A stretch of 64,000 nucleotides of DNA. It comes from Streptosporangium saharense. Its GTDB lineage: Bacteria; Actinomycetota; Actinomycetes; Streptosporangiales; Streptosporangiaceae. The stretch spans positions 806,001 to 870,000 of the forward strand of contig NZ_JACHJP010000002.1 of assembly GCF_014203715.1 (NCBI RefSeq), in the 5' to 3' direction. Below the pieces are notes generated by a model. The model had not been told where the DNA came from, made no database searches, and saw only the letters and a list, made by a program, of their open reading frames with translations. Below, one piece after another: positions 1 to 64,000 of the stretch. Numbering within the stretch: position 1 is the first letter of the stretch; each line of letters starts with the position of its first letter. The position numbers were made by a program, and so were the translations under genes.

Positions 1-1558
1 CGGGGAGAGCCCCCAGCGGCCCTCTGGGAAGCGGCCCAGGTTCGCCAAGCCGCTGACGACCGCCTCGCTCATCGGCTGGACCGGGCTCTCGGTGATCCTG
101 CCCGGCGCGGCCCACCTGCGCGCGGGGCACCGCCGTACCGGATATGCGCTGCTTGGCGTCTTCGCCGCGCTGCTGGTCGCCGCGGCGGTCGTCGGGCTCG
201 TCGTCCTGCCGGGCAACGTGGGTTTCCTGACCAGGGACAGCACGCTGACGAGCGCGGTGGTCCTGGCCGGGGCCGGGGCGCTCGTCTGGTTCCTGCTCGT
301 GCTGTCCTCCTACGTCTCGCTGCGCCCGAGGAGGCTCAGCGGCCAGGGGCAGATCGTCTCCGGCGTCGCGATCGGCCTGCTGTGCGTCGCGGTGATGTCG
401 CCGTTCGCGCTGGCGGCCAGCACCGTGCTGACCGCGAAGAACACGGCAAACGCCATCTTCCAGAGCTCCAGCGACAACCCGACCGTGGCCCCCGTCAAGC
501 ACGACGACCCGTGGAACGGACGCGACCGGGTGAACTTCCTGCTCGTCGGCGGCGACGGCGCGGGCAACAGGGAGGGCATCAGGACCGACAGCATGACCGT
601 GGCCAGCGTGCACATCCCGACCGGCAACACGGTCATGTTCAGCCTGCCCCGCAACCTGCAGCACGTCCGTTTCTCCCCCGAGAGCACGCTCGGCAGGCAG
701 TTCCCCAACGGCTTCATGCGCGAGCTGCCCAACGGCGGCCTGCTCAACGAGGTGTGGCAGTACGGCGAGGAGCACCCCGAGGTCGTCGAGGGCAAGGACG
801 GCCAGCGCGGCCCCAGGGCGCTCATGGACGCCATCGGCTACACGCTCAACCTGAAGATCGACTACTACGCGCTGGTCAACATGTTTGGCTTCGCCCACCT
901 TGTCGACGCCATCGGCGGGCTGAAGATCCGGGTGGACAAGGACGTCCCGTGGGGCGGCCTCTACGGCACCGCGGGCACGATCAGGGCGGGCTACCGGACG
1001 CTGTCGGGCGAGGAGGCCCTCTGGTACGGCCGCTCCCGCGTCGGCAGCGACGACTTCTCCCGGATGAGCCGCCAGCGCTGCGTCATCGGCGCCTTCGCCC
1101 AGCAGGCGACCCCCTCGGTCGTGCTCACCAACTTCGTCAAGATCGCGAACGTCGCCAAGAAGATGGCCAAGACCGACATCCCGCGTGAGCTGCTCGACCC
1201 GCTGACCGAGCTGGCCCTCAAGGTCAAGAACGCCAGGATCACCAGCCTGCAGTTCGTACCGCCGGAGTTCTACTCGGGCTCCCCCGACTGGCGGAAGATC
1301 CGCACCGCGACCGTCAGGGCGCTGCGTCAGTCGGAGCGGCCCGCCCGCCGCGCCCAGGCCGCCGGTGTGACGGCCTCTCCAGGCGTGAGCGGGGCCACGC
1401 CGTCCGCGACGACCAGCGGTGGCGGTACGGCGACGCCCTCGGGAACCTCCTCCGCCGAGCAGCCCACCCCGCACCGTACGGCGCCGCAGACGCCACACGA
1501 GACGCCGACCCAGAACGGCGCGACCGCCAAGTCGCTCAGCGAGATCTGCGGCTTCTGA
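1..1558 (+). CDS. LytR-CpsA-Psr (LCP) family cell-wall polymer ligase, 5' end outside window
   Basis: LCP proteins transfer undecaprenyl-linked glycopolymers onto peptidoglycan at the outer face of the membrane. The frame is open to the left edge: codons from base 2 read a basic stretch (SGKRPRFAKPLTTASLIGW) into the rest, so the GTG at 92 is probably internal and the true start lies upstream. Three hydrophobic segments follow (about nt 145-210, 235-310 and 355-425), then the LCP domain (about nt 520-1250) with FLLVGGDGAG, RTDSMTV, FSLPRNLQHV and the late arginine-rich block YGRSRVGSDDFSRMSRQR, all family hallmarks for pyrophosphate/lipid binding. The C-terminus (about 60 residues) is Thr/Ser/Pro-rich and ends in a Cys-containing ICGF. 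Followed by a strong hairpin. The family call is secure; the exact glycopolymer is unknown. Confidence 0.9.
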   Translation, partial: GESPQRPSGKRPRFAKPLTTASLIGWTGLSVILPGAAHLRAGHRRTGYALLGVFAALLVAAAVVGLVVLPGNVGFLTRDSTLTSAVVLAGAGALVWFLLVLSSYVSLRPRRLSGQGQIVSGVAIGLLCVAVMSPFALAASTVLTAKNTANAIFQSSSDNPTVAPVKHDDPWNGRDRVNFLLVGGDGAGNREGIRTDSMTVASVHIPTGNTVMFSLPRNLQHVRFSPESTLGRQFPNGFMRELPNGGLLNEVWQYGEEHPEVVEGKDGQRGPRALMDAIGYTLNLKIDYYALVNMFGFAHLVDAIGGLKIRVDKDVPWGGLYGTAGTIRAGYRTLSGEEALWYGRSRVGSDDFSRMSRQRCVIGAFAQQATPSVVLTNFVKIANVAKKMAKTDIPRELLDPLTELALKVKNARITSLQFVPPEFYSGSPDWRKIRTATVRALRQSERPARRAQAAGVTASPGVSGATPSATTSGGGTATPSGTSSAEQPTPHRTAPQTPHETPTQNGATAKSLSEICGF

Positions 1559-1574
1559 CGGCTTCCGACCCACG

Positions 1575-1604
1575 CGGCCGGGCCCCCGACACGGGGTCCG
1601 GCCG
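1575..1604 (+). terminator. Hairpin downstream of the LCP gene
   Basis: Seven-base arms CGGCCGG/CCGGCCG enclose a second inner GC pairing (CCCCG/CGGGG), forming a long GC-rich stem 16 bases after the LCP stop codon. There is no T-run, which is usual for actinomycete terminators. Confidence 0.6.
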
Positions 1605-1779
1605 TGTCCATGAACGCCAGGGATCGGCGACCTTCCGGAGAAGGAAATCAATCCCGGCGTTTTGATGGGTTTGGCGGCTATAAAGCCTGGTCAGAGGCAT
1701 TTTTCACGGCTGGACGGGGCCATCGGAAATACAGGAACGTGGGGAGAGATTCGATCCCCTCGAATACCGGTGGTGCGCC

Positions 1780-3138
1780 ATGCGAGTCCTGATCCAGCTC
1801 CGCCCAACCCCCGACGTCGTCGCGGCCGTGGCCGACCCGGGTGTGACCACGACCACGGCCGACGTGTCCGACGGCCTGCCCGGCGTCGTCCTCGACAACT
1901 CCTTCGTCCCGGTCGCGGTGCCCCGCCCGGTGCCCGCGACCGGCGGCGACCCCCTGTCCCTGAACCAGGCGCTGACCTTCTCCCTGGCGGCCGAGCACGC
2001 CTCGGTCCTGGTCCGCGGCGAGATCTCCGACGACGAGCTGTCCACCAGGCTCACCCTGCTGCCCAACACCCGCTCCGACGTCATCGGGGTGCACGCCGAC
2101 CCGGTGATCGAGTCGAGCATCGTCTGCGGCGGCGACGCCCCCGTCGGCGACTGGCACGACGTGGAGCGGCTGCTGCGCGTCGCCGACCTCAGATCGGAGG
2201 GACTGGACGGCTCCGGCGTCCCGCTGGCCATCGTGGACACCGGCATCAACGCCGCCCACGTCGCCCAGCGCATCGGCCACACCCCGATCATCGACGCCAG
2301 GAACAGCTGGAACCCCTCCGGCGTCTCCGGGAGCGCGGGCGACTTCGACGTCGACCACGGCACGATGTGCGCCTTCGACGCGCTGATCAGCGCCCCCAAG
2401 GCGTCGCTGATCGACATCCCCGTGCTGCTCTCCCGGCGTCCCGGCGGCTCGGCCATGGACGGCCTGCTCTCCGACGCGGTCGCCGCCTTCGCCCACCTGC
2501 GCACCGTGCTGGACGCCCTGCCCGCCGCGACCAGGTCGCTGGTCGTCAGCAACAGCTGGGGCTCCTTCTCCCCCCGCTGGGACTTCCCTGTCGGTCACCC
2601 CGGCAACTACTCCGACAACGCGGCCCACCCGTTCAACCTGGTCGTCGCCAGCCTTGAGCAGGCGGGGGCCGACGTGCTGTTCGCCGCGGGCAACTGCGGG
2701 CGCGAGTGCAGGGACAGCCGGTGCGCCTACCCCGACCGCCCGATCGGCGGCGCCAACTCGCACCCGCGCGTGCTGTCGGTCGCCGGGGTCGACACCGAGG
2801 GCGAGCGGGTCGGCTACTCCTCCCAGGGACCCGGCCGTCTCACCCAGCGCAAGCCCGACATCTGCGCCTACACCCACTTCTCCGGCTCCGGGGCCTTCGG
2901 CGACGACGAGCCCGACTCGGGCACCTCGGCGGCGTGCCCGGTCGCCGCCGGGCTGGTCTCGGCCATCCGCACCCGCTGGCCCGCCTCGGCGCTCTCGCCC
3001 TCCCAGCTGCGCGCGCTGCTGCGCCGTACCGCGGACGACCGGGGTGGCGTCGGGTTCGACTACGACTACGGCTACGGCGTGCTGGACGTGGCGGGGATCC
3101 TCGCCTCGCTGCGGCGCAGAGACCTGCGGGTGGCCTAG
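1780..3138 (+). CDS. S8 (subtilisin-like) serine peptidase without a signal peptide
   Basis: The 452-aa protein carries a full subtilase triad: Asp153 in LAIVDTGIN, His193 in DVDHGTMCAF and Ser383 in SGTSAACPVAAG, with the oxyanion Asn in LFAAGNCG. Several cysteines lie near the oxyanion region (NCGRECRDSRC), which is unusual for cytoplasmic subtilases. The first 150 residues (MRVLIQLRPTPDVVAAVADP...) contain no hydrophobic signal or lipobox and do not look like a standard I9 propeptide. The ATG at 1780 is the first good start but has only a weak ribosome site. A 79-aa ORF begins 2 bases after the stop and looks like a separate propeptide/inhibitor module. Peptidase class is certain; substrate and cellular location are unknown. 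Confidence 0.88.
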   Translation: MRVLIQLRPTPDVVAAVADPGVTTTTADVSDGLPGVVLDNSFVPVAVPRPVPATGGDPLSLNQALTFSLAAEHASVLVRGEISDDELSTRLTLLPNTRSDVIGVHADPVIESSIVCGGDAPVGDWHDVERLLRVADLRSEGLDGSGVPLAIVDTGINAAHVAQRIGHTPIIDARNSWNPSGVSGSAGDFDVDHGTMCAFDALISAPKASLIDIPVLLSRRPGGSAMDGLLSDAVAAFAHLRTVLDALPAATRSLVVSNSWGSFSPRWDFPVGHPGNYSDNAAHPFNLVVASLEQAGADVLFAAGNCGRECRDSRCAYPDRPIGGANSHPRVLSVAGVDTEGERVGYSSQGPGRLTQRKPDICAYTHFSGSGAFGDDEPDSGTSAACPVAAGLVSAIRTRWPASALSPSQLRALLRRTADDRGGVGFDYDYGYGVLDVAGILASLRRRDLRVA

Positions 3139-3140
3139 CC

Positions 3141-3380
3141 ATGGTCCTCATCACCGTACGGCTGCCGCCCCAGGCCACGCTCGAACAGGCCACGCGCCGC
3201 CTCGGCCTCAGGGACGAGGAGGTCGACACGGGCTACGACCTGGTGCTCATCGACCCCCGCAGGGGTCTGTACGGCCTGCGCGTGACCGAGGCGGCGGCCC
3301 ACCGGATCTCCCCGGCCTCCTGCGGGGGCACCGGCCCCCACTCCGACCCCCGCATCGAGCCGTACGGCCCGCCCCGGTAG
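3141..3380 (+). CDS. Small propeptide/I9-inhibitor-like partner of the S8 peptidase
   Basis: ATG 2 bases after the peptidase stop gives a 79-aa protein, so the two are almost certainly co-translated. It reads ITVRLPPQATLEQATRRLGL near the start, then DLVLIDPRRGLYGLRV, and finishes with DPRIEPYGPPR. The predicted beta-alpha-beta order and the closing x-P-x-I-E-P block recall subtilase I9 prodomains, which end near the protease active site with a similar acidic/proline tail. I infer a trans-acting folding chaperone or inhibitor for the peptidase. The resemblance is by eye, the sequence is short, and no family assignment is claimed. Confidence 0.6.
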   Translation: MVLITVRLPPQATLEQATRRLGLRDEEVDTGYDLVLIDPRRGLYGLRVTEAAAHRISPASCGGTGPHSDPRIEPYGPPR

Positions 3381-3612
3381 ACGGCTCCCGGAGAGCACGA
3401 AAAGGCACACCCGAAAAAGAAAAGGCCGACCGGAAGAACACCCGCTGTTTTTCGTTCGCATAACCCTACAGCGGCATTTCCGGAACAGACAGTGGTCGTT
3501 TTCCTGTCTTTTCCGCTCGCTGATCTTCATGCACCCTTGGTCCGTGGAACCCGGCGTCGCCGCCCTTACCGCCGACGCCGGGAGAATCGTTCACCACGAC
3601 CATGGAGGAGAA

Positions 3613-4782
3613 ATGTCCAACAGGAAGAACGGCCTCGGTGCGGCCCGATTATCCGGAACGTTCCGCGCGGGCTTCGCCGTACTGTCCGGTGCCCTGACCG
3701 TCGCCCTGACGGCGGCCGGGCTCGGCGCGGCCTCGCCCGCCTCCGCCGCGACCGCCAGGGCCGCCACGGTGGCCGCGCAGTGCGGGGACGTGGTGACGGC
3801 GAACCTCGTCCTGACCGCCGACCTGGTGTGCACGGGCACCGGGCTGACCATCGGGGCGGACAACGTCACCGTCAACCTCGCCGGTCACACCGTCAGCGGG
3901 GCGCCCGCCGTCAGCGTCCCCGACCGCAGGGACACGAAGGTCGTCAACGGCACGCTCACCGGCTCGCAGGCGGTGGTGTCCGCCGGTTCCCAGCTCACCT
4001 CGCCGATCCCGCTGACGATCTCCCGGGTCCGGCTGCGGGCGGAGACGCGGCTGACCAACACCACGGCCGTCATCGGCCAGGCCTCCGGCGGCTGCGTGGT
4101 CAACGGGCTCAGGGCCCAGGACTCCTGGGTGACAATCGACCGCTGCGAGGTGCGTGAGTCGCTGTACCTGCGTCAGTCGACGGGCACCGTGCGCGCGAGC
4201 AAACTGACCTCCGGCGCCCTGCGGCTTGAGCAGTCCAGCAGGGGACGCTACGAGAACAACGTCTTCGACGACTTCACCGTGCTCCTCTACGACATGTCCC
4301 GCGAGAACGTGTTCATCGGCAACGTCCTGAAGAACGCGGAAAGCGCCTTCTACACGGCCATGCCGCAGTCGCCGAACGTCACCAACACGATCCAGGACAA
4401 CGACATCAGGAACAACGACATCGGTTTCGAGGCCAAGGACGTCACCGGTTTCACCATCAAGGGCAACCGGTTCACCGGCAACCGCACGGTGGGGATCCTC
4501 GTCGACAACGACCTCAAACGTACGGTCGGAGAGTGGATCTCCGACAACCTGTTCACCGGCAACGGCAAGCAGCCGAGCGGGATCAACGACCGCGACGGCA
4601 ACCCGGTCAGGGGCGGCGTCCACGTCCGCACCATCTCCGACACCCGGATCAACCTGGCCCGCAACACGGGCAGGCTCAACGGCGGACACCTCATCTGGGC
4701 CCCCGCCGGTCAGGTCGTGGACGGCGGCGGCAACAGGGGGCCCTGTGGCCCGGTTCCCAACCCCGACCTGACCTGTTCCTGA
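3613..4782 (+). CDS. Secreted right-handed beta-helix repeat protein (first of a tandem pair)
   Basis: ATG 3613 is preceded by GGAGGAG at ideal spacing, so it is chosen over the in-frame ATG at 3529. The 389-aa product has a twin-domain layout: an N-terminal signal peptide (basic MSNRK..., hydrophobic VLSGALTVALTAAGLGAA, cleavage near ASPASAATA) and then repeated N-x-F/x-G-N turns (RYENNVFDDF, ENVFIGNVLKNA, IKGNRFTGN, WISDNLFTGN) typical of parallel beta-helices (pectate-lyase-like fold). No catalytic residues could be assigned. It ends in a Cys-containing PDLTCS. A paralogue follows directly. Codon 13 is a rare TTA leucine, shared with the paralogue. Likely an extracellular carbohydrate-binding or structural protein. 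Confidence 0.82.
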   Translation: MSNRKNGLGAARLSGTFRAGFAVLSGALTVALTAAGLGAASPASAATARAATVAAQCGDVVTANLVLTADLVCTGTGLTIGADNVTVNLAGHTVSGAPAVSVPDRRDTKVVNGTLTGSQAVVSAGSQLTSPIPLTISRVRLRAETRLTNTTAVIGQASGGCVVNGLRAQDSWVTIDRCEVRESLYLRQSTGTVRASKLTSGALRLEQSSRGRYENNVFDDFTVLLYDMSRENVFIGNVLKNAESAFYTAMPQSPNVTNTIQDNDIRNNDIGFEAKDVTGFTIKGNRFTGNRTVGILVDNDLKRTVGEWISDNLFTGNGKQPSGINDRDGNPVRGGVHVRTISDTRINLARNTGRLNGGHLIWAPAGQVVDGGGNRGPCGPVPNPDLTCS

Positions 4783-4848
4783 CCGTCCCCTCCCGCCCCG
4801 TGGCATTTCGGTCTTCTCGGCCCGCCGATCTTCGTGCACGCTGAGTCC

Positions 4849-6087
4849 ATGATCCCAACGCTGGTGGATTTATCACGAAATTTCGGGAAAAGCGGTGCGG
4901 GCTGGTTCGGCGGGACCCGATTACCGAAGGCAGCGTCACCGAAGACCGTACGCATGACCGTCGCCGTGGCACTGGCGGCGGCCGGGCTCGGGGCGGCCAC
5001 CACCGCCCCGGCCTCGGCGTCCCCGGCTGCATCCCCGGTGGCGTCCCCGGAGACGGAGGTGACGTGCGGCACGGTGGTGACCTCGGACCTCGTCCTGACC
5101 GCCGACCTCGTCTGCTCAGGAACCGCGCTCGTCGTCGGCGCCGACGGCCTGCGCGTCGACCTGGCGGGCCACACCCTCAGGGGGCTCGACGGGGTGGGAA
5201 GCGGCATCGAGGTCGGCGACCGCGACAAGACGACCGTGGAAAACGGCACGATCTCCGGCTTCGCCAGCGGCATCTCCGCCACGGGCGGCGACGCCAAGTA
5301 CTCCTGGACGAGGCTGACGGTCTCGCGGACCCGCTTCACCGGCAACGCGAAGGTCCGGCTCACCTCCGCCACGGCGACGATCGCCGGAACCCCGCAGGAC
5401 TGCGTCCTGGACGGTCTTTCGGCCGTGCGGTCCACGGTCACCGTCGACGGCTGCACCGTGCACAACGGGGTCCTGCTCGACCGCAGCCGGGGAACGATCA
5501 GGTCGAGCGCGCTGAGCGGCGGCGCCCTGCGGCTCGACGGGGCGACGGACGGCTTCTTCGGCGACAACGTCTTCGACGGCTTCGGCGTCCTGGTGCAGGG
5601 GAAGTCGACCCGCAACCTCTTCGCGGGCAACACCCTGCGGAACACCGCGACCGCCGTCTCCGTCACCACCTCGCAGATTCCCGGCGTCACCAACACGTTC
5701 AAGGACAACGTCGTCAGGGACACCAACATCGGTTTCCTGGCCCGTGACACGACCGGCTACGCCCTGTGGGGCAACCGCTTCTCCACCAACCGCAGCGCGG
5801 GCGTCCTCATCGACAACACCGGTGACCGCCCCACCTCCGAGTGGATCGCCGACAACGTGTTCACCGGCAACGGCACGCGGCCCAACGGCACCAGGGACCG
5901 CGACGGCAACCCGGTCAGGGGCGGCATCCACGTCCGCACGGTCCCCGGGGCCAGGATCAACCTGGCCCGCAACACCGGGGCGGCCAACACCGGCCCGCTG
6001 ATCTGGGCACCGCCGGGCCAGGTGGTGGACGGCGGCGGGAACCAGGGTCCCTGCCTGCCCGTCCCCTCCGACCTGACCTGCGGCTGA
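4849..6087 (+). CDS. Secreted right-handed beta-helix repeat protein (second of the tandem pair)
   Basis: A paralogue of the preceding gene: the two share long near-identical blocks, especially at the C-terminus (GNPVRGGIHVRT, INLARNTG, GQVVDGGGNQGPC, DLTC). The signal peptide core is VRMTVAVALAAAGLGAA with a cleavage region at PASASPA. The start is uncertain: GTG 4834, ATG 4849 and ATG 4954 are in frame and none has a convincing ribosome site. The 4849 start keeps the TTA codon at 4921 that aligns with the TTA of the first copy. Even the sequence upstream of both copies is related (GATCTTC-TGCAC), so the duplication included the 5' region. Secreted; function not assigned. Confidence 0.78.
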   Translation: MIPTLVDLSRNFGKSGAGWFGGTRLPKAASPKTVRMTVAVALAAAGLGAATTAPASASPAASPVASPETEVTCGTVVTSDLVLTADLVCSGTALVVGADGLRVDLAGHTLRGLDGVGSGIEVGDRDKTTVENGTISGFASGISATGGDAKYSWTRLTVSRTRFTGNAKVRLTSATATIAGTPQDCVLDGLSAVRSTVTVDGCTVHNGVLLDRSRGTIRSSALSGGALRLDGATDGFFGDNVFDGFGVLVQGKSTRNLFAGNTLRNTATAVSVTTSQIPGVTNTFKDNVVRDTNIGFLARDTTGYALWGNRFSTNRSAGVLIDNTGDRPTSEWIADNVFTGNGTRPNGTRDRDGNPVRGGIHVRTVPGARINLARNTGAANTGPLIWAPPGQVVDGGGNQGPCLPVPSDLTCG

Positions 6088-6094
6088 GCCTCGT

Positions 6095-6826
6095 TCAGGC
6101 GTTCTCCCTGTTGAAGACGCGGGTGCCCACGGTCACGCAGACGATGGACATGACCAGGGTGACGGCGACCCCGGCGACCACCGTCCCCGTGGCGTACTCG
6201 CCGAGGAACAGGGACCGGACCGCTTCGAGCACGTGACGGAACGGCGTGAGCCTGGACAGCGCGTCGAGCCAGGCCGGAGCCATGGACATCGGCAGGAACG
6301 CGCCCGACAGCAGGACCAGCGGGACCACCGCGGTGCTCATGACGGGCGCGAACAGCTCGGGAGCGAGGTTCAGGGCGATCGCGTTCGACAGGGCGGCCAG
6401 GCTCACGCCGAGCAGCGTCAGCAGGACCAGCGCGGTCAGCACCCCGAGGGGGTTGGCGCGCATGCCGAGGGCGTAGCCCGCGGCGACCAGCATGACCGAC
6501 TGGACCAGCAGTGTCGTTGAGCTGCTCAGCACCCGGCCGAGCAGCAGGCTGACGCGGCGCGCCGGGGTGACCCTGAGCCGTTCGAGCACCCCGGACCTGG
6601 CGTCGAAGACGATGCCGAACCCGGCCAGGCCCGCGCTCAGCAGCGCCACCTGGACCAGCAGGCCGGGGACCAGGGTCTCCCAGGTGCCGATCGTGGCGAA
6701 GATCGGCCCGAACAGCAGCAGATAGAGCATGGGCTGCACGACCCCGAAGACGATCCCGGCCCGCTGCCGCAGCGCGATCCGGGTGTTGTGCAGGAAGACG
6801 ATCCAGGTCTCGCGCAGGGCGCTCAC
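6095..6826 (-). CDS. ABC-2 type transporter permease (DrrB-like)
   Basis: GTG at 6826 overlaps the stop of the ATPase gene by four bases (GTGA), so the start is taken there rather than far upstream. The 243-aa product has about six membrane segments (for example MLYLLLFGPIFATI, LVQVALLSAGLAGFGIVF, VLTALVLLTLLGVSLAALS, VVPLVLLSGAFLPMSMA) and the ABC-2 signature region with LSGAFLPM. With the neighbouring ATPase it forms a drug- or lipid-export ABC transporter of the daunorubicin-resistance type. The TetR gene transcribed away from this operon is its probable repressor. The transported compound cannot be told from sequence. Confidence 0.88.
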   Translation of the reverse strand: MSALRETWIVFLHNTRIALRQRAGIVFGVVQPMLYLLLFGPIFATIGTWETLVPGLLVQVALLSAGLAGFGIVFDARSGVLERLRVTPARRVSLLLGRVLSSSTTLLVQSVMLVAAGYALGMRANPLGVLTALVLLTLLGVSLAALSNAIALNLAPELFAPVMSTAVVPLVLLSGAFLPMSMAPAWLDALSRLTPFRHVLEAVRSLFLGEYATGTVVAGVAVTLVMSIVCVTVGTRVFNRENA

Positions 6827-7548
6827 CGCTCCTCCGCCGTGGTCAGCGCGAGGAAGGCGTCGTCGAGCGTCCCCGCGCCGCCCTTGATCTCGGCCGGGGT
6901 GCCCTCGGCCACGACCACGCCGTGGTCCATGACGAACAGGCGGTCGGCGAGCGCGTCCGCCTCGTCGAGATAGTGCGTGGTCAGGAAGACGGTGAGGCCC
7001 TCCCGCTCGCGCAGGCTCCGGATGTGCTCCCACAGGACGGCCCTGCTCTGCGGGTCGAGCCCGGTGGTCGGCTCGTCGAGGAAGAGCAGCGAGGGACCGT
7101 GGACCAGCCCGAAGGCCAGGTCGAAGCGGCGGCGCAGGCCCCCGGACAGCGCCGCCCCCTTCGCACCCGCCAGGACCGACAGGCCGAGCCGCTCCATGAT
7201 CTCCGCCGCCCGCTCCCGGGCCCGGCCCTGGCGCATGCCGTACAGCATGGCGTGCAGGACGAGTTCCTCCCCCACCGGTGTCGCCGGGCCGATCCCGCCG
7301 CCCTGGGAGACGTAGCCGATGCGGCGCCGTACACCACGGGGGTTGGTCAGCAGGTCGTGCCCGGCGACCGTGGCGGCTCCCCCGCTCGGGCGCAGCAGGG
7401 TGGTCAGCATGCGCATGGTGGTTGTCTTTCCTGCGCCATTTGGGCCGAGGAAGCCCACGATCTCCCCGGCCTCGACGGTGAGGTCGATCCCCCTGACGGC
7501 GTCCACGCCACCGGGGAAGGTCTTGGTCAGACCTGATGTCCTGATCAC
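6823..7548 (-). CDS. ABC transporter ATPase (DrrA-like)
   Basis: A 241-aa ATPase with Walker A GPNGAGKTTTMRML, the Q-loop near GYVSQGGG, an ABC signature ALSGGLRRRFDLA, Walker B LLFLDEPTTGLDPQ and H-loop TTHYLDEAD. All motifs are intact. The DALADRLFVMDHG and short C-terminal tail are typical of DrrA/NatA exporters. It couples to the permease whose start codon overlaps its stop. The ATG lies 76 bases from the divergent TetR start, with an AT-rich palindromic stretch between them. Confidence 0.93.
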   Translation of the reverse strand: MIRTSGLTKTFPGGVDAVRGIDLTVEAGEIVGFLGPNGAGKTTTMRMLTTLLRPSGGAATVAGHDLLTNPRGVRRRIGYVSQGGGIGPATPVGEELVLHAMLYGMRQGRARERAAEIMERLGLSVLAGAKGAALSGGLRRRFDLAFGLVHGPSLLFLDEPTTGLDPQSRAVLWEHIRSLREREGLTVFLTTHYLDEADALADRLFVMDHGVVVAEGTPAEIKGGAGTLDDAFLALTTAEER

Positions 7549-7570
7549 TTCAGCACCTCCAAACTTAGAG

Positions 7571-7584
7571 TAGCGCTAAATTTA
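7571..7584. promoter_or_regulatory. Candidate TetR operator between the exporter and its repressor
   Basis: The divergent promoter region is conspicuously AT-rich. Two overlapping perfect palindromes lie here, TAGCGCTA (7571-7578) and CTAAATTTAG (7575-7584), within two direct copies of TTAGAGT. This is the expected place for autoregulation by the adjacent TetR protein. The binding itself is inference. Confidence 0.5.
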
Positions 7585-7624
7585 GAGTGACATCAAAATT
7601 TGTTCGACACCATAGGATGTCCGC

Positions 7625-8284
7625 ATGACCGAGGGGCTGCGCGAGCGCAAGAAACGGGAGACGCGGGCACGCATCTCCGACGTGGCGACGGGGCTGTTCA
7701 TGGCGAGGGGCTTCGACAACGTGACCGTGGCCGAGATCGCCAGGCTGGCGGACGTCTCGGTGAACACGGTCTTCAACTACTTCCCGGCCAAGGAGGACCT
7801 GTTCTTCGACCGGCAGGAGGAGGTCGTCGGCAGGCTCGGGCGGGTGGTCAGGGAGCGCGAGCTCGGCGAGAGCGCGCTGCGGGCGATCCGCCGCGACTTC
7901 CTCGACGCGCTGGACACCGGCGACTGGCGCTACGGCTTCCACGAGGGGGGCCACGTGTTCGCCCGCGTGGTGGACGCGAGCCCGGCCCTCGTCGCCAGGC
8001 AGCGGGAGATGGGCGAACTGCTGGTCGAGGAGCTGGCGCGCGTCCTGGCCGAGGAGGCGGAGGCCGACCCCGACGACCTCACCCCCGCCCTGGTCGCCGC
8101 CCAGATCTGCGTGACACTGCGCACACTGACGGCCCATGCCGTACGGCGCCAGCTCGCGGGCGAGAGCGTGGCCGACATCCTGCCGGGGCTGCGTGAGCAG
8201 GCGGACCGGGCCTTCCGGCTGCTGGAGTCGGGCATCGGCGGCTACTGCTCACGGCTCCCGCGACGGGGCGCCTCCCCGGCCTGA
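7625..8284 (+). CDS. TetR/AcrR family transcriptional repressor
   Basis: A 219-aa regulator. The N-terminal helix-turn-helix is standard (RERKKRETRARISDVATGLF, VAEIARLADVSVNTVFNYFP, KEDLFF). The C-terminal ligand domain is helical and divergent, as is normal. It is transcribed away from the ABC-2 exporter and probably represses both itself and the exporter until an exported compound binds. The ATG follows AGGA at about 8 bases. The ligand is unknown. Confidence 0.88.
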   Translation: MTEGLRERKKRETRARISDVATGLFMARGFDNVTVAEIARLADVSVNTVFNYFPAKEDLFFDRQEEVVGRLGRVVRERELGESALRAIRRDFLDALDTGDWRYGFHEGGHVFARVVDASPALVARQREMGELLVEELARVLAEEAEADPDDLTPALVAAQICVTLRTLTAHAVRRQLAGESVADILPGLREQADRAFRLLESGIGGYCSRLPRRGASPA

Positions 8285-8372
8285 GGAGGCCATCTTTCGG
8301 GCGGGCCGGATCTTCCCCAAACGATATGATCTTGCCTCAGTTCACTCGGCCACGACCCACGGGGAGTCATTG

Positions 8373-9191
8373 GTGCCGCTGCGCGAGCGTGCCCGCGCCG
8401 TCCTGGAGGCTCCGCGCTTCCAGCAGGCCGTCATCGCGGTCATCCTGGTCAACGCCGCGACCCTGGGGCTGGAGACCTCCCCGGTGGCCGTCGAGCGCTA
8501 CGGCACGGCCCTGACGGTCATCGACCACGCCGCGCTCTACGTCTTCGTCGCCGAGCTGCTGGCCAAGATCTACGTCTACCGGGCCCGGTTCTTCGCCGAT
8601 CCGTGGAACCTGTTCGACGCCTCGATCGTGACGATCTCCCTGCTGCCCGTGGCCAGTGGCCTGTCGGTGCTGCGGGCGTTGCGCATCCTGCGGGCGCTGC
8701 GCCTGATCTCGGTCGTGCCGAGCCTGCGCAAGGTGGTGACGGCGCTGCTCAACGCGGTGCCGGGGATGACGTCGATCGTGCTGCTGCTCGGCCTCGTGCT
8801 CTACGTGGCGGCGGTGATGGGCGCCAAGCTCTATCACGACACCGCGCCGGACTACTTCGGGGACCTGCCGACCTCGCTGTTCACCCTGTTCCAGATGATG
8901 ACCGGGGACGGCTGGTCGGACATCACCAGGGACGTCATGGACGAGCACCCGGCGGCCTGGATCTTCTTCGTGGCCTTCATGCTGGTGTGCACCTTCGTGG
9001 TGCTGAACCTCTTCATCGCCGTCGTGGTCAGGGCGATGGAGGACGAGCACGCCGAGCAGTCGGCCGAGGTCGCGGCCCAGGAGGCCCAGGCGGTCAGGGC
9101 GACCAACGACGCGGTGCTCGCGGAGCTCGCCGCGCTCAGGGCGGAGATCCGCGAGCTGCGGGACCGGGTCCCGGTGGCGCCCGGCGGATGA
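8373..9191 (+). CDS. Single-domain voltage-gated cation channel (NaChBac/Cav-like)
   Basis: A six-helix ion-transport domain of 272 aa. S1 is QQAVIAVILVNAATLGLE; S4 (LRALRILRALRLISVV) carries arginines at every third position, the voltage-sensor pattern. The pore has FQMMTGDGWSDI as P-loop/filter, then S6 (FFVAFMLVCTFVVLNLFIAVVV). A charged C-terminal helix (EDEHAEQSAEVAAQ to ELAALRAEIRELRDRV) can form the four-stranded coiled coil seen in bacterial Nav channels. The filter has Asp-Gly-Trp where NaChBac has Glu-Ser-Trp and where eukaryotic Cav repeats have E-G-W or similar, so ion preference is open. GTG 8373 (or TTG 8370) follows GGGGAG. Not in an operon. Confidence 0.85.
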   Translation: MPLRERARAVLEAPRFQQAVIAVILVNAATLGLETSPVAVERYGTALTVIDHAALYVFVAELLAKIYVYRARFFADPWNLFDASIVTISLLPVASGLSVLRALRILRALRLISVVPSLRKVVTALLNAVPGMTSIVLLLGLVLYVAAVMGAKLYHDTAPDYFGDLPTSLFTLFQMMTGDGWSDITRDVMDEHPAAWIFFVAFMLVCTFVVLNLFIAVVVRAMEDEHAEQSAEVAAQEAQAVRATNDAVLAELAALRAEIRELRDRVPVAPGG

Positions 9192-9245
9192 CCGGCGGGC
9201 GGGCACGGGGACCCAGGGACGGGCCCCGGTTGGGGCCCGTCGTGG

Positions 9246-9860
9246 TCAGCGGGAGTAGAACTCCACGACGAGCTGCTCGTCGACCGGGATCGCGACCTGC
9301 TCGCGCAGGGGACGGGCGACCAGGGTGAACCTCAGGTCGGCGTGGTTGACGTCGAGATAGGCGGCGACGCGGTCGTCGGCGTAGATGCCCTCCGAGGCGG
9401 CGACGAACGGCTGCATCGTCCTGGACTTCGGCCGCACGGCGATGACCTGCCCCGGCTTGACCAGGTAGCTGGGGATGTCGACCTTGCGGCCGTCCACGGT
9501 GATGTGGCCGTGGGCGATGTACTGGCGGGCCGCGTAGATCGACGGGGCGATACCGGCACGCAGGACCAGGGAGGCCAGACGGCTCTCCAGCAGCACGACC
9601 AGCTCGGCTCCCGAGCGGCCGGTGCTGCGCAGCGCCATGTCCCAGTAGCGGCGCATCTGCCGCTCGGAGACGTCGTAGTACCAGCGCAGCTTCTGCTTCT
9701 CCATCAGCCGCAGGCCGTAGTCGCCGGTCTGACGCCTGTTCGTCTTGCGCCCGTGCTCACCCGGAGGGTACGGCCGCTCCTCGAAGTAGCGCACGGCCTT
9801 GCGGGTCAGCGGGACGCCCGCCCTGCGGGACAGCCGCACCTTGGGCCCGGTGTAGCGCAC
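9246..9860 (-). CDS. rpsD: 30S ribosomal protein S4
   Basis: A 204-aa S4 protein. It has YTGPKVRLSRRAG, RPYPPGEHGR, YGLRLMEKQKLR, YDVSERQMRRYW and the S4 RNA-binding core SRLASLVLRAG/YAARQYIAHGHITVDG. The N-terminal zinc-ribbon cysteines of C+ type S4 are absent. GTG 9860 is preferred because GAGGAG lies 5 bases upstream of it; the in-frame GTG at 9866 would have no spacing. It stands alone, not in the alpha ribosomal operon, and shares its upstream region with two iron-box-like sites and the DUF2470 gene. It may be the only S4 or an alternative, conditionally expressed paralogue; the window cannot tell. Confidence 0.92.
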   Translation of the reverse strand: MRYTGPKVRLSRRAGVPLTRKAVRYFEERPYPPGEHGRKTNRRQTGDYGLRLMEKQKLRWYYDVSERQMRRYWDMALRSTGRSGAELVVLLESRLASLVLRAGIAPSIYAARQYIAHGHITVDGRKVDIPSYLVKPGQVIAVRPKSRTMQPFVAASEGIYADDRVAAYLDVNHADLRFTLVARPLREQVAIPVDEQLVVEFYSR

Positions 9861-9877
9861 GGTCACTCCTCTGTGGT

Positions 9878-9910
9878 TAGGTTTAGCTTAGTGAGGTAAG
9901 CCTTACCTTA
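9878..9910. promoter_or_regulatory. Tandem iron-box-like (DtxR/IdeR) sites between rpsD and the DUF2470 gene
   Basis: The perfect 7+1+7 palindrome AGGTAAGCCTTACCT (9894-9908) sits inside a 19-bp stretch matching the DtxR/IdeR consensus TTAGGTTAGGCTAACCTAA at 14 positions. A second site, TTAGGTTTAGCTTAG (from 9878), overlaps it on the rpsD side with a perfect first half. DtxR-family regulators bind as pairs of dimers to such overlapping boxes. Both flanking genes read away from the site. Site identity is by consensus; binding is inferred. Confidence 0.7.
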
Positions 9911-9947
9911 GGTCAAAGGGTCCCCCGATCTCAAGGAGAGCCTGTTC

Positions 9948-10670
9948 ATGCAGCCTGTCACCGCTCCCCCGATCCCCGAGCGGGTCCGCACCCTGGCCGC
10001 CACGGCCGCGCCCACCCACGTGTCCCTGACCGGCACCTGCCTGCCCGCCTCACCGGCGCGGGGAGGCGTCGACGACCAGGGCCGCCCGGTGCTGCTGGTC
10101 ATGCCGGGGGACCCGCTCCACAACGCGCTCGACGAGCCCGTGGTGACCGTCGACCTGACGGCCAACCGCCTTCTCGGGAGTGTGCAGGCCTCGCGTGGCC
10201 TGCTCAAGGTGCAGGGCTGGGCGCAGGCCGTACCCGAGGCCGAGGCGCGGCAGACCGCGATCGCGATCGCCGAGCGCTGCCCCGACGAGGCCCTGTTCGA
10301 GGCGCTTGAGGGCAAGGGTCCCCGGCTGCTGCGCGTCGACGTCGGCCAGGTGATCTATCTCACCGGCCCCGAGTCGGGGGTGCTCGACGGTGAGGAGTAT
10401 CTCGGCGCCCGTCCCGACCCCCTGATGGACGCCGCCGAGCGCATGCTCGACCATGTCAACGGCACGCACCGGGACCAGCTTGAGACGGCGCTCGTCTCGC
10501 TGCTCGACGGCCCCGTGCCCGACGTCTGGCTCTGGGAGCTCGACAGGTTCGGCGCGACCGTCCGCTCGGGCATCGACGAGCCGACGCTGATCCGCCTGCC
10601 CTGGCCCTCCCCTATCTCCGACGCCGGTTCCCTGGAGCGCGCCCTGCGCTGCCTGCTCTGCCACCGCTGA
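9948..10670 (+). CDS. DUF2470 / HugZ-like (pyridoxamine-oxidase fold) protein, probably iron-regulated
   Basis: A 240-aa protein with a split-barrel FMN-binding-like N-terminal half (HVSLTGTCLPA, LLVMPGDPLHN, VTVDLTANRLLGSVQASRGLLKVQGWAQAV) and a DUF2470 domain (AERMLDHVNGTHRDQLETAL, about residues 165-235). DUF2470 proteins of the HugZ type are linked to heme degradation and iron acquisition. The iron boxes immediately upstream support derepression when iron is scarce. AAGGAGA precedes the ATG at good spacing. No heme ligand can be fixed by eye, so catalytic heme oxygenase activity is unproven. Confidence 0.75.
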   Translation: MQPVTAPPIPERVRTLAATAAPTHVSLTGTCLPASPARGGVDDQGRPVLLVMPGDPLHNALDEPVVTVDLTANRLLGSVQASRGLLKVQGWAQAVPEAEARQTAIAIAERCPDEALFEALEGKGPRLLRVDVGQVIYLTGPESGVLDGEEYLGARPDPLMDAAERMLDHVNGTHRDQLETALVSLLDGPVPDVWLWELDRFGATVRSGIDEPTLIRLPWPSPISDAGSLERALRCLLCHR

Positions 10671-10737
10671 CGTCACGGGGGCCTATCGCGCGACCGGTGC
10701 CGCCCCCCGGACGCGCTCATTCTCTCGTCTCCCCGAT

Positions 10738-10763
10738 CGCGTCCCAGGCTGCCACGGGACGCG
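10738..10763. terminator. Hairpin between convergent DUF2470 and clpP genes
   Basis: Perfect 8-bp arms CGCGTCCC/GGGACGCG around a 10-base loop, in the gap between two genes that point at each other. A bidirectional terminator is the natural reading. There is no T-run. Confidence 0.45.
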
Positions 10764-10777
10764 CGGGGAGAGGTGCC

Positions 10778-11356
10778 TCAGCCCTCGGGGACGACCTCCC
10801 TGGTGGTGCGGATGACCTCGTCCACGAGCCCGTAGTCCTTGGCCTCCGTCGCGGTGAACCAGCGGTCGCGGTCCCAGTCGTCCTCGATCTGCTCCAGCGT
10901 CTGACCGGTGTGGAAGGCGATCCGCTCCCGCATCATCGCCTTGGTGTACAGCATCTGCTCGGCCTGGATGGCGATGTCGGTCGCGGTGCCGCCCAGCCCT
11001 CCCGAGGGCTGGTGCATGATGATCCTGGCGTGCGGCAGCACGTAGCGCTTGCCCGGCGCCCCCGCGCACAGCAGGAACTGCCCCATGGACCCCGCGATGC
11101 CCATGGCGACCGTGGCGACGTCGTTGGGGATGTACTGCATGACGTCGTAGATGGCCATGCCCGCGGACACCGAGCCGCCCGGCGAGTTGATGTAGAGCCA
11201 GATGTCACGCCGCTCGTCGTCGGCGGACAGCAGGAGCAGCTCCGCGCAGATCCGGTTGGCCACCTCGTCGTTCACCTCGCTGCCGAGAACGACGATCCGT
11301 TTGCGCAGCAGCCGCTGGTAGAGCTGGTCCTCGGGCACCGGGCGCGAACTGGACAT
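10778..11356 (-). CDS. clpP: ATP-dependent Clp protease proteolytic subunit
   Basis: A 192-aa ClpP (or 195 aa from GTG 11365). The serine-protease triad is in place: Ser in GIAGSMGQFLL, His in ARIIMHQPSGG and Asp in DRDRWF. YINSPGGSVSAGMAIYD is a standard structural motif. GSMGQ replaces the more usual ASMGA. ClpP forms tetradecamers fed by ClpX/ClpC. No second clpP and no clpX lies beside it, unlike the main clpP1P2 operon of actinomycetes, so this may be an extra copy of the clpP3 type. The upstream inverted repeat resembles a ClgR site. Whether ATG 11356 or GTG 11365 is used is uncertain. Confidence 0.93.
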   Translation of the reverse strand: MSSSRPVPEDQLYQRLLRKRIVVLGSEVNDEVANRICAELLLLSADDERRDIWLYINSPGGSVSAGMAIYDVMQYIPNDVATVAMGIAGSMGQFLLCAGAPGKRYVLPHARIIMHQPSGGLGGTATDIAIQAEQMLYTKAMMRERIAFHTGQTLEQIEDDWDRDRWFTATEAKDYGLVDEVIRTTREVVPEG

Positions 11357-11441
11357 CTCTTTCACCCACTCCGGAGTCGAATTTACGAATGACGATTCAC
11401 CGCGACCATAACGCTCCCCTCGTCACCGCCCCGGTGCCGTT

Positions 11442-11468
11442 CGCTGTGAGCGCTTTCCGCTCACAGCG
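11442..11468. promoter_or_regulatory. ClgR-like operator as an 11-bp perfect inverted repeat upstream of clpP
   Basis: Two copies of CGCTCACAGCG face each other: one on the minus strand (11442-11452) and one on the plus (11458-11468), separated by CTTTC. Each copy fits the CGC-N5-GCG core of actinobacterial ClgR boxes, and the minus-strand copy continues into GCGAAC as in the consensus. ClgR activates clp genes in actinobacteria. The same sequence could also fold as a hairpin. Function is inferred. Confidence 0.5.
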
Positions 11469-11639
11469 CACCCCCGCCCTCGCGCGGCACACCCAAGGTC
11501 ATCTCGTACGGCGGGCCGCGAACCCCACCCCTGCCTCATCGGACGATCAAGGCATCGTCCAAGATATGGGGATGCGACCGATCTCACCTGAACGCCGGGA
11601 CGGGCGCCTCCGCCCGGGGCACGACCGCCGGAGCCTGTC

Positions 11640-12149
11640 ATGACCTCCCCCATCCGCGTCCTGGACGCCCGCGCCGCGGACCGCTGGGCGGACGCCGGAG
11701 CGTTGATCTTCGAGTACATGGGAGCCACCCAGGAGGAGCTCGGCCTCCCGGTCCCGGCGTCCGTCGACGAGCTGCCCGCCCGCATGCGGGACGAGTGCCT
11801 CGACCCCGCCTCCGTCTACCGCGTCCCCGGCGTGTTCCTCCTCGCCCTCCACGACGACAGGCCGGTCGGCGGGGTGGGCCTCAAGCCCGTGCCCGGTACG
11901 GACGCCCTCAAGGTCAGCCGCCTGTACGCGCGCCCCGGCCACCGTGGCGGGACGGGCAAGCTGCTGATGGAGCACGCGCACGCGTACGCCGCACGCCAGG
12001 GTTTCGCCCGGCTCGTCCTTGAGGTCATGCCCCAGCGCCACCAGGTCATCGGTCTCTACCGCCGCCTCGGCTACACCGAGGTCAAGCGTGAGGAGCAGCA
12101 CCGCGCCTTCCGCATGCTCTCCATGGAACGGCTCATCACCCCCGTCTGA
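11640..12149 (+). CDS. GNAT family N-acetyltransferase
   Basis: A 169-aa protein with the GNAT fold: substrate-side strands FLLALHDDRPVGGVGLKPV, then LKVSRLYARPGHRGGTGKLL, where R-P-G-H-R-G-G-T-G is the acetyl-CoA pyrophosphate loop (Q/RxxGxG/A type), followed by HAYAARQGFARLVLEVMP and YRRLGYTEV. GGAG lies 7 bases before the ATG. It is monocistronic by spacing. The substrate amine is unknown. Confidence 0.85.
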   Translation: MTSPIRVLDARAADRWADAGALIFEYMGATQEELGLPVPASVDELPARMRDECLDPASVYRVPGVFLLALHDDRPVGGVGLKPVPGTDALKVSRLYARPGHRGGTGKLLMEHAHAYAARQGFARLVLEVMPQRHQVIGLYRRLGYTEVKREEQHRAFRMLSMERLITPV

Positions 12150-12239
12150 GCCCCCCATGTTTACCGGCCCCGTCCTCGGACACTGGATATCACTGTGCGG
12201 GGAAACCTCACACGGAGGATGCAAGGGGAGGAATCACTC

Positions 12240-12434
12240 ATGGGTGCGGATGACAAGGTCTCCAACAAGGCCGAGGAACTCAAGGGCAAGGCCAAGGAGG
12301 GCGCGGGGCGCCTCACCGACGACGAGCGCCTTGAGGCCGAGGGTCGTGCCGACCAGAGCAAGAGCCACCTCAAGCAGGCGGGCGAGAAGCTGAAGGACGG
12401 CGCGGAGAAGGTCAAGGACGCCTTCAAGGACTGA
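12240..12434 (+). CDS. CsbD-family stress protein
   Basis: A 64-aa, highly charged, mostly helical protein: DDKVSNKAEELKGKAKEGAG and LKQAGEKLKDGAEKVKDAFK are typical of CsbD, which is induced by general stress in many bacteria. The start at 12240 follows AGGGGAGG; a longer in-frame start at 12195 is less likely because it adds an unrelated basic tail. A strong hairpin follows. The molecular function of the family is not established. Confidence 0.88.
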   Translation: MGADDKVSNKAEELKGKAKEGAGRLTDDERLEAEGRADQSKSHLKQAGEKLKDGAEKVKDAFKD

Positions 12435-12442
12435 TCTCGTAC

Positions 12443-12467
12443 GGCGGGCCGGAGCATCCGGCCCGCC
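12443..12467 (+). terminator. Hairpin after the csbD-like gene
   Basis: Perfect 10-bp arms GGCGGGCCGG/CCGGCCCGCC with a 5-base loop, starting 9 bases after the stop. Outer bases (GTACGGC/GCCGTAC) extend the pairing further after a two-base bulge. Confidence 0.7.
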
Positions 12468-12502
12468 GCGCCGTACGGTCCCGGTGAGGAGGGAGAACCG
12501 GC

Positions 12503-12868
12503 ATGACGGTGACGCGATTCCACGACCTGCCGCTGGCCAACTCCGAACGGCCCTGGAACAAGGAGGCCGCGGAGCGGCGGGTGCGCACCTGGGCGGGGGC
12601 GCAGCACAAGCCGAACGCCAAGTACCGCGAGGCCCATCTCTGGTACGACGGCGAGGAGCCCGACGAGTTCGGGAGCTACAAGCTGCCCTTCGCCGACGTG
12701 GTCGACGGCGAGCTCAAGGCCGTCCCGCACGCGCTGCACGCCGCCGCGGGCGTCATGGACGGGGCCAGGGGCGGGATCGACGTCCCCGGTGGCGACGTCG
12801 GGCCGATCAAGTCACATCTGGCGAAGTACTACGACAAGATGCACGAGACTCCGCCCTGGGAGGACTGA
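12503..12868 (+). CDS. Small conserved hypothetical protein
   Basis: A 121-aa soluble protein with a good ribosome site (GGAGGGAG). Notable segments are RPWNKEAAERRVRTWAGA, SYKLPFADVVDGELKAVPHA, GARGGIDVPGGDVGPIKSHL and the end KYYDKMHETPPWED. The KLPxADVVDGxLKAVP and LAKYYxKM...PPW pattern resembles small domains I associate with phage-like or stand-alone hypothetical proteins, but no capsid, portal or protease gene is nearby. No enzymatic motif is visible. Likely transcribed with the next gene, whose ATG is 7 bases beyond the stop. Confidence 0.7.
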   Translation: MTVTRFHDLPLANSERPWNKEAAERRVRTWAGAQHKPNAKYREAHLWYDGEEPDEFGSYKLPFADVVDGELKAVPHALHAAAGVMDGARGGIDVPGGDVGPIKSHLAKYYDKMHETPPWED

Positions 12869-12874
12869 GCGCGG

Positions 12875-13264
12875 ATGCCGCGCTTCGGGTTCGCCGTCGA
12901 TCCGGCTTGGAGGCCCCTCCTCCGGCTGGCCGGGGTGACCCGCGACAGGGCCTTCGTCCTGGTGGGGGAGGACGAGCTGAGGGTGCGCTTCGGCCCGTGG
13001 CTGTTGCGCACCCCCCTGTCCAACGTCGCCGGGGCCACCGTGACCGGCCCCTACACCACGTGGCGGGTCATCGGCGCGCGGCTGTCCCTGGCCGACCGGG
13101 GGGTGACCTTCGGCACCAACTCCAGGAGCGGTCTCTGCGTCCGCTTCCACGTCCCGGTGCCCGCGCTCCTGCCGGGCACCCTGCTGACCCATCCCGGCGC
13201 AACCGTCACCGTCTCCGATCCCGAAGGACTGGCGGAGGCACTCGCCCGGTGGCGGAACGTATGA
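12875..13264 (+). CDS. Hypothetical protein, PH-like beta-rich
   Basis: A 129-aa protein made mostly of beta strands (DELRVRFGPWLLRTPLSNV, VTGPYTTWRVIGARLSLADRG, VTFGTNSRSGLCVRFHVPVP) ending in a helix (PEGLAEALARW). The pattern resembles actinobacterial PH-domain-like proteins. No signal peptide or membrane span. The GGAGG inside the end of the preceding gene can serve as its ribosome site, so the two are probably coupled. Function unknown. Confidence 0.68.
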   Translation: MPRFGFAVDPAWRPLLRLAGVTRDRAFVLVGEDELRVRFGPWLLRTPLSNVAGATVTGPYTTWRVIGARLSLADRGVTFGTNSRSGLCVRFHVPVPALLPGTLLTHPGATVTVSDPEGLAEALARWRNV

Positions 13265-13294
13265 CAGGCCGCCGTCCGATCGAAGGAGAGAAAG

Positions 13295-13558
13295 ATGACA
13301 CCCGAGGAACAGCCGGAGTACAGGTCGGCGGACGGCAAGCCCATGGTCGCCACGACCCCCCGCGACGTGGTCCACATCAGACTCGGATCGTTCGCGCTGG
13401 TCGCGACCATCGGCATCGGCGTGCTCGGGTTCGTGGCGGGCCTGACCTGGCTGACCGTGCTGATGGCGCTGCTGACCGTCGCCGCGATCGTGGACATCGC
13501 CCTGGCGGTCCGCCGCCAGTCGCACGCCAGGAAGGGCACGACGACCGAGGCGGGCTGA
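13295..13558 (+). CDS. Small membrane protein
   Basis: An 87-aa protein with a hydrophilic N-terminal half and two predicted membrane helices (FALVATIGIGVLGFVAGLTW and VLMALLTVAAIVDIALAV), then a basic tail (RRQSHARKG). AAGGAGAG precedes the ATG. It is convergent with the ROK regulator, with only 10 bases between their stops. No family recognised. Confidence 0.65.
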   Translation: MTPEEQPEYRSADGKPMVATTPRDVVHIRLGSFALVATIGIGVLGFVAGLTWLTVLMALLTVAAIVDIALAVRRQSHARKGTTTEAG

Positions 13559-13568
13559 GCCCGGCCTC

Positions 13569-14735
13569 TCAGGACGCGTCCACGGCCTCCGGCGACAGGA
13601 TGTGGTCGAGGACCATGTGCGCGCAGCCGACGATGCCCGCGCCCGGACCGAGCCTGCTGCGCTCGATCCGCAGGTTACGCGTCGACAGGGCCGTGGAGCG
13701 GCGGTGGACGACCTCGCGCACCCCGGCGAGCAGCGGCTGGAAGGTCTCGGCCACGTCCCCGCCCAGGACGACCACGGCGGGGTTGAGCAGGTTGACGGCC
13801 GTGGCCACGACCTCGCCGAGCATCCGGGCGGCGTTGCGGACGACCGTCATGGTCTCGGCGTCCCCGGCCCGCACCAGGCTCACCACGTCGGCCAGGGTCC
13901 GCACCTGGTGACCCCTGGCCCGCAGGTCGCGCAGGATCGCGGTGCCGCTGGCGACGGAGTCGACGCAGTCGACGTTGCCGCACCGGCAGAGCACCCCGCC
14001 GCCGTCGCGGACCGGGATGTGCCCGATCTCCCCGGCCGCGCCGAGCGCGCCGCGCAGGATCTCGCCGCCCGCGATGATGCCGGAGCCGATCCTGGTCGAG
14101 ACCTTGATGAACAGCAGGTCGTCGGCCTGGCCCGCGTAGACCGTCCTGTGCTCGCCGATCGCGATGACGTTGACGTCGTTGTCGAGGAAGACCGGGGCGG
14201 GGAAGCGGCTCATGATGATCGGTGGGATCGCGACGCCCGTCCAGTTCGCCATGATGCGCGCGCTCTCCGTACGGCCCGCGGCGAACTCGACGGTCGCGGG
14301 CACCCCTAGGCCGACCCCGCGTATCTGGGAGACGGGCCGGTCGCCGAGCAGCTCGCCCCAGGTCCGCATGACCAGGGGGAGGACGACGTCCGGCCCCTCC
14401 TCGACGTCGATGGCGAGGTCGGCGCGGGCCAGCTCCCCGCCCCCGAGGTCGCACACGGCGATCTGCGCCTTGCTCGCGCCGAGGGAACCGACCAGCACGA
14501 CGCCGCCGGAGGCGTTGAAGACCAGCCGGGTCGGCGGGCGGCCCCCCGTCGAGGGTCCGTCGCTGTCCTCGACGACGAGGCGGCGGTCCAGCAACTCGGT
14601 GACCCGCAGCGAGACGGCGGGCCGGGACAGGCCGGTGACACGGCCGATGTCCGCGCGCGTGACCGCTTCGCCGGTGCGTATGAGGCGCAGAACCTCACCG
14701 CTGGTGGCGAGCGCGGCAGCGGGACGACGAGGCAT
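13569..14735 (-). CDS. ROK family transcriptional regulator (NagC/XylR type)
   Basis: A 388-aa protein: an N-terminal winged HTH (ATSGEVLRLIRTGEAVTRAD, VTGLSRPAVSLRVTELLDR) fused to a ROK sugar-kinase-like domain. The ROK zinc motif appears as LCRCGNVDCVDSVASG (CxCGxxxC), after GEIGHIPVRDGGG. It is divergent from zwf-edd-glk-eda with two inverted repeats between, so it is the likely regulator of the Entner-Doudoroff operon and of itself. The effector is probably a sugar or sugar phosphate; that is inference from the family and position. Confidence 0.9.
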   Translation of the reverse strand: MPRRPAAALATSGEVLRLIRTGEAVTRADIGRVTGLSRPAVSLRVTELLDRRLVVEDSDGPSTGGRPPTRLVFNASGGVVLVGSLGASKAQIAVCDLGGGELARADLAIDVEEGPDVVLPLVMRTWGELLGDRPVSQIRGVGLGVPATVEFAAGRTESARIMANWTGVAIPPIIMSRFPAPVFLDNDVNVIAIGEHRTVYAGQADDLLFIKVSTRIGSGIIAGGEILRGALGAAGEIGHIPVRDGGGVLCRCGNVDCVDSVASGTAILRDLRARGHQVRTLADVVSLVRAGDAETMTVVRNAARMLGEVVATAVNLLNPAVVVLGGDVAETFQPLLAGVREVVHRRSTALSTRNLRIERSRLGPGAGIVGCAHMVLDHILSPEAVDAS

Positions 14736-14738
14736 CCG

Positions 14739-14782
14739 CTAAGTGAACCACAACCACTTAGGAAGTGAAAAGTTCAAACTTT
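14739..14782. promoter_or_regulatory. Two inverted repeats between the ROK regulator and zwf
   Basis: The first repeat, CTAAGTG-N9-CACTTAG (14739-14761), begins 4 bases from the ROK start codon and would cover its ribosome site. The second, AAAGTT-CA-AACTTT (14769-14782), is AT-rich like known ROK operators and lies about 100 bases before zwf. Arms are perfect in both. Binding by the ROK protein is inferred. Confidence 0.6.
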
Positions 14783-14879
14783 CTCATCTGAGATGACAAA
14801 ACTCCGCTTGTGCAGAGCGCAAGATCTGGATAGTGTCCGATCTATCCCTAATCCGGTAGATCACCATGGAGTACTCCCC

Positions 14880-16355
14880 ATGTCCGAGCCCCCGCAGTCC
14901 GCCGACCTGATCGTCTTCGGCGGTACAGGCGACCTCTCCATGCGGAAGCTCCTCCCCGCGCTGTACCACTGCGACCGTGACGGCAGGCTCTCCCCCGAGA
15001 CCCGCATCATCGCCATGTCCCGGGGCGGACTCGACGACGCCGACTTCCGCGGCAAGGTGGACGCCCAGGTGCGCGGCGCGGTGCCGGTCGACGACCTGAA
15101 CGTCTGGGAGCGTTTCCTCGGCAGGCTGCACCACGTCTCCGTGGACATCGGCGGCGAGGACACGGTCGGCTGGGAGCGGCTCGCGGCCATGCTGGCCGGG
15201 CACGAGCAGCGGACCCGGGTGTTCTACCTGGCCAGCCCGCCCATGACGTTCGGCCCCTTCTGCAGGCAGCTCGAACGCGCGGGGCTGGTCACCCCCGCCT
15301 CGCGGGTGGTGCTGGAGAAGCCGCTGGGCCGCGACCTGGCCAGCGCGCGGCGCATCAACGACGAGGTCGGCGCCATCTTCGACGAGCGGCAGATCTACCG
15401 CATCGACCACTACCTGGGCAAGGAGACCGTGCAGAACCTGCTCGTGCTCCGTTTCGCCAACGTCTTCCTCGAACCGGTCTGGAACTCCCTGTGGATCGAC
15501 CACGTCCAGATCACCGCCGCGGAGACCGTCGGCACCCCCGGCAGGCGCGGCTACTACGACCACGCGGGCGCACTGCGTGACATGGTGCAGAACCACCTGC
15601 TCCAGTTGCTGTGCCTGGTCGCGATGGAGCCCCCCTCGCGCAACGACCGCGAGGCCATCCGCGACGAGAAGGTCAAGGTCCTGCAGGCGCTGCGGCCCAT
15701 CGTCGGCGGCGAGGTCGACCGCTTCACCGTCCGCGGCCAGTACACCGCGGGCGAGGCCGGTGGCGAGCGCGTCCCCGGGTACCTCGACGAGCCGGACGGC
15801 ACCGCGCCGACCGAGGCCTCGCACCGGGTCGAGACCTTCGCCGCGATCCGCGCCGAGGTGAAGAACTGGCGCTGGGCGGGCGTCCCCTTCTACCTGCGCA
15901 CCGGCAAGCGCATGCCCTATCGGTGCTCGGAGATCGTGGTGCAGTTCAAGGACGTGCCCCACTCGATCTTCCCCGGCAGCGCGCCCAACCGGCTGGTGCT
16001 GCGGCTACAGCCCAGCGAGGGCATCCAGCTGCACATCATGGCCAAGGAGCCGGGCGCGGGCGAGGTCGCGCTCAAGCCGGTGCCGCTCGGCCTGAGCTTC
16101 GCCGAGACCTTCACCACCCGGGTGCCGGAGGCCTACGAGCGGCTGCTCATGGACGTGCTGACCGGCAACCCCACCCTGTTCATGCGGCGTGACGAGGTCG
16201 AGGCCGCCTGGCGGTGGATCGACCCGATCCTCGGGGAGTGGGAGGCGCACGGCACCCCGCCAGAGCCGTATCCGGCGGGCAGCTCCGGCCCCGCGGGCGC
16301 CCACGAGCTCCTCGGCCGCAGCGGCCGTACCTGGCACGAGGAGAGCCCGCGGTGA
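14880..16355 (+). CDS. zwf: Glucose-6-phosphate 1-dehydrogenase
   Basis: A 491-aa enzyme converting glucose-6-phosphate to 6-phosphogluconolactone with NAD(P)+. It has the nucleotide loop [17 protein letters not shown], the catalytic block [16 protein letters not shown] and the R-T-G-K-R segment [14 protein letters not shown] 14880 follows GGAG; an upstream in-frame ATG (14793) would run through the promoter region. First gene of an Entner-Doudoroff operon: edd starts 38 bases after its stop. No 6-phosphogluconolactonase or opcA gene is present here. Confidence 0.96.
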
Positions 16356-16393
16356 ACGGGCCCGCAGACAGCAACGACGACCGAGGAGGCCGG

Positions 16394-18249
<1,856 letters not shown>

Positions 18250-18253
<4 letters not shown>

Positions 18254-19206
18254 GCCTGCCCTGGCTCGTCGCCGACGTCGGGGGAACCAACGCCCGGTTC
18301 GGCCTGGTCACCGAGCCGGGGGCCGCCCCCGAGGCGGTGGCCGTACTGGCGGGCGCCGATCACGAAGGGCTTCCCGAAGCCGTAGCCGCATATCTCGCGG
18401 AACACGCGGGCGGAGTGCAGCCGGGAGCAGCCTGTATCGCGATCGCGGGTCCCGTCGAGGGAGACCGTTACCGGCTCACGAACGCGGGCTGGTCGGGCTC
18501 CGTGCACGCCCTCGGCATCCCCAACGCCGTGCTGCTCAACGACTTCGAGGCCCTGGCCGCCTCCCTGCCCCATCTGGGCGGGGACGACCTGGTCTCGCTC
18601 GGCGGCCCGCCGCCCTCGCACGGGATCAAGGCCGTGCTCGGGCCGGGGACGGGGCTCGGCGTCGGGGGTCTGGTGCCCGCCGCCGAGGGCTGGGTGCCGA
18701 TCCCCGGCGAGGGCGGCCACGCGACCGTGCCGGTCCTCGACGAGCGCGACCACGAAATCGTCCGCGCGCTGCGCTCGGAGGGGCTCGACCACGTGGTCGC
18801 CGAGCACCTGCTGTCCGGGCCCGGCCTGACCCGGCTGCACCGCGCCCTGGCGCTGGTGCACGGGACCGACGCGCCGCGGCTTCCCGCCGCCGACATCGTG
18901 GCCAGGATGGACGACTCGCTGTGCGCGGAGACCGTCGAGGTGTTCTGCTGCATGCTCGGCACCTTCGCCGGGAACGTGGCGCTCACCCTGGGCGCCAGGG
19001 GCGGCGTCTACCTCGGCGGCGGTGTGCTGCCCCGTATGGTGGGGCGCGTCCTCTCCAGCGACTTCCGCCGCCGGTTCGAGAGCGCCCCCATGCTGAACGA
19101 CTACCTTTCCGGCATCGCCACGAACCTGATCGTGGCGCCCCAGCCCGCGCTCGTCGGCGCGGCGGCGTGGCTGAGCCAGCGCCTGTCCAACATGGAGTAC
19201 CAATGA
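18250..19206 (+). CDS. glk: Glucokinase (Glk family)
   Basis: A 318-aa ATP-dependent hexokinase of the E. coli Glk family rather than the ROK glucokinase family normally used in actinomycetes. It has the phosphate loop [32 protein letters not shown], the catalytic Asp in [24 protein letters not shown], and [12 protein letters not shown] 18250 overlaps edd's stop; the gene's own stop overlaps the eda start. In the operon it feeds glucose-6-phosphate to Zwf. Confidence 0.93.
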
Positions 19207-19814
19207 GCCTGCTCGACATCGCCCCGGTCATCCCGGTCGTCGTGATCGACGACCCGGAGACCGCGGTCCCCATGGCCCGCGCCCTGGTGCGTGGCGGCCT
19301 TCCCGTGATCGAGGTGACCCTGCGCACCGAGGGCGCGCTGGAGGCCGTCGAGCGGATCGCCGCCGAGGTGCCCGAGGCGGTGATCGGCGCCGGGACCATC
19401 CGCACCGGCGCCGACGTGGACGCCGCCGTCAAGGCCGGGGCCCGCTTCCTGGTCAGCCCCGGCACCACGCCCTCGCTGCTGGACGCCATGCGGGACAGCG
19501 GCGTGCCGTACCTGCCCGGTGCCGCGACCGCCTCCGAGGTGCTGGCGCTGGCCGAGCGCGGCCTGACCGAGCTGAAGTTCTTCCCCGCGGAGGCGGCGGG
19601 CGGGCTGCCGTACCTCAAGGCTCTCGCCGGGCCGCTTGCGGACGTCCGGTTCTGCCCGACGGGCGGCATCAAGCCCTCGACGGCGGCGGCCTACCTGGCG
19701 TTGTCCAACGTCGGCTGTGTCGGCGGCAGTTGGCTCACCCCGGCGGACGCGCTGGCCTCGGGCGACTACTCCCGCATCGAGAGCCTCGCCGCGGAGGCCG
19801 CCGCGCTCCGCTGA
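19203..19814 (+). CDS. eda: KDPG (2-keto-3-deoxy-6-phosphogluconate) aldolase
   Basis: A 203-aa class I aldolase that splits KDPG into pyruvate and glyceraldehyde-3-phosphate. It shows the Glu of VIEVTLRT, IGAGTIRT, FLVSPGTTPSLLDAM, the Schiff-base Lys in LKFFPAEAAGG, and the phosphate site CPTGGIKPSTAAAYL. Last gene of the operon, coupled by ATGA overlap to glk. It completes a contiguous ED pathway. A stem-loop lies about 70 bases downstream. Confidence 0.95.
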   Translation: MSLLDIAPVIPVVVIDDPETAVPMARALVRGGLPVIEVTLRTEGALEAVERIAAEVPEAVIGAGTIRTGADVDAAVKAGARFLVSPGTTPSLLDAMRDSGVPYLPGAATASEVLALAERGLTELKFFPAEAAGGLPYLKALAGPLADVRFCPTGGIKPSTAAAYLALSNVGCVGGSWLTPADALASGDYSRIESLAAEAAALR

Positions 19815-19883
19815 AGCGGTTCCCCAGTGTTCACAGGGGTTCCCGAACGTTCGCGAGGCGTTCGCGGGGTGGAGCCGGGGGCG

Positions 19884-19909
19884 CTCGTCCCCTACCCTGT
19901 AGGGGCGAG
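19884..19909 (+). terminator. Hairpin downstream of the Entner-Doudoroff operon
   Basis: CTCGTCCCCTAC pairs with GTAGGGGCGAG across a 3-base loop, with one bulged T. It lies between eda and the next gene on the same strand. Confidence 0.5.
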
Positions 19910-20028
19910 GGGAGTACTTCCCAAGAGCCGCCCCGGTCAGTACGGACGTCCCGCGACGTCCCCGGACGGCCGCCCACCCCGTGTGGGTGAAGGAGACCTC
20001 GGATGACCACGTCATTCGAGGAGTCGCC

Positions 20029-20691
20029 ATGTCCCCCCTCCCCTCCCCCACCGAGGAAACCGGGGCGACGGTCCTGACCTACCCGCCCGGCTCCCTGGTC
20101 CTGCTCGCCGGGCTGCCGGGGGCGGGCAAGAGCACCCTGCTCGACCGGCTGTACGGCCTCAGCGGCGACGAGCGGGAACCCGTCGCCGCGGACGGCGCCC
20201 GGGTGATCGACTCACGGCAGTCACGCAACTGGTGGGCCCGCTATCTCGGCCCCGTCCCGCCCAGGGCCCGCACCCCGCTCGTGCACGCCACCCACGTGTG
20301 GCGAATCGCGCGGGCCGTGCTCGCCGGGCACGACGTGGTCGCGCACACCCGGGGCACCTGGCCGCACATCCTGTACGGCTTCGCCTGGCTGGCCCGCAGG
20401 ACCGGCGGCGAGGTCCACCTCGTCCTGCTCGACGTCGATCCCGAGACGGCGCGGGCCGGGCAGCTCGCCCGGGGACGGACGGTCACCGCCGCGACCTTCG
20501 CCAGGCACCGCCGCCGCTGGCGGACCCTCGTCGGCCGCGCCCGCCGTGGCTCACTGCCGCCCGCGGCGGGGGTGACCCTGCTGGACAGGCCCGCCGCCGA
20601 CCGGGTCGGCGCCATCCGCTTCACCGGTCCTCCTCGTCCTTCCGCGAGGAGGCGAAACGCAGGTCGGCCAGGATCGCCCGGTGGTCGCTGA
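20029..20691 (+). CDS. P-loop ATP/GTP-binding (kinase-like) protein
   Basis: A 220-aa protein with a clear Walker A motif LAGLPGAGKSTLLDRLYGL followed by DSRQSRNWWARYLGP, VHATHVWRIARAVLAGHDVV and HTRGTWPHILY. The layout resembles small zeta-toxin/AAA-33-type kinases found alone in actinomycetes. ATG 20029 follows GAGGAG. Its last 24 codons overlap the 3' end of the convergent phosphatase gene (20621-20691), and the tail there is Arg/Pro-rich, so the real C-terminus may matter little. Substrate unknown. Confidence 0.75.
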   Translation: MSPLPSPTEETGATVLTYPPGSLVLLAGLPGAGKSTLLDRLYGLSGDEREPVAADGARVIDSRQSRNWWARYLGPVPPRARTPLVHATHVWRIARAVLAGHDVVAHTRGTWPHILYGFAWLARRTGGEVHLVLLDVDPETARAGQLARGRTVTAATFARHRRRWRTLVGRARRGSLPPAAGVTLLDRPAADRVGAIRFTGPPRPSARRRNAGRPGSPGGR

Positions 20692-21586
20692 CTGACCTCG
20701 GCAGGACCCTGCTGTCGAGCACCTCGAACCCCCTGGTGAGCACGTGGTCCAGGCGCACCAGCGGCAGCGCGGCGGGCCAGGTGAACTGCATCCCCGACCC
20801 CGCCCGCTCGGCCGCCGACGAGAGCGTCTCGGTGAGCAGGCCCATCTCCCGGTCGGTCGAGGCGGTGTTGAGGTCGCCGACGACGATGATCCTGGGGCTC
20901 GGATCGGCCCTGATCGCCGCGGCCAGCGCCTCGACCTGCGCGTTGCGCTCGGCGATGACCCAGCGCTCCCCGGGCCGGAACGACGCCAGGTGCACGGCGT
21001 AGAGGTTGACGGGGCCGTGCGGCGTGCGGATGGTCGCCCACCGGGAGCGCGGCACCCCGGGCACCGACCTGGGCCTGCCCACGAACGGATACCTGCTCCA
21101 CACCGCGATGCCGGGGTTGTCGGGGAACCGGTAGCGCAGGCCGGGATCGAGCCGCACGGCGAAGGCGGGATCGACGGTCCCGTTCATCAGGACCGGGTCG
21201 TCGTCGAGCTCCGCGGCCACCAGGATGTCCGGACGCGCCGCGCGCAGCGCCTTGGCGGTCGCGGGGAGGTCGGGGTTGGCCAGGTTGACGTTCTGGTGGA
21301 CCACCCGCAGGTCGGGGGGCCCGGCCCGTACGGCGGGCACGAACGCGGGGCCGAACATCACCCCCCACGTCACGGCCGGGACCAGCACCCCCGCCGTGGC
21401 GAGCGGTGAGCGTCTGGCGAGCGCGGCCACGGCCAGCAGGGGGACGGCGAGCCCGAGCCACGGCAGGGCGCTGTCGAGGGTGTTGCCCCATCCCCGCCAG
21501 TTCGGCAGCAGCCGGTGCCCGGCGAGGAGGAGGGCGGTCAGCGTGCCGGTGGCCGCGACGACCCCGCCCCGAAACCGCTGCGCCAT
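20621..21586 (-). CDS. Membrane-anchored endonuclease/exonuclease/phosphatase (EEP) family protein, VanJ-like
   Basis: A 321-aa protein with two or three N-terminal membrane helices (GTLTALLLAGHRLLP, LPWLGLAVPLLAVAALA, GVLVPAVTWGVMFGP) and an external EEP domain: VVHQNVNLANPD, VAAELDDD, VYAVHLASF (NLYAVHL), VVGDLNTA and SVSDHRAILADL. EEP enzymes are metal-dependent phosphodiesterases/phosphatases. The topology matches VanJ/StaP, which confer teicoplanin-type resistance by acting on undecaprenyl pyrophosphate; here it is inference from layout. A hairpin (20629-20652) lies in the convergent overlap with the P-loop gene. Confidence 0.83.
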   Translation of the reverse strand: MAQRFRGGVVAATGTLTALLLAGHRLLPNWRGWGNTLDSALPWLGLAVPLLAVAALARRSPLATAGVLVPAVTWGVMFGPAFVPAVRAGPPDLRVVHQNVNLANPDLPATAKALRAARPDILVAAELDDDPVLMNGTVDPAFAVRLDPGLRYRFPDNPGIAVWSRYPFVGRPRSVPGVPRSRWATIRTPHGPVNLYAVHLASFRPGERWVIAERNAQVEALAAAIRADPSPRIIVVGDLNTASTDREMGLLTETLSSAAERAGSGMQFTWPAALPLVRLDHVLTRGFEVLDSRVLPRSVSDHRAILADLRFASSRKDEEDR

Positions 21587-21787
21587 GTCGCTCCAGAGAT
21601 CCCTTCGACGGCCGGGTGCGGTCGTACGGCCCCGACGTGGGACCCGGGGCGCGCGGAACGGTCCACGGCCCCGGGTTCCATCGTGCTCGGTGGCCGGGCG
21701 GACGACTCTATCGTTGTCCGCCGCCCCCTTCCGCCCCGCCCGGCGGGAATGACGGGACGGTAGGGGGTGGCGACCCTTCGCCGGGTT

Positions 21788-22273
21788 CTATCGGACCGGC
21801 ACCGGGCGGGGGCGACTCCCGTCCGCCCCTCCCGGCACGGTCCTGGTGGCGGTCAGGGGCAGGCCCGGAGGCCGGAACAGCATGGACGGCCCCCGGACCG
21901 CCTTCCCCGGCGGCGGCACCGTCCTGTCGGGCGGGGGCGCGAAGGAGCGGCGGCGCTCCCCCGGCCCTTCCGGGGCTCCCCGCCCGTCCAGCTCGGCGTA
22001 GCGCAGCATCACCCCCCGCGCGACGGTGGCGGGGTTGCCCACGCCGTAGACGGCGTAGAGCCGTCGTCCCGTCCGCACGGACAGATGCCCGGCCCACCAG
22101 CGGTAGACCGTGCCGTCCGTCCAGACCACGAGATCCCCGTGCACGGAGACCAGCGCCAGGCCGTATCCCCCGTGGACGTCACCCTCGACCCCCCGCCTGG
22201 CCAGCTCGTCCCTGAGCAGACCTGCGGCGTGCACGGCGGGCGTCCAGGGGGGTGTGTCGTGGACGATCGTCAC
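21788..22273 (-). CDS. Conserved hypothetical protein typical of Streptosporangiales
   Basis: A 161-aa protein with two parts. The first 95 residues are ordered: VHAAGLLRDELARRGVEGDV, YGLALVSVHGDLVVWTDG, YRWWAGHLSVRTGRRLYAVY. The last 65 are Pro/Arg-rich and low complexity. GTG 22273 has a strong GGAGG site. The N-terminal pattern is common in these actinomycetes next to HTH/DUF397 genes, as here, where it is divergent from one. Function unknown. Confidence 0.65.
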   Translation of the reverse strand: MTIVHDTPPWTPAVHAAGLLRDELARRGVEGDVHGGYGLALVSVHGDLVVWTDGTVYRWWAGHLSVRTGRRLYAVYGVGNPATVARGVMLRYAELDGRGAPEGPGERRRSFAPPPDRTVPPPGKAVRGPSMLFRPPGLPLTATRTVPGGADGSRPRPVPVR

Positions 22274-22452
22274 AACCGTCCACCTCCTCTCAGCATTCGA
22301 TGGAAGCGATTCTTCGTTTCCTCTTCCCAGAGTGAACAGGAGTGATTACTTTCTGTAGATGTTCGACTACGAAGAGGTACATGCACCTCGGTTCGGGTCG
22401 GCTGTAGGTTCCACCCCGACCCCTGTAGGACCCAGAAAGACGGGAGCCCCCC

Positions 22453-23277
22453 ATGCCCGCCCCGAAAGAGCTGGACCCCAGCACGAGCGTCAGCGCTTAC
22501 TGGGGTTCCGAGCTGCGCAGGCTGCGCGAGGCGATGGGCTGGAGCCAGCAGGAGCTGGCCAGACGGACCTCGTACTCCACCTCACTGGTCGGTTTGATCG
22601 AGACCGCCGCACGTGCCCCTACCAGGAAGTTCGCACAGCGCTGCGACGAGGTCCTGGAGACCGGCGGCACTCTCGTCAAGCTCTGGCCACTGATCGGCAG
22701 GGAGTCCTCCCCCGCGTGGGTGCGCTCGCTGTTCGAGCTGGAGTGGGAAGCGCGCACGTTGCGTAACTACCAGTTGTCGGTGGTTCCTGGGCTGCTGCAG
22801 ACCGAGGACTACGCACGGGCGCTGACCCGGGCGGGAAGGCCGTTCGACACCGAGAAGGAGGTTGAGGAGATGATTACTGTGCGTATGCAACGCCAGCGAC
22901 TGCTCGACCGGCCGGACCCGCCGATCCTCTTCGTCCTGCTGGACGAGGCCGTGCTGACCCGCCCCATCGGCGGCGGCGCGGTCATGCGCGCGCAGTTGCA
23001 ACACCTTCTGGACTCAACGATGCGACCGCGGATCACCATCCAGGTGATCCCCTTCGACGTGGGCGCCTATGCCGGGCTAGCAGGGCCCATCTTGGTCCTG
23101 TCCTTCAAAGGCGCTCCCGACATCGTGTACATGGAGAACGCGGAAGCCGCGCAGCTTCTGATCGATCCAGCGCGGGTCGACCCTCTATCGGCCCAGTTCG
23201 ACGCCCTGCGCTCATATGCCCTACCCCAGGCCGCATCGACGGCCTTCATCGAGAAAAGGATGAAATCATGGACCTGA
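22453..23277 (+). CDS. Scr1-family HTH regulator (XRE HTH + DUF5753)
   Basis: A 274-aa regulator: N-terminal XRE helix-turn-helix ([40 protein letters not shown]) and a C-terminal DUF5753 domain ([53 protein letters not shown]). Such proteins pair with small DUF397 proteins in many actinomycete copies and influence development. The next gene overlaps it by 10 bases. Preceded by GGGAG. A true toxin-antitoxin role is not demonstrated for the family as a whole. Confidence 0.92.
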
Positions 23278-23462
23278 CCGGCGCACAGTGGCGCAAGAGC
23301 AGCCGTAGCAACGGAAACGGCGGCGAGTGCGTGGAGGTGGCCGACAACCTTCCTGGCGTCGTCGCGGTTCGCGACAGCAAGAACCCCGGAGGCCCCGCCC
23401 TGCTGTTCACCCCGCAGGTGTGGGCCGACTTCCTGACGCGCGTCAAGACCGGCGTGGTCTGA
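23268..23462 (+). CDS. DUF397 domain protein
   Basis: A 64-aa single-domain protein: [37 protein letters not shown] and a final amphipathic [11 protein letters not shown], the standard DUF397 pattern. The ATG overlaps the end of the Scr1-type regulator. In known pairs the DUF397 partner interacts with the regulator. A strong terminator follows. Confidence 0.93.
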
Positions 23463-23470
23463 CGCAGGTC

Positions 23471-23502
23471 CGAAAGGCCCCCGCTCCGGCGGGGGCCTTT
23501 CG
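23471..23502 (+). terminator. Intrinsic terminator of the Scr1/DUF397 operon
   Basis: Perfect 14-bp arms (CGAAAGGCCCCCGC and its complement) around a TCCG tetraloop, 8 bases after the DUF397 stop, followed by a pyrimidine tract CTTTCTCTCCC. The gap from here to the next gene (23807) is non-coding and relatively AT-rich, with short CCGGA-type palindromes but no recognised element. Confidence 0.85.
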
Positions 23503-23806
23503 CTTTCTCTCCCGGTTTTGGGGTTTCTTGACCGGGTGCTCCAGGAATCTCTCATGCCCGCGGTGCTAGCTTTCTCATGATCGGGAACATCAACGGGAGC
23601 TTTCCGGAAAGGGCGCAAAATGCGGGTTAAATCACCACTCAACCCGTTTTCGCGACTTTCGCAGGGTTTCCAGGGGATTTACCGGATATTTCCGGGAAAA
23701 TCCGGGCGATGCGCCGCGGCGGCTCGCCGTACCCCCCGCTGTCTGATCGTCCGGGGCGACGGGCCGGTACGGCCCGGCCACCTCTGAGAGCGCGGAGGCG
23801 AGGCAC

Positions 23807-25264
23807 GTGCGCAGACTCCTGCCGTTCCTGGGATGCCTGGCCGCGGGCGGCGTCCTGCTGGCCGTGTTCGGCCCCGGCGACCCACCCGGCCCCGGCACGG
23901 CCCCCGGGGCGTCTCCCGGACCGGCCACGTCCCCCGCCGCGCGGGCGCGGGCCGACCTCGTCGCGGGCGCGCGGGCCTATCTGCGTGAGCATCCCACCGA
24001 CGCGCGGGCCTGGACGGCGCTTGGCGGCGCCCACCTCGACGAGGCAGGGCGCACCGGCGACCCTGCCCACTACACCATGGCGCGCTCGGCCTTCAGGCAC
24101 TCGCTGAGCCTGTCCCCGGAGGCCGACGCGATGATCGGGATGGGGGTGGTCGCCAACGTCAGGCACGAACACGGCGCCGCCCGCGTCTGGGGGACCCGGG
24201 CGTTCCGGGCAGCACCGCACCGCTGGCCGCTGTACGGGGTGCTGGCCGGCGCCTACACCGGGCTCGGCCGGTACGGCAGGGCGGACCTGGCCCTGAGGCG
24301 GATGCTCGGCGGCACCCCGGACGTGGCCTCGCTCACCCGGGCCGCCGACCTGCTGCGGGTGCGTGGCGAGAGCGGGCGGGCCAGGGCCGTGCTCAGGCGG
24401 GCCGGGCTCGCGGCCGCTTCCTCTGCCTCCTCCGCCGACGTGGCACGTTACGCCTACGGGCTGGGCGAGCTCGAATGGAGCCTGGGACGGCCCCGGCAGG
24501 CCGTGCGCGCCTACGGGCGGGCACTGGCCGCCGATCCCGGGCACGCCCCCGCCTACGCGGGACGGGCCAGGGCGGAGGCCGCGCTCGGCCTGACCGGTGC
24601 GGCGGTCCGTGACTACGGCGCGGCGGCGGCGCGCGACCCCGGCTACACGGCCGATCTGGGCGAGCTGTACGAGTATCTCGGGCAGCCGGAGCGGGCCGCG
24701 CGGCAGTACGCCCTGTTCACCTCCTACGGCCTGGCGAGGGTCGACGTGCTGAGGGCCGGGCGGTTCGAGGCCGACCACGGCGACCCTGCCTCCGCCGTAC
24801 GGCGCCTGCGGGCCGAGTGGAACGGCCACCGCGCCCCCGAGGTCGCCGACGCGCTGGCGTGGGCGCTGCACCGGGCGGGCCACAACGCAGAGGCCGCGAT
24901 GTACGCCGCCCGCGCCGAGCCTCCCGGCACCCGGGACGCGCTGGCCGCCTACCACCGGGGCGAGATCGCCCGTGCCCTCGGCGACACGGTCTCCGCCCGC
25001 GCCCATCTGGCCAGGGCGCTGCGGATCAACCCCTACTTCTCTCTCGACGGCGCGCCCAGGGCCAGGCAGGCGCTGATCGAGCTGCCCAAGGCGCCGCCCC
25101 CTCCCCCGCCGCCACCGCCGTCCCCGAAGCCGACAGCGCCCGCCAAGGCAACGCCCTCGGCGACGCCCACTCCGAAGCCATCCCCGACCACCGTGAAAGC
25201 CACGAAGGCCGCGAAACCCCAGCCCAAACACAGCGCTACAGCGGCAGGACGCCGCCCGGCTTGA
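23807..25264 (+). CDS. Secreted or membrane-anchored TPR protein with Pro-rich tail
   Basis: A 485-aa protein. N-terminal signal anchor (RRLLPFLGCLAAGGVLLAVFG) with no lipobox at the usual position, a Gly/Pro linker, then six or more TPR-like helix pairs: ALGGAHLDEAGR, AYTGLGRYGRADLALRRMLG, YGLGELEWSLGRPRQAVRAY, LYEYLGQPERAARQYALF, AWALHRAGHNAEAAMYAARA, REARALGD-type HLARALRINP. It ends with nine consecutive prolines and a Lys/Pro/Thr-rich segment, suggesting cell-wall crossing. GTG 23807 has GGAGGCGAGG upstream. The 3' end overlaps the convergent Lrp gene by 29 bases. Confidence 0.82.
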   Translation: MRRLLPFLGCLAAGGVLLAVFGPGDPPGPGTAPGASPGPATSPAARARADLVAGARAYLREHPTDARAWTALGGAHLDEAGRTGDPAHYTMARSAFRHSLSLSPEADAMIGMGVVANVRHEHGAARVWGTRAFRAAPHRWPLYGVLAGAYTGLGRYGRADLALRRMLGGTPDVASLTRAADLLRVRGESGRARAVLRRAGLAAASSASSADVARYAYGLGELEWSLGRPRQAVRAYGRALAADPGHAPAYAGRARAEAALGLTGAAVRDYGAAAARDPGYTADLGELYEYLGQPERAARQYALFTSYGLARVDVLRAGRFEADHGDPASAVRRLRAEWNGHRAPEVADALAWALHRAGHNAEAAMYAARAEPPGTRDALAAYHRGEIARALGDTVSARAHLARALRINPYFSLDGAPRARQALIELPKAPPPPPPPPPSPKPTAPAKATPSATPTPKPSPTTVKATKAAKPQPKHSATAAGRRPA

Positions 25265-25688
25265 GGGCCTTCATCGCGATCTGGGAGGTCAGCTTGTCGA
25301 GGCCGGGCAGTTTGCCCAGCCGTTCGAGGCAGAGCTGGCTGTAGGCCTCCATGTCGGGCACCGCGACCCTCAACACGTAGTCGGGGCGGCCGAACATGCG
25401 CAGGCACTCGACCACGTCCTCGATCTCCAGAACCGCGGCCTCGAAGGCGGTGACGGTCTCGGCGTCCTGCCCCTCAAGTTCCACATAGGCCAGAACCTGG
25501 AAGCCGCGTCCCACAGCCGCCGGGTCGATGACGGCCCGGTAGCCACTGATCACCCCCGACTCCTCAAGGTTGCGGACCCTGCGCAGACAGGGCGAGGGCG
25601 TGAGCCGTACCCGCTCGGCGAGTTCGAGGTTGCTGAGCCTGCCCTCCGTCTGGAGGAGGCCGATGATTGCGCGATCCGTGGCGTCCAT
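25236..25688 (-). CDS. Lrp/AsnC family regulator
   Basis: A 150-aa protein: N-terminal HTH (MDATDRAIIGLLQTEGRLSN, VRLTPSPCLRRVRNLEESGV, ISGYRAVIDP) and an RAM/ACT-like effector domain (VLAYVELEGQD, ECLRMFGRPDYVLRVAVPDM). ATG 25688 gives the normal Lrp N-terminus; the longer in-frame start at 25721 adds a hydrophobic stretch foreign to the family. It is divergent from the oxidoreductase gene, which acts on amino-acid-derived 2-keto acids, so regulation of that gene in response to an amino acid is a sensible inference. Confidence 0.9.
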   Translation of the reverse strand: MDATDRAIIGLLQTEGRLSNLELAERVRLTPSPCLRRVRNLEESGVISGYRAVIDPAAVGRGFQVLAYVELEGQDAETVTAFEAAVLEIEDVVECLRMFGRPDYVLRVAVPDMEAYSQLCLERLGKLPGLDKLTSQIAMKALKPGGVLPL

Positions 25689-25804
25689 GGCATCACATGC
25701 TAACCAAACGAGCACGAACAATAAATATTGACATCATATTTCGGACAGCCTGACATAACCTTGCGGCAATCAGAATGCACCACGGCAAGACGGGACCACC
25801 GATC

Positions 25805-28800
25805 ATGACGATCTCCGCCGAAACCCGCGCAAAGGCTCCCGACGACCGATACGCCCTCGAAGAGGGCCAGGTGTTCATGACCGGCACGCAGGCCCTGGTC
25901 CGCGTGATCCTCGACCAGATGCGCGCCGACCGCGCGGCCGGTCTCGAAACCGGCGCCATGGTCTCCGGCTACCCCGGTTCCCCCCTCGGCGGCTTCGACC
26001 TGGAGCTGTCCCGCTCGCGGCGGCACGCCGAGCCGCTCGACGTCGTGCACCGCCCCGGCCAGAACGAGGAGCTCGGCGCGACGGCCGTCTGGGGCAGCCA
26101 GCTCGTCCCCCTTCTTCCCCGGCCACGCAAGGCGGGCGTCCTCGGCGTCTGGTACGGCAAGGCCCCCGGCGTCGACCGTGCCGCCGACGCGCTGCGGCAC
26201 GGCAACTTCGTCGGTGCCCACCCCGAGGGCGGCCTGATCGCCCTGTGCGGCGACGACCCGATCTGCAAGTCCTCCACCCTTCCCTCGGCGACGGAGAGCA
26301 CGCTCGCCTCCTTCGGCATGCCGATCATCCACCCGGGAAGCGTCCAGGAGCTGCTCGACCTGGGCCGCCACGCCATCGCCGCCTCCCGGGCCAGCGGCCT
26401 GTGGGTCGCGGTCAAGACGGTTACCGACGTCGTGGACGCCAGCGGCACGGTCGAGGTGGGTCCCGGCCGTGTCGTTCCGGTCATGCCGGTCGTGGAGTAT
26501 CAAGGCGGGCCGTACCGGCACGTGCCCGACGCGACCCTGCTCACGCCGTGGTCACTGGAGATGGAGAAGACGCTCACCGGGCCCCGGCTCGACCTGGCCC
26601 GCGCCTACGCCAGGGAGAACGGTCTCAACCGCGTCACCGTGGACCCCGGCGACGCCTGGCTCGGGATCGTCGCCTCGGGCACCGCCTACTACGACGTGCG
26701 CGAGGCCTTCCGCAGGCTGGGCCTCGACCCCGCGCGGCTCGGCGTCCGCATCCTGAAGATCGGCATGATCTGGCCGCTGGAGCCGGAGATCGTCAGGACC
26801 TTCGCCAGGGGGCTCAAGGAGATCCTCGTCGTCGAGGAGAAGGGCCCGCTGCTTGAGGGTCTGGTCAAGGACGTCCTGTACGGCACCGCCGACGCCCCCC
26901 GCGTGCTGGGCAAGCTCGACGAGAACGGCGCCCAGCTCATCCCGAGAACCGGGGGCGTGGACGCCGACCTGGCGGCCAAGGCGGTGGCCTTCCGGCTGCG
27001 CAGGGCCGGGATCGACCCCGCCGCCGACGACCGGGTGGACAGGGGGCTGGCGGTGATCACCCGCCCGGAGCCGCTGAAGCTGCTCGGCCCGCAGCGCACC
27101 CCCTTCTTCTGTTCCGGCTGCCCGCACAACCGCTCGACCGCCGTGCCCGACGGCTCCCTCGTCAGCGCCGGGATCGGCTGCCACACGATGATCGTGATCA
27201 ACCGCGAGGGCAAGGGCACGCTGACCGGCCTGACCCAGATGGGCGGCGAGGGGGCGCAGTGGATCGGGCAGGCGCCCTTCACCGAGACCCCGCACATCTT
27301 CCAGAACCTGGGCGACGGCACCTTCCACCACTCGGGCTCGCTGGCCGTACGGGCCGCGGTCGGGGCGGGGGTCAACATCACCTACAAGCTGCTCTACAAC
27401 AGCGCCGTCGCGATGACGGGCGGGCAGACGATCACCCCGTCGCTGGCCGTGGCCGACCTGACCCGCTGGCTTGAGGCCGAGGGCGTGCGCAGGGTGATCG
27501 TCACGACCGACGAGCCGGAGCGCTACCGGGGGGTCAAACTCGCCGGGATCGCCGAGGTCCGCGACCGGAGCGCGCTCGACGAGGCGCAGCGGGAGCTGGC
27601 CGCGCTTCCCGGCGTGACCGTGCTGGTCCACGACCAGCAGTGCGCGGCGGAGAAGCGGCGGCTGCGCAAGAAGGGTGAGCTGCCCGACCCGGTCAGGCGG
27701 GTGGCGATCAACCAGCGGGTGTGCGAGGGCTGCGGCGACTGCGGGCAGAAGTCGGAGTGTTTGTCCGTGCTGCCGGTCGAGACGGAGTTCGGCCGCAAGA
27801 CCGAGATCCACCAGTCCTCGTGCAACAAGGACTACTCGTGCGTCGAGGGCGACTGCCCCTCCTTCCTGACCGTCGTGCCGGGCAAGGCCACCGGGCGGCG
27901 CCGAGCCGTACCGAAACCGCCCGAGCTGCCCGAGCCCGAGCGGCGCGCGGGAGAGACGACGGTGCGGCTGGTCGGCATCGGCGGGACCGGGGTGGTGTCC
28001 GTGGCGCAGATGCTCGGCACCGCGGCGATGCTGGACGGCAAGCGCTCGCGCGGGCTCGACCAGACCGGCCTGGCCCAGAAGGGCGGCACCGTCGTCTCCG
28101 ACATCCGGATCTTCGAGGACGGCGACGACCGCTCCGCGCGGGCGGGCACCGGCGCGGTCGACGCCTATCTCGCTCTCGACCTGCTGGGGGCGACCGATCC
28201 CAAGCACCTGCGCTCCGCCGACCCTGAGCGGACCGTCGCGGTGGTCTCGACGAGCCTGGTCCCCACCGGCTCCATGGTCGTGGACCCGTCCAGGCACGTC
28301 ACCGAGCTGGGCTCGCCGATCGCCGCGCTTGAGTCGCGCACCAGGAGCGAGCTGAACGTCTACCTCGACGCCGAGGAGCTGGCCCAGGCGCTGTTCGGCG
28401 ACCACATGCCCGCCAACACGATCGTGCTGGGCGCCGCCTGGCAGCGCGGGCTCATCCCGCTCAGCCTGGAGGCGATCGAGCGGGCCGTACGGCAGGGCGG
28501 GGGAAAGACCGCGGACCTGACGATCGCCGCCTTCCACTGGGGCAGGGCCGTCGTCGCCGCCCCCGAGGCCGTGGCCGAGGCCACCCAGCCGTCCGCGGCT
28601 CCCGCCGTACGGACCGATCCCGAGCTGACCCGGCTCGTCGATTCGGCCGCGGAGCCGGGCACCGAGCTGCACCGTCTCCTGACGGTCAGGGTGCCCGACC
28701 TGGCCGCCTACCAGAACCGGCGCTACGCGGCCCGCTACGTGGAGGCGGTGCGCGCGGTCAGGGACGAGGAGGCGAGGTTCTCCAAGGGTTCGCTGCCGAT

Positions 28801-29302
28801 CACCGAGGCCTACGCCCGCCATCTGCACCGGCTCATGGCCTACAAGGACGAGTACGAGGTCGCCAGGCTGCACCTGGACCCGGCGGAACGGGCCAGGATC
28901 GCCGCCGAGTTCGGGCCCGGCGCGAAGATCTCCTACAACCTGCACCCGCCCGTGCTGCGCGCCATGGGCATGAACCGCAAGATCCGCCTCGGCGCCTGGT
29001 TCGACCCCGCCTTCCGCCTGCTGTACGGCATGCGGGGGCTGCGCGGCACCCGCCTCGACCCGTTCGGCATGGCCGGGGTGCGCAGGACCGAGCGGGCGCT
29101 GGTCGGCGAGTACACCCGTGACGTGCTGCGTGCCCTGTCCCACCTGAACGGGGAGACGGCGGCGACGGTCCTGGAGCTGGCCGAGCTGCCGGACGTCGTG
29201 CGCGGCTACGAGCACGTCAAGATGCGCAACGTCGCCGCCTACCGGGCCTCTGCGGGCGCCGTCCTGGACCGCCTGTCAGGCGGCTCCCCCGAGCGGGGAT
29301 GA
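25805..29302 (+). CDS. Fused indolepyruvate:ferredoxin oxidoreductase family protein
   Basis: A 1165-aa single-chain 2-oxoacid oxidoreductase. Order of parts: an N-terminal pyrimidine-binding domain (GAMVSGYPGSPLGGFDLEL), a TPP domain (FFCSGCPHNRST; GGEGAQWIGQ; FQNLGDGTFHHSG; NSAVAMTGGQ), a ferredoxin-like cysteine block (CEGCGDCGQKSECLS; SSCNKDYSCVEGDCPSF), a gamma domain (VGIGGTGVVSVAQ; GLDQTGLAQKGG) and a C-terminal helical DUF6537-like region. Family enzymes decarboxylate aryl- or branched-chain 2-keto acids to acyl-CoA with reduction of ferredoxin. ATG 25805 is preferred but ATG 25775 is in frame; neither has a strong ribosome site. Divergent Lrp regulator. Confidence 0.92.
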   Translation: MTISAETRAKAPDDRYALEEGQVFMTGTQALVRVILDQMRADRAAGLETGAMVSGYPGSPLGGFDLELSRSRRHAEPLDVVHRPGQNEELGATAVWGSQLVPLLPRPRKAGVLGVWYGKAPGVDRAADALRHGNFVGAHPEGGLIALCGDDPICKSSTLPSATESTLASFGMPIIHPGSVQELLDLGRHAIAASRASGLWVAVKTVTDVVDASGTVEVGPGRVVPVMPVVEYQGGPYRHVPDATLLTPWSLEMEKTLTGPRLDLARAYARENGLNRVTVDPGDAWLGIVASGTAYYDVREAFRRLGLDPARLGVRILKIGMIWPLEPEIVRTFARGLKEILVVEEKGPLLEGLVKDVLYGTADAPRVLGKLDENGAQLIPRTGGVDADLAAKAVAFRLRRAGIDPAADDRVDRGLAVITRPEPLKLLGPQRTPFFCSGCPHNRSTAVPDGSLVSAGIGCHTMIVINREGKGTLTGLTQMGGEGAQWIGQAPFTETPHIFQNLGDGTFHHSGSLAVRAAVGAGVNITYKLLYNSAVAMTGGQTITPSLAVADLTRWLEAEGVRRVIVTTDEPERYRGVKLAGIAEVRDRSALDEAQRELAALPGVTVLVHDQQCAAEKRRLRKKGELPDPVRRVAINQRVCEGCGDCGQKSECLSVLPVETEFGRKTEIHQSSCNKDYSCVEGDCPSFLTVVPGKATGRRRAVPKPPELPEPERRAGETTVRLVGIGGTGVVSVAQMLGTAAMLDGKRSRGLDQTGLAQKGGTVVSDIRIFEDGDDRSARAGTGAVDAYLALDLLGATDPKHLRSADPERTVAVVSTSLVPTGSMVVDPSRHVTELGSPIAALESRTRSELNVYLDAEELAQALFGDHMPANTIVLGAAWQRGLIPLSLEAIERAVRQGGGKTADLTIAAFHWGRAVVAAPEAVAEATQPSAAPAVRTDPELTRLVDSAAEPGTELHRLLTVRVPDLAAYQNRRYAARYVEAVRAVRDEEARFSKGSLPITEAYARHLHRLMAYKDEYEVARLHLDPAERARIAAEFGPGAKISYNLHPPVLRAMGMNRKIRLGAWFDPAFRLLYGMRGLRGTRLDPFGMAGVRRTERALVGEYTRDVLRALSHLNGETAATVLELAELPDVVRGYEHVKMRNVAAYRASAGAVLDRLSGGSPERG

Positions 29303-29320
29303 GCCGGGACCACCAAGCCC

Positions 29321-29350
29321 TCCGCACCGGTCAACGGCGCCCGGTGCGGA
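29321..29350. terminator. Bidirectional hairpin between oxidoreductase and LacI regulator
   Basis: Perfect 10-bp arms TCCGCACCGG/CCGGTGCGGA with a 10-base loop, in the 89-base gap between converging genes. Confidence 0.65.
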
Positions 29351-29391
29351 GAGACGGCGCCCTTCTCGCGGGAACAGCGGGAACAGCGGGG

Positions 29392-30456
29392 TCAGCGGTT
29401 GACCAGCGGGCCGGAGCCCGTCGAGCGGCGCACGACCAGCTCGGGCTGGAAGACCAGCTCGACGTTCCTGCCCCGGCTACCGTTGATCTCCTCGATCAGG
29501 GCCGCGACGGCGGCCGCGGCCATCGCGCCGACGGGCTTGCGGACCGTGGTCAGCGGCGGGTCGGTGAACGCGATCAGCGGCGAGTCGTCGAACCCGACGA
29601 CCGAGACGTCCTCGGGCACGGACAGCCCCCGCTCCCGGCAGGCCCTGATCGCGCCGAGCGCCATCAGGTCGGAGGCGCAGACGATCCCGGTGCACCCGCG
29701 TTCGAGCAGGCGCGCGGCGGCGGCCTGGCCGCCCTCGACGGAGAACAGCGAGTGCGAGACCAGTTCGTCGGTGTCGACCGCGCCGAGCAGGTGCGCCATC
29801 GCCTGGCGGTAGCCCTCGATCTTGCGGATCACCGGCACGTACCTGCGCGGCCCCAGGGCCATCCCGATCCGCTCGTGCCCGAGATCGACCAGGTGCTGTA
29901 CGGCCAGCCACGCCGCGGCCCTGTCGTCGGGAGAGATGAACGGGGCCTCGATCCTGTCGCTGTAGCCGTCGAGCAGCACGATCGGCAGGCCCCTGCCGAT
30001 CAGGCGGATGTAACGCTCCACGTCGGCCGTGGTGTCGGCGTGCAGGCCGGAGACGAAGACGATGCCGCTGGCCCCGCGGTCGGCGAGCATCTCGGTGAAC
30101 TCGTCCTCGGGGGCGCCGCCGGGGAGCTGGGTGCACAGCACCGGGGTGTAGCCGTGCTGGGTCAGCTCCCTGCCGATCGCCTGGGCGAACGCGGGGAAGA
30201 TCGGGTTGTCCAGCTCGGGGATCACCAGGCCGACCAGCCCGTTGCTGTGCCCGCGCGGACGCTGCGGACGCTCGTAGCCCAGCAGGTCGAGCGCCGCCAG
30301 CACCGCCTGCCTGGTCGTGCCCGACACCCCTGGCCTGCCGTTGAGCACCCGGCTGACGGTCGCCTCGCTCACTCCCGCCCGCGTCGCGATGTCGGCCAGC
30401 CTGACGCCCACGCCGTCGAGACGGGGCCGGGGGACCCGCGAAAGTTCGCCGTCCAT
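29392..30456 (-). CDS. LacI family regulator, probably of maltodextrin genes
   Basis: A 354-aa LacI protein: HTH (VRLADIATRAGVSEATVSRV, LNGRPGVS) and periplasmic-binding-like effector domain (NGLVGLVIPELDNPIF, IVFVSGLHADTT, CASDLMALGAIRA, SVVGFDDSPLIAFTDPPLTTV). ATG 30456 is chosen; a longer frame to 30504 has no better signal. It is divergent from an MsiK-like sugar ABC ATPase, and the shared upstream block recurs ahead of the GH13/pullulanase pair, so a role like MalR is likely. The inducer is not known. Confidence 0.88.
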   Translation of the reverse strand: MDGELSRVPRPRLDGVGVRLADIATRAGVSEATVSRVLNGRPGVSGTTRQAVLAALDLLGYERPQRPRGHSNGLVGLVIPELDNPIFPAFAQAIGRELTQHGYTPVLCTQLPGGAPEDEFTEMLADRGASGIVFVSGLHADTTADVERYIRLIGRGLPIVLLDGYSDRIEAPFISPDDRAAAWLAVQHLVDLGHERIGMALGPRRYVPVIRKIEGYRQAMAHLLGAVDTDELVSHSLFSVEGGQAAAARLLERGCTGIVCASDLMALGAIRACRERGLSVPEDVSVVGFDDSPLIAFTDPPLTTVRKPVGAMAAAAVAALIEEINGSRGRNVELVFQPELVVRRSTGSGPLVNR

Positions 30457-30524
30457 CACAAGCACCCCACCATGCGGCCGAGTGGGGCGCAAGCCAGACG
30501 GCATTCAGCCCCCGTGTCAGGAGT

Positions 30525-30550
30525 TCGCACAACTTTTCGCAAACTGTAAC
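30525..30550. promoter_or_regulatory. Candidate LacI operator upstream of the sugar ABC ATPase
   Basis: TTCGCA direct repeats and GCAAACTGTAAC (30539-30550) stand out as AT-rich in the divergent gap 30457-30749. The block GCAAACT(T)GT recurs in the pullulanase upstream region. The rest of the ~290-base gap shows no gene. Confidence 0.45.
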
Positions 30551-30749
30551 ATTCGCCACCCGTCATCACGATCAGCTCCTGAACCCCCTGTCATCGCGTC
30601 GTGGCCGCTCGGGGACGGGCACCGGAAGTGACCTGGAGACAAGCGATTTCTAACGACATCTATGGACATAAAGGCGAGTGTCGCGATGTACTACCTCATC
30701 AATCACACGGCTGGATCCGGGCAGCGGAGCCCGGGAGGAACGAGCGCGC

Positions 30750-32030
<1,281 letters not shown>

Positions 32031-32087
32031 GCGGGCCGGCACGGGCCGGGGCGGCCCCCCTCCGGGCAAAGGGGCCGTACGAGGGTC

Positions 32088-32750
32088 TCAGACGCCCTGA
32101 GGGGTCCGTGGCGCGGGCCTGTGGCCGATGATGGAGACGAGCTCCACGACGCGGACCGCGCGGTCGAGCTCGGCGCGGTGGAACGACGGTCCCTCCGTGC
32201 GCGCGAGGACCAGGTGGAGACCGGCATCGGGGACGGGCACGCTCATGAACCGATGGCGTCCCGCGGTGAGCGCGCAGGGGCGCAGGGCGGTGAGGTCGGC
32301 CGCCTTGACGCCGGACAGGCCGCCCTGCTCGTCGAGGGACTCCGGCGCCTGCCAGCTCCGGTGGACGAGGTCGCCGCTCTCCGAGGAGACGGCGACCGCC
32401 CACTCGGCGCTCACCAGGTCGGGGATGGCGTCGACCAGGGTGGCGAAGGCACGTCCCGGCTCCGTGGCGACGTGCCTGAGCAGGTCGTAGTCGGGAGAGG
32501 TCCCGGGGATCTCCCTGGTCCGCCAGACGGCCTCGACCCGGATGCCGGGCGCCGCGGAGAGCCGGTCCCTGATGCCCTCGGGGTCGAACGCGCCGGGCCA
32601 GGAGACCGTGAAGTCGTCGACGACCCGGCCCGCCTCCCGTTCCAGCACCGTCACCTGGAGGATGTCGGCCCCCAGCGTGCCGAGCACCCGGGCCACCTGG
32701 CCCAGAGCGCCCGGTCTGTCGGGAAAGGACACCCGTAGTCGCAGCATCAT
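32088..32750 (-). CDS. ACT domain protein
   Basis: A 220-aa protein beginning with an ACT domain (LRLRVSFPDRPGALGQVARV, LGTLGADILQVTVLEREAGR, VVDDFTVSWPG) and followed by a second module (about residues 95-205) with GAF-like or half-ACT strands (AEWAVAVSSESG, GRHRFMSVPVPDAG, LHLVLARTEGP) and a closing helix. ACT domains bind amino acids or related small molecules. GGAGAGGGGGAG precedes the ATG. No catalytic domain is visible, so a sensor/regulatory role is likely. Confidence 0.8.
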   Translation of the reverse strand: MMLRLRVSFPDRPGALGQVARVLGTLGADILQVTVLEREAGRVVDDFTVSWPGAFDPEGIRDRLSAAPGIRVEAVWRTREIPGTSPDYDLLRHVATEPGRAFATLVDAIPDLVSAEWAVAVSSESGDLVHRSWQAPESLDEQGGLSGVKAADLTALRPCALTAGRHRFMSVPVPDAGLHLVLARTEGPSFHRAELDRAVRVVELVSIIGHRPAPRTPQGV

Positions 32751-32852
32751 CGTCGCTCCCCCTCTCCGAACACAGGCTGCCCTAGGCAGGTTTCACAGAT
32801 GTTCCGGGGAGATGTCCAGAATAATGCCTGAAATCCGAAGATCTCAGGAATG

Positions 32853-34127
32853 TCAGTGCTGGTAGGCGCCCGCGTCGGGGATGGCCGTGGGGGCCTTGCC
32901 CCCGAGGTCGCGGGCCTGGGCGGCGCCGCCGTACCACGCGGGGTCGAGTTTGAGGCCGCGCCCGACGGCCGGGGAGCCGGGGCGCAGGCGCAGGTCGTCA
33001 CCGCCGCGGAAGCGCGGATCGGCCAGGATGGACCTCGGGCCGAGCTTGAACTTGCGGGACCTGCCCTTGTAGACGCTGCCGCCCTCGTCGGCGCCCGCGC
33101 CGTCCTCGTAGCCGATCTGGCCGCCGACCACGATGACGTTGTTGCGCAACCTGAGGATGGACGGTGAGCAGCCGTCGTGACACGACCAGCCGATGGTGTC
33201 GCGGGCGGGCAGGTAGACCGAGTTCTGCACCGCGACGGTGCCGCGCACCGGGCCGACCACGTGCCCGGCGCCCCGAGTGATCAGGAAGGAGCCGCGTTTG
33301 CGGGAGGAGGTCACCACGTTGAAGGCGAACACGTTCCCGGTGGCGGTCTTCCCCTTGCGCGCGCCCAGCTCCGCGAAGGTCTCGTTGTCGCGGGCGACGT
33401 TCCTGAGCACCCGGTTGCGGTCGCCGTTGAAGACCTCCACGGCGGCGCCGTCGGTGCCGTAGTCCTGGCTGGTGGCGTAGCTGCCGGTGATGACGTTGTC
33501 GGTGATCAGGTTGTCGTCGCCGTTGAGCAGCACGCCGAAGGCCCCGGAGTCGTTGTCTCCGCCGTTGTCGTTGACGCTCATGCGGTCGTTGCGGGTCAGC
33601 ACGCTGTTCTTCAGCACGTTGCGCGAGCCGACGAAGTTGACCCCGGCGGCGTTGCGGTCGGCCAGGACACCGTCGAGCTCGTTGTTGTCGCCGGTCACCG
33701 CGAAGCCCGCCCACCGGCAGCCGCTCGCGCGCACCCCGGTCACCCGCACGTGGGAGCCGCCGACCACCACGCAGCTCTCCGCGCCCTCGCCGCCGATCCT
33801 CGGCGCGGAGCCCTTGCCGTACGGCTCGACCACGACGGGCCGCTCCGCGGTGCCCTTGGCGCCGAGTCTCAGCGGCCCCCGCCAGTCGCCGCCACGCTTG
33901 AGCCGTACGACGTCGCCGGGGCGCAGCGTGGCGTCGTTGACGTTGTGCAGGGAGCGCCACGCCTTCTCCGGTGAGGTGCCCGTGGCGGCGTCGTCGCCCT
34001 TCGCCGAGTCGACGTAGTAGACGGCGCCCGCCCGTGCCCACGCGGGATCGGGGACCGCGACGAGGAGACCACCCGCCGCGAACGCCACGAGGACAGGAAC
34101 GGTCCACCGTGGACTGCTCGACTCCAT
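32853..34127 (-). CDS. Secreted right-handed beta-helix protein (pectate-lyase-like fold)
   Basis: A 424-aa exported protein: signal peptide (PRWTVPVLVAFAAGGLLVA, cleavage near AWARA), an opening YYVDSAKGDDAATGTSPEKA, then PGDVVRLKRGGDWRGPL, typical of PL9/DUF1565-type helices, followed by many N-x-V/L-x-x-N turns (DNNELDGV, GSRNVLKN, GDDNLITDN). The final part has ILADPRFRGGDDLRLRPGSPAVGRG, seen in many secreted beta-helix enzymes. ATG 34127 is chosen over ATG 34142 for spacing to GGGAC. Unlike the tandem pair at 3.6-6.1 kb it is a different subfamily. Substrate unknown. Confidence 0.82.
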   Translation of the reverse strand: MESSSPRWTVPVLVAFAAGGLLVAVPDPAWARAGAVYYVDSAKGDDAATGTSPEKAWRSLHNVNDATLRPGDVVRLKRGGDWRGPLRLGAKGTAERPVVVEPYGKGSAPRIGGEGAESCVVVGGSHVRVTGVRASGCRWAGFAVTGDNNELDGVLADRNAAGVNFVGSRNVLKNSVLTRNDRMSVNDNGGDNDSGAFGVLLNGDDNLITDNVITGSYATSQDYGTDGAAVEVFNGDRNRVLRNVARDNETFAELGARKGKTATGNVFAFNVVTSSRKRGSFLITRGAGHVVGPVRGTVAVQNSVYLPARDTIGWSCHDGCSPSILRLRNNVIVVGGQIGYEDGAGADEGGSVYKGRSRKFKLGPRSILADPRFRGGDDLRLRPGSPAVGRGLKLDPAWYGGAAQARDLGGKAPTAIPDAGAYQH

Positions 34128-34272
34128 GTAGGCACGTCCCATCGCTGCGTGACGGTCAGCCGGTCAGCGGAGATCCTGACACAGGTGCCCACCACCCGAC
34201 CATCGGGACGGCGGGCACCCAGCGAACCGTTACAACTCTTTCACCGGCGTTGAGGGTGACGTTGCCCGCATC

Positions 34273-35898
34273 TCACGCGTCCCGGCGCTCCCACCAGACC
34301 GCGGAGTCGGGGGCCAGGCGCGCCGTACCGGCCGTGACGAGCGGCTCCTCGCTGGCCAGCAGCACGCGGCCCGGCGCGGGCAGCTCGACCGGCTCACCGG
34401 TCAGGTTGACCGTGCAGACGAACCCCTCGCCACGGGTGAAGGCCAGCGTGCCCTCCGGGGAGGTCAGCCACTCCAGGGGAGCCTCGCCGAGCGGGCGCAG
34501 GGAGCGCCTGACCTCGATCGCCCTGCGGTACAGGCTGAGCGTGGAGGCGGGGTCGGCGAGCTGCGTCTCGACGCTGAGCGGCCCCCACGAGGCGGGCATC
34601 GGCAGCCAGGGGTCCTCGCCGCCGGGCAGGCCGAAGCCGAAGTGCGGCTCTGTCTCGTCCCACGGGATGGGCACCCGGCAGCCGTCCCTGCCCGCGTCGG
34701 GGTCGCGCAGCCGCTGGGGGTCGTGCAGGAACTCCTCCGGCAGGTCGAGGACCTCGGGCAGGCCGAGCTCCTCCCCCTGGTAGACGTAGGCGGAGCCGGG
34801 CAGGCCGAGCGTCAGCAGCGCCGCGGCGCGAGCCCTGCGCAGGCCGGTCCCACCGTCGCCGTAGCGGGTGACGTGCCGTTTGACGTCGTGGTTGGACAGC
34901 ACCCAGGTGGTGGGAGCGCCGACCAGCCCGGCGGTGTCCAGCGACTCCTGGATCACCGCGCGGAACCCGGCCGCCTCCCACGGGGTGGTCAGGAAGTGGA
35001 AGTTGAAGGCCTGGTGCAGCTCGTCGGGGCGGACGTAGTGGGCCAGCCGCCGGGGGGAGGGCGCCCACGCCTCGGCGACACCGATCCGCTCGCCGGGATA
35101 GGAGTCGAGCAGCCTGCGCCAGGCCCGGTGGATGTCGTGGACACCGTCCTGGTCGAAGAACGGCACCACGTCGGTGCCGATCATCCTGACCTGGTCGGGG
35201 TGGCCGACGTCGGGCAGCCCCGCCGCCTTGACCATGCCGTGCGCCACGTCGATCCGGAAGCCGTCCACGCCCAGGTCGAGCCAGAAGCGCAGGACCGCCT
35301 CGAACTCCTCGTGGATCTCGGGGTTGTCCCAGTTCAGGTCGGGCTGCTCGGGGGCGAACAGGTGGAGGTACCACTCGCCGTCCGGCAGCCGGGTCCACGC
35401 GCGCCCCCCGAAGATCGACTCCCAGTCGTTCGGCGGCAGCTCCCCGTTCTCGCCCTTGCCCTGGCGGAAGACGTAGCGCTCCCGCTCGGGGCTGCCCGGC
35501 CCCGCGGCCACCGCCTGCCTGAACCAGGCGTGCTGGTCGGAGGTGTGGTTGGGCACGACGTCGACGATCACCCGCAGCCCGTGCCGGTGCGCCTCCTCGA
35601 CGAGCGCGGCGGCGTCGGCGAGCGTCCCGAAGATCGGGTCGACGTCCCGGTAGTCGGCCACGTCGTAGCCGAAGTCGGCCATCGGCGAGGTGTAGAACGG
35701 GGTCAGCCAGACCGCGTCGACCCCCAGGTCCGCGAGGTACGGCAGGCGGCTGCGCACCCCGAGCAGGTCACCGATCCCGTCCCCGTTGCCGTCGGCGAAG
35801 CTTCGCACGTAGACCTGGTAGATCACCGCGTCACGCCACCAGCGGGTGGCCGTCCCGGCTGCCCCGCCGGGACAGGAGGTTTCGACGAGCTCGGTCAT
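34273..35898 (-). CDS. GH13 alpha-glucosidase (oligo-1,6-glucosidase type)
   Basis: A 541-aa retaining glycoside hydrolase. The conserved regions are DVVPNHTSDQHAWF (region I), GFRIDVAHGMVK (II, nucleophile Asp), VAEAW (III, acid/base Glu) and VLSNHDVKRH (IV, transition-state Asp). FGYDVADYRDVDPIFGT marks the oligo-1,6-glucosidase/alpha-glucosidase group. No signal peptide: it acts inside the cell on imported maltodextrins. Divergent from pulA with an 18-bp inverted repeat between; part of an alpha-glucan set with the LacI regulator and MsiK-like ATPase. Confidence 0.94.
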   Translation of the reverse strand: MTELVETSCPGGAAGTATRWWRDAVIYQVYVRSFADGNGDGIGDLLGVRSRLPYLADLGVDAVWLTPFYTSPMADFGYDVADYRDVDPIFGTLADAAALVEEAHRHGLRVIVDVVPNHTSDQHAWFRQAVAAGPGSPERERYVFRQGKGENGELPPNDWESIFGGRAWTRLPDGEWYLHLFAPEQPDLNWDNPEIHEEFEAVLRFWLDLGVDGFRIDVAHGMVKAAGLPDVGHPDQVRMIGTDVVPFFDQDGVHDIHRAWRRLLDSYPGERIGVAEAWAPSPRRLAHYVRPDELHQAFNFHFLTTPWEAAGFRAVIQESLDTAGLVGAPTTWVLSNHDVKRHVTRYGDGGTGLRRARAAALLTLGLPGSAYVYQGEELGLPEVLDLPEEFLHDPQRLRDPDAGRDGCRVPIPWDETEPHFGFGLPGGEDPWLPMPASWGPLSVETQLADPASTLSLYRRAIEVRRSLRPLGEAPLEWLTSPEGTLAFTRGEGFVCTVNLTGEPVELPAPGRVLLASEEPLVTAGTARLAPDSAVWWERRDA

Positions 35899-36040
35899 GC
35901 GGTCCCCCGATCAGACGACTGTCAGCCGCGACGCCCGGACGGGCCCGCGGCGTGGCGGTCCCCGCCGCGGACCGCGACTGATCATCGGGCCGGGCAGGAT
36001 ACGCCGGACGTTACGCGGCTGTAAGACGAAGCGAAAGAAT

Positions 36041-36072
36041 TTTCCGCAAGTTTCTGCAAACTTGTTACAAGG
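36041..36072. promoter_or_regulatory. Candidate LacI/MalR-type operator between GH13 and pulA
   Basis: The perfect repeat CAAGTTT-CTGC-AAACTTG (36047-36064) lies next to CTTGTTACAAG, in an AT-rich island of the 313-base divergent gap. On the reverse strand it reads as CTTG-containing direct repeats (TTTGCAG, CTTGCGG) like actinomycete MalR half-sites (CTTGCAG). GCAAACTTGTTAC resembles the site ahead of the ABC ATPase at 30539. The rest of the gap shows nothing else. Confidence 0.55.
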
Positions 36073-36211
36073 AAATGTCAAGGCGCCCGCCGTACTCCCG
36101 GAAAACCCCTCTCACCTGCGCTTCTCCTCGCGAAAGGGGCGGCATCACCCTTCCCGCGCGGGGAACGAGGAGATCAGGGAAGCGTGCCCGCGAGGCGAGG
36201 AGAGCGCGAAC

Positions 36212-38885
<2,674 letters not shown>

Positions 38886-38899
<14 letters not shown>

Positions 38900-39494
38900 G
38901 CCCCACGGAGGGCCGGGACTGCGGTTCCCCGACCACCATCCTGGCCAGGCCCGGGTAGTCGACGACGACGCCGTCGTCGAGGGCGAGATCCGTCCTGAAC
39001 CCCCCGCTCTCGTAGCGCACCCGGCCCGGTCCCAGGTGGGCGTAGCGCTGCGGCTGGCGGATCACCCGCAGGTGGGGAACCTCGACCCAGGCCGTGACGA
39101 GGTCGACGCGCCCCTCCTGGACGGCCAGGCCGTGGCGCAGGATCGGCATGGAGTTGGTCAGCGGCGACATCCCGAGGTCGCAGTCGAGCGCGTCGCCCAG
39201 GTCGTTCATGTCCCCGCCGGGAGGCGGCCCTTCCAGGTGCCCCTCCTCCCTGGTCTCGCAGGACCAGGTGCCGTGCACGGAACGGCGCAGGTCGATCGCC
39301 CTGTGCCAGCCGACGCCGTGCACCCGCACCGAGAGCAGTTCGGTGACGTATCCGGTCAGGGTGCGCAGGGTGTACTCAAGGCGGTAGGGAATGGGATCTG
39401 TGCCGATCGCCACCCCGACCGCCGTCAGCTCCGCCCCCAGGTCCACCTCGGCGTACTCGGCGCCCCCGTCCTTCATCCACACAAGTCCGCGCAT
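38886..39494 (-). CDS. Putative glycolipid-binding-fold protein (PF06475-like)
   Basis: A 202-aa protein made of beta strands in the order of the putative glycolipid-binding family: GLVWMKDGGAEYAEVDL, GTDPIPYRLEYTLRTLTGYV, LLSVRVHGVGWHRAIDLRRS, GTWSCETREEGHLE, DALDCDLGMSPLTNSMPILRHGL, AWVEVPHLRVIRQPQRYAHL. These order and spacing traits match that family. ATG 39494 follows GAGAGGGGAC. No signal peptide. Function is poorly known in the family. Confidence 0.78.
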
Positions 39495-39636
39495 CCGCCG
39501 TCCCCTCTCCGCCGGCTGCATCCAACCCCTGCGGAACGGCCGTACCCCGACAGAACGTGACGAACCATCACGCCACGACGCGCCGCCGTATGCCCGGCAC
39601 TTCCGGTGATCGCGAAGTTTCGCCAGGATTGGTCCC

Positions 39637-40617
39637 GTGAACCGCACAGCCGTACGCCTCGGAGTCCTCCTGCTCGCCGGAGCAGCCGTGGCGGTCGTGC
39701 TCCTGGCCCTGCTGACCCCCTTCTCCTCGGGAGGGACCCCGCGCGGCCCGGAGCTGTCCCCCTTCACCCCCGGGCGGGGCAGCGTCCACGTCAACCGGCT
39801 GAGCGAACGCGACCACGAACTCACGATCCGCTCGGCCGCGCTGGGGCGCGAGGGCATGGTCAGGGTGCTGCTGCCCAGCGGGTGGCGTCCCGGCTCCGGG
39901 CCGTGGCCGGTGCTGTACCTGCTCAACGGGTGCTGCCAGTCCGAGTACGACGCGTGGACGACCCAGGGGGAGGCGGCCAGGATCACCTCGGCCTACCCGG
40001 TGATCGTGGTCATCCCCGAGGGAGGCCAGGTCGGCTTCTACTCCGACTGGCGGGACGGGCCAGGCTGGGAGAGCTTCCACCTCACCGAGGTCCGTCACGT
40101 CCTGGAGCGCGACTACGGCGCCGGGGACCGCAGGGCGGTCGCGGGGCTGTCCATGGGCGGGCTCGGCGCGATGAACTACGCGGCCCGTCATCCGGGGATG
40201 TTCCAGGCGGCGGCCTCCTTCTCCGGCGTGCTGAACACCCGCGACGGCAACAACGGCGTCGACTGGCTGCTCGACCAGTACGGCGAGGACTCCACCGACC
40301 TGTGGGGCGGCCACGGCGACCCCGCCTGGGCCTCGCACAACCCGGCCGACCTGACCGGCGGGCTGCGCGGGGTGCGGCTCTTCGTCTCCTGCGGGGACGG
40401 CACCCCGGGGCCGCTCGACACGCTGGGCACCGCCCCCGACCAGGGGGAGGCGTCCCTGCTGCGCCAGGCGCTGACCTTCGCCCACCGGGCCGAGGCGAGC
40501 GGCGCGCGGGTCGTGACCGACTTCTACGGCCCCGGCACCCACAGCTGGCCGTACTGGCGGCGGAGCCTGGAGCGGGCGCTGCCCATGCTCATGGACTCCA
40601 TCGGCGCCAGCGCCTGA
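39637..40617 (+). CDS. Secreted alpha/beta-hydrolase esterase (antigen 85/esterase D-like)
   Basis: A 326-aa protein with a signal anchor (RLGVLLLAGAAVAVVLLALL) and an esterase fold: WPVLYLLNGCCQSEYDAWT (oxyanion region), VVIPEGGQVGFYSDW, nucleophile AGLSMGGLGAMNYAARHP, and His in GPGTHSWPYW. Asp/Glu of the triad is probably near FVSCGDG. The family includes mycolyltransferases (antigen 85) and many esterases; mycolic acids are not expected in this group, so a general secreted esterase is likelier. GTG 39637 with AGGA upstream. Confidence 0.85.
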   Translation: MNRTAVRLGVLLLAGAAVAVVLLALLTPFSSGGTPRGPELSPFTPGRGSVHVNRLSERDHELTIRSAALGREGMVRVLLPSGWRPGSGPWPVLYLLNGCCQSEYDAWTTQGEAARITSAYPVIVVIPEGGQVGFYSDWRDGPGWESFHLTEVRHVLERDYGAGDRRAVAGLSMGGLGAMNYAARHPGMFQAAASFSGVLNTRDGNNGVDWLLDQYGEDSTDLWGGHGDPAWASHNPADLTGGLRGVRLFVSCGDGTPGPLDTLGTAPDQGEASLLRQALTFAHRAEASGARVVTDFYGPGTHSWPYWRRSLERALPMLMDSIGASA

Positions 40618-40774
40618 CCCGGGCCGCTCTCGCCGGGACCCCCGGCTGCCCGGAAAGTTAAGCCGACCGACTCTGGACGTTCAACTCAGACACCCCTGTC
40701 CGGTCACCCCCGTGACTAGCGTTCCTAAAACGCCCCAGCTCAGGGGCATTTGCCGCATGTCACGAGGAGCAACC

Positions 40775-42832
40775 TTGCGAGTCCTGGCCGTTGTCCCCGC
40801 CCGTGGAGGATCGGCGGGCGTCCCGCTGAAGAACCTGGCCGCGGTCGGCGGCGTCCCCCTGGTCGCCCGTGCGGTCAAAGCCTGCCTGCGGGCCGAGCTG
40901 ATCGACGAGGTCGTGGTCAGCACCGACCACGGGGGGATCGCCGAGGCGGCCCGCGAGGTGGGGGCGGTCGTGATCGAACGCCCCGAGGAGCTGAGCGGCG
41001 CCACCGCCTCCAGCGAGTCGGCCGTCCTGCACGTCCTCGACCACCTGTCCGACGTGCCGGACGTGGTCGTCCTGGTGCAGTGCACCAGCGCCTTCATCGA
41101 CCCGGGCGACCTGGACAGCGCGATCGTCAAGGTCCTCGACGGCACCGCGGACGTGGTGTTCTCCGGCCTTGAGACGCACGAGTTCCTGTGGAACGCGGCG
41201 GGCGCGGGCATCAACCACGACCCCGCCCACCGGCCGCGCCGCCAGGACCGCGCCCCCGACTACCGCGAGACCGGCGCCTTCTACGTGATGCGCACCGAGG
41301 GCCTGCGCGAGCACGGCCACCGCTTCTTCGGCGCCGTCGCCGTACAGCCCGTCCCCGTCCGGCACGCCGTCGAGATCGACTCCCCCGAGGACCTGGAGAT
41401 CGTCAGGGCCCTCGCGCCGTTCGTCGACGAGCCCGAGCCGATCGACGTGGACGCCGTGATCACCGACTTCGACGGCGTGCACACCGACGACCGCGCCTAC
41501 GTCGACCAGGACGGCCACGAGAGCGTCGTGGTCAGCCGCTCCGACGGCATGGGCATCTCCCTGCTGCGCGCGGCCGGCGTCAAGCTGATGATCATGTCGA
41601 CCGAGCAGAACCCGGTCGTCACCGCCCGCGCCCGCAAGCTCGGCGTGCCCGTCCTGCAGGGCCTGACCGACAAGCGGACCGTGCTGCGCGACTGGCTGGC
41701 CATCGAGGGCATCGACCCCTCCCGCGTCGCCTACGTCGGCAACGACGTCAACGACCTCGGCCCGATGGGCGACGTCGGCTGGCCCGTCACCGTCCCCGAC
41801 GCCCACCCCAGGGTCCGCGCCGCCGCCAGGACCGTGCTGACCAGGCCCGGCGGGGCGGGAGCCGTACGGGAACTGTGTGAGCGTGTCCTGGCCGCGCGCC
41901 CGGTCGAGGAGACGGCGTCCGCGCCCGCCCCCAGGACCGAGCTGCGGCTCACCCCGGTCGCCAAGCCCGTCCAGGTCGGTGACGCGCTGATCGGCACGGG
42001 CCACCCGGTCTACGTGATCGGCGAGATCGGCATCAACCACAACGGCGACCTCGACATCGCGCGAAAGCTCATCGACGTGGCCGCCGACGCGGGCTGCCAG
42101 GCCGTCAAGTTCCAGAAGCGCACCCCGGAGATCTGCGTCCCGCTCGAACAGCGCGACCAGATCCGGCAGACGCCGTGGGGCGAGATGACCTACATGGAGT
42201 ACAAGGTCAGGACCGAGTTCGGTCTCGACGAGTACACCGAGATCGCCAAGTACTGCCAGGAACGCGGCCTGCACTGGTTCGCCTCGCCGTGGGACGTGCC
42301 CTCGGTCGAGTTCCTTGAGGCCATGGACGTCGTCACGCACAAGGTCGCCTCGGCCAGCGTCACCGACCTGGAACTGCTGCGCGCGCTGGCCGCCACCGGC
42401 AAGCCGATCATCCTCTCGACCGGCATGTCCACCCTTGAGGAGATCGACAGGGCCGTGGAGATCCTCGGCACCTCCAAGCTGGTGCTGATGCACGCGACCT
42501 CCACCTACCCGCTGCCTCCCGAGGAGGCCAACCTCCGCACGATCGTCACCCTCCAGGAGCGGTACGGCGTGCCCGTCGGCTACTCCGGCCACGAGCGCGG
42601 CCTGCAGATCTCCCTGGCCGCGGTGACGCTGGGCGCGGTGACCGTCGAACGGCACATCACGCTGGACCGCACGATGTGGGGCTCCGACCACGCCGCCTCG
42701 CTTGAGCCCTCGGGCCTTGAGCACCTGGTCCGCGACATCCGCATCATCGAGACCGCCCTCGGTGACGGCGTCAAGCGCGTCTTCCCGGGCGAGGAGGCAC
42801 CGAAGGCTCGCCTGCGCCGCGTGCGTGTTTGA
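40775..42832 (+). CDS. Trifunctional nonulosonic acid enzyme: CMP-NeuAc synthetase + HAD phosphatase + NeuB synthase
   Basis: A 685-aa three-domain fusion. Residues 1-225: acylneuraminate cytidylyltransferase (NeuA) with AVVPARGGSAGVPLKNLAAV. Residues 228-370: HAD phosphatase of the KdsC/NeuC-type group (VITDFDGVHTDDRAYV; GNDVNDLGPMGDVGWPVTV). Residues 405-685: NeuB (YVIGEIGINHNGD, AVKFQKRTPE, KVASASVTDLELLR, STGMSTLEE, HATSTYPLP, VGYSGHERG). The usual C-terminal antifreeze-like SAF domain is missing: the protein ends soon after HLVRDIRIIETALGDG. Together the parts can make a nonulosonate 9-phosphate, dephosphorylate it and activate it as CMP-sugar. TTG 40775 follows GAGGAG at 5 bases; ATG 40757 is the alternative. 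First gene of the surface-glycan locus. Confidence 0.9.
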   Translation: MRVLAVVPARGGSAGVPLKNLAAVGGVPLVARAVKACLRAELIDEVVVSTDHGGIAEAAREVGAVVIERPEELSGATASSESAVLHVLDHLSDVPDVVVLVQCTSAFIDPGDLDSAIVKVLDGTADVVFSGLETHEFLWNAAGAGINHDPAHRPRRQDRAPDYRETGAFYVMRTEGLREHGHRFFGAVAVQPVPVRHAVEIDSPEDLEIVRALAPFVDEPEPIDVDAVITDFDGVHTDDRAYVDQDGHESVVVSRSDGMGISLLRAAGVKLMIMSTEQNPVVTARARKLGVPVLQGLTDKRTVLRDWLAIEGIDPSRVAYVGNDVNDLGPMGDVGWPVTVPDAHPRVRAAARTVLTRPGGAGAVRELCERVLAARPVEETASAPAPRTELRLTPVAKPVQVGDALIGTGHPVYVIGEIGINHNGDLDIARKLIDVAADAGCQAVKFQKRTPEICVPLEQRDQIRQTPWGEMTYMEYKVRTEFGLDEYTEIAKYCQERGLHWFASPWDVPSVEFLEAMDVVTHKVASASVTDLELLRALAATGKPIILSTGMSTLEEIDRAVEILGTSKLVLMHATSTYPLPPEEANLRTIVTLQERYGVPVGYSGHERGLQISLAAVTLGAVTVERHITLDRTMWGSDHAASLEPSGLEHLVRDIRIIETALGDGVKRVFPGEEAPKARLRRVRV

Positions 42833-42834
42833 TT

Positions 42835-43061
42835 GCGCTGCCTCCGGCAGCGCGGGCTTGGGCGCCTGAAGTCGGTGACTTCCCTCGTCACTCCTCCGCT
42901 GCGCTGCTGCACCTCTTTGCGGCGCCTGGCGGCACCGCGGGCTTGGGCGCCCCAAGTCGGTGACTTCCCTCGTCGCTCCTCCGCTTCGCTCCCCCACTCC
43001 TCAGTCCAGACACCGACGCGCCCAAGCCGCTCCTCAGTCCAATCGCCGACGTGCCCAAGCC
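42835..43061. repeat. Intergenic repeat family, composite copy A (reverse orientation)
   Basis: It begins 2 bases after the fusion gene's stop with a perfect hairpin (GCGCTGCC/GGCAGCGC, 42835-42853), then a truncated core (42855 to about 42905), a second tail hairpin (42919-42938), a complete 89-base core bounded by GGCTTGGGCGC (42940-42950) and GCGCCCAAGCC (43018-43028), and a 33-base tandem duplication of its end (42996-43028 and 43029-43061). Relative to copies B and C it is inverted. The element lies inside the locus between two same-strand genes. Any ORF here (for example a 103-codon frame at 42833) is a by-product. Confidence 0.85.
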
Positions 43062-43090
43062 GGACACTCCTCACGCACGGCACCGGTAAC

Positions 43091-43130
43091 CCAGACCCTT
43101 CACTCCCGGCGCCGGGGGTGAAGGGTCTGG
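43091..43130 (+). terminator. 40-base palindrome before the GT2 gene (terminator or attenuator)
   Basis: CCAGACCCTTCACTCCCGGC pairs with the following 20 bases with one T-G wobble and no loop. It lies 26 bases upstream of the GT2 TTG start, so it may limit read-through from the NeuAB fusion or sit at the edge of the repeat. The first half (CACTCCCGGCGCCGGG) recurs partly in copy C. Confidence 0.55.
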
Positions 43131-43156
43131 GCGGGTTCAAATAGAAAAGGGGAAAC

Positions 43157-44086
43157 TTGATCACGTTGTCCGTTGTCGTCCCGGTGAAGGACGCCGAGCT
43201 CTACATCTCCGACGCGTTGACCTCGCTGGGCAGGAACGCGCGCAGGGACTTCGAGTTCATCGTGGTCGACGACGGATCGACGGACGCGACCGGGCAGATC
43301 ATCGATGATTTCCGCGACGAGCTGCCCGGTCTGGTCGTGCTGCGCAACGAGGCGCCGGTCGGGCTGGCCGACGCCCGTAACCTTGGGACCTCGCTGGCCT
43401 CGGGGCGCTACCTGACCTTCATGGACGGCGACGACTGGCTGGCGCCCGGCTATCTCGCCGAGCTGGTCGGGGCCATCGAACGGCTCGGCTGCGACTTCGT
43501 CCGGGTGGACCACGTCCAGGCGGAGGGGCGCAAGCGTGTGATCCACCGGGCGCCGCTGGCCGTACGGGAAACAGTGGTCAAGCCCCGCGACCACATCCTG
43601 CCCGCGGGGGTGAAGACGATGGTCGACTACCCCTACGCGTGGGCCGGGATCTACCGTCGTGACCTGGGTGAGCTGCTGACCTTCCCCGGGCACCTGCACA
43701 CCGCGGAGGACCGGCCGTGGATCTGGCGCCTGCACCGGCAGGCGGGGTCGTTCGCGGTGGTCTCGCTGGCGGGCCTGTTCTACCGGAGGATGGTCGCGGG
43801 GTCGCTGACCCAGGTGGGCGACGCCAGGCAGCTGCACTTCTTCGACGCCTTCGACCTGGTCTTCGCCGACCTGGAGGAGGAGTTCGCCCCGAAGGCGGTG
43901 CGCACCTTCTGCGCCCTGCTGGCCCACCACCTCGAACTGGCCGACCGCTTCTCCCCCGACCTGCGCGTCCGCTTCGAGGAGCGCGGCGCCGAGGCCCTCA
44001 GGCGGCTACCCTCCGACCTGCTCGCCGCGAATCGGCTGGACCCGGAACGTGACCAGATCCTGCAGAGGCTGTTGGAGACCCGATGA
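43157..44086 (+). CDS. GT2 family glycosyltransferase
   Basis: A 309-aa GT-A enzyme: VVVPVKDAELYISDALTSLG, the nucleotide-binding FIVVDDGSTDATGQIID, and DXD-like TFMDGDDWLAPGYLAELVG. The TTG start follows AGGGGAAAC; no ATG lies nearby in frame. Its stop overlaps the next gene's ATG (ATGA). It probably adds a sugar to the same glycan as its neighbours, perhaps the acceptor for the nonulosonate. Confidence 0.9.
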   Translation: MITLSVVVPVKDAELYISDALTSLGRNARRDFEFIVVDDGSTDATGQIIDDFRDELPGLVVLRNEAPVGLADARNLGTSLASGRYLTFMDGDDWLAPGYLAELVGAIERLGCDFVRVDHVQAEGRKRVIHRAPLAVRETVVKPRDHILPAGVKTMVDYPYAWAGIYRRDLGELLTFPGHLHTAEDRPWIWRLHRQAGSFAVVSLAGLFYRRMVAGSLTQVGDARQLHFFDAFDLVFADLEEEFAPKAVRTFCALLAHHLELADRFSPDLRVRFEERGAEALRRLPSDLLAANRLDPERDQILQRLLETR

Positions 44087-45375
44087 CACAGTTGTTCTAC
44101 GCCTCGACACTGTTCGGCGCGATGACGCTCGGGGCGGCGATCGACGAGGGCCTCTTCGGCCCGAACCCGGGCCGAAGGATCCTGCTGGTCTCGAACAACG
44201 CGGCCATCCCGGAGATCACCCCCTCCCTCGACCAGGCCCCCGGCTTCGCCGCGCTGCGCCCGCGCTTCGACGAGGTGTGGTCGTGGAACGACATCGTGGC
44301 GCCGCTGCACCCCTCCGACTGGAAGGCCCGCGTCATCGAGGTCCCGATGCTGGGCCGTCTCCTGCGCTCCCACCTCTCCCTGGAGGAGGGGCCTCAGGAG
44401 CTGGTCCTGGAGTCCATCGCGGTGCCGCCCGCCAGGACGATCGCCGGTCTGGTCAAGGACTGCCCGATCACGGTCTACTCCGACGGCCTGATGAGCTACG
44501 GCCCGACCCGCGACCCCCTGCCGCAGGAGATCTCCGGGCGGATCACCCGCCTGCTCCACCTGGACCTCGTGCCGGGCCTGTCGCCGCTGCTGCTGTCCGA
44601 GTACGGCGTGCCCGCGCGCGCCCTGCCCGACCGGGCCTTCCTTGAGGTCGTCGCCCAGACGGAACGGCTCACGCACGGTACCCGGGACCTCCCCCGGGGC
44701 CAGGCGATGATCCTCGGCCAGTACCTGTCGGCGCTCGACATCGTCACCCAGGACGAGGAGGCCGGGCTGCACGCGGACATGCTGCGCGGCCTGGCCGCCA
44801 GGGGGTTCCGCTCGGTGCTGTTCAAGCCGCACCCCGCGGGCGGGCGGCGGCACGCCCAGCGGCTCCGCGAGACGGCCACGGAGCTGGGGGTGACGTTGAC
44901 GGTCGTCGGGGAGAGCGTCCCCGCCGAGTCGTGCTTCGCCACGCTGGCGCCGGAGCTGGTCGTCGGCTGCTTCTCCACGGCCCTGGTCACCGCGAGCAGG
45001 CAGTTCGGCCTTCCTGTGGCGACGCTCGGGGGTGACCTGGTGCTCGAACGGCTGGCGCCGTACGAGAACAGCAACCGTGTCCCGGTCACGATCACCGACG
45101 CCCTGCTGCCACGCCTTTCCCCGGACGGCTCGCTGGAGGAGCCGCCCCCGGTGGACCTTCCCGCGCTGGTCGGCGCCGTCGGCTACTGCATGCAGAGCGA
45201 CACCCATCCGGAGCTGCGGGAGCGGGCCGTCGCCTATCTGGAGGCCAACGGCCCCGCCCGCTACTTCAAGCGCCAGCGCCTGACGGCCCTCGACCTGCTC
45301 CCCCGCTCCCCGGCCAAACCCACCCCCGGCCCCCTGGACAAACTCCGCCGCCGCCTCTCCAGAGCCCTCTCCTGA
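44083..45375 (+). CDS. Polysialyltransferase-like protein (POLYST family)
   Basis: A 430-aa protein with traits of bacterial alpha-2,8-polysialyltransferases: an opening TQLFYASTLFGAMTLGAAID, the D/E-D/E-G-like motif in VYSDGLMSYGP, the HP motif in LFKPHPAGG, and a late Ser/Thr in VVGCFSTALVTA. It is coupled by ATGA overlap to the GT2 gene and stands two genes after the CMP-nonulosonate fusion, which supplies the donor. The C-terminus is basic (DKLRRRLSRAL), as in membrane-associated transferases. The family call rests on motif pattern and context. Confidence 0.82.
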   Translation: MTQLFYASTLFGAMTLGAAIDEGLFGPNPGRRILLVSNNAAIPEITPSLDQAPGFAALRPRFDEVWSWNDIVAPLHPSDWKARVIEVPMLGRLLRSHLSLEEGPQELVLESIAVPPARTIAGLVKDCPITVYSDGLMSYGPTRDPLPQEISGRITRLLHLDLVPGLSPLLLSEYGVPARALPDRAFLEVVAQTERLTHGTRDLPRGQAMILGQYLSALDIVTQDEEAGLHADMLRGLAARGFRSVLFKPHPAGGRRHAQRLRETATELGVTLTVVGESVPAESCFATLAPELVVGCFSTALVTASRQFGLPVATLGGDLVLERLAPYENSNRVPVTITDALLPRLSPDGSLEEPPPVDLPALVGAVGYCMQSDTHPELRERAVAYLEANGPARYFKRQRLTALDLLPRSPAKPTPGPLDKLRRRLSRALS

Positions 45376-45399
45376 CCCGACGCTCCCGACGCCGCGCGT

Positions 45400-45596
45400 G
45401 AAGAGTTGGGGTTACCGGTGCCGTGCGTGAGGAGTTTCGGCTTGGGCGCGTCGGTGAACTGGACTGAGGAGCGACGGAGCGCAGCGGAGGAGCGACGAGG
45501 GAAGTCACCGACTTCAGGCGCCCAAGCCCTCGCGGCGCCGAAGGCGCCGCAAAAGCAAGCACAGCCAAGCCCGCGCCGCCGCCAGGCGGCGCAAAG
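45400..45596. repeat. Intergenic repeat family, copy B
   Basis: It fills the gap between two converging genes. Leader ACCGGTGCCGTGCGTGAGGA, then a 90-base core bounded by GGCTTGGGCGC (45439-45449) and GCGCCCAAGCC (45518-45528), with inner pairing TCGGTGA/TCACCGA. A tail hairpin GCGGCGCC/GGCGCCGC (45532-45550) follows, then AAAAGCAAGC and a second, partial tail (hairpin GCGCCGCC-GCCA-GGCGGCGC, 45573-45592). Between the leader and the core end it differs from copy C at only two positions. Confidence 0.88.
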
Positions 45597-45611
45597 CAAG
45601 CACAACTCCGC

Positions 45612-46808
45612 CTATAAGCGCAAATACCTGCGCATCCGGCGTTTGGCCCGGTAACCCACGCGCAGGACGTTGGGGGGGACCTCGACGCGTAGGCGGGCGC
45701 GGCGGCGGGCGGCGGCGTACTGGGGGCCGTCCAGGAGGGAGGTGGCCGGGATGAGGCGTCCCGAGCGGGCCTGGCCGACGAGGCTGACCATCTGCGAGAC
45801 CCAGTCGCTCTCGCCGTTCGGGTGGAAGTAGTTCGCCCCGCACCAGGCCGCGTCCGGGCTGTGGAAGCGACCCTGGGCCAGGTCGTCCAGGGTGCCGAGC
45901 AGGCCGCTGCCCTCGAAGACCAGGTTGATCATCTCGGCGCTGACGCCGAAGTCGGACAGCACCAGCAGCGGCACGTCCTGGGCGATGGCCTCAAGGGCGG
46001 CGGTCGAGCTGACGGTGACGAACCCGGCGGCGTGCGCCAGGTGCTCGTGCATGGCTCCGGCGGCGAAGCGCACCGCGCCGGGGCTGACCCGTCCCTCGGT
46101 CTCCAGGCTCTGCCACAGGCGCTGGTAGCCGTGGCGTTCGTTGTGGGTCTGGCGTTCGTTGTCCAGGGCGCGCAGTTTGACGACGACATCCAGGTCGGGG
46201 CGGTGTCCGGCCAGGTCGGCCAGCGCGAGCAGGATCCGTTCCCGGTCCTCCCTGCGTTTCGGCACCTTGGCCTGGGTGGCGAACACGACGCGGTCACGGG
46301 GGCCGGTCGCGGGGACCTGCCCGCCGTCGCGCAGGAACGGCAGCCGGGTGAGGCCGATCTGGCCTCCGCCGCCGAGTTCCTTGCCGATGGCGGAGAACTC
46401 CTCGACCTCCCGGCCGCTGTGCAGGACGAACAGGTCGCAGCCGCTGCGGAAGATCCACGCCTTCTCCGTCGCCGGGATGGAGATGCCCGGCAGGCCGGAG
46501 ACGAAGACGGGCCGTGGGGCGAGGCCGGAGAGGACCTCGCTGACCAGCACGTCCACCACGGGTCCCGTGCAGGCGACCAGCACCACGTCGGGCCTGAACC
46601 GCTCGGCGGCCCGGCGCAGGGCCCTGGCGGACAGCACGGGCGGATCCCCGGCCGCCCCGGCCACGGCCGCGTGGATCTGGGCCGGTGAGGGCGTGATGGG
46701 AGTACGGACCACCGTCAGCTCCGCCGTACAGCCCGAGGGCAGGCCCTCAAGCAGGTAGGCGGCCCACTTCAGGTAGGAATCCGAGTCGGCCACGGCCAGG
46801 ACCTTCAA
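45612..46808 (-). CDS. DUF6716-type putative glycosyltransferase
   Basis: A 398-aa protein starting LKVLAVADSDSYLKWAAYLL, then PDVVLVACTGPVVDVLVSEV, FVSGLPGISIPATEKAW, FATQAKVPKRREDRERI, a sugar-donor-like VTVSSTAALEAIAQDVPLLV and a basic end (VGYRAKRRMRRYLR). The pattern is that of capsule-type GT-B glycosyltransferases annotated as DUF6716 in actinomycetes. TTG 46808 overlaps the previous gene's stop (TTGA). It is convergent with the polysialyltransferase-like gene and belongs functionally to the same locus. Confidence 0.8.
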   Translation of the reverse strand: MKVLAVADSDSYLKWAAYLLEGLPSGCTAELTVVRTPITPSPAQIHAAVAGAAGDPPVLSARALRRAAERFRPDVVLVACTGPVVDVLVSEVLSGLAPRPVFVSGLPGISIPATEKAWIFRSGCDLFVLHSGREVEEFSAIGKELGGGGQIGLTRLPFLRDGGQVPATGPRDRVVFATQAKVPKRREDRERILLALADLAGHRPDLDVVVKLRALDNERQTHNERHGYQRLWQSLETEGRVSPGAVRFAAGAMHEHLAHAAGFVTVSSTAALEAIAQDVPLLVLSDFGVSAEMINLVFEGSGLLGTLDDLAQGRFHSPDAAWCGANYFHPNGESDWVSQMVSLVGQARSGRLIPATSLLDGPQYAAARRRARLRVEVPPNVLRVGYRAKRRMRRYLRL

Positions 46809-47842
46809 CCTGTGACTCCAGTGTCGTGATGGGCGAACATTGACAGATGGGTTCTGAGGGAGGGTGCCGCCTGGGCGGTCCACCACTCGTCGGGGACGTC
46901 CACGGTCTCCACGACGACGCCGCGGGCCGACAGCAGGACGCGCAGGGAGGTGACCGCGGTCGAGGGCAGGCTCAGGACCCGCTGCTCGGCGCCCAGTCCC
47001 CGCAGGGTCATCTCGGCGGGGGCGCCGCCGTCGTAGACGGTGATCCCGGGCTGCTCCCCGACCCTGGCGAGGTCGCCGGGGTCCTCCCTGCGGTGCGGGA
47101 AGTAGGCGACGGGCCCGGTCGAGCCGAGTCCGGCCAGCCACCCGAAGTAGTGGTCGCGGTGGATGAGGCCGTTGCGGACCAGGGAGGTGCCCAGGACGAC
47201 CGTGCGCTCCCTCGGCCCCGGCCTGCGCATGGGCTGGGACCTGAGCCAGGCGAAGTCGTGCGTGACCAGCTCGGCTCCCCGTTCGCGTACGGCACGCGCC
47301 AGGTCGTCGGGGACGGGCAGCGCCGTGAAGATCGACAGGCCGCCCGCGTGGGCGGCGGCCCGCAACCTCATGCCCGCGGCGGAGCCCAGGGCCTTCCTGA
47401 GCGGGCCCGAGGTGGCCCTGGCCCGCAGCAGGGGCGTCCAGAACCGTCCGGTGAGCAGTTCCAGGAGCCTGATCGTGGCCAGGCCGTCGTCGACGATCAC
47501 GATCCGTCCCGGCAGGGCGGTGAGCCAGGCCGCCTGGACCTTGCCGGAGAAGGCGTCGCCGACCGCCCAGGTCGTGCCCCTGCGGGGCCGGGGCATCTCG
47601 GGTGAGGGCTCGGCGAGTTCCAGTCCGGCGGGCGGGCCGAGTTTGGTGATCTCACGGCGGGTGACGACCAGCGGGCGCAGCCCTGCCCTGGGTATCACCC
47701 GTGCGTGGGTGCCGAGCAGCCCCGCGTGGTGGGCCTCCACGGCGCAGAGCATCTGCAGCGGGGACTCCACCCAGGCGACGGCCGAACCCTGCTCCCGCGC
47801 GTGGTCTCGACCGTCCTCCACGCCGGGCGATGACCCGTTCAC
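46805..47842 (-). CDS. GT52/sialyltransferase-like protein
   Basis: A 345-aa protein with AWVESPLQMLCAVEAHHAG near the start, a D-D-G motif in IVIVDDGLATIRLLELL, and a P-H-R motif in GPVAYFPHRREDP, followed by a donor-loop-like LSLPSTAVTSLRVLL. The D/E-D/E-G and H-P-type motifs are those of bacterial sialyltransferases of the GT52/GT38 group. GTG 47842 follows GTGAGG; the frame upstream (to 47899) has no better start. It is coupled to the DUF6716 gene by TTGA overlap. Assignment is by motif and locus context. Confidence 0.72.
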   Translation of the reverse strand: MNGSSPGVEDGRDHAREQGSAVAWVESPLQMLCAVEAHHAGLLGTHARVIPRAGLRPLVVTRREITKLGPPAGLELAEPSPEMPRPRRGTTWAVGDAFSGKVQAAWLTALPGRIVIVDDGLATIRLLELLTGRFWTPLLRARATSGPLRKALGSAAGMRLRAAAHAGGLSIFTALPVPDDLARAVRERGAELVTHDFAWLRSQPMRRPGPRERTVVLGTSLVRNGLIHRDHYFGWLAGLGSTGPVAYFPHRREDPGDLARVGEQPGITVYDGGAPAEMTLRGLGAEQRVLSLPSTAVTSLRVLLSARGVVVETVDVPDEWWTAQAAPSLRTHLSMFAHHDTGVTG

Positions 47843-47943
47843 GACCGCCTCACCGTAACCCGGATGTCTTACACGCCCGGGAACTACGGGTGAACACACG
47901 AATATGCCCTCTTGCGAGCCGTACTCTTAACGATCTACCGTCG

Positions 47944-47964
47944 TGTACGAAACCGTTTCGTACA
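47944..47964. promoter_or_regulatory. 21-bp perfect palindrome upstream of the SDR (TetR-type operator)
   Basis: TGTACGAAAC-C-GTTTCGTACA: 10+1+10 bases without a mismatch, 23 bases ahead of the SDR start. This size and AT/GC pattern suit a TetR-family repressor, but no TetR gene is adjacent. Confidence 0.65.
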
Positions 47965-47987
47965 GCGGGCCCCCGGAGATGCGAATC

Positions 47988-48869
47988 ATGTGGACCACTG
48001 ATGACATTCCCGACCTGTCTGGTAAGACGGCGCTGGTCACGGGTGCCAACAGCGGGATAGGGCTGGCGACCGCCCTGCACCTGGCCCGGCGTGGCGCCAG
48101 GGTGATCATGACCGCGCGTGACCGGGTCAGGGGCCAGGTGGCGGTGGAGAGGGTCAAAGCCGCGGTTCCCGAGGGCCCCGGGAGAAAGGTCGAGCTGAGA
48201 ATCCTGGATCTCGCCGATCTCGCCTCGGTGCGGGCACTCGCCGACGGCTTCGACGAACCGCTCGACCTTCTTGTTAACAATGCCGGTGTTGCCCTGATTC
48301 CTCGTCAGACGACGGCCGACGGCTTCGAGTCGCAGTTCGGCGTCAACCACCTCGGGCACTTCGCCCTGACGGGGCTGCTGTTACCCCTGTTACTGGAGAG
48401 GCGGCCCGCCAGGGTCGTCACGGTCAGCAGTGACGCGCACGCGATGGGCAGGATCGACTTCGACGACCTGGGGCTGGAGAACGGCTACGGACGCCTGGGC
48501 GGCTACTCCCGGTCGAAGCTGGCCAACATGCTGTTCGCCCTGGAACTGCAGCGCCTGGCCGGGGACAGGCTGCTCAGCCTGGTCGTGCACCCCGGGCCGA
48601 CGGCCACCTCCATCATCAGGCCGGGCGCGTTCACCCGGCCGCTCGCCGCCTTCATGCGTCTGACCCTCAAGTCTCCGGAGAAGGGGGCGCTCCCCTCTCT
48701 TTACGCCGCGACCGCCCCCGGCGTGAGCGGCGGTCTGTACGTCGGCCCCGGCCCCAGGGTGCTGACGCCCGCCGCGCGGGCCCGCGACGAGGACGTGGCG
48801 CGGCGGCTGTGGAACGCCTCAGAGGAGCTCACGGGCGTACGGTTCACCGCCCTCGCGGCACGCCCTTGA
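47988..48869 (+). CDS. Short-chain dehydrogenase/reductase (retinol dehydrogenase-like)
   Basis: A 293-aa NAD(P)-dependent oxidoreductase: [20 protein letters not shown], the DLADLASVR segment, [10 protein letters not shown], catalytic Ser in [11 protein letters not shown] and [14 protein letters not shown] (Tyr-x-x-x-Lys). ATG 47988 has GGAG nine bases upstream. It contains two TTA leucine codons close together (48381 and 48390). Control by the upstream palindrome is likely. Substrate unknown. Confidence 0.9.
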
Positions 48870-49239
48870 CCGATCCCTGCCCCGGACCGTGAGCACCCCG
48901 GCCGGGAGTAAAGGGACCCCCTCTTGACCCGGCAAAGGGCGGGTCGGCCAAAAGATCTACGTTTACCTGGCACGCGGAGCCCGGCTCCTTACCTTTTACA
49001 TGACCTGTCATGCCGCGATCCCCTTTCCCGCAAGGGTTTGCGTCATCAAAAGGAAGATCGGCGAGGTCGGGTGAGGGCCCAGTCTTCCCCCTCGTTCGGG
49101 GTCCATTCCAAAGCCAAGGCAATGTGTCGGACTTGTAATCGTCTGTCCGGTTCACGTACGTTCAACGAATTCGTGGCGAACGCCTAGACCCTCACAGGTC
49201 AACGCATTGCCACCACATTGCCCGACCGTGATCCATCAG

Positions 49240-49392
49240 GTGGATCCCCATCCGATGGACACGGCCGCCGAATCCGCAAGTTTCGCGGAACCGGGGACCC
49301 AAGTTTTTGGGGTGAATCAGCGCATAGGCGCTGTAGGACACTTTCCAGTCCGAACCCGTCAGCTAACCCGGTAGGCGGCATGGAAGCGACGC
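49240..49392 (+). promoter_or_regulatory. c-di-AMP (ydaO/yuaA) riboswitch
   Basis: The leader of the CHAP gene contains the ydaO signature blocks in order: CCGAATCCG (49269), GCGGAACCGGGGACCCAAG (49285-49303), GGGGTGAATC (49310-49319), GGACACTTTCCAGTCCGAAC (49336-49355), CCGTCAGCTAACC (49356-49368) and GGCGGCATGGAAG. This class binds c-di-AMP and normally turns off cell-wall hydrolase genes in actinomycetes. The stretch 48870-49239 upstream holds the presumed promoter and no gene. Confidence 0.9.
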
Positions 49393-49407
49393 AAGGAGCA
49401 ATACCCC

Positions 49408-50100
49408 ATGGCCAAGCACCGCCTTACCTCCACCCCCAAGACGCACTACCTGGCCCGTGTCATCCTCGGCACCACCATCGCTCTCAGCGGTGGGGTCATC
49501 GCCGCCCCCGCCTTCGCGGACACCCCCGAGCAGACCTCGGCCACCGTCCAGAACGCGAGCGCCGGCACCGCAAAGACCAGCCTCCAGACCGCGGCCGAGC
49601 GCCTGCCCAAGGTGTCCGCCCAGCAGATCCTGGACATCGCCTCCCGTCAGATCGGCGTCAGCGAGAACGCCCAGGGCGGCGGCACCAAGTTCCAGTCCTG
49701 GTACATGTCCACCGAGCGCGCCAGGGAGACCACGGCCCGCGACGGCGGCCGGATCCAGGACTACGCCAACGCCCCCTGGTGCGCGATGTTCGTCTCCTGG
49801 GTCGGCGAGCAGGCCGGCATCCGCCCCACCATGGGCTGGGACGCCTACACCGTCACCCACGCCAAGTGGTTCAAGGAGAACGGTCACTGGGGCACCGCCC
49901 CCAAGCCCGGCGCGGTCGTCTACTTCGACTGGCAGGGCAGCAAGGACATCGACGGGATCGACCACGTCGGCTTCGTGAAGCAGGACAACGGCAACGGCAC
50001 GATCACCACGATCGAGGGCAACACCGGCAACGGCAAGGTCGAGCAGCGCGTCCGTCCGACCTCCCAGGTCGTCGGCTACGGCTACCCGGTCTACAGCTGA
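49408..50100 (+). CDS. Secreted CHAP-domain peptidoglycan hydrolase
   Basis: A 230-aa exported protein: signal peptide (HYLARVILGTTIALSGGVIA, cleavage near AFADT), a linker, and a CHAP amidase/endopeptidase domain with catalytic Cys in NAPWCAMFVSWVGEQAG and His in DGIDHVGFVKQ, then VGYGYPVYS. CAAGGAGC precedes the ATG. Translation or transcription is governed by the upstream c-di-AMP riboswitch, coupling wall turnover to osmotic signalling. Confidence 0.93.
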   Translation: MAKHRLTSTPKTHYLARVILGTTIALSGGVIAAPAFADTPEQTSATVQNASAGTAKTSLQTAAERLPKVSAQQILDIASRQIGVSENAQGGGTKFQSWYMSTERARETTARDGGRIQDYANAPWCAMFVSWVGEQAGIRPTMGWDAYTVTHAKWFKENGHWGTAPKPGAVVYFDWQGSKDIDGIDHVGFVKQDNGNGTITTIEGNTGNGKVEQRVRPTSQVVGYGYPVYS

Positions 50101-50204
50101 CCCTCACCCCCTCCCCCGATCTCCCCTGTACGGCCCCCGCCGTACGACACCCCCCTCCGCGGCGGACACCCCGCCCGCCGCGGCGGTTGATCCCCCACAT
50201 CCGA

Positions 50205-50238
50205 AAAGGGTCGCGGCTCCCCCGAGCCGCGGCCCTTT
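50205..50238 (+). terminator. Terminator after the CHAP gene
   Basis: AAAGGGTCGCGGCTC pairs with GAGCCGCGGCCCTTT (one T-G wobble) around a CCCC loop, about 105 bases after the stop. Confidence 0.75.
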
Positions 50239-50262
50239 CGGCGTTCCGGTTTCCGGTCGTGG

Positions 50263-50276
50263 TGGGAGCGCTCCCA
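50263..50276. promoter_or_regulatory. CelR/CebR box 1
   Basis: TGGGAGCGCTCCCA is an exact match to the 14-bp palindrome bound by the cellulose-utilisation repressor CelR/CebR of actinomycetes. It lies 232 bases before cebE. Confidence 0.9.
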
Positions 50277-50391
50277 AAACACTCTGCGCCCGTTATGGGG
50301 TTTTTATGCCCATAAATCCTGAGAAAAGCGGGTGACCGTAACGGTTGCATCTCGGCGTATTGACGCCAGGCCCGCCGTGGGCCACGCTTCG

Positions 50392-50405
50392 TGGGAGCGC
50401 TCCCA
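50392..50405. promoter_or_regulatory. CelR/CebR box 2
   Basis: A second exact TGGGAGCGCTCCCA, 129 bases downstream of the first and about 100 bases before the cebE start. Two sites suit a looped or cooperative repression of the cebEFG operon. Confidence 0.9.
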
Positions 50406-50507
50406 GCACGCTGAGGAACCGCCTCGTCGCGGAATCGTATCTGTCGGGGACCGTCCGCGGCGACCACCTCCCACCTATTCGGGCGACCAACCTGAGAGGG
50501 GTCCGGA

Positions 50508-51842
50508 ATGTTGAACGACAGGCGGCGTGGCAGGCTCGCCGCGGTCACGACGATGACGGCCGTCGCGCTGGCCTTGACCTCGTGCGGCTCCGGCCAGGCG
50601 GACGGCCCCGCGTCCACGGCGGCGGAACCGGTCGTCATCACCGTCCACACCTTCGGCGGCGGCGAGAACTTCGGCTACGACAAGGCCGCGGCGACCTGGA
50701 ACGCCGCCCACCCCGGCATCCAGATCAGGTACCAGAACCTGACCGACCGCTTCGAGGACGTCTACCTGCCCCAGTTGCTCCAGCGGCTGCAGGCGGGCAG
50801 CGGCGCGGCCGACGTGGTCGCCCTGGACGAGGGCGCGATGGGCCTGATGAAGGCCCGGCCGCAGTTCTTCACCGATCTCGGGCAGTACGGCCTCGGCAGC
50901 CGCAAGGCCGACTTCCCCCCGGCGAAGTGGGACAACGGCGTCAACGCCGAGGGGAAGCTGTTCGCCCTCGGCACCGACATCGGCGGCATGACCATGTGCT
51001 ACCGCACCGACCTGTTCGAGAAGGCGGGCCTGCCCACGGACCGCGAGGAGGTCGGCAAACTCTGGCCCGACTGGGCGTCCTTCATGGAGGTCGGCAAGAA
51101 GTTCCAGGCCGCCAACCCCGGCAAGGACGACCCGCGCTTCCTCGACGGCCCGAACACCCTCTACAACGTGATCCTCGCCCAGGAGGCGCAGAGGAACGGC
51201 GACATCACCTACATCGACAAGGCCAACAAGCTCGTCATCGACACCAACCCCGCTGTGAGGACCGCCTTCGACACGGTCAGGAGCTTCAGCGAGGCCGGGC
51301 TGACCGCCAAGCTGGCCTCCTTCACCCCGCCGTGGAACGCCGCTATCAAGAAGGGCGGCTTCGCCACGATGGGCTGCCCCGCCTGGATGCTCGGCGTGGT
51401 CTCCGGCGCGGCGGGCGACTCGGGCAAGGGGAAGTGGGACGTCGCGACGGTGCCGGGTGGCGCCGGGAACTGGGGTGGTTCCTACCTCGCAGTCACCAAG
51501 CAGTCCAAGCATCCCAAGGAGGCCGCCGAGGTGGTGAACTACCTCACCGGCAAGGAGGGGCAGATCATGGCCTTCCAGGAGGCCGCCGCCTTCCCCAGTT
51601 CCCTGCCCGCCCAGCGGGACCCGGCGGTCGGCGACCTGAGGAACCCGTTCTTCAACGACGCGCCGACCGGAAAGATCTTCGGCGCGTCGGTCGAGAACCT
51701 GCGGCCGGTCTTCCTCGGCGAGAAGCACGCCCAGGTGAAGACCGCGGTCGAGAAGATCCTTGAGGGCATGGACCAGGGCTCGGTCCCCTACGACCAGGCC
51801 TGGCAGAGGTTCCTCGACGCCGGGGTCAAGGCCGCGGGCTGA
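50508..51842 (+). CDS. cebE: Sugar ABC transporter binding lipoprotein (cellobiose type)
   Basis: A 444-aa extracellular solute-binding lipoprotein: basic start, hydrophobic TAVALALTSCGSG with lipobox Cys, then a family 1 binding fold (ITVHTFGGGENFGYDKAAAT, DVVALDEGAMGLMKARP, ALGTDIGGMTMCYRTDLFEK). First gene of cebEFG-bglC-celR, under two CelR boxes. Cellobiose/cello-oligosaccharide specificity is inferred from the boxes and the GH1 beta-glucosidase partner. No ATPase gene lies in the operon; the MsiK-like ATPase at 30750 may serve it. Confidence 0.88.
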   Translation: MLNDRRRGRLAAVTTMTAVALALTSCGSGQADGPASTAAEPVVITVHTFGGGENFGYDKAAATWNAAHPGIQIRYQNLTDRFEDVYLPQLLQRLQAGSGAADVVALDEGAMGLMKARPQFFTDLGQYGLGSRKADFPPAKWDNGVNAEGKLFALGTDIGGMTMCYRTDLFEKAGLPTDREEVGKLWPDWASFMEVGKKFQAANPGKDDPRFLDGPNTLYNVILAQEAQRNGDITYIDKANKLVIDTNPAVRTAFDTVRSFSEAGLTAKLASFTPPWNAAIKKGGFATMGCPAWMLGVVSGAAGDSGKGKWDVATVPGGAGNWGGSYLAVTKQSKHPKEAAEVVNYLTGKEGQIMAFQEAAAFPSSLPAQRDPAVGDLRNPFFNDAPTGKIFGASVENLRPVFLGEKHAQVKTAVEKILEGMDQGSVPYDQAWQRFLDAGVKAAG

Positions 51843-51911
51843 CCCCTGTCCCCCACCGGCCCCGGGGGTTCCGGGGCCGGACCCGTCGAAGGTCCGCTGA
51901 AAGGCCGGTCA

Positions 51912-52868
51912 ATGACCCTGCACGCCGAAACCCCGGCCAAGACCGGGTCGCGCGCCGTACGGAGACGGGATGGTGCGCTGTTCACCCGGTTCGACCTGCT
52001 GGTCACCCCCTATCTCTTTGTCTCGCCGTACTTCGTGTTGTTCGTCCTCTTCGGGGTCTTCCCGCTCGGCTACACCCTCTGGGTCTCCTTGCACGACTGG
52101 GAGCTCGCCGGGAGCAGGACCTTCGTGGGGGCGGGCAACTACCTGTCCCTGGTCGCCGACGAGGCGTTCTGGAACGCGGTGGTCAACACGCTCGGGATGT
52201 TCGTCCTCTCGACGGTCCCGCAGCTCGTCCTGGCGCTGCTGCTGGCCAACGCCCTCAACAAGCGCATCCGGGGCAGGCTCGCCCTGCGCATGGGGGTGCT
52301 GCTGCCGCTGGTCACCTCGGTCGTCGCGGTCGCCGTCGTCTTCACCCAGCTCTACGGGCGCGACTACGGCATGGTCAACTGGTTCCTCGGCCTGTTCGGG
52401 GCCGACGCGGTCAACTGGCAGAACGAGAAGTGGTCCGCGTGGATCGCGATCTCCACGATGGTCGACTGGCGCTGGACCGGCTACAACGCGATCATCCTGC
52501 TGGCCGCCATGCAGACCATCCCCAGGGACCTGTACGAGGCGGCCGCCCTCGACGGCGCGAGCGCCAGGCGGCAGTTCTGGCGGATCACCGTCCCGATGCT
52601 GCGCCCGACGATCGTCTTCGTCGTGTTCGTCTCGACCATCGGCGGCCTGACGCTGTTCACCGAGCCGGTCATGTTCGACGGCAACCCGACGATGAGCGGC
52701 GGCGCGACCGGTCAGTACCAGACGGTGGCGATGTTCGTCGTCAAGGAGGCCTTCCGCGACTTCGACCTCGGGTACGCCGCTGCCGCCGCCTGGCTGCTGT
52801 TCGTGCTGATCCTGCTCGGCACGCTCGTCAACCACCTGCTCACCCGCCGGATCGGAGGCGCCCGATGA
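51912..52868 (+). CDS. cebF: Sugar ABC transporter permease
   Basis: A 318-aa inner-membrane protein with about six helices (YLFVSPYFVLFVLFGVFPLG; LVTSVVAVAVVFTQLYG; TIVFVVFVSTIGGLTLF; WLLFVLILLGTLVNHLL) and the EAA loop LYEAAALDGASARRQFWRIT. AAGG precedes the ATG. Its stop overlaps the cebG start (ATGA). Confidence 0.93.
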   Translation: MTLHAETPAKTGSRAVRRRDGALFTRFDLLVTPYLFVSPYFVLFVLFGVFPLGYTLWVSLHDWELAGSRTFVGAGNYLSLVADEAFWNAVVNTLGMFVLSTVPQLVLALLLANALNKRIRGRLALRMGVLLPLVTSVVAVAVVFTQLYGRDYGMVNWFLGLFGADAVNWQNEKWSAWIAISTMVDWRWTGYNAIILLAAMQTIPRDLYEAAALDGASARRQFWRITVPMLRPTIVFVVFVSTIGGLTLFTEPVMFDGNPTMSGGATGQYQTVAMFVVKEAFRDFDLGYAAAAAWLLFVLILLGTLVNHLLTRRIGGAR

Positions 52869-53698
52869 GCCGCCCAGGGGACGCGGGACCGCTGACGAGG
52901 GCCACGCTCGCCCTCGCCGTCGTGGTCTCGGCCTTTCCCGTCTACTACATGTTCGTCATGGCCACCCGGACCAACGAGGAGGCGATCGACGTCCCCCCGC
53001 CGCTGCTGCCCGGCGGCCACCTGGGGGAGAACGTCGCCCGGCTGCTCTCGACCGAGGACGCCCACTTCCTCACCGGCCTGGTCAACTCGGCAGTCGTCTC
53101 GGTCACCGTGACCGTCTCTGTGGTCCTCATCTCCACGCTGGCCGGGTTCGCCTTCGCCAAGCTGCGTTTCCGGGGCGGGCGGGTGCTGCTCGGGCTGGTC
53201 CTGGTGACGATGATGGTCCCGCTCCAGCAGATGGGCGTGGTCCCGCTGTACGAGCTCATGGTCGCCCTCGGCTGGACAGGCCAGCTCAGGGCGGTGATCC
53301 TGCCCTTCCTGGTCAACGGGTTCGGGGTCTTCATGATGACCCAGTACGTCTCCCAGGCCGTGCCGGACGAGCTGGTCGAGGCCGCCCGCGTGGACGGCGC
53401 CTCGACCGTGGGCGTCTACGCCCGGGTGATCCTGCCCGCCCTCAGGCCGGGCATGGCCGTACTGGCCCTGCTGGTCTTCATGCAGACCTGGAACGAGTTC
53501 ATGTGGCCGCTGATCGTGCTGGACCCGGACAACCCCGTGGTGCAGACCTCGATCGCCGCGCTCAACCAGGCCCACGGCACCGACTACGTCATGTTGTTCA
53601 CCGGCACGGCGGTCTCGGTCCTGCCTCTCTTCGTTGTTTTCGTCGTGTTCGGCCGTCAGATCGTCGGCGGTCTCATGGAAGGTGCGGTCAAGGCGTGA
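52865..53698 (+). CDS. cebG: Sugar ABC transporter permease
   Basis: A 277-aa permease of the MalG type: first helix LALAVVVSAFPVYYMFVMAT, then VTVTVSVVLISTLAGFAFAK, the EAA loop LVEAARVDGASTVGVYARVI, and final TGTAVSVLPLFVVFVVFGRQ. It pairs with CebF in the importer. Its stop overlaps the bglC start (GTGA). Confidence 0.93.
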   Translation: MSRPGDAGPLTRATLALAVVVSAFPVYYMFVMATRTNEEAIDVPPPLLPGGHLGENVARLLSTEDAHFLTGLVNSAVVSVTVTVSVVLISTLAGFAFAKLRFRGGRVLLGLVLVTMMVPLQQMGVVPLYELMVALGWTGQLRAVILPFLVNGFGVFMMTQYVSQAVPDELVEAARVDGASTVGVYARVILPALRPGMAVLALLVFMQTWNEFMWPLIVLDPDNPVVQTSIAALNQAHGTDYVMLFTGTAVSVLPLFVVFVVFGRQIVGGLMEGAVKA

Positions 53699-55113
53699 CC
53701 ACGCAGCAGAAACAGGGTCAGGAGCTGAGGTTCCCCGCGGACTTCGCCTGGGGGGCGGCCACCTCCGCCTACCAGGTCGAGGGCGCCGCCTTCGAGGACG
53801 GGCGCGGCACGTCCATCTGGGACACCTTCGCCCGTCAGCCGGGACGGGTGGTGAACGGCGAGAACGCCGACGTCGCCGCCGACCACTACCACCGCTACCG
53901 CGACGACGTCGGGCTGATGGCCAGGCTCGGCCTGGGCGCCTACCGCTTCTCCGTCTCCTGGCCGCGTGTCCAGCCCGACGGCGCCGGGGCGGTCAACCGG
54001 CGGGGGCTCGACTTCTACAGCAGGCTGGTCGACGAGCTGCTCGGCCAGGGGATCGACCCGTGGGTGACGCTCTACCACTGGGACCTGCCCCAAGCCCTTG
54101 AGGACGCGGGTGGCTGGCCCGAGCGGGACACGGCCCTGCGCTTCGCCGACTACGCGGCGGCCGTACACGACGCGCTCGGGGACCGGGTGCGCAACTGGGC
54201 CACGGTCAACGAGCCGTGGTGCGCGGCCTTCCTGGGCTACGCCTCCGGGGAGCACGCCCCGGGACGGCGGGAGCCCGCGCTGGCTGTGCGCGCGGCCCAC
54301 CACCTGCTGCTCGGCCACGGGCTCGCCATGGCGGCCATGCGCGCCCGGCGGCCGGACAGCAGGATCGGCGGCTGCGTCAACCTCTACGCCGTCTCGGCGC
54401 TGTCGCGCTCCCCCGAGGACCTGGACGCCGCCCGCCGCGTCGACGGCCTGCAGAACCGCCTGTTCCTGGACGCCCTGCTCAGGGGGGAGTATCCGGCGGA
54501 CGTCCTGGCCGACCTCGGGGAGCCCGGCGGGCTGGCGGCGGAGGGGGACATGGAGATCATCTCCGCCCCGATGGACATGCTGCTGATCAACTACTACAGC
54601 CGGTTCACCGTCTCCGGGACGTCCGGTGGCGCGGTCTCCGCCGCGGCGGCGCCGACGGGCACCGGCTCGCCCTGGGTGGGCAGCGAGCACGTCTCCTTCG
54701 CGGAGAGCGGGCGTCCCGTCACCGGCATGGGCTGGGAGATCGACCACGACGGGCTGCGCGAGGTCCTGCTGCGGGTCGCCAGGGACTATCCGGGGATCCC
54801 GCTGGTCGTCTCGGAGAACGGCGCCGCCTTCGACGACGCCCCCGACGCCGACGGCTTCGTGCGCGACCCGGAGCGCAGGGACTACATCGAGGCCCACCTG
54901 CGCGCCTGCCACGCGGCGATCACGGACGGGGTGCCGCTGGTCGGCTACTTCGCCTGGTCGCTGCTGGACAACTTCGAGTGGGCCTGGGGATACGGCAAGC
55001 GGTTCGGGCTGGTGCGCGTCGACTATCCCACGCAACGCAGAGTTCCCAAGGAGAGCGCTCTTTGGTATGCCGAGACAATCAGGCGTGGAGGCCTGACCGG
55101 TCCGACAGAATGA
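53695..55113 (+). CDS. bglC: GH1 beta-glucosidase
   Basis: A 472-aa retaining beta-glucosidase: opening FPADFAWGAATSAYQVEGAA, acid/base Glu in TVNEPWCAAF, nucleophile Glu in LVVSENGAAFDD, and WSLLDNFEWAWGYGKRFG near the end. No signal peptide, so it hydrolyses imported cellobiose inside the cell. GTG 53695 overlaps the cebG stop, and its own stop overlaps an in-frame ATG of the LacI gene. Confidence 0.96.
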   Translation: MTTQQKQGQELRFPADFAWGAATSAYQVEGAAFEDGRGTSIWDTFARQPGRVVNGENADVAADHYHRYRDDVGLMARLGLGAYRFSVSWPRVQPDGAGAVNRRGLDFYSRLVDELLGQGIDPWVTLYHWDLPQALEDAGGWPERDTALRFADYAAAVHDALGDRVRNWATVNEPWCAAFLGYASGEHAPGRREPALAVRAAHHLLLGHGLAMAAMRARRPDSRIGGCVNLYAVSALSRSPEDLDAARRVDGLQNRLFLDALLRGEYPADVLADLGEPGGLAAEGDMEIISAPMDMLLINYYSRFTVSGTSGGAVSAAAAPTGTGSPWVGSEHVSFAESGRPVTGMGWEIDHDGLREVLLRVARDYPGIPLVVSENGAAFDDAPDADGFVRDPERRDYIEAHLRACHAAITDGVPLVGYFAWSLLDNFEWAWGYGKRFGLVRVDYPTQRRVPKESALWYAETIRRGGLTGPTE

Positions 55114-55130
55114 AGTCCGGAGAATCTTTC

Positions 55131-56153
55131 ATGGGGGCGAGAAACATGAACGGCGACCGTCGTCCGACCCTTGAGGCGGTCGCGGCCCTGGCCGGGGTCG
55201 GACGTGGCACGGTCTCGCGGGTGATCAACGGTTCGCCGAAGGTGAGTGAGAAGGCCCGCGACGCCGTACAGCAGGCGATCAGGGAGCTCGGCTACGTCCC
55301 GAACCGGGCGGCCCGCACGCTGGTCACCCGGCGCACGGACACCGTCGCGCTGGTGGTCTCCGAGTCGGAGCTGCGGGTGTTCGACGAGCCCTACTTCGCC
55401 GGGACCATCCGCGGCATCGGCTCGGCGCTGTCGGAGACGGGCCTGCAGCTCATCCTGACGATGGCCCAGTCGCGGCAGGACCACGAGCGCCTTGAGCACT
55501 ACCTGACGGGCCAGCACGTGGACGGGGTGCTGCTGATCTCGCTGCACGGGGCCGACCCGCTGCCCGGCAGGCTTGAGGAGATGGGGGTGCCGACCGTCAT
55601 CGGCGGCAAGCCCGTCGGGCTCGACCCCTACTGTTACGTGGACGTGGACAACAGGGCCGGGGCCAGGCAGGCGGTGAAGTACCTCCTGGGCAGGGGCCGT
55701 GGGCGGATCGCCACCATCGCGGGCCCGCAGGACATGGGGGTCGGTGTCGACCGGCTCGCGGGCTACCGTGACGCGCTGATCGCCACGGGCATGCCGGAGA
55801 TCGTGGCCTACGGCGACTTCAGCGAGGAGAGCGGCGCGCGGGCCATGCTGGGGCTCCTGGCCGAGCATCCGGAGCTGGACGCGGTCTTCACGGCCTCCGA
55901 CCCGATGGCGCTCGGCGCGCTGCGGGTGCTGCGGCAGGAGGGCAGGGACGTGCCCGGCGACGTGGCGGTTGTCGGGTTCGACGACTCGCCCGCCGGGGCC
56001 CATTCCTCCCCCCCGCTGACCACCGTGCACCAGCCGACCGAGACGATGGGGCGTCAGATGGCCCAGCTCCTGGTCGCCCGCATCAACGGCGAGCACCTCG
56101 ACCAGCCGGTGGTGATCCTCGACACGCACCTGGTGGAGCGAGCCTCCGCCTGA
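55131..56153 (+). CDS. celR: LacI family repressor of the cellobiose operon (CelR/CebR)
   Basis: A 340-aa LacI protein: HTH (TLEAVAALAGVGRGTVSRVI, NGSPKVSEKARDAV), hinge helix (NRAARTLVTRRTDTVALVVS) and effector domain (FDEPYFAGTIRGIGSALSET, GGKPVGLDPYCYVDVDN, FTASDPMALGALRVLRQEG, VAVVGFDDSPAGAHSSPPL). The first helix lines up with CelR, which binds the two boxes upstream of cebE. Start choice is 55131 with GGAGAAT; ATG 55110 (overlapping bglC) and ATG 55146 are in frame. Cellobiose is the expected inducer. Confidence 0.92.
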   Translation: MGARNMNGDRRPTLEAVAALAGVGRGTVSRVINGSPKVSEKARDAVQQAIRELGYVPNRAARTLVTRRTDTVALVVSESELRVFDEPYFAGTIRGIGSALSETGLQLILTMAQSRQDHERLEHYLTGQHVDGVLLISLHGADPLPGRLEEMGVPTVIGGKPVGLDPYCYVDVDNRAGARQAVKYLLGRGRGRIATIAGPQDMGVGVDRLAGYRDALIATGMPEIVAYGDFSEESGARAMLGLLAEHPELDAVFTASDPMALGALRVLRQEGRDVPGDVAVVGFDDSPAGAHSSPPLTTVHQPTETMGRQMAQLLVARINGEHLDQPVVILDTHLVERASA

Positions 56154-56174
56154 CCCCCCGGCGAAAGGACAGTT

Positions 56175-57056
56175 GTGTCCCGGCAGTTCATCCTTCGTGG
56201 CGGCGACATGTACGCCGAGGTCAGCCAGTTCGCGGCGGCCGTGCGCGTGCTCAGGCACGACGGTCGCGACCTGGTCGCGGGCTGGCCGCCTGAGGGACCC
56301 GTCCCCTTCTACAGCGGCACCCTGCTGGCTCCCTGGCCCAACCGGATCGACGGGGCGCGCTACACCTTCGGCGGCGTGACCCACCACCTCACGATGAACG
56401 AGGAGGCCAGGGGCAACGCCCTGCACGGGCTGGTCGCCGACGTCAGGTGGCTGCCCGTCGAGATGGGCCCCTCCCACGTACGGCTGGCGCACACGATCAC
56501 CCCGTCGCCCGGTTACCCGTTCACCCTGGACCTGCGGGTGCTCCACCACCTGACCCCCGAGGGCCTGACCACCACGCTGACCGCGGAGAACACCGGCGAG
56601 CGGGCCGCGCCGTACGGCTGCGCGCCGCATCCCTGGCTGTTCGCGGGCGAGGACGTGGAGGACTACGAGCTCCTGATGCCCGCGGACCGGGTGCTGCTGC
56701 CCGACGAGCGGATGCTTCCCGCCTCCCTTGAGGACGTCTCCGGCACGCCGTACGACTTCAGGAAACCGAGGCGGCTCGGCGCCGAGGCTGTCGACCACAC
56801 CTTCACCGGGCTGCGGGCCGAGGAGGACGGGCTGGTCAGGGTGCGGGTGCGCGGTCCCGAGGGCGGGGTCGAGCTGAGCTGGCGGGCCGCCGAGCTGCCG
56901 TGGGCGCAGGTGTGCAGCGGCACCGGGTTCGGCTACCGGGGGCTGGCGGTCGAGCCGATGACCTGCCCGCCCGACGCCTTCAACTCGGGCGTCGACCTGG
57001 TCGTGCTCAGGCCCGGCGAGACTGCCGAGACCTCCTGGACGCTGGCGCCGCTCTGA
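56175..57056 (+). CDS. Aldose 1-epimerase family protein
   Basis: A 293-aa galactose-mutarotase-fold protein: LLAPWPNRIDGARYTFGG, LTMNEEARGNALHGLVADV, GCAPHPWLFAG, VDHTFTGL (His/Asp region) and VCSGTGFGYRGLAVEPMTCP with the catalytic Glu of VEPMTCPPDAFN. GTG 56175 follows AAGGA. Probably the last gene of the ceb operon, interconverting anomers of the glucose released by BglC. Confidence 0.88.
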   Translation: MSRQFILRGGDMYAEVSQFAAAVRVLRHDGRDLVAGWPPEGPVPFYSGTLLAPWPNRIDGARYTFGGVTHHLTMNEEARGNALHGLVADVRWLPVEMGPSHVRLAHTITPSPGYPFTLDLRVLHHLTPEGLTTTLTAENTGERAAPYGCAPHPWLFAGEDVEDYELLMPADRVLLPDERMLPASLEDVSGTPYDFRKPRRLGAEAVDHTFTGLRAEEDGLVRVRVRGPEGGVELSWRAAELPWAQVCSGTGFGYRGLAVEPMTCPPDAFNSGVDLVVLRPGETAETSWTLAPL

Positions 57057-57139
57057 ACGCCCGGGGATTCCGCACGGGACACGAGGGGACGGTTTCCTTC
57101 GGGACCGGCCTGTGCGAGAATTTCATTGGGTGATGAATT

Positions 57140-58342
57140 ATGAGTCAGAACACATGCGTGATCGCGGGGGGCGGCCCCGCCGGGGCCGTGCTCGCGCTGT
57201 TGCTGGCCAGGGCGGGCGTCCAGGTGACGCTGCTGGAGAAGCACTCCGACTTCCTGCGCGACTTCAGGGGTGACACCATCCACCCCTCGACGCTGCAGGT
57301 CCTGGACGAGATCGGCCTCGCCGAGGAGTTTCTGCGGCTGCCGCACCACAAGGCCCACACCATGGCCATGCACACCGACGAGGGGACGAGGCCGATCGCC
57401 GACCTGTCCAAGTTGAGGGGTGAGTATCGCTACATCGCCTTCGTCCCGCAGTGGGACTTCCTCAACCTGGTGACCGGTGCCGCCGCGCGCTACCCCACCT
57501 TCCGGCTCATCATGAACGCCGAGGTGCACGACGTGATCCGGGAGGGCGACGCGGTGCGCGGGGTCCGCTACCGCGACCCCGACGGCGAGCACGAACTGCG
57601 CGCGACACTGACCGTCGCCGCCGACGGCCGCCACTCGGACGTACGGCGCGCCGCCGGGCTCGTCCCGGTCGAACACGGCGTGCCGATGGACGTGGTGTGG
57701 TTCCGGCTGCCGCGCGAGGAGAGCGACCCGGACGAGACGTTCCTGCGTCTTTCGTCCGGCAGGCTCATGGTGGTGATCGACCGGGGAACCTACTGGCAGC
57801 TGGCCTACGCCATCCCCAAGGGCGGCTTCGACGCGCTGCGGGCAGACGGCATCGGGACGCTCAGGCGGCAGGTGGCGGAGCTGCTGCCCTTCCTCGCCGA
57901 CCGCACCGGGCGGCTGACCGGCTTCGAGGACGTCAGCGTGCTCTCGGTCGCGCTCAACCGGCTGCGCCGCTGGCACCGGCCCGGCCTGCTCGTCATCGGG
58001 GACGCCGCGCACGCCATGTCGCCGGTCTTCGGCGTCGGCATCAACCTGGCCGTGCAGGACGCGGTCGCCGCGGCGAACCTGCTGGCCGGACCGCTGGCCT
58101 CCGGCGCGGAGATCCCCGAGTCACTGCTGGCCAGGGTGCAGCGTCGCCGTACGGTGCCGACCGTGGTGACCCAGTTCGCCCAGCGGGTGGTGCAGAACCG
58201 GCTGATCCGGCCCACGCTGGCCGGGCGAGGCGCCCCCGCGGGGCTGCCGCGTGATCTCGCTCACCTTCCCGTGGCCGGCGCCCTGGCCCGCCGTTTCATC
58301 GGTCTCGGCGTCCTTCCCGAACACGTCAAGAGCCCCTCGTGA
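57140..58342 (+). CDS. FAD-dependent monooxygenase (group A aromatic hydroxylase type)
   Basis: A 400-aa flavoprotein: GxGxxG in CVIAGGGPAGAVLALLLARA, LLEKHSDFLRDFRGDTIHPS (second FAD region), DG motif in VAADGRHSDVRRAAGLV, and the third motif LLVIGDAAHAMSPVFGVGIN. This is the p-hydroxybenzoate hydroxylase-like group. RBS is weak (GGTGA at suitable distance). Substrate not predicted; antibiotic inactivation or aromatic catabolism are both possible. Confidence 0.85.
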   Translation: MSQNTCVIAGGGPAGAVLALLLARAGVQVTLLEKHSDFLRDFRGDTIHPSTLQVLDEIGLAEEFLRLPHHKAHTMAMHTDEGTRPIADLSKLRGEYRYIAFVPQWDFLNLVTGAAARYPTFRLIMNAEVHDVIREGDAVRGVRYRDPDGEHELRATLTVAADGRHSDVRRAAGLVPVEHGVPMDVVWFRLPREESDPDETFLRLSSGRLMVVIDRGTYWQLAYAIPKGGFDALRADGIGTLRRQVAELLPFLADRTGRLTGFEDVSVLSVALNRLRRWHRPGLLVIGDAAHAMSPVFGVGINLAVQDAVAAANLLAGPLASGAEIPESLLARVQRRRTVPTVVTQFAQRVVQNRLIRPTLAGRGAPAGLPRDLAHLPVAGALARRFIGLGVLPEHVKSPS

Positions 58343-58477
58343 ACCCGCAACGGATCTTCGGCCACCTCACGGCCCCTCACTCGCGGGCCCCCTGACACCT
58401 TCAGGGGAACAAAGAGGTTCTCAATCTGTGGACGTTGAGGTGGGTTCGTCCACGAGGTTGCAATAGCCTGGTATGTC

Positions 58478-59809
58478 GTGAGCAACTACCTCGATTCCTG
58501 GCGGGAGCTTCCCGCGGCGCAGCAGCCCGAGTGGCCCGACCGCGGCGAGCTGGACAAGGTCGTCGCCGAACTTTCCGTACTTCCTCCCCTCGTCTTCGCG
58601 GGGGAATGTGACAACCTCAAGGCCGAGCTGGCGGCGGTGACGCGTGGCGAGGCCTTCGTGCTGCAGGGTGGCGACTGCGCCGAGACGTTCGCCGGGGCCA
58701 CCGCCGACGGCGTGCGCAACAAGCTGAAGACGCTGCTGCAGATGGCGATCGTGCTCACCTACGCGGGGAGAGTCCCCGTGGTGAAGATCGGCCGGATAGC
58801 GGGGCAGTTCGCCAAGCCCCGCTCGAAGGGGACCGAGGTCCGCAACGGTGTCGAGCTGCCCGCCTACCGGGGCGACATGGTCAACGGCTTCGACTTCACC
58901 CCCGAGTCCCGCATCCCGAACCCGGAACGGCTGCTTCGCGCCTACCACTCCTCCGCGGTGACGCTGAACCTGGTCCGCGCCTTCACCAAGGGGGGCTACG
59001 CCGACCTGCGGCAGGTGCACGCCTGGAACCAGGACTTCGTGAGCGAGTCCCCCGCGGGCAAGCGCTACGAGCGGCTCGCCAGGGAGATCGACCAGGCGCT
59101 GGCGTTCATGCACGCCTGCGGGGCCGACCCGGCCGAGTTCCACGGCGTGGAGTTCTACTCCTCGCACGAGGCGCTCATCCTCGACTACGACAGGGCGCTG
59201 ACCAGGGTCGACTCCAGGACCGGCGAGCCGTACGACGTGTCGGCGCACATGGTCTGGATCGGCGAGCGCACCCGCCAGCTCGACAGCGCGCACGTGGAGT
59301 TCTTCTCCCGCATCCGCAACCCGATCGGCGTGAAGCTCGGCCCGACGACGACTGCCGAGGACGCCCTGGCGCTGGTCGACAAGCTCAACCCCGACAACGA
59401 GCCTGGCCGCCTGACGTTCATCACCAGGATGGGCGCCTCCAAGATCCGCGAGCACCTGCCCGCCCTGGTGGAGAAGGTCACCGCGAACGGCGCCCAGATC
59501 GCCTGGATCTGCGACCCGATGCACGGCAACACCTTCGAGGCCCCCAGCGGCCACAAGACCCGGCGTCTCGACGACGTGCTCGACGAGGTCGCGGGCTTCT
59601 TCGAGGTGCACCGGGAGCTCGGCACGCACCCGGGCGGCATCCACATCGAGTTCACCGGCGACGACGTCACCGAGTGTGTGGGTGGCGCCTACGAGATCGC
59701 CGAGGACGACCTGGCGCTGCGCTACGAGACGGCCTGCGACCCTCGGCTGAACCGGAGCCAGTCGCTGGACATGGCCTTCCGGGTCGCGGAGCTCTACCGC
59801 TCATCCTGA
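58478..59809 (+). CDS. Class II DAHP synthase (3-deoxy-7-phosphoheptulonate synthase)
   Basis: A 443-aa enzyme condensing PEP and erythrose-4-phosphate, the first step of the shikimate pathway. Class II blocks: VFAGECDNLKAELAAV, LQGGDCAETF (metal Cys), VVKIGRIAGQFAKPRS, LPAYRGDMVNGFD, EFFSRIRNPIGVKLGPTTT, IWICDPMHGNTFEAPSGHKT and GIHIEFTGDDVTECVGG. GTG 58478; no strong Shine-Dalgarno, so a leaderless or short-leader message is possible. Usual gene names in relatives are aroG or aroH. Confidence 0.94.
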   Translation: MSNYLDSWRELPAAQQPEWPDRGELDKVVAELSVLPPLVFAGECDNLKAELAAVTRGEAFVLQGGDCAETFAGATADGVRNKLKTLLQMAIVLTYAGRVPVVKIGRIAGQFAKPRSKGTEVRNGVELPAYRGDMVNGFDFTPESRIPNPERLLRAYHSSAVTLNLVRAFTKGGYADLRQVHAWNQDFVSESPAGKRYERLAREIDQALAFMHACGADPAEFHGVEFYSSHEALILDYDRALTRVDSRTGEPYDVSAHMVWIGERTRQLDSAHVEFFSRIRNPIGVKLGPTTTAEDALALVDKLNPDNEPGRLTFITRMGASKIREHLPALVEKVTANGAQIAWICDPMHGNTFEAPSGHKTRRLDDVLDEVAGFFEVHRELGTHPGGIHIEFTGDDVTECVGGAYEIAEDDLALRYETACDPRLNRSQSLDMAFRVAELYRSS

Positions 59810-59835
59810 TTTTTCGTGCTTTTTCGTGACATACG

Positions 59836-59864
59836 AGGGTCCCACGCCGGTGGTGCGGGACCCT
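59836..59864. terminator. Bidirectional hairpin between DAHP synthase and thioredoxin
   Basis: AGGGTCCC/GGGACCCT arms around a 13-base loop containing a smaller ACG-like pairing, in an 89-base gap between converging genes. T-rich stretches (TTTTTCGTGC, TTTCGT) flank it on both sides. Confidence 0.7.
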
Positions 59865-59898
59865 TCGCGGCCTTTCGTACCCGTTTAATCCGGGAAGC

Positions 59899-60270
59899 TC
59901 AGTCGTTCTGGGCGCGGAGCTCGTTGGCCAGCTCGGCCCTGATCGCCTCCATGTCGAGCGCCCGGACCTGACCGATGAGGTCCTCAAGGGCGGGCTCGGG
60001 AAGCACCCCGGGCTGGGCGAAGACGACGATGCCGTCACGGATGGCCATGACCGTGGGGATCGAGGTGATCTCGAAGCCCTGCGCGAGCCCCTGCTCGGCC
60101 TCGGTGTCGATCTTCCCGAACTTGATGTCGTTGTGCTTCTCCGAGGACTTCTCGAAAATCGGACCGAACATGCGGCACGGCGCGCACCAGGACGCCCAGA
60201 AGTCCAGCAGGACGATGCCCTCGTCGGCGATTTCGTTGAAGTTCTTCTCGGTTACCTCAATAGTCGCCAC
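59899..60270 (-). CDS. trxA: Thioredoxin
   Basis: A 123-aa thioredoxin with active site WASWCAPCRMFGPIFEK (CAPC instead of the usual CGPC), EQGLAQGFEITSIPTVMAIRD and the cis-Pro region TSIPT. A C-terminal extension of about 15 acidic/helical residues follows. Copy C of the intergenic repeat lies upstream; ATG 60270 is preceded by AGAGGAG. CAPC thioredoxins occur in actinomycetes. Confidence 0.94.
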   Translation of the reverse strand: MATIEVTEKNFNEIADEGIVLLDFWASWCAPCRMFGPIFEKSSEKHNDIKFGKIDTEAEQGLAQGFEITSIPTVMAIRDGIVVFAQPGVLPEPALEDLIGQVRALDMEAIRAELANELRAQND

Positions 60271-60436
60271 CTGTGGCTCCTCTTCTTGTCACGTCTTGTA
60301 CGGCTCGCATAACCACTTCCCTCCCCCGGACATTCCATCCCGCCGACCCCCCGACGGCGCCGAACCCACCCCATCAAAGATGGCCAGGTCCGGCACCGTG
60401 AGCACAGAGTTTTGGCTTGAACTCCCCGGCGCCAAG

Positions 60437-60589
60437 TGTGAAGGGTTTGGGGTACCGGTGCCGTGCGTGAGGAGTTTCGGCTTGGGCGCGTCGGTGAGCT
60501 GGACTGAGGAGCGACGGAGCGCAGCGGAGGAGTGACGAGGGAAGTCACCGACTTCAGGCGCCCAAGCCCGCGACGCCGCCAGGCGTCGC
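60437..60589. repeat. Intergenic repeat family, copy C
   Basis: Same orientation and order as copy B: leader ending ACCGGTGCCGTGCGTGAGGA, core of 90 bases bounded by GGCTTGGGCGC (60479-60489) and GCGCCCAAGCC (60558-60568), and tail hairpin GCGACGCC/GGCGTCGC (60570-60589) followed by AAAG. It fills the gap between trxA and the nuclease gene. No gene is seen in 60271-60609; ORF frames here repeat those in copy A and B. Confidence 0.88.
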
Positions 60590-60609
60590 AAAGAGACACA
60601 GCGCAAAAG

Positions 60610-62958
60610 CTACAGAATTAGGCCAACCACCAGGGGATCATGATCCGAAGACCGGAACGCGTCCGGCCGGTAGAGCTGGGGCGGGTTGTACTCGGTGTTG
60701 TAGTCGAGGATGCGGCTCTCGTCGGAGTTGACGTGCCAGATCGTCGCCCCCGTCACCCTCCTGAGCAGGTCCCGGCCCGCCATGGCGTGGTCGAGTTCCC
60801 CGCTGCGGCCGTCGTAGAGGTAGCTGTAGCGCAGCGGCGCCGGGACGAACCGCTTGCTGAGGCTGGTCAGCCCGCCCGTCTCAAGCGTGTCGATCGGGTC
60901 CTCCTCGCCGTAGGCGTTGAGGTCGCCGAGCACCAGCGCGTTGGGCAGCCGCAGGCTCTGGACGAGGTCCAGCGTCGCCTTGGCCTGGCGGACACGTTCG
61001 CCGTTGTAGCAGCCCTGGCCGTCGCCCTGGTCGGCGTCGGGACCGGTGGCGGCGGTGTCGCAGCCCTTCGACTTGAAGTGGTTGACGACCACCGTGAACG
61101 GCTCGCCGCCCCGGACCCTGCGGAAGGTCTGGATCAGCGGGGGCCGCCTGAAGACCGGGTCGGCCGAGGAGCGGGCGGGGCCGACGGGCGTGAGCTTGGC
61201 AGGCTTGTAGATCACCGCGACGTGGATCAGGTCGGTGCCCGGGTTGGGGTGGGTCAGCGCCGCGTAGGTGCCCGCGCCAACTTCGGCGTTGAGCGCGTCG
61301 ACCAGAGCCTGGACGGCGGTCTGGCCGTTGTTCTGGACCTCCATAAGACCGACCGCGTCGGCGTTCAGGCCCTTGAGCGTGGCGACCAGCTTGGTGAGCT
61401 GCCGCCGCTGCTCCTCGGCGGTGTTGGCGCCGCGTGAGCCCAGGGTGGTGAACCAGTTGAGGGTGTTGAGGCTGGCCACCCTGACGTTGCCGAGCACCGG
61501 CAGCGGCACGGGCAGGCGGGGGTTGGTCCGCAGGAAGGTGACCGGTTTGGTCGGCTGGAGGCGGTAGACGCCGAAGCCGTACCCCAGGACACCGGTGGCG
61601 CCGAGCGTGGTGTCACCGAGGCGGACGACGCGCGGGTCCGTGTAGGGGATGACCGGCGGGTTCTCCCTGGTCGAACCGTCGTCGAGGAGCAGGGCGCGGC
61701 GCTGGTTGGCGGCCTCGTCGACGCCGGGCCTGTCGGTCGCCTGGAAGAGGCGCCCTCCTGAGGAGAGGGTGAGTTCGCCGTAGCGGCCCAGGTTGTAGTG
61801 GTCGGTGACGGTCAGCGGCCCGGTGACGGTGACGAGCATGCTCTCGACCGGTTCGAGGGTCGAGCCCGCGGGGCGCGGCAGGCTCACCCTGGCCGGGGCG
61901 ACGGCGCCGGTTCCGCAGACGTCGACGGCGGTGACGGGCGACAGCTCGGTCCAGCCGTTGTACTCGACGACCTTGCCGGTGACCAGCACCCGGTCCCCGG
62001 CCTTGACGTCCTTGAACGTGTCGCGGCCGTAGGCGAACAGGCCCTCCGAGGTGGCGGGGTCGGCGTCGGGGGCGGTGTCCTGCAGGAAGAAGCCGCCGAG
62101 CTGGTCGGCCCGCTGGAAGTCTCCGGTCACCACGCCCTGGACGCGTACGGTCTGACCCGCCAGCGGGCTGACATCCCCGCTGCCCTGCACCTGGGAGATC
62201 CGGTGGGTCGCGGGGCTCTGACACGGCTCCCCGGTCGGCGTGACCGTCGGCGAAACCGTGGGAGTGGGCGTGACCGTGGGAGTGGGCGAAGGGGTGCCGC
62301 ACGGCGCGGCGGCCGTGGCCCCGTTGCGCGGCGCGGGAGGCGCGCTCACCAGGTCGGTGCCGTTGACGTCGGTGTCGGCGCAGCCGTGGTCCCCGCGCAG
62401 GGCCGCCGTCGTCGCGGACAGGGCGGGAGCCGGGACGCCCTCGGCGTAGTTGGCGGTGCCGTACCCGACGAGGTCGGCGATGAGGGCGCTCTGCTCGGGT
62501 GAGCAGGGGGTCGAGCCGCCGTTGCAGGCCAGGCCCTGGGCGGAGCGGACCAGGACGACCTTGCCCGAGGTGGCGCTCATGTTGGCCGTCCCGGTGGCGT
62601 CCGGGGTGGGCAGCGGGGCACCGGTGCTTCCCCCGGCGAGCTGGACCAGGTGGTAGCGGCCGGGCTCCAGCGTGCCGGACAGCGGCACGACGGGGTTGGC
62701 GGCGAAGGTGCCGGTGCCGGTCGCGCTGCCGTACTGGACGGACCAGCCGTCAAGCGTGACCGGCGCGGAGCTCCGGTTGAACAGTTCGACGAAGTCGTTG
62801 GCGAGGGGTGCGCCGCTGTTGCCGCCCGCGCCGTAGACCTGGCTGATGACGACGGTTCCCGGGTCGGCGAGGGCGGGGGCCGGGGTGAGGGCGGTGACCG
62901 TGGCCGCGGCGACGCCGAGGACGGTCAGAGCGGAGAGGGCTCTGGATAAGGCACGCAT
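60610..62958 (-). CDS. Large secreted lamin-tail / endonuclease-exonuclease-phosphatase (ExeM/NucH-type) protein
   Basis: A 782-aa exported protein: signal peptide (LSALTVLGVAAATVTALTPA, cleavage near ALADP), a lamin-tail domain (VVISQVYGAGGNSGAPLAND, FVELFNRSSAPVTLDGWSVQ), a Thr/Pro linker (about residues 230-250), an OB-fold/DUF region (about 255-470) and a C-terminal EEP nuclease domain (VRVASLNTLNWFTTLG, GLMEVQNNGQ, VVNHFKSKGCDT, LVLGDLNAYGEEDP, SSDHDPLVVGLI). Catalytic DLN and SDH motifs are intact. Similar proteins (ExeM, NucH) are extracellular DNases. ATG 62958 is used; an in-frame GTG at 62994 exists, both with weak ribosome sites. Confidence 0.88.
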   Translation of the reverse strand: MRALSRALSALTVLGVAAATVTALTPAPALADPGTVVISQVYGAGGNSGAPLANDFVELFNRSSAPVTLDGWSVQYGSATGTGTFAANPVVPLSGTLEPGRYHLVQLAGGSTGAPLPTPDATGTANMSATSGKVVLVRSAQGLACNGGSTPCSPEQSALIADLVGYGTANYAEGVPAPALSATTAALRGDHGCADTDVNGTDLVSAPPAPRNGATAAAPCGTPSPTPTVTPTPTVSPTVTPTGEPCQSPATHRISQVQGSGDVSPLAGQTVRVQGVVTGDFQRADQLGGFFLQDTAPDADPATSEGLFAYGRDTFKDVKAGDRVLVTGKVVEYNGWTELSPVTAVDVCGTGAVAPARVSLPRPAGSTLEPVESMLVTVTGPLTVTDHYNLGRYGELTLSSGGRLFQATDRPGVDEAANQRRALLLDDGSTRENPPVIPYTDPRVVRLGDTTLGATGVLGYGFGVYRLQPTKPVTFLRTNPRLPVPLPVLGNVRVASLNTLNWFTTLGSRGANTAEEQRRQLTKLVATLKGLNADAVGLMEVQNNGQTAVQALVDALNAEVGAGTYAALTHPNPGTDLIHVAVIYKPAKLTPVGPARSSADPVFRRPPLIQTFRRVRGGEPFTVVVNHFKSKGCDTAATGPDADQGDGQGCYNGERVRQAKATLDLVQSLRLPNALVLGDLNAYGEEDPIDTLETGGLTSLSKRFVPAPLRYSYLYDGRSGELDHAMAGRDLLRRVTGATIWHVNSDESRILDYNTEYNPPQLYRPDAFRSSDHDPLVVGLIL

Positions 62959-63119
62959 GAGGCGGAGCGTAGAACCGGTTTGATCTGCCGACACTTACTT
63001 GAAAATGGCTAGATGGTGAAATCAGCGAATCTTGACACTAAGTGCTGACTAAAGGCATCAGTTATAGCTTGCTATGACGTAGATCTCGCGCGAGGCTTCG
63101 TCTGGGGTATCACTGTTTT

Positions 63120-64000
63120 ATGAGAACTCTGGACGTGGGTTGGATAACCTGCGCCGCCTCCCCTGAGTGCGCGGGATCGGCCCGGCAGCCGTACGGGCGC
63201 TGCCTGGCCCATCTGGAGCATCACGAGCTCGACGAGGTCGTCCGCGGCCTGTCCCCCGGCTCCGCGATCGACCTGCGGGGCACCGTCATCGGCAAGGACC
63301 TGCTGGACCGGGTCCTCGCCCCCACCCGTGGCCGTCTCGGCAGAGCCAGGTTCGACCTGGCCGTCTTCCCCGACGACGTCAGGTTCTGCGACGTCGAGTT
63401 CGGCGGGGACGTCTCCTTCGACCAGGCCCGTTTCCATCGCCTGGCCTCGTTCGTCGGCGCCCGGTTCGCCGGGAACGTCTCCTTCAGGGAGGTCAGGTTC
63501 GTCAGGGAGGTCTCCCTGCACGGCGTCCACGTCACCGGGCACGCGGCCTTCGACCGGGTGTCCACGGGCAGGGACGCCCTGTTCGGCGCGGCGAGGTTCG
63601 CGCGGACCGTCTCCTTCGAGGGGGCCGAGTTCCACGACTTCGCCACCTTCGACGGCACCCGTTTCCAGGGTGACGTGACCTTCCGCGGCTGCCGGTTCGG
63701 CAGGGCGGTCTCCTTCAGGAAGACGGAGTTCGGCGGTCTCGCCGGGTTCGAGGCGACGCGGTTCTGGGCGGGCGGCTACCTGGCCCCGGCCTCGGTCGGC
63801 CGGCGGCTGGCCCTGACGGGGGCGTGGGCGGGCAACGGCCTCGACCTGGCGGCCCGCGACTGCCCCGTCGACCTGCGGCGCATCCGGGTGACCGGCCGCC
63901 TGAGCGTGCGCCTCGACGGCGCGGTCGCCGACCTGGAGGGGGCGACGCTACGCGGCCAGGCCACGGTCAGCGGGACCGGCACGGCCTCGGTGACCTCCGT
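63120..64000 (+). CDS. Pentapeptide-repeat protein with zinc-ribbon-like N-terminus, 3' end outside window
   Basis: The frame from ATG 63120 is open to the window end (293 codons visible). An N-terminal cysteine cluster (CAASPECAGSA, YGRCLAHL) resembles a zinc-binding lead-in, then pentapeptide-like repeats with Phe every fifth residue: FDLAVFPDDVRFCDVEFGGD, SFDQARFHRLASFVGARF, TFDGTRFQGDVTFRGCRF. Such proteins in Streptosporangiaceae often continue into an NTPase or membrane domain; that part is not in view. No ribosome site is visible (TTTTATG directly upstream), so a leaderless mRNA is possible. Function unknown. Confidence 0.75.
   Translation, partial: MRTLDVGWITCAASPECAGSARQPYGRCLAHLEHHELDEVVRGLSPGSAIDLRGTVIGKDLLDRVLAPTRGRLGRARFDLAVFPDDVRFCDVEFGGDVSFDQARFHRLASFVGARFAGNVSFREVRFVREVSLHGVHVTGHAAFDRVSTGRDALFGAARFARTVSFEGAEFHDFATFDGTRFQGDVTFRGCRFGRAVSFRKTEFGGLAGFEATRFWAGGYLAPASVGRRLALTGAWAGNGLDLAARDCPVDLRRIRVTGRLSVRLDGAVADLEGATLRGQATVSGTGTASVTS

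What the first reader, a model, noticed from the sequence alone, without database searches (positions are those of the whole stretch)
42835..60589. Dispersed intergenic repeat family with conserved core and covarying hairpin
Three loci (42.83-43.06, 45.40-45.60, 60.44-60.59 kb) carry the same structured element, always in gaps between genes: a leader ending CCGGTGCCGTGCGTGAGGA, an ~90-base core bounded by the inverted repeats GGCTTGGGCGC and GCGCCCAAGCC, and a short tail hairpin. Between copies B and C, 15 kb apart, only two differences occur from the leader through the core. The five visible tail hairpins (two partial) have different stems (GCG-xyz-CC) but the pairing base changes too: GGC..GCC, CCG..CGG, ACG..CGT, CTG..CAG, GTG..CGC(G-U). 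Such compensation points to selection on folded DNA or RNA. A mobile or RNA function would be new as far as I can tell from the sequence alone.
Basis: seen in the sequence. Interest (0 to 1): 0.72.

Follow-up and report, generated by a model that had tools for sequence, protein, structure and literature searches.

The report
Dispersed hairpin repeats behind actinomycete genes
The three copies belong to a larger family of small non-coding hairpin repeats found between genes, often just behind them, in several actinomycete bacteria; their stems change sequence while keeping their pairing around a strongly conserved folded centre, which suggests selection on the folded strand.

Summary
A covariance model finds it in 35 of 71 sampled genomes of the family and sporadically outside; an exact-motif scan also gave Rhodococcus, Williamsia, Kitasatospora and Virgisporangium, with different stem sequences. 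Covariation survives the wide alignment: 95.6% of cells paired against 75.2% shuffled; 19 of 20 pairs change on both sides. On one strand ('B', the + strand of copies B and C) the inner 'loop' reads as a conserved ladder of tandem G.A mismatches, usually capped by GC-GNA-GC. In the own genome elements are enriched in convergent gaps and lie near stop codons. In co-directional gaps the B strand is more often mRNA-sense (46 against 27), but not in the own genome. No linked transposase was recognised and no Rfam family matched. Best reading: a REP/ERIC-like dispersed repeat with a strand-specific fold, acting as a 3'-end RNA structure and spread by an unknown route. Shown: family, pairing, position. 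Inferred: RNA function, mobility. A single-strand-DNA role is the main rival.

The parts
42835..42853 (-). Copy A, tail hairpin 1, starting 2 nt behind the stop codon of the neuB-like gene (stop 42830-42832)
42855..42912 (-). Copy A, half core (model positions 1-58 of 89), broken near the hairpin apex
42919..42938 (-). Copy A, tail hairpin 2 (one mismatch, G-U on the B strand)
42940..43028 (-). Copy A, full core hairpin; G.A ladder at 42965-43008 on the - strand
43028..43061 (-). Copy A, piece of the other half core (model positions 56-89, E 0.0036)
43062..43115 (-). Copy A, leader units (about 29 bp each)
43090..43131 (.). Long simple hairpin formed by the last leader unit and the following sequence at copy A
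   Evidence: by eye
45385..45438 (+). Copy B, leader units
45439..45528 (+). Copy B, core hairpin (outer stem GGCTTGGGCGC/GCGCCCAAGCC, inner stem GTCGGTGA/TCACCGAC)
45460..45503 (+). Copy B, conserved G.A ladder TGGACTGAGGA...GACGAGGGAA with GC-GCA-GC apex
45532..45550 (+). Copy B, tail hairpin 1 (GAA loop on this strand)
45573..45592 (+). Copy B, tail hairpin 2 (GCCA loop on this strand)
60425..60478 (+). Copy C, leader units
60479..60568 (+). Copy C, core hairpin
60500..60543 (+). Copy C, conserved G.A ladder with GC-GCA-GC apex
60570..60589 (+). Copy C, tail hairpin (GCCA loop on this strand)

Best explanation
This is a dispersed, non-coding repeat family of actinomycetes, of the same general kind as REP/BIME or ERIC repeats, with a strand-specific fold. 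Read on the B strand (leader to core to tail) each unit folds into a rod: an outer stem of free sequence, an asymmetric bulge, an inner stem of free sequence, then a conserved ladder of tandem G.A mismatches (typically UGGACYGAGGA...GACGAGGGAA) usually capped by GC-GNA-GC, followed by a short hairpin with a GNA or GNNA loop and a short tail often ending in ACAG. Shown: the family, the pairing and its covariation, the conserved ladder, placement between genes and, in the own genome, close to stop codons. Inferred: that the element acts mainly as RNA, as a 3'-end structure of the neighbouring transcript (termination, end protection, or binding of a protein that reads the ladder), and that it spreads as a small non-autonomous element by an unidentified enzyme or by recombination. 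The G.A pairs themselves are inferred from sequence; the folding program shows them as small internal loops between pairs.
For: Covariation: 39 elements from 20 genomes (picked from 167, at most 4 per genome), 97.2% of cells paired against 88.2% shuffled and 32-48% with partners slid; 70 distinct elements including Rhodococcus, Williamsia, Kitasatospora and Virgisporangium, 95.6% against 75.2% shuffled, 19 of 20 pairs with both-side changes, covariation score 0.531 against 0.166, 0 of 500 shuffles reaching it. Strand: RNAalifold gives -26.5 kcal/mol for B and -10.5 for the other strand; with a strand-neutral pairing rule, B-strand G-U outnumbers the other strand's G-T 59 to 6 cells, 15 to 5 distinct genome/position events, p=0.041. 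Loops on B: GNA/GNNA in 147 of 154 tails found in 167 elements; GC-GNA-GC or GC-GNNA-GC apex in 156 of 167. Ladder: of 66 matches to a pattern that fixed only its 5' half and apex, 61 also keep the 3' half GACGAGGGAA (47 of 52 outside Streptosporangium contigs). Position in the own genome: convergent gaps 21 of 52 against 96 of 726 background gaps, p=3e-6; nearer the stop codon in 20 of 23 co-directional gaps. 84 of 365 background stops have a >=9-bp hairpin within 100 nt, but 1 of 19 stretches beyond elements and 4 of 65 stretches between stop and element (median length 0, 17 of 65 at least 20 nt) do. Orientation outside the own genome: B-sense 36, T-sense 16, p=0.008. The RNA model folds the rod on B for the three copies tried and for 18 of 23 elements of other lineages (by eye).
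Against: The own genome shows no orientation preference (T-sense 11, B-sense 10, both 2), and the two window copies in co-directional gaps (A, C) are T-sense. Tail-stem mismatches show no strand bias (11 G-T on T against 9 G-U on B; 7 and 7 distinct). A first, noisier wobble test with free local alignment pointed the other way (43 G-T on T against 24). Shuffle z-scores favour B in two of three copies under RNA parameters, not in copy C (-3.76 B, -4.29 T), and favour T in all three under DNA parameters. The 167 elements were collected with a pattern that fixes part of the ladder, so its invariance there is partly built in; of 17 elements found by the model alone, 5 keep both ladder halves letter for letter, while L216 and the 11 of G166 spell them differently. 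No U-run follows the hairpins (by eye), so an ordinary intrinsic terminator is not met. In one search, three of 23 folded with another centre, one is a half copy and one (viral contig) lacks the stems. No expression data were available, and several counts include positional orthologs or array copies that are not independent.
Confidence: 0.45

Rival explanations
1. The fold is kept because the element moves as folded single-stranded DNA (REP- or attC-like recognition); its place behind genes only reflects where insertions are tolerated.
For: Loops are of the GNA/GNNA class, which from recalled literature gives unusually stable DNA minihairpins (147 of 154 tails; 156 of 167 apices). By eye, at locus B none of 14 other genus genomes has a full copy (one has a collapsed remnant), and at locus C none of the five others with the same short neighbour gene has one. 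Compound forms recur at several loci, and there is no orientation bias in the own genome.
Against: No HUH/Y1 enzyme follows the elements: G013 and G015 have blastn element matches but no Y1_Tnp match, and G012 has 9 Y1 matches but no blastn element match; no RAYT over cut-off in 16 genomes. DNA folding parameters do not recover the ladder in the three copies tried. B-sense bias outside the own genome.
Confidence: 0.3
2. Covariation without selection: template switching at quasi-palindromes rewrites one arm from the other, and gene conversion homogenises copies within a species.
For: Stem types differ between species groups, also at the shared locus A, so copies evolve together within lineages.
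Against: It does not predict a non-Watson-Crick ladder kept across families (61 of 66; but 12 of 17 model-only elements spell it differently), the excess of B-strand G-U in the core, or the fixed GNA/GNNA loops.
Confidence: 0.1
3. Bidirectional transcription terminator, replacing the ordinary hairpin behind the gene, with no other role.
For: Enriched in convergent gaps and adjacent to stop codons; few other strong hairpins next to elements; at locus C several sister species have an ordinary hairpin where the own genome has the element (by eye).
Against: A plain terminator needs no conserved purine ladder and no strand preference; only 84 of 365 background stops have a strong hairpin at all, and 1 of 19 is a small sample.
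Confidence: 0.1
4. Remnants of one transposon family whose full copies carry a transposase.
For: Dispersed, multi-copy, inverted terminal stems.
Against: No transposase among the 25 most shared of 206 Pfam families in 96 flanking proteins (two TniB-model matches there look like general ATPase hits). Ten proteins between or beside close element pairs are enzymes, transporters, a kinase, one Uma2 domain (putative endonuclease) and one without a Pfam match. With the patterns used, no leader or tail module lay without a core in 1.2 Mb plus the window.
Confidence: 0.05

Closest known systems
REP elements / BIMEs (GTAG class, RAYT-associated) and CGTC REPs
   Same: Short palindromic, intergenic, multi-copy, mosaic or tandem arrangements; hypothesised roles in termination and mRNA stability (PMC3733652, abstract and passages seen).
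   Different: REPs are 20-40 bp simple hairpins tagged GTAG or CGTC; here a ~90-nt core with a conserved mismatch ladder plus a tail hairpin. The word Actinobacteria does not occur in that paper's main text, and high-G+C Actinobacteridae are reported to carry only subclass 1.1 tnpA Y1 genes (PMC6006769, passage seen). The T strand does contain CGTC and CCA, but the stretch between them is not a Watson-Crick palindrome.
ERIC/IRU repeats of enterobacteria
   Same: About 127 bp, intergenic, imperfect palindrome, kept at some loci (recalled, not tested).
   Different: No sequence relation tested; different phylum; no conserved G.A ladder recalled for ERIC.
MITEs
   Same: Small, non-autonomous, inverted terminal stems, dispersed.
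   Different: No parent transposase recognised and no target-site duplication tested; stems differ between lineages.
Integron attC sites
   Same: Strand-specific folded recombination site lying behind stop codons (recalled).
   Different: No attC core motif seen by eye; elements lie in both orientations among ordinary chromosomal genes; integrase not searched.
Structured RNA families in Rfam 15
   Same: Covariation and conserved internal-loop sequence, as in ncRNA families.
   Different: No Rfam family matched over the copies tested.

Membership tests
REP (GTAG/RAYT) | GTAG or GTGG tetranucleotide 5' of a short hairpin | tested here: not met
   Not in the invariant columns or the consensus of A1/A2
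REP (GTAG/RAYT) | Associated RAYT gene in the genome | tested here: not met
   NF047646 over cut-off in 0 of 16 genus genomes (weak matches below it in 10 of 16); Y1_Tnp counts do not follow elements
CGTC REP | CGTC tag, simple 20-40 bp palindrome, CCA-like tail | tested here: not met
   CGTC and CCA occur on the T strand, but the intervening stretch folds only as a mismatch ladder on B
MITE | Terminal inverted repeats shared with an autonomous transposon | tested here: inconclusive
   Inverted stems present; no partner transposon recognised near elements (partial listing); whole genome not scanned for one
MITE | Target-site duplication | not tested
   No close strain with an empty site was available
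Intrinsic terminator | G+C-rich hairpin followed by a U run | tested here: not met
   B-strand tail hairpins are mostly followed by A-rich sequence; on the T strand the tail hairpin runs into GGGCTTGG; by eye
Integron attC | Integrase and attC core sites, cassette arrays in one orientation | tested here: inconclusive
   Elements in both orientations among ordinary genes; core-site motif judged by eye only and integrase not searched
Known Rfam RNA family | Score at or above a family's gathering threshold | tested here: not met
   Window at gathering threshold: only a c-di-AMP riboswitch elsewhere; L001, L008 at E<=5: two sub-threshold matches outside the element; L254, L246, L289, L222 at E<=1: none
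Structured RNA or ssDNA element (general) | Compensatory changes beyond shuffled and slid controls | tested here: met

The most novel reading that the evidence does not exclude
An undescribed class of structured mobile RNA: a small selfish or regulatory RNA whose conserved sheared-G.A ladder is read by a dedicated actinomycete protein, that moves between families with free stem sequences and inserts behind stop codons, possibly through an RNA intermediate.
Probability: 0.15. Interest if true: 0.85.

Novelty: new variant of a known kind. Interest (0 to 1): 0.62.

Why it matters
Dispersed palindromic repeats are best known from proteobacteria, and many have no known driver. Here is an actinomycete family with a clear signature: stems free to change but kept paired, around a conserved non-Watson-Crick centre. 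That makes the question 'what reads bacterial interspersed repeats, and on which strand or molecule?' directly testable, and the family is a ready candidate for a curated RNA or repeat model. It may also bear on how transcripts end in high-G+C bacteria with few classical terminators (recalled background; here 84 of 365 stops had a strong hairpin).

Tried and rejected
Rho/rut idea: on the T strand the loop is C-rich and G-poor, which suggested a Rho site. It was dropped because orientation does not follow the T strand and the conserved fold is on the other strand.

RAYT/Y1 mobilisation: not supported. Hammerhead-like motif CUGANGA...GAA noted on the B strand; rejected by inspection because the flanking strands cannot form the required stems. 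CsrA-sponge idea (GGA repeats): not tested. Integron attC: set aside on recalled features; integrase not searched.

First wobble test used free local alignment; it gave G-T on T 43 against 24 and many mispaired cells. I replaced it with an anchored rule (163 of 167 elements used, 4 dropped for N or fewer than 6 of 8 inner pairs; the outer stem was the best of 36 offsets and was counted only if at least 5 of 6 positions paired, which inflates its pairing). Both are reported. One search used a faulty pattern and was replaced (102 clusters, 11 at contig edges left unclassified; elements closer than 300 bases merged; 11 Streptosporangium contigs skipped that overlap genomes already counted).

Change after checking: the 167 elements were gathered by a ladder pattern, so I weakened 'near-invariant' to 'conserved', added as a less biased look, and moved template switching from 0.08 to 0.10 and plain terminator from 0.12 to 0.10.

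DNA folding parameters did not recover the ladder. Plasmid and phage collections: no match at E<=1e-5. Viral contigs: one contig, whose flanks fold poorly. Literature searches. Seen as listings, some of them partial (10 of 44, 8 of 18, 10 of 34, 12 of 161, 20 of 21 shown); no listed title or abstract describes this element. Passages only were read of PMC3733652, PMC12306157, PMC6006769, PMC4666352 and PMC5217627.

Half copies: in the own genome 9 of 10 hits for one half lie within 200 nt of a full copy (the tenth looks like coding sequence), broken near the hairpin apex at CAG-like joints. I considered 5'-truncated retroposition, but slippage or array deletion explains them as well, so no claim is made.
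Full report
What was claimed and what is there. All three are real. Copies B (45385-45615) and C (60425-60589) share orientation; copy A (42835-43115) is inverted and compound. B and C differ at two positions from leader through core. I call 'B strand' the strand read leader-core-tail (the + strand of copies B and C, the - strand of copy A) and 'T strand' its complement.

Copy number. blastn of copy B against the own genome gives 52 pieces, with 40 of 127 first-look candidates scored. The stem word GGCTTGGGCGC occurs 63+61 times against 18+9 for the reversed control. The first 1.2 Mb of contig 1 holds 12 cores, which scales to about 85 in 8.5 Mb. Covariance model R1 matches all 55 candidates it was allowed to score, so 55 is a floor. 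With the patterns used I saw no tail or leader module without a core in that stretch and the window.

Distribution. blastn of the core matches 20 of 41 genomes, own included, in 7 of 24 genera, all in one family. R1 matches 35 of 71 genomes sampled in the family (34 of 68 genera). In the order it matches 28 of 81 at E<=1e-4, with none in the 4 genomes outside that family. In the class it matches 7 of 148, two of them in other families: G166 with 23 matches of 26 scored, and G179 with 1. Model R2 over 396 genomes of the phylum matched only G000 and G166, with 10 candidates scored per genome and strict filters, so it can miss weak or few copies. An exact pattern for the 5' half of the ladder and its apex returned 60 stretches of genome contigs, including Streptosporangium, Planomonospora, Planobispora, Nonomuraea, Planotetraspora, Thermoactinospora, Rhodococcus, Williamsia, Kitasatospora, Antrihabitans, Virgisporangium and one unclassified actinomycete MAG. 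Contig lengths identify G001, G006, G007 and G011 as S. pseudovulgare, S. carneum, S. sandarakinum and S. subroseum, so the own genus is Streptosporangium. No plasmid or phage record matched.

Fold. On 39 elements from 20 genomes (picked from 167, at most 4 per genome, under 90% alike), RNAalifold gives -26.5 kcal/mol with 20 pairs for the B strand and -10.5 with 12 pairs for the T strand. For the named structure, 97.2% of cells pair (shuffled 88.2%, slid 32-48%) and 11 of 19 pairs change on both sides. With 63 distinct rows including G166: 97.6% against 83.9%, 16 of 20 pairs. With 70 distinct rows including the other genera: 95.6% against 75.2%, 19 of 20 pairs, score 0.531 against 0.166, 0 of 500 shuffles reaching it. 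Alignments A4 and A5 were fitted to the model, so they lean towards it; A2 was aligned by MAFFT without a structure, although the structure was adapted from its own consensus. Of 23 elements of other lineages folded singly, 18 show long stems, of sequences that differ between lineages, around the ladder; 3 have the stems with another centre, 1 is a half copy and 1, on a viral-labelled contig, lacks the stems (by eye).

The centre. In the 39-element alignment TGGACYGAGGA and GACGAGGGAA are invariant or nearly so (25 invariant columns), but these elements were gathered with a pattern that fixes part of both halves. Two less biased looks: of 66 matches to a pattern that fixed only the 5' half and apex, 61 keep GACGAGGGAA (47 of 52 outside Streptosporangium contigs); of 17 elements found by the model alone, 5 keep both halves letter for letter and 12 (L216 and 11 of G166) spell them differently. 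On B the RNA model pairs the short steps between purine loops that read as tandem G.A pairs (the G.A pairing is my inference). The apex is GC-GNA-GC in 147 and GC-GNNA-GC in 9 of 167 elements, with all four bases at N; 11 differ. Tail hairpins have GNA (93) or GNNA (54) loops in 147 of 154 tails found; 13 of 167 elements gave no tail. In Rhodococcus, Williamsia, Kitasatospora and Antrihabitans several tails read GC-GA-GC-loop-GC-GA-GC, where Streptosporangium has Watson-Crick pairs (by eye), which looks like exchange between G.A and standard pairs. G166 has other stems and a different ladder spelling but the same plan, including a GGA-loop tail and, in most of the 11 copies shown, an end like CAAAATTACAG.

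Which strand. With a strand-neutral pairing rule on 163 of 167 elements, 2168 of 2270 cells are Watson-Crick; G-U on B outnumbers G-T on T 59 to 6 cells, and 15 to 5 distinct genome/position events (p=0.041). Against this: tail stems show no bias (11 G-T on T, 9 G-U on B), a first noisy test pointed the other way (43 to 24), and shuffle z-scores are mixed: under RNA parameters B is better in two of three copies, under DNA parameters T in all three.

Where. In the own genome 52 distinct gaps hold elements (from 70 hits; 4 hits in two overlapping loci and one at a contig end were left out): 21 convergent, 23 co-directional, 8 divergent. Background gaps of 30 bp or more are 96, 427 and 203. Convergent gaps are enriched 4.4-fold (p=3e-6); divergent gaps are fewer (p=0.053). 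In co-directional gaps the core lies nearer the stop codon in 20 of 23 (median 56 against 154 nt). Orientation there is even: T-sense 11, B-sense 10, both 2. In the other lineages, 102 clusters gave B-sense 36, T-sense 16, convergent 27, divergent 12, edge 11, and none overlapped a called gene by more than 30 nt. In the own genome two half-core hits overlap a called gene, by 14 and 42 nt. Pooled: B 46, T 27 (p=0.034); convergent 48, divergent 20 (p=0.0009). Positional orthologs and arrays make these counts partly dependent. Genes were called with my own codon-usage script, trained on the own genome, also in the other lineages.

Hairpins next to elements. 84 of 365 background stops have a >=9-bp hairpin within 100 nt (4 after shuffling). 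Beyond elements in co-directional gaps it is 1 of 19; between stop and element 4 of 65, where the median residual length is 0 and only 17 of 65 stretches have 20 nt or more. This fits the element standing in for the usual 3' hairpin but is a small sample.

History at three loci. At locus A, 15 of 16 genus genomes have the neighbouring gene. By eye, a full element lies behind the neuB-like stop in 7 (G000, G001, G003, G004, G006, G007, G009), part of one in 2 (G013, G015), a tail-like hairpin only in 3 (G002, G011, G014), and none in 3 (G005, G010, G012). Stem types differ between species groups: G000 and G006 share one, G001, G004 and G007 another, so copies are old in place yet evolve together within lineages. 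At locus B only G000 has a full element and G006 a collapsed remnant; several of the other 13 have a different next gene. At locus C the gene was found in 13 genomes; several have an ordinary hairpin behind the stop where G000 has the element, none of the five others with the same short neighbour gene has the element, and G001 has three units in a different neighbourhood (by eye). Tandem arrays of about 115 bp occur in G001 and G007. Half copies broken near the apex lie beside full copies.

What drives it. Among 96 flanking proteins of own-genome elements the most shared Pfam families are common ATPase, transporter and enzyme domains; 25 of 206 families were shown. Ten proteins between or beside close pairs are ordinary, apart from one Uma2 domain and one without a match. 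Y1_Tnp matches 14 of 16 genus genomes but not in step with elements, and no RAYT passes its cut-off. The enzyme or route of spread is unknown.

Reading. The simplest account is a REP/ERIC-like dispersed repeat whose B strand is kept folded and which often lies at transcript ends. Position, the pooled B-sense bias and the RNA fold favour RNA as the selected form. The loop class (recalled DNA minihairpin literature) and the lack of orientation bias in the own genome favour single-stranded DNA. I put the RNA 3'-end reading at 0.45 and the ssDNA reading at 0.3.

Known or not. No Rfam match over the copies tested. The two REP surveys, read by passages, do not mention Streptosporangium, and the word Actinobacteria does not occur in the main text of Di Nocera et al.; Quentin et al. 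report only subclass 1.1 Y1 genes in high-G+C Actinobacteridae. My literature searches listed no description of this element in what was shown; most subscription papers and preprints are not held.

Noticed in passing
window 49256-49392 (+): c-di-AMP riboswitch (RF00379), 97.1 bits, upstream of the gene called at 49408-50100.
   Followed up: no
window 3613-6087: Two neighbouring genes share long direct repeats (228 nt at 80%, 121 nt at 74%), so they look like a tandem paralogous pair.
   Followed up: no
window 50247-50276 and 50392-50421: Inverted pair containing the palindrome TGGGAGCGCTCCCA in the gap before the gene at 50508; it resembles a LacI-type operator (recalled).
   Followed up: no
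L121, L122, L127, L129, L134, L139 and window 42855-42912: Half cores broken near the hairpin apex lie 78-85 nt from a full core at several loci, as if a compound 1.5-unit form had spread.
   Followed up: partly
L188 (G007) 9804-10945; L185 (G001) 9313-9763; L295 (Rhodococcus tibetensis) 121-485: Tandem arrays of the element with regular periods of about 115 bp (Streptosporangium) and 130 bp (Rhodococcus).
   Followed up: partly
L215, L221, L222, L224, L226, L228, L230, L232, L234, L236, L238 (G166): A genome of another family carries at least 23 copies with its own stem types, while a genus mate (G237) gave no match with 10 candidates scored, which may mean lateral arrival or loss.
   Followed up: partly
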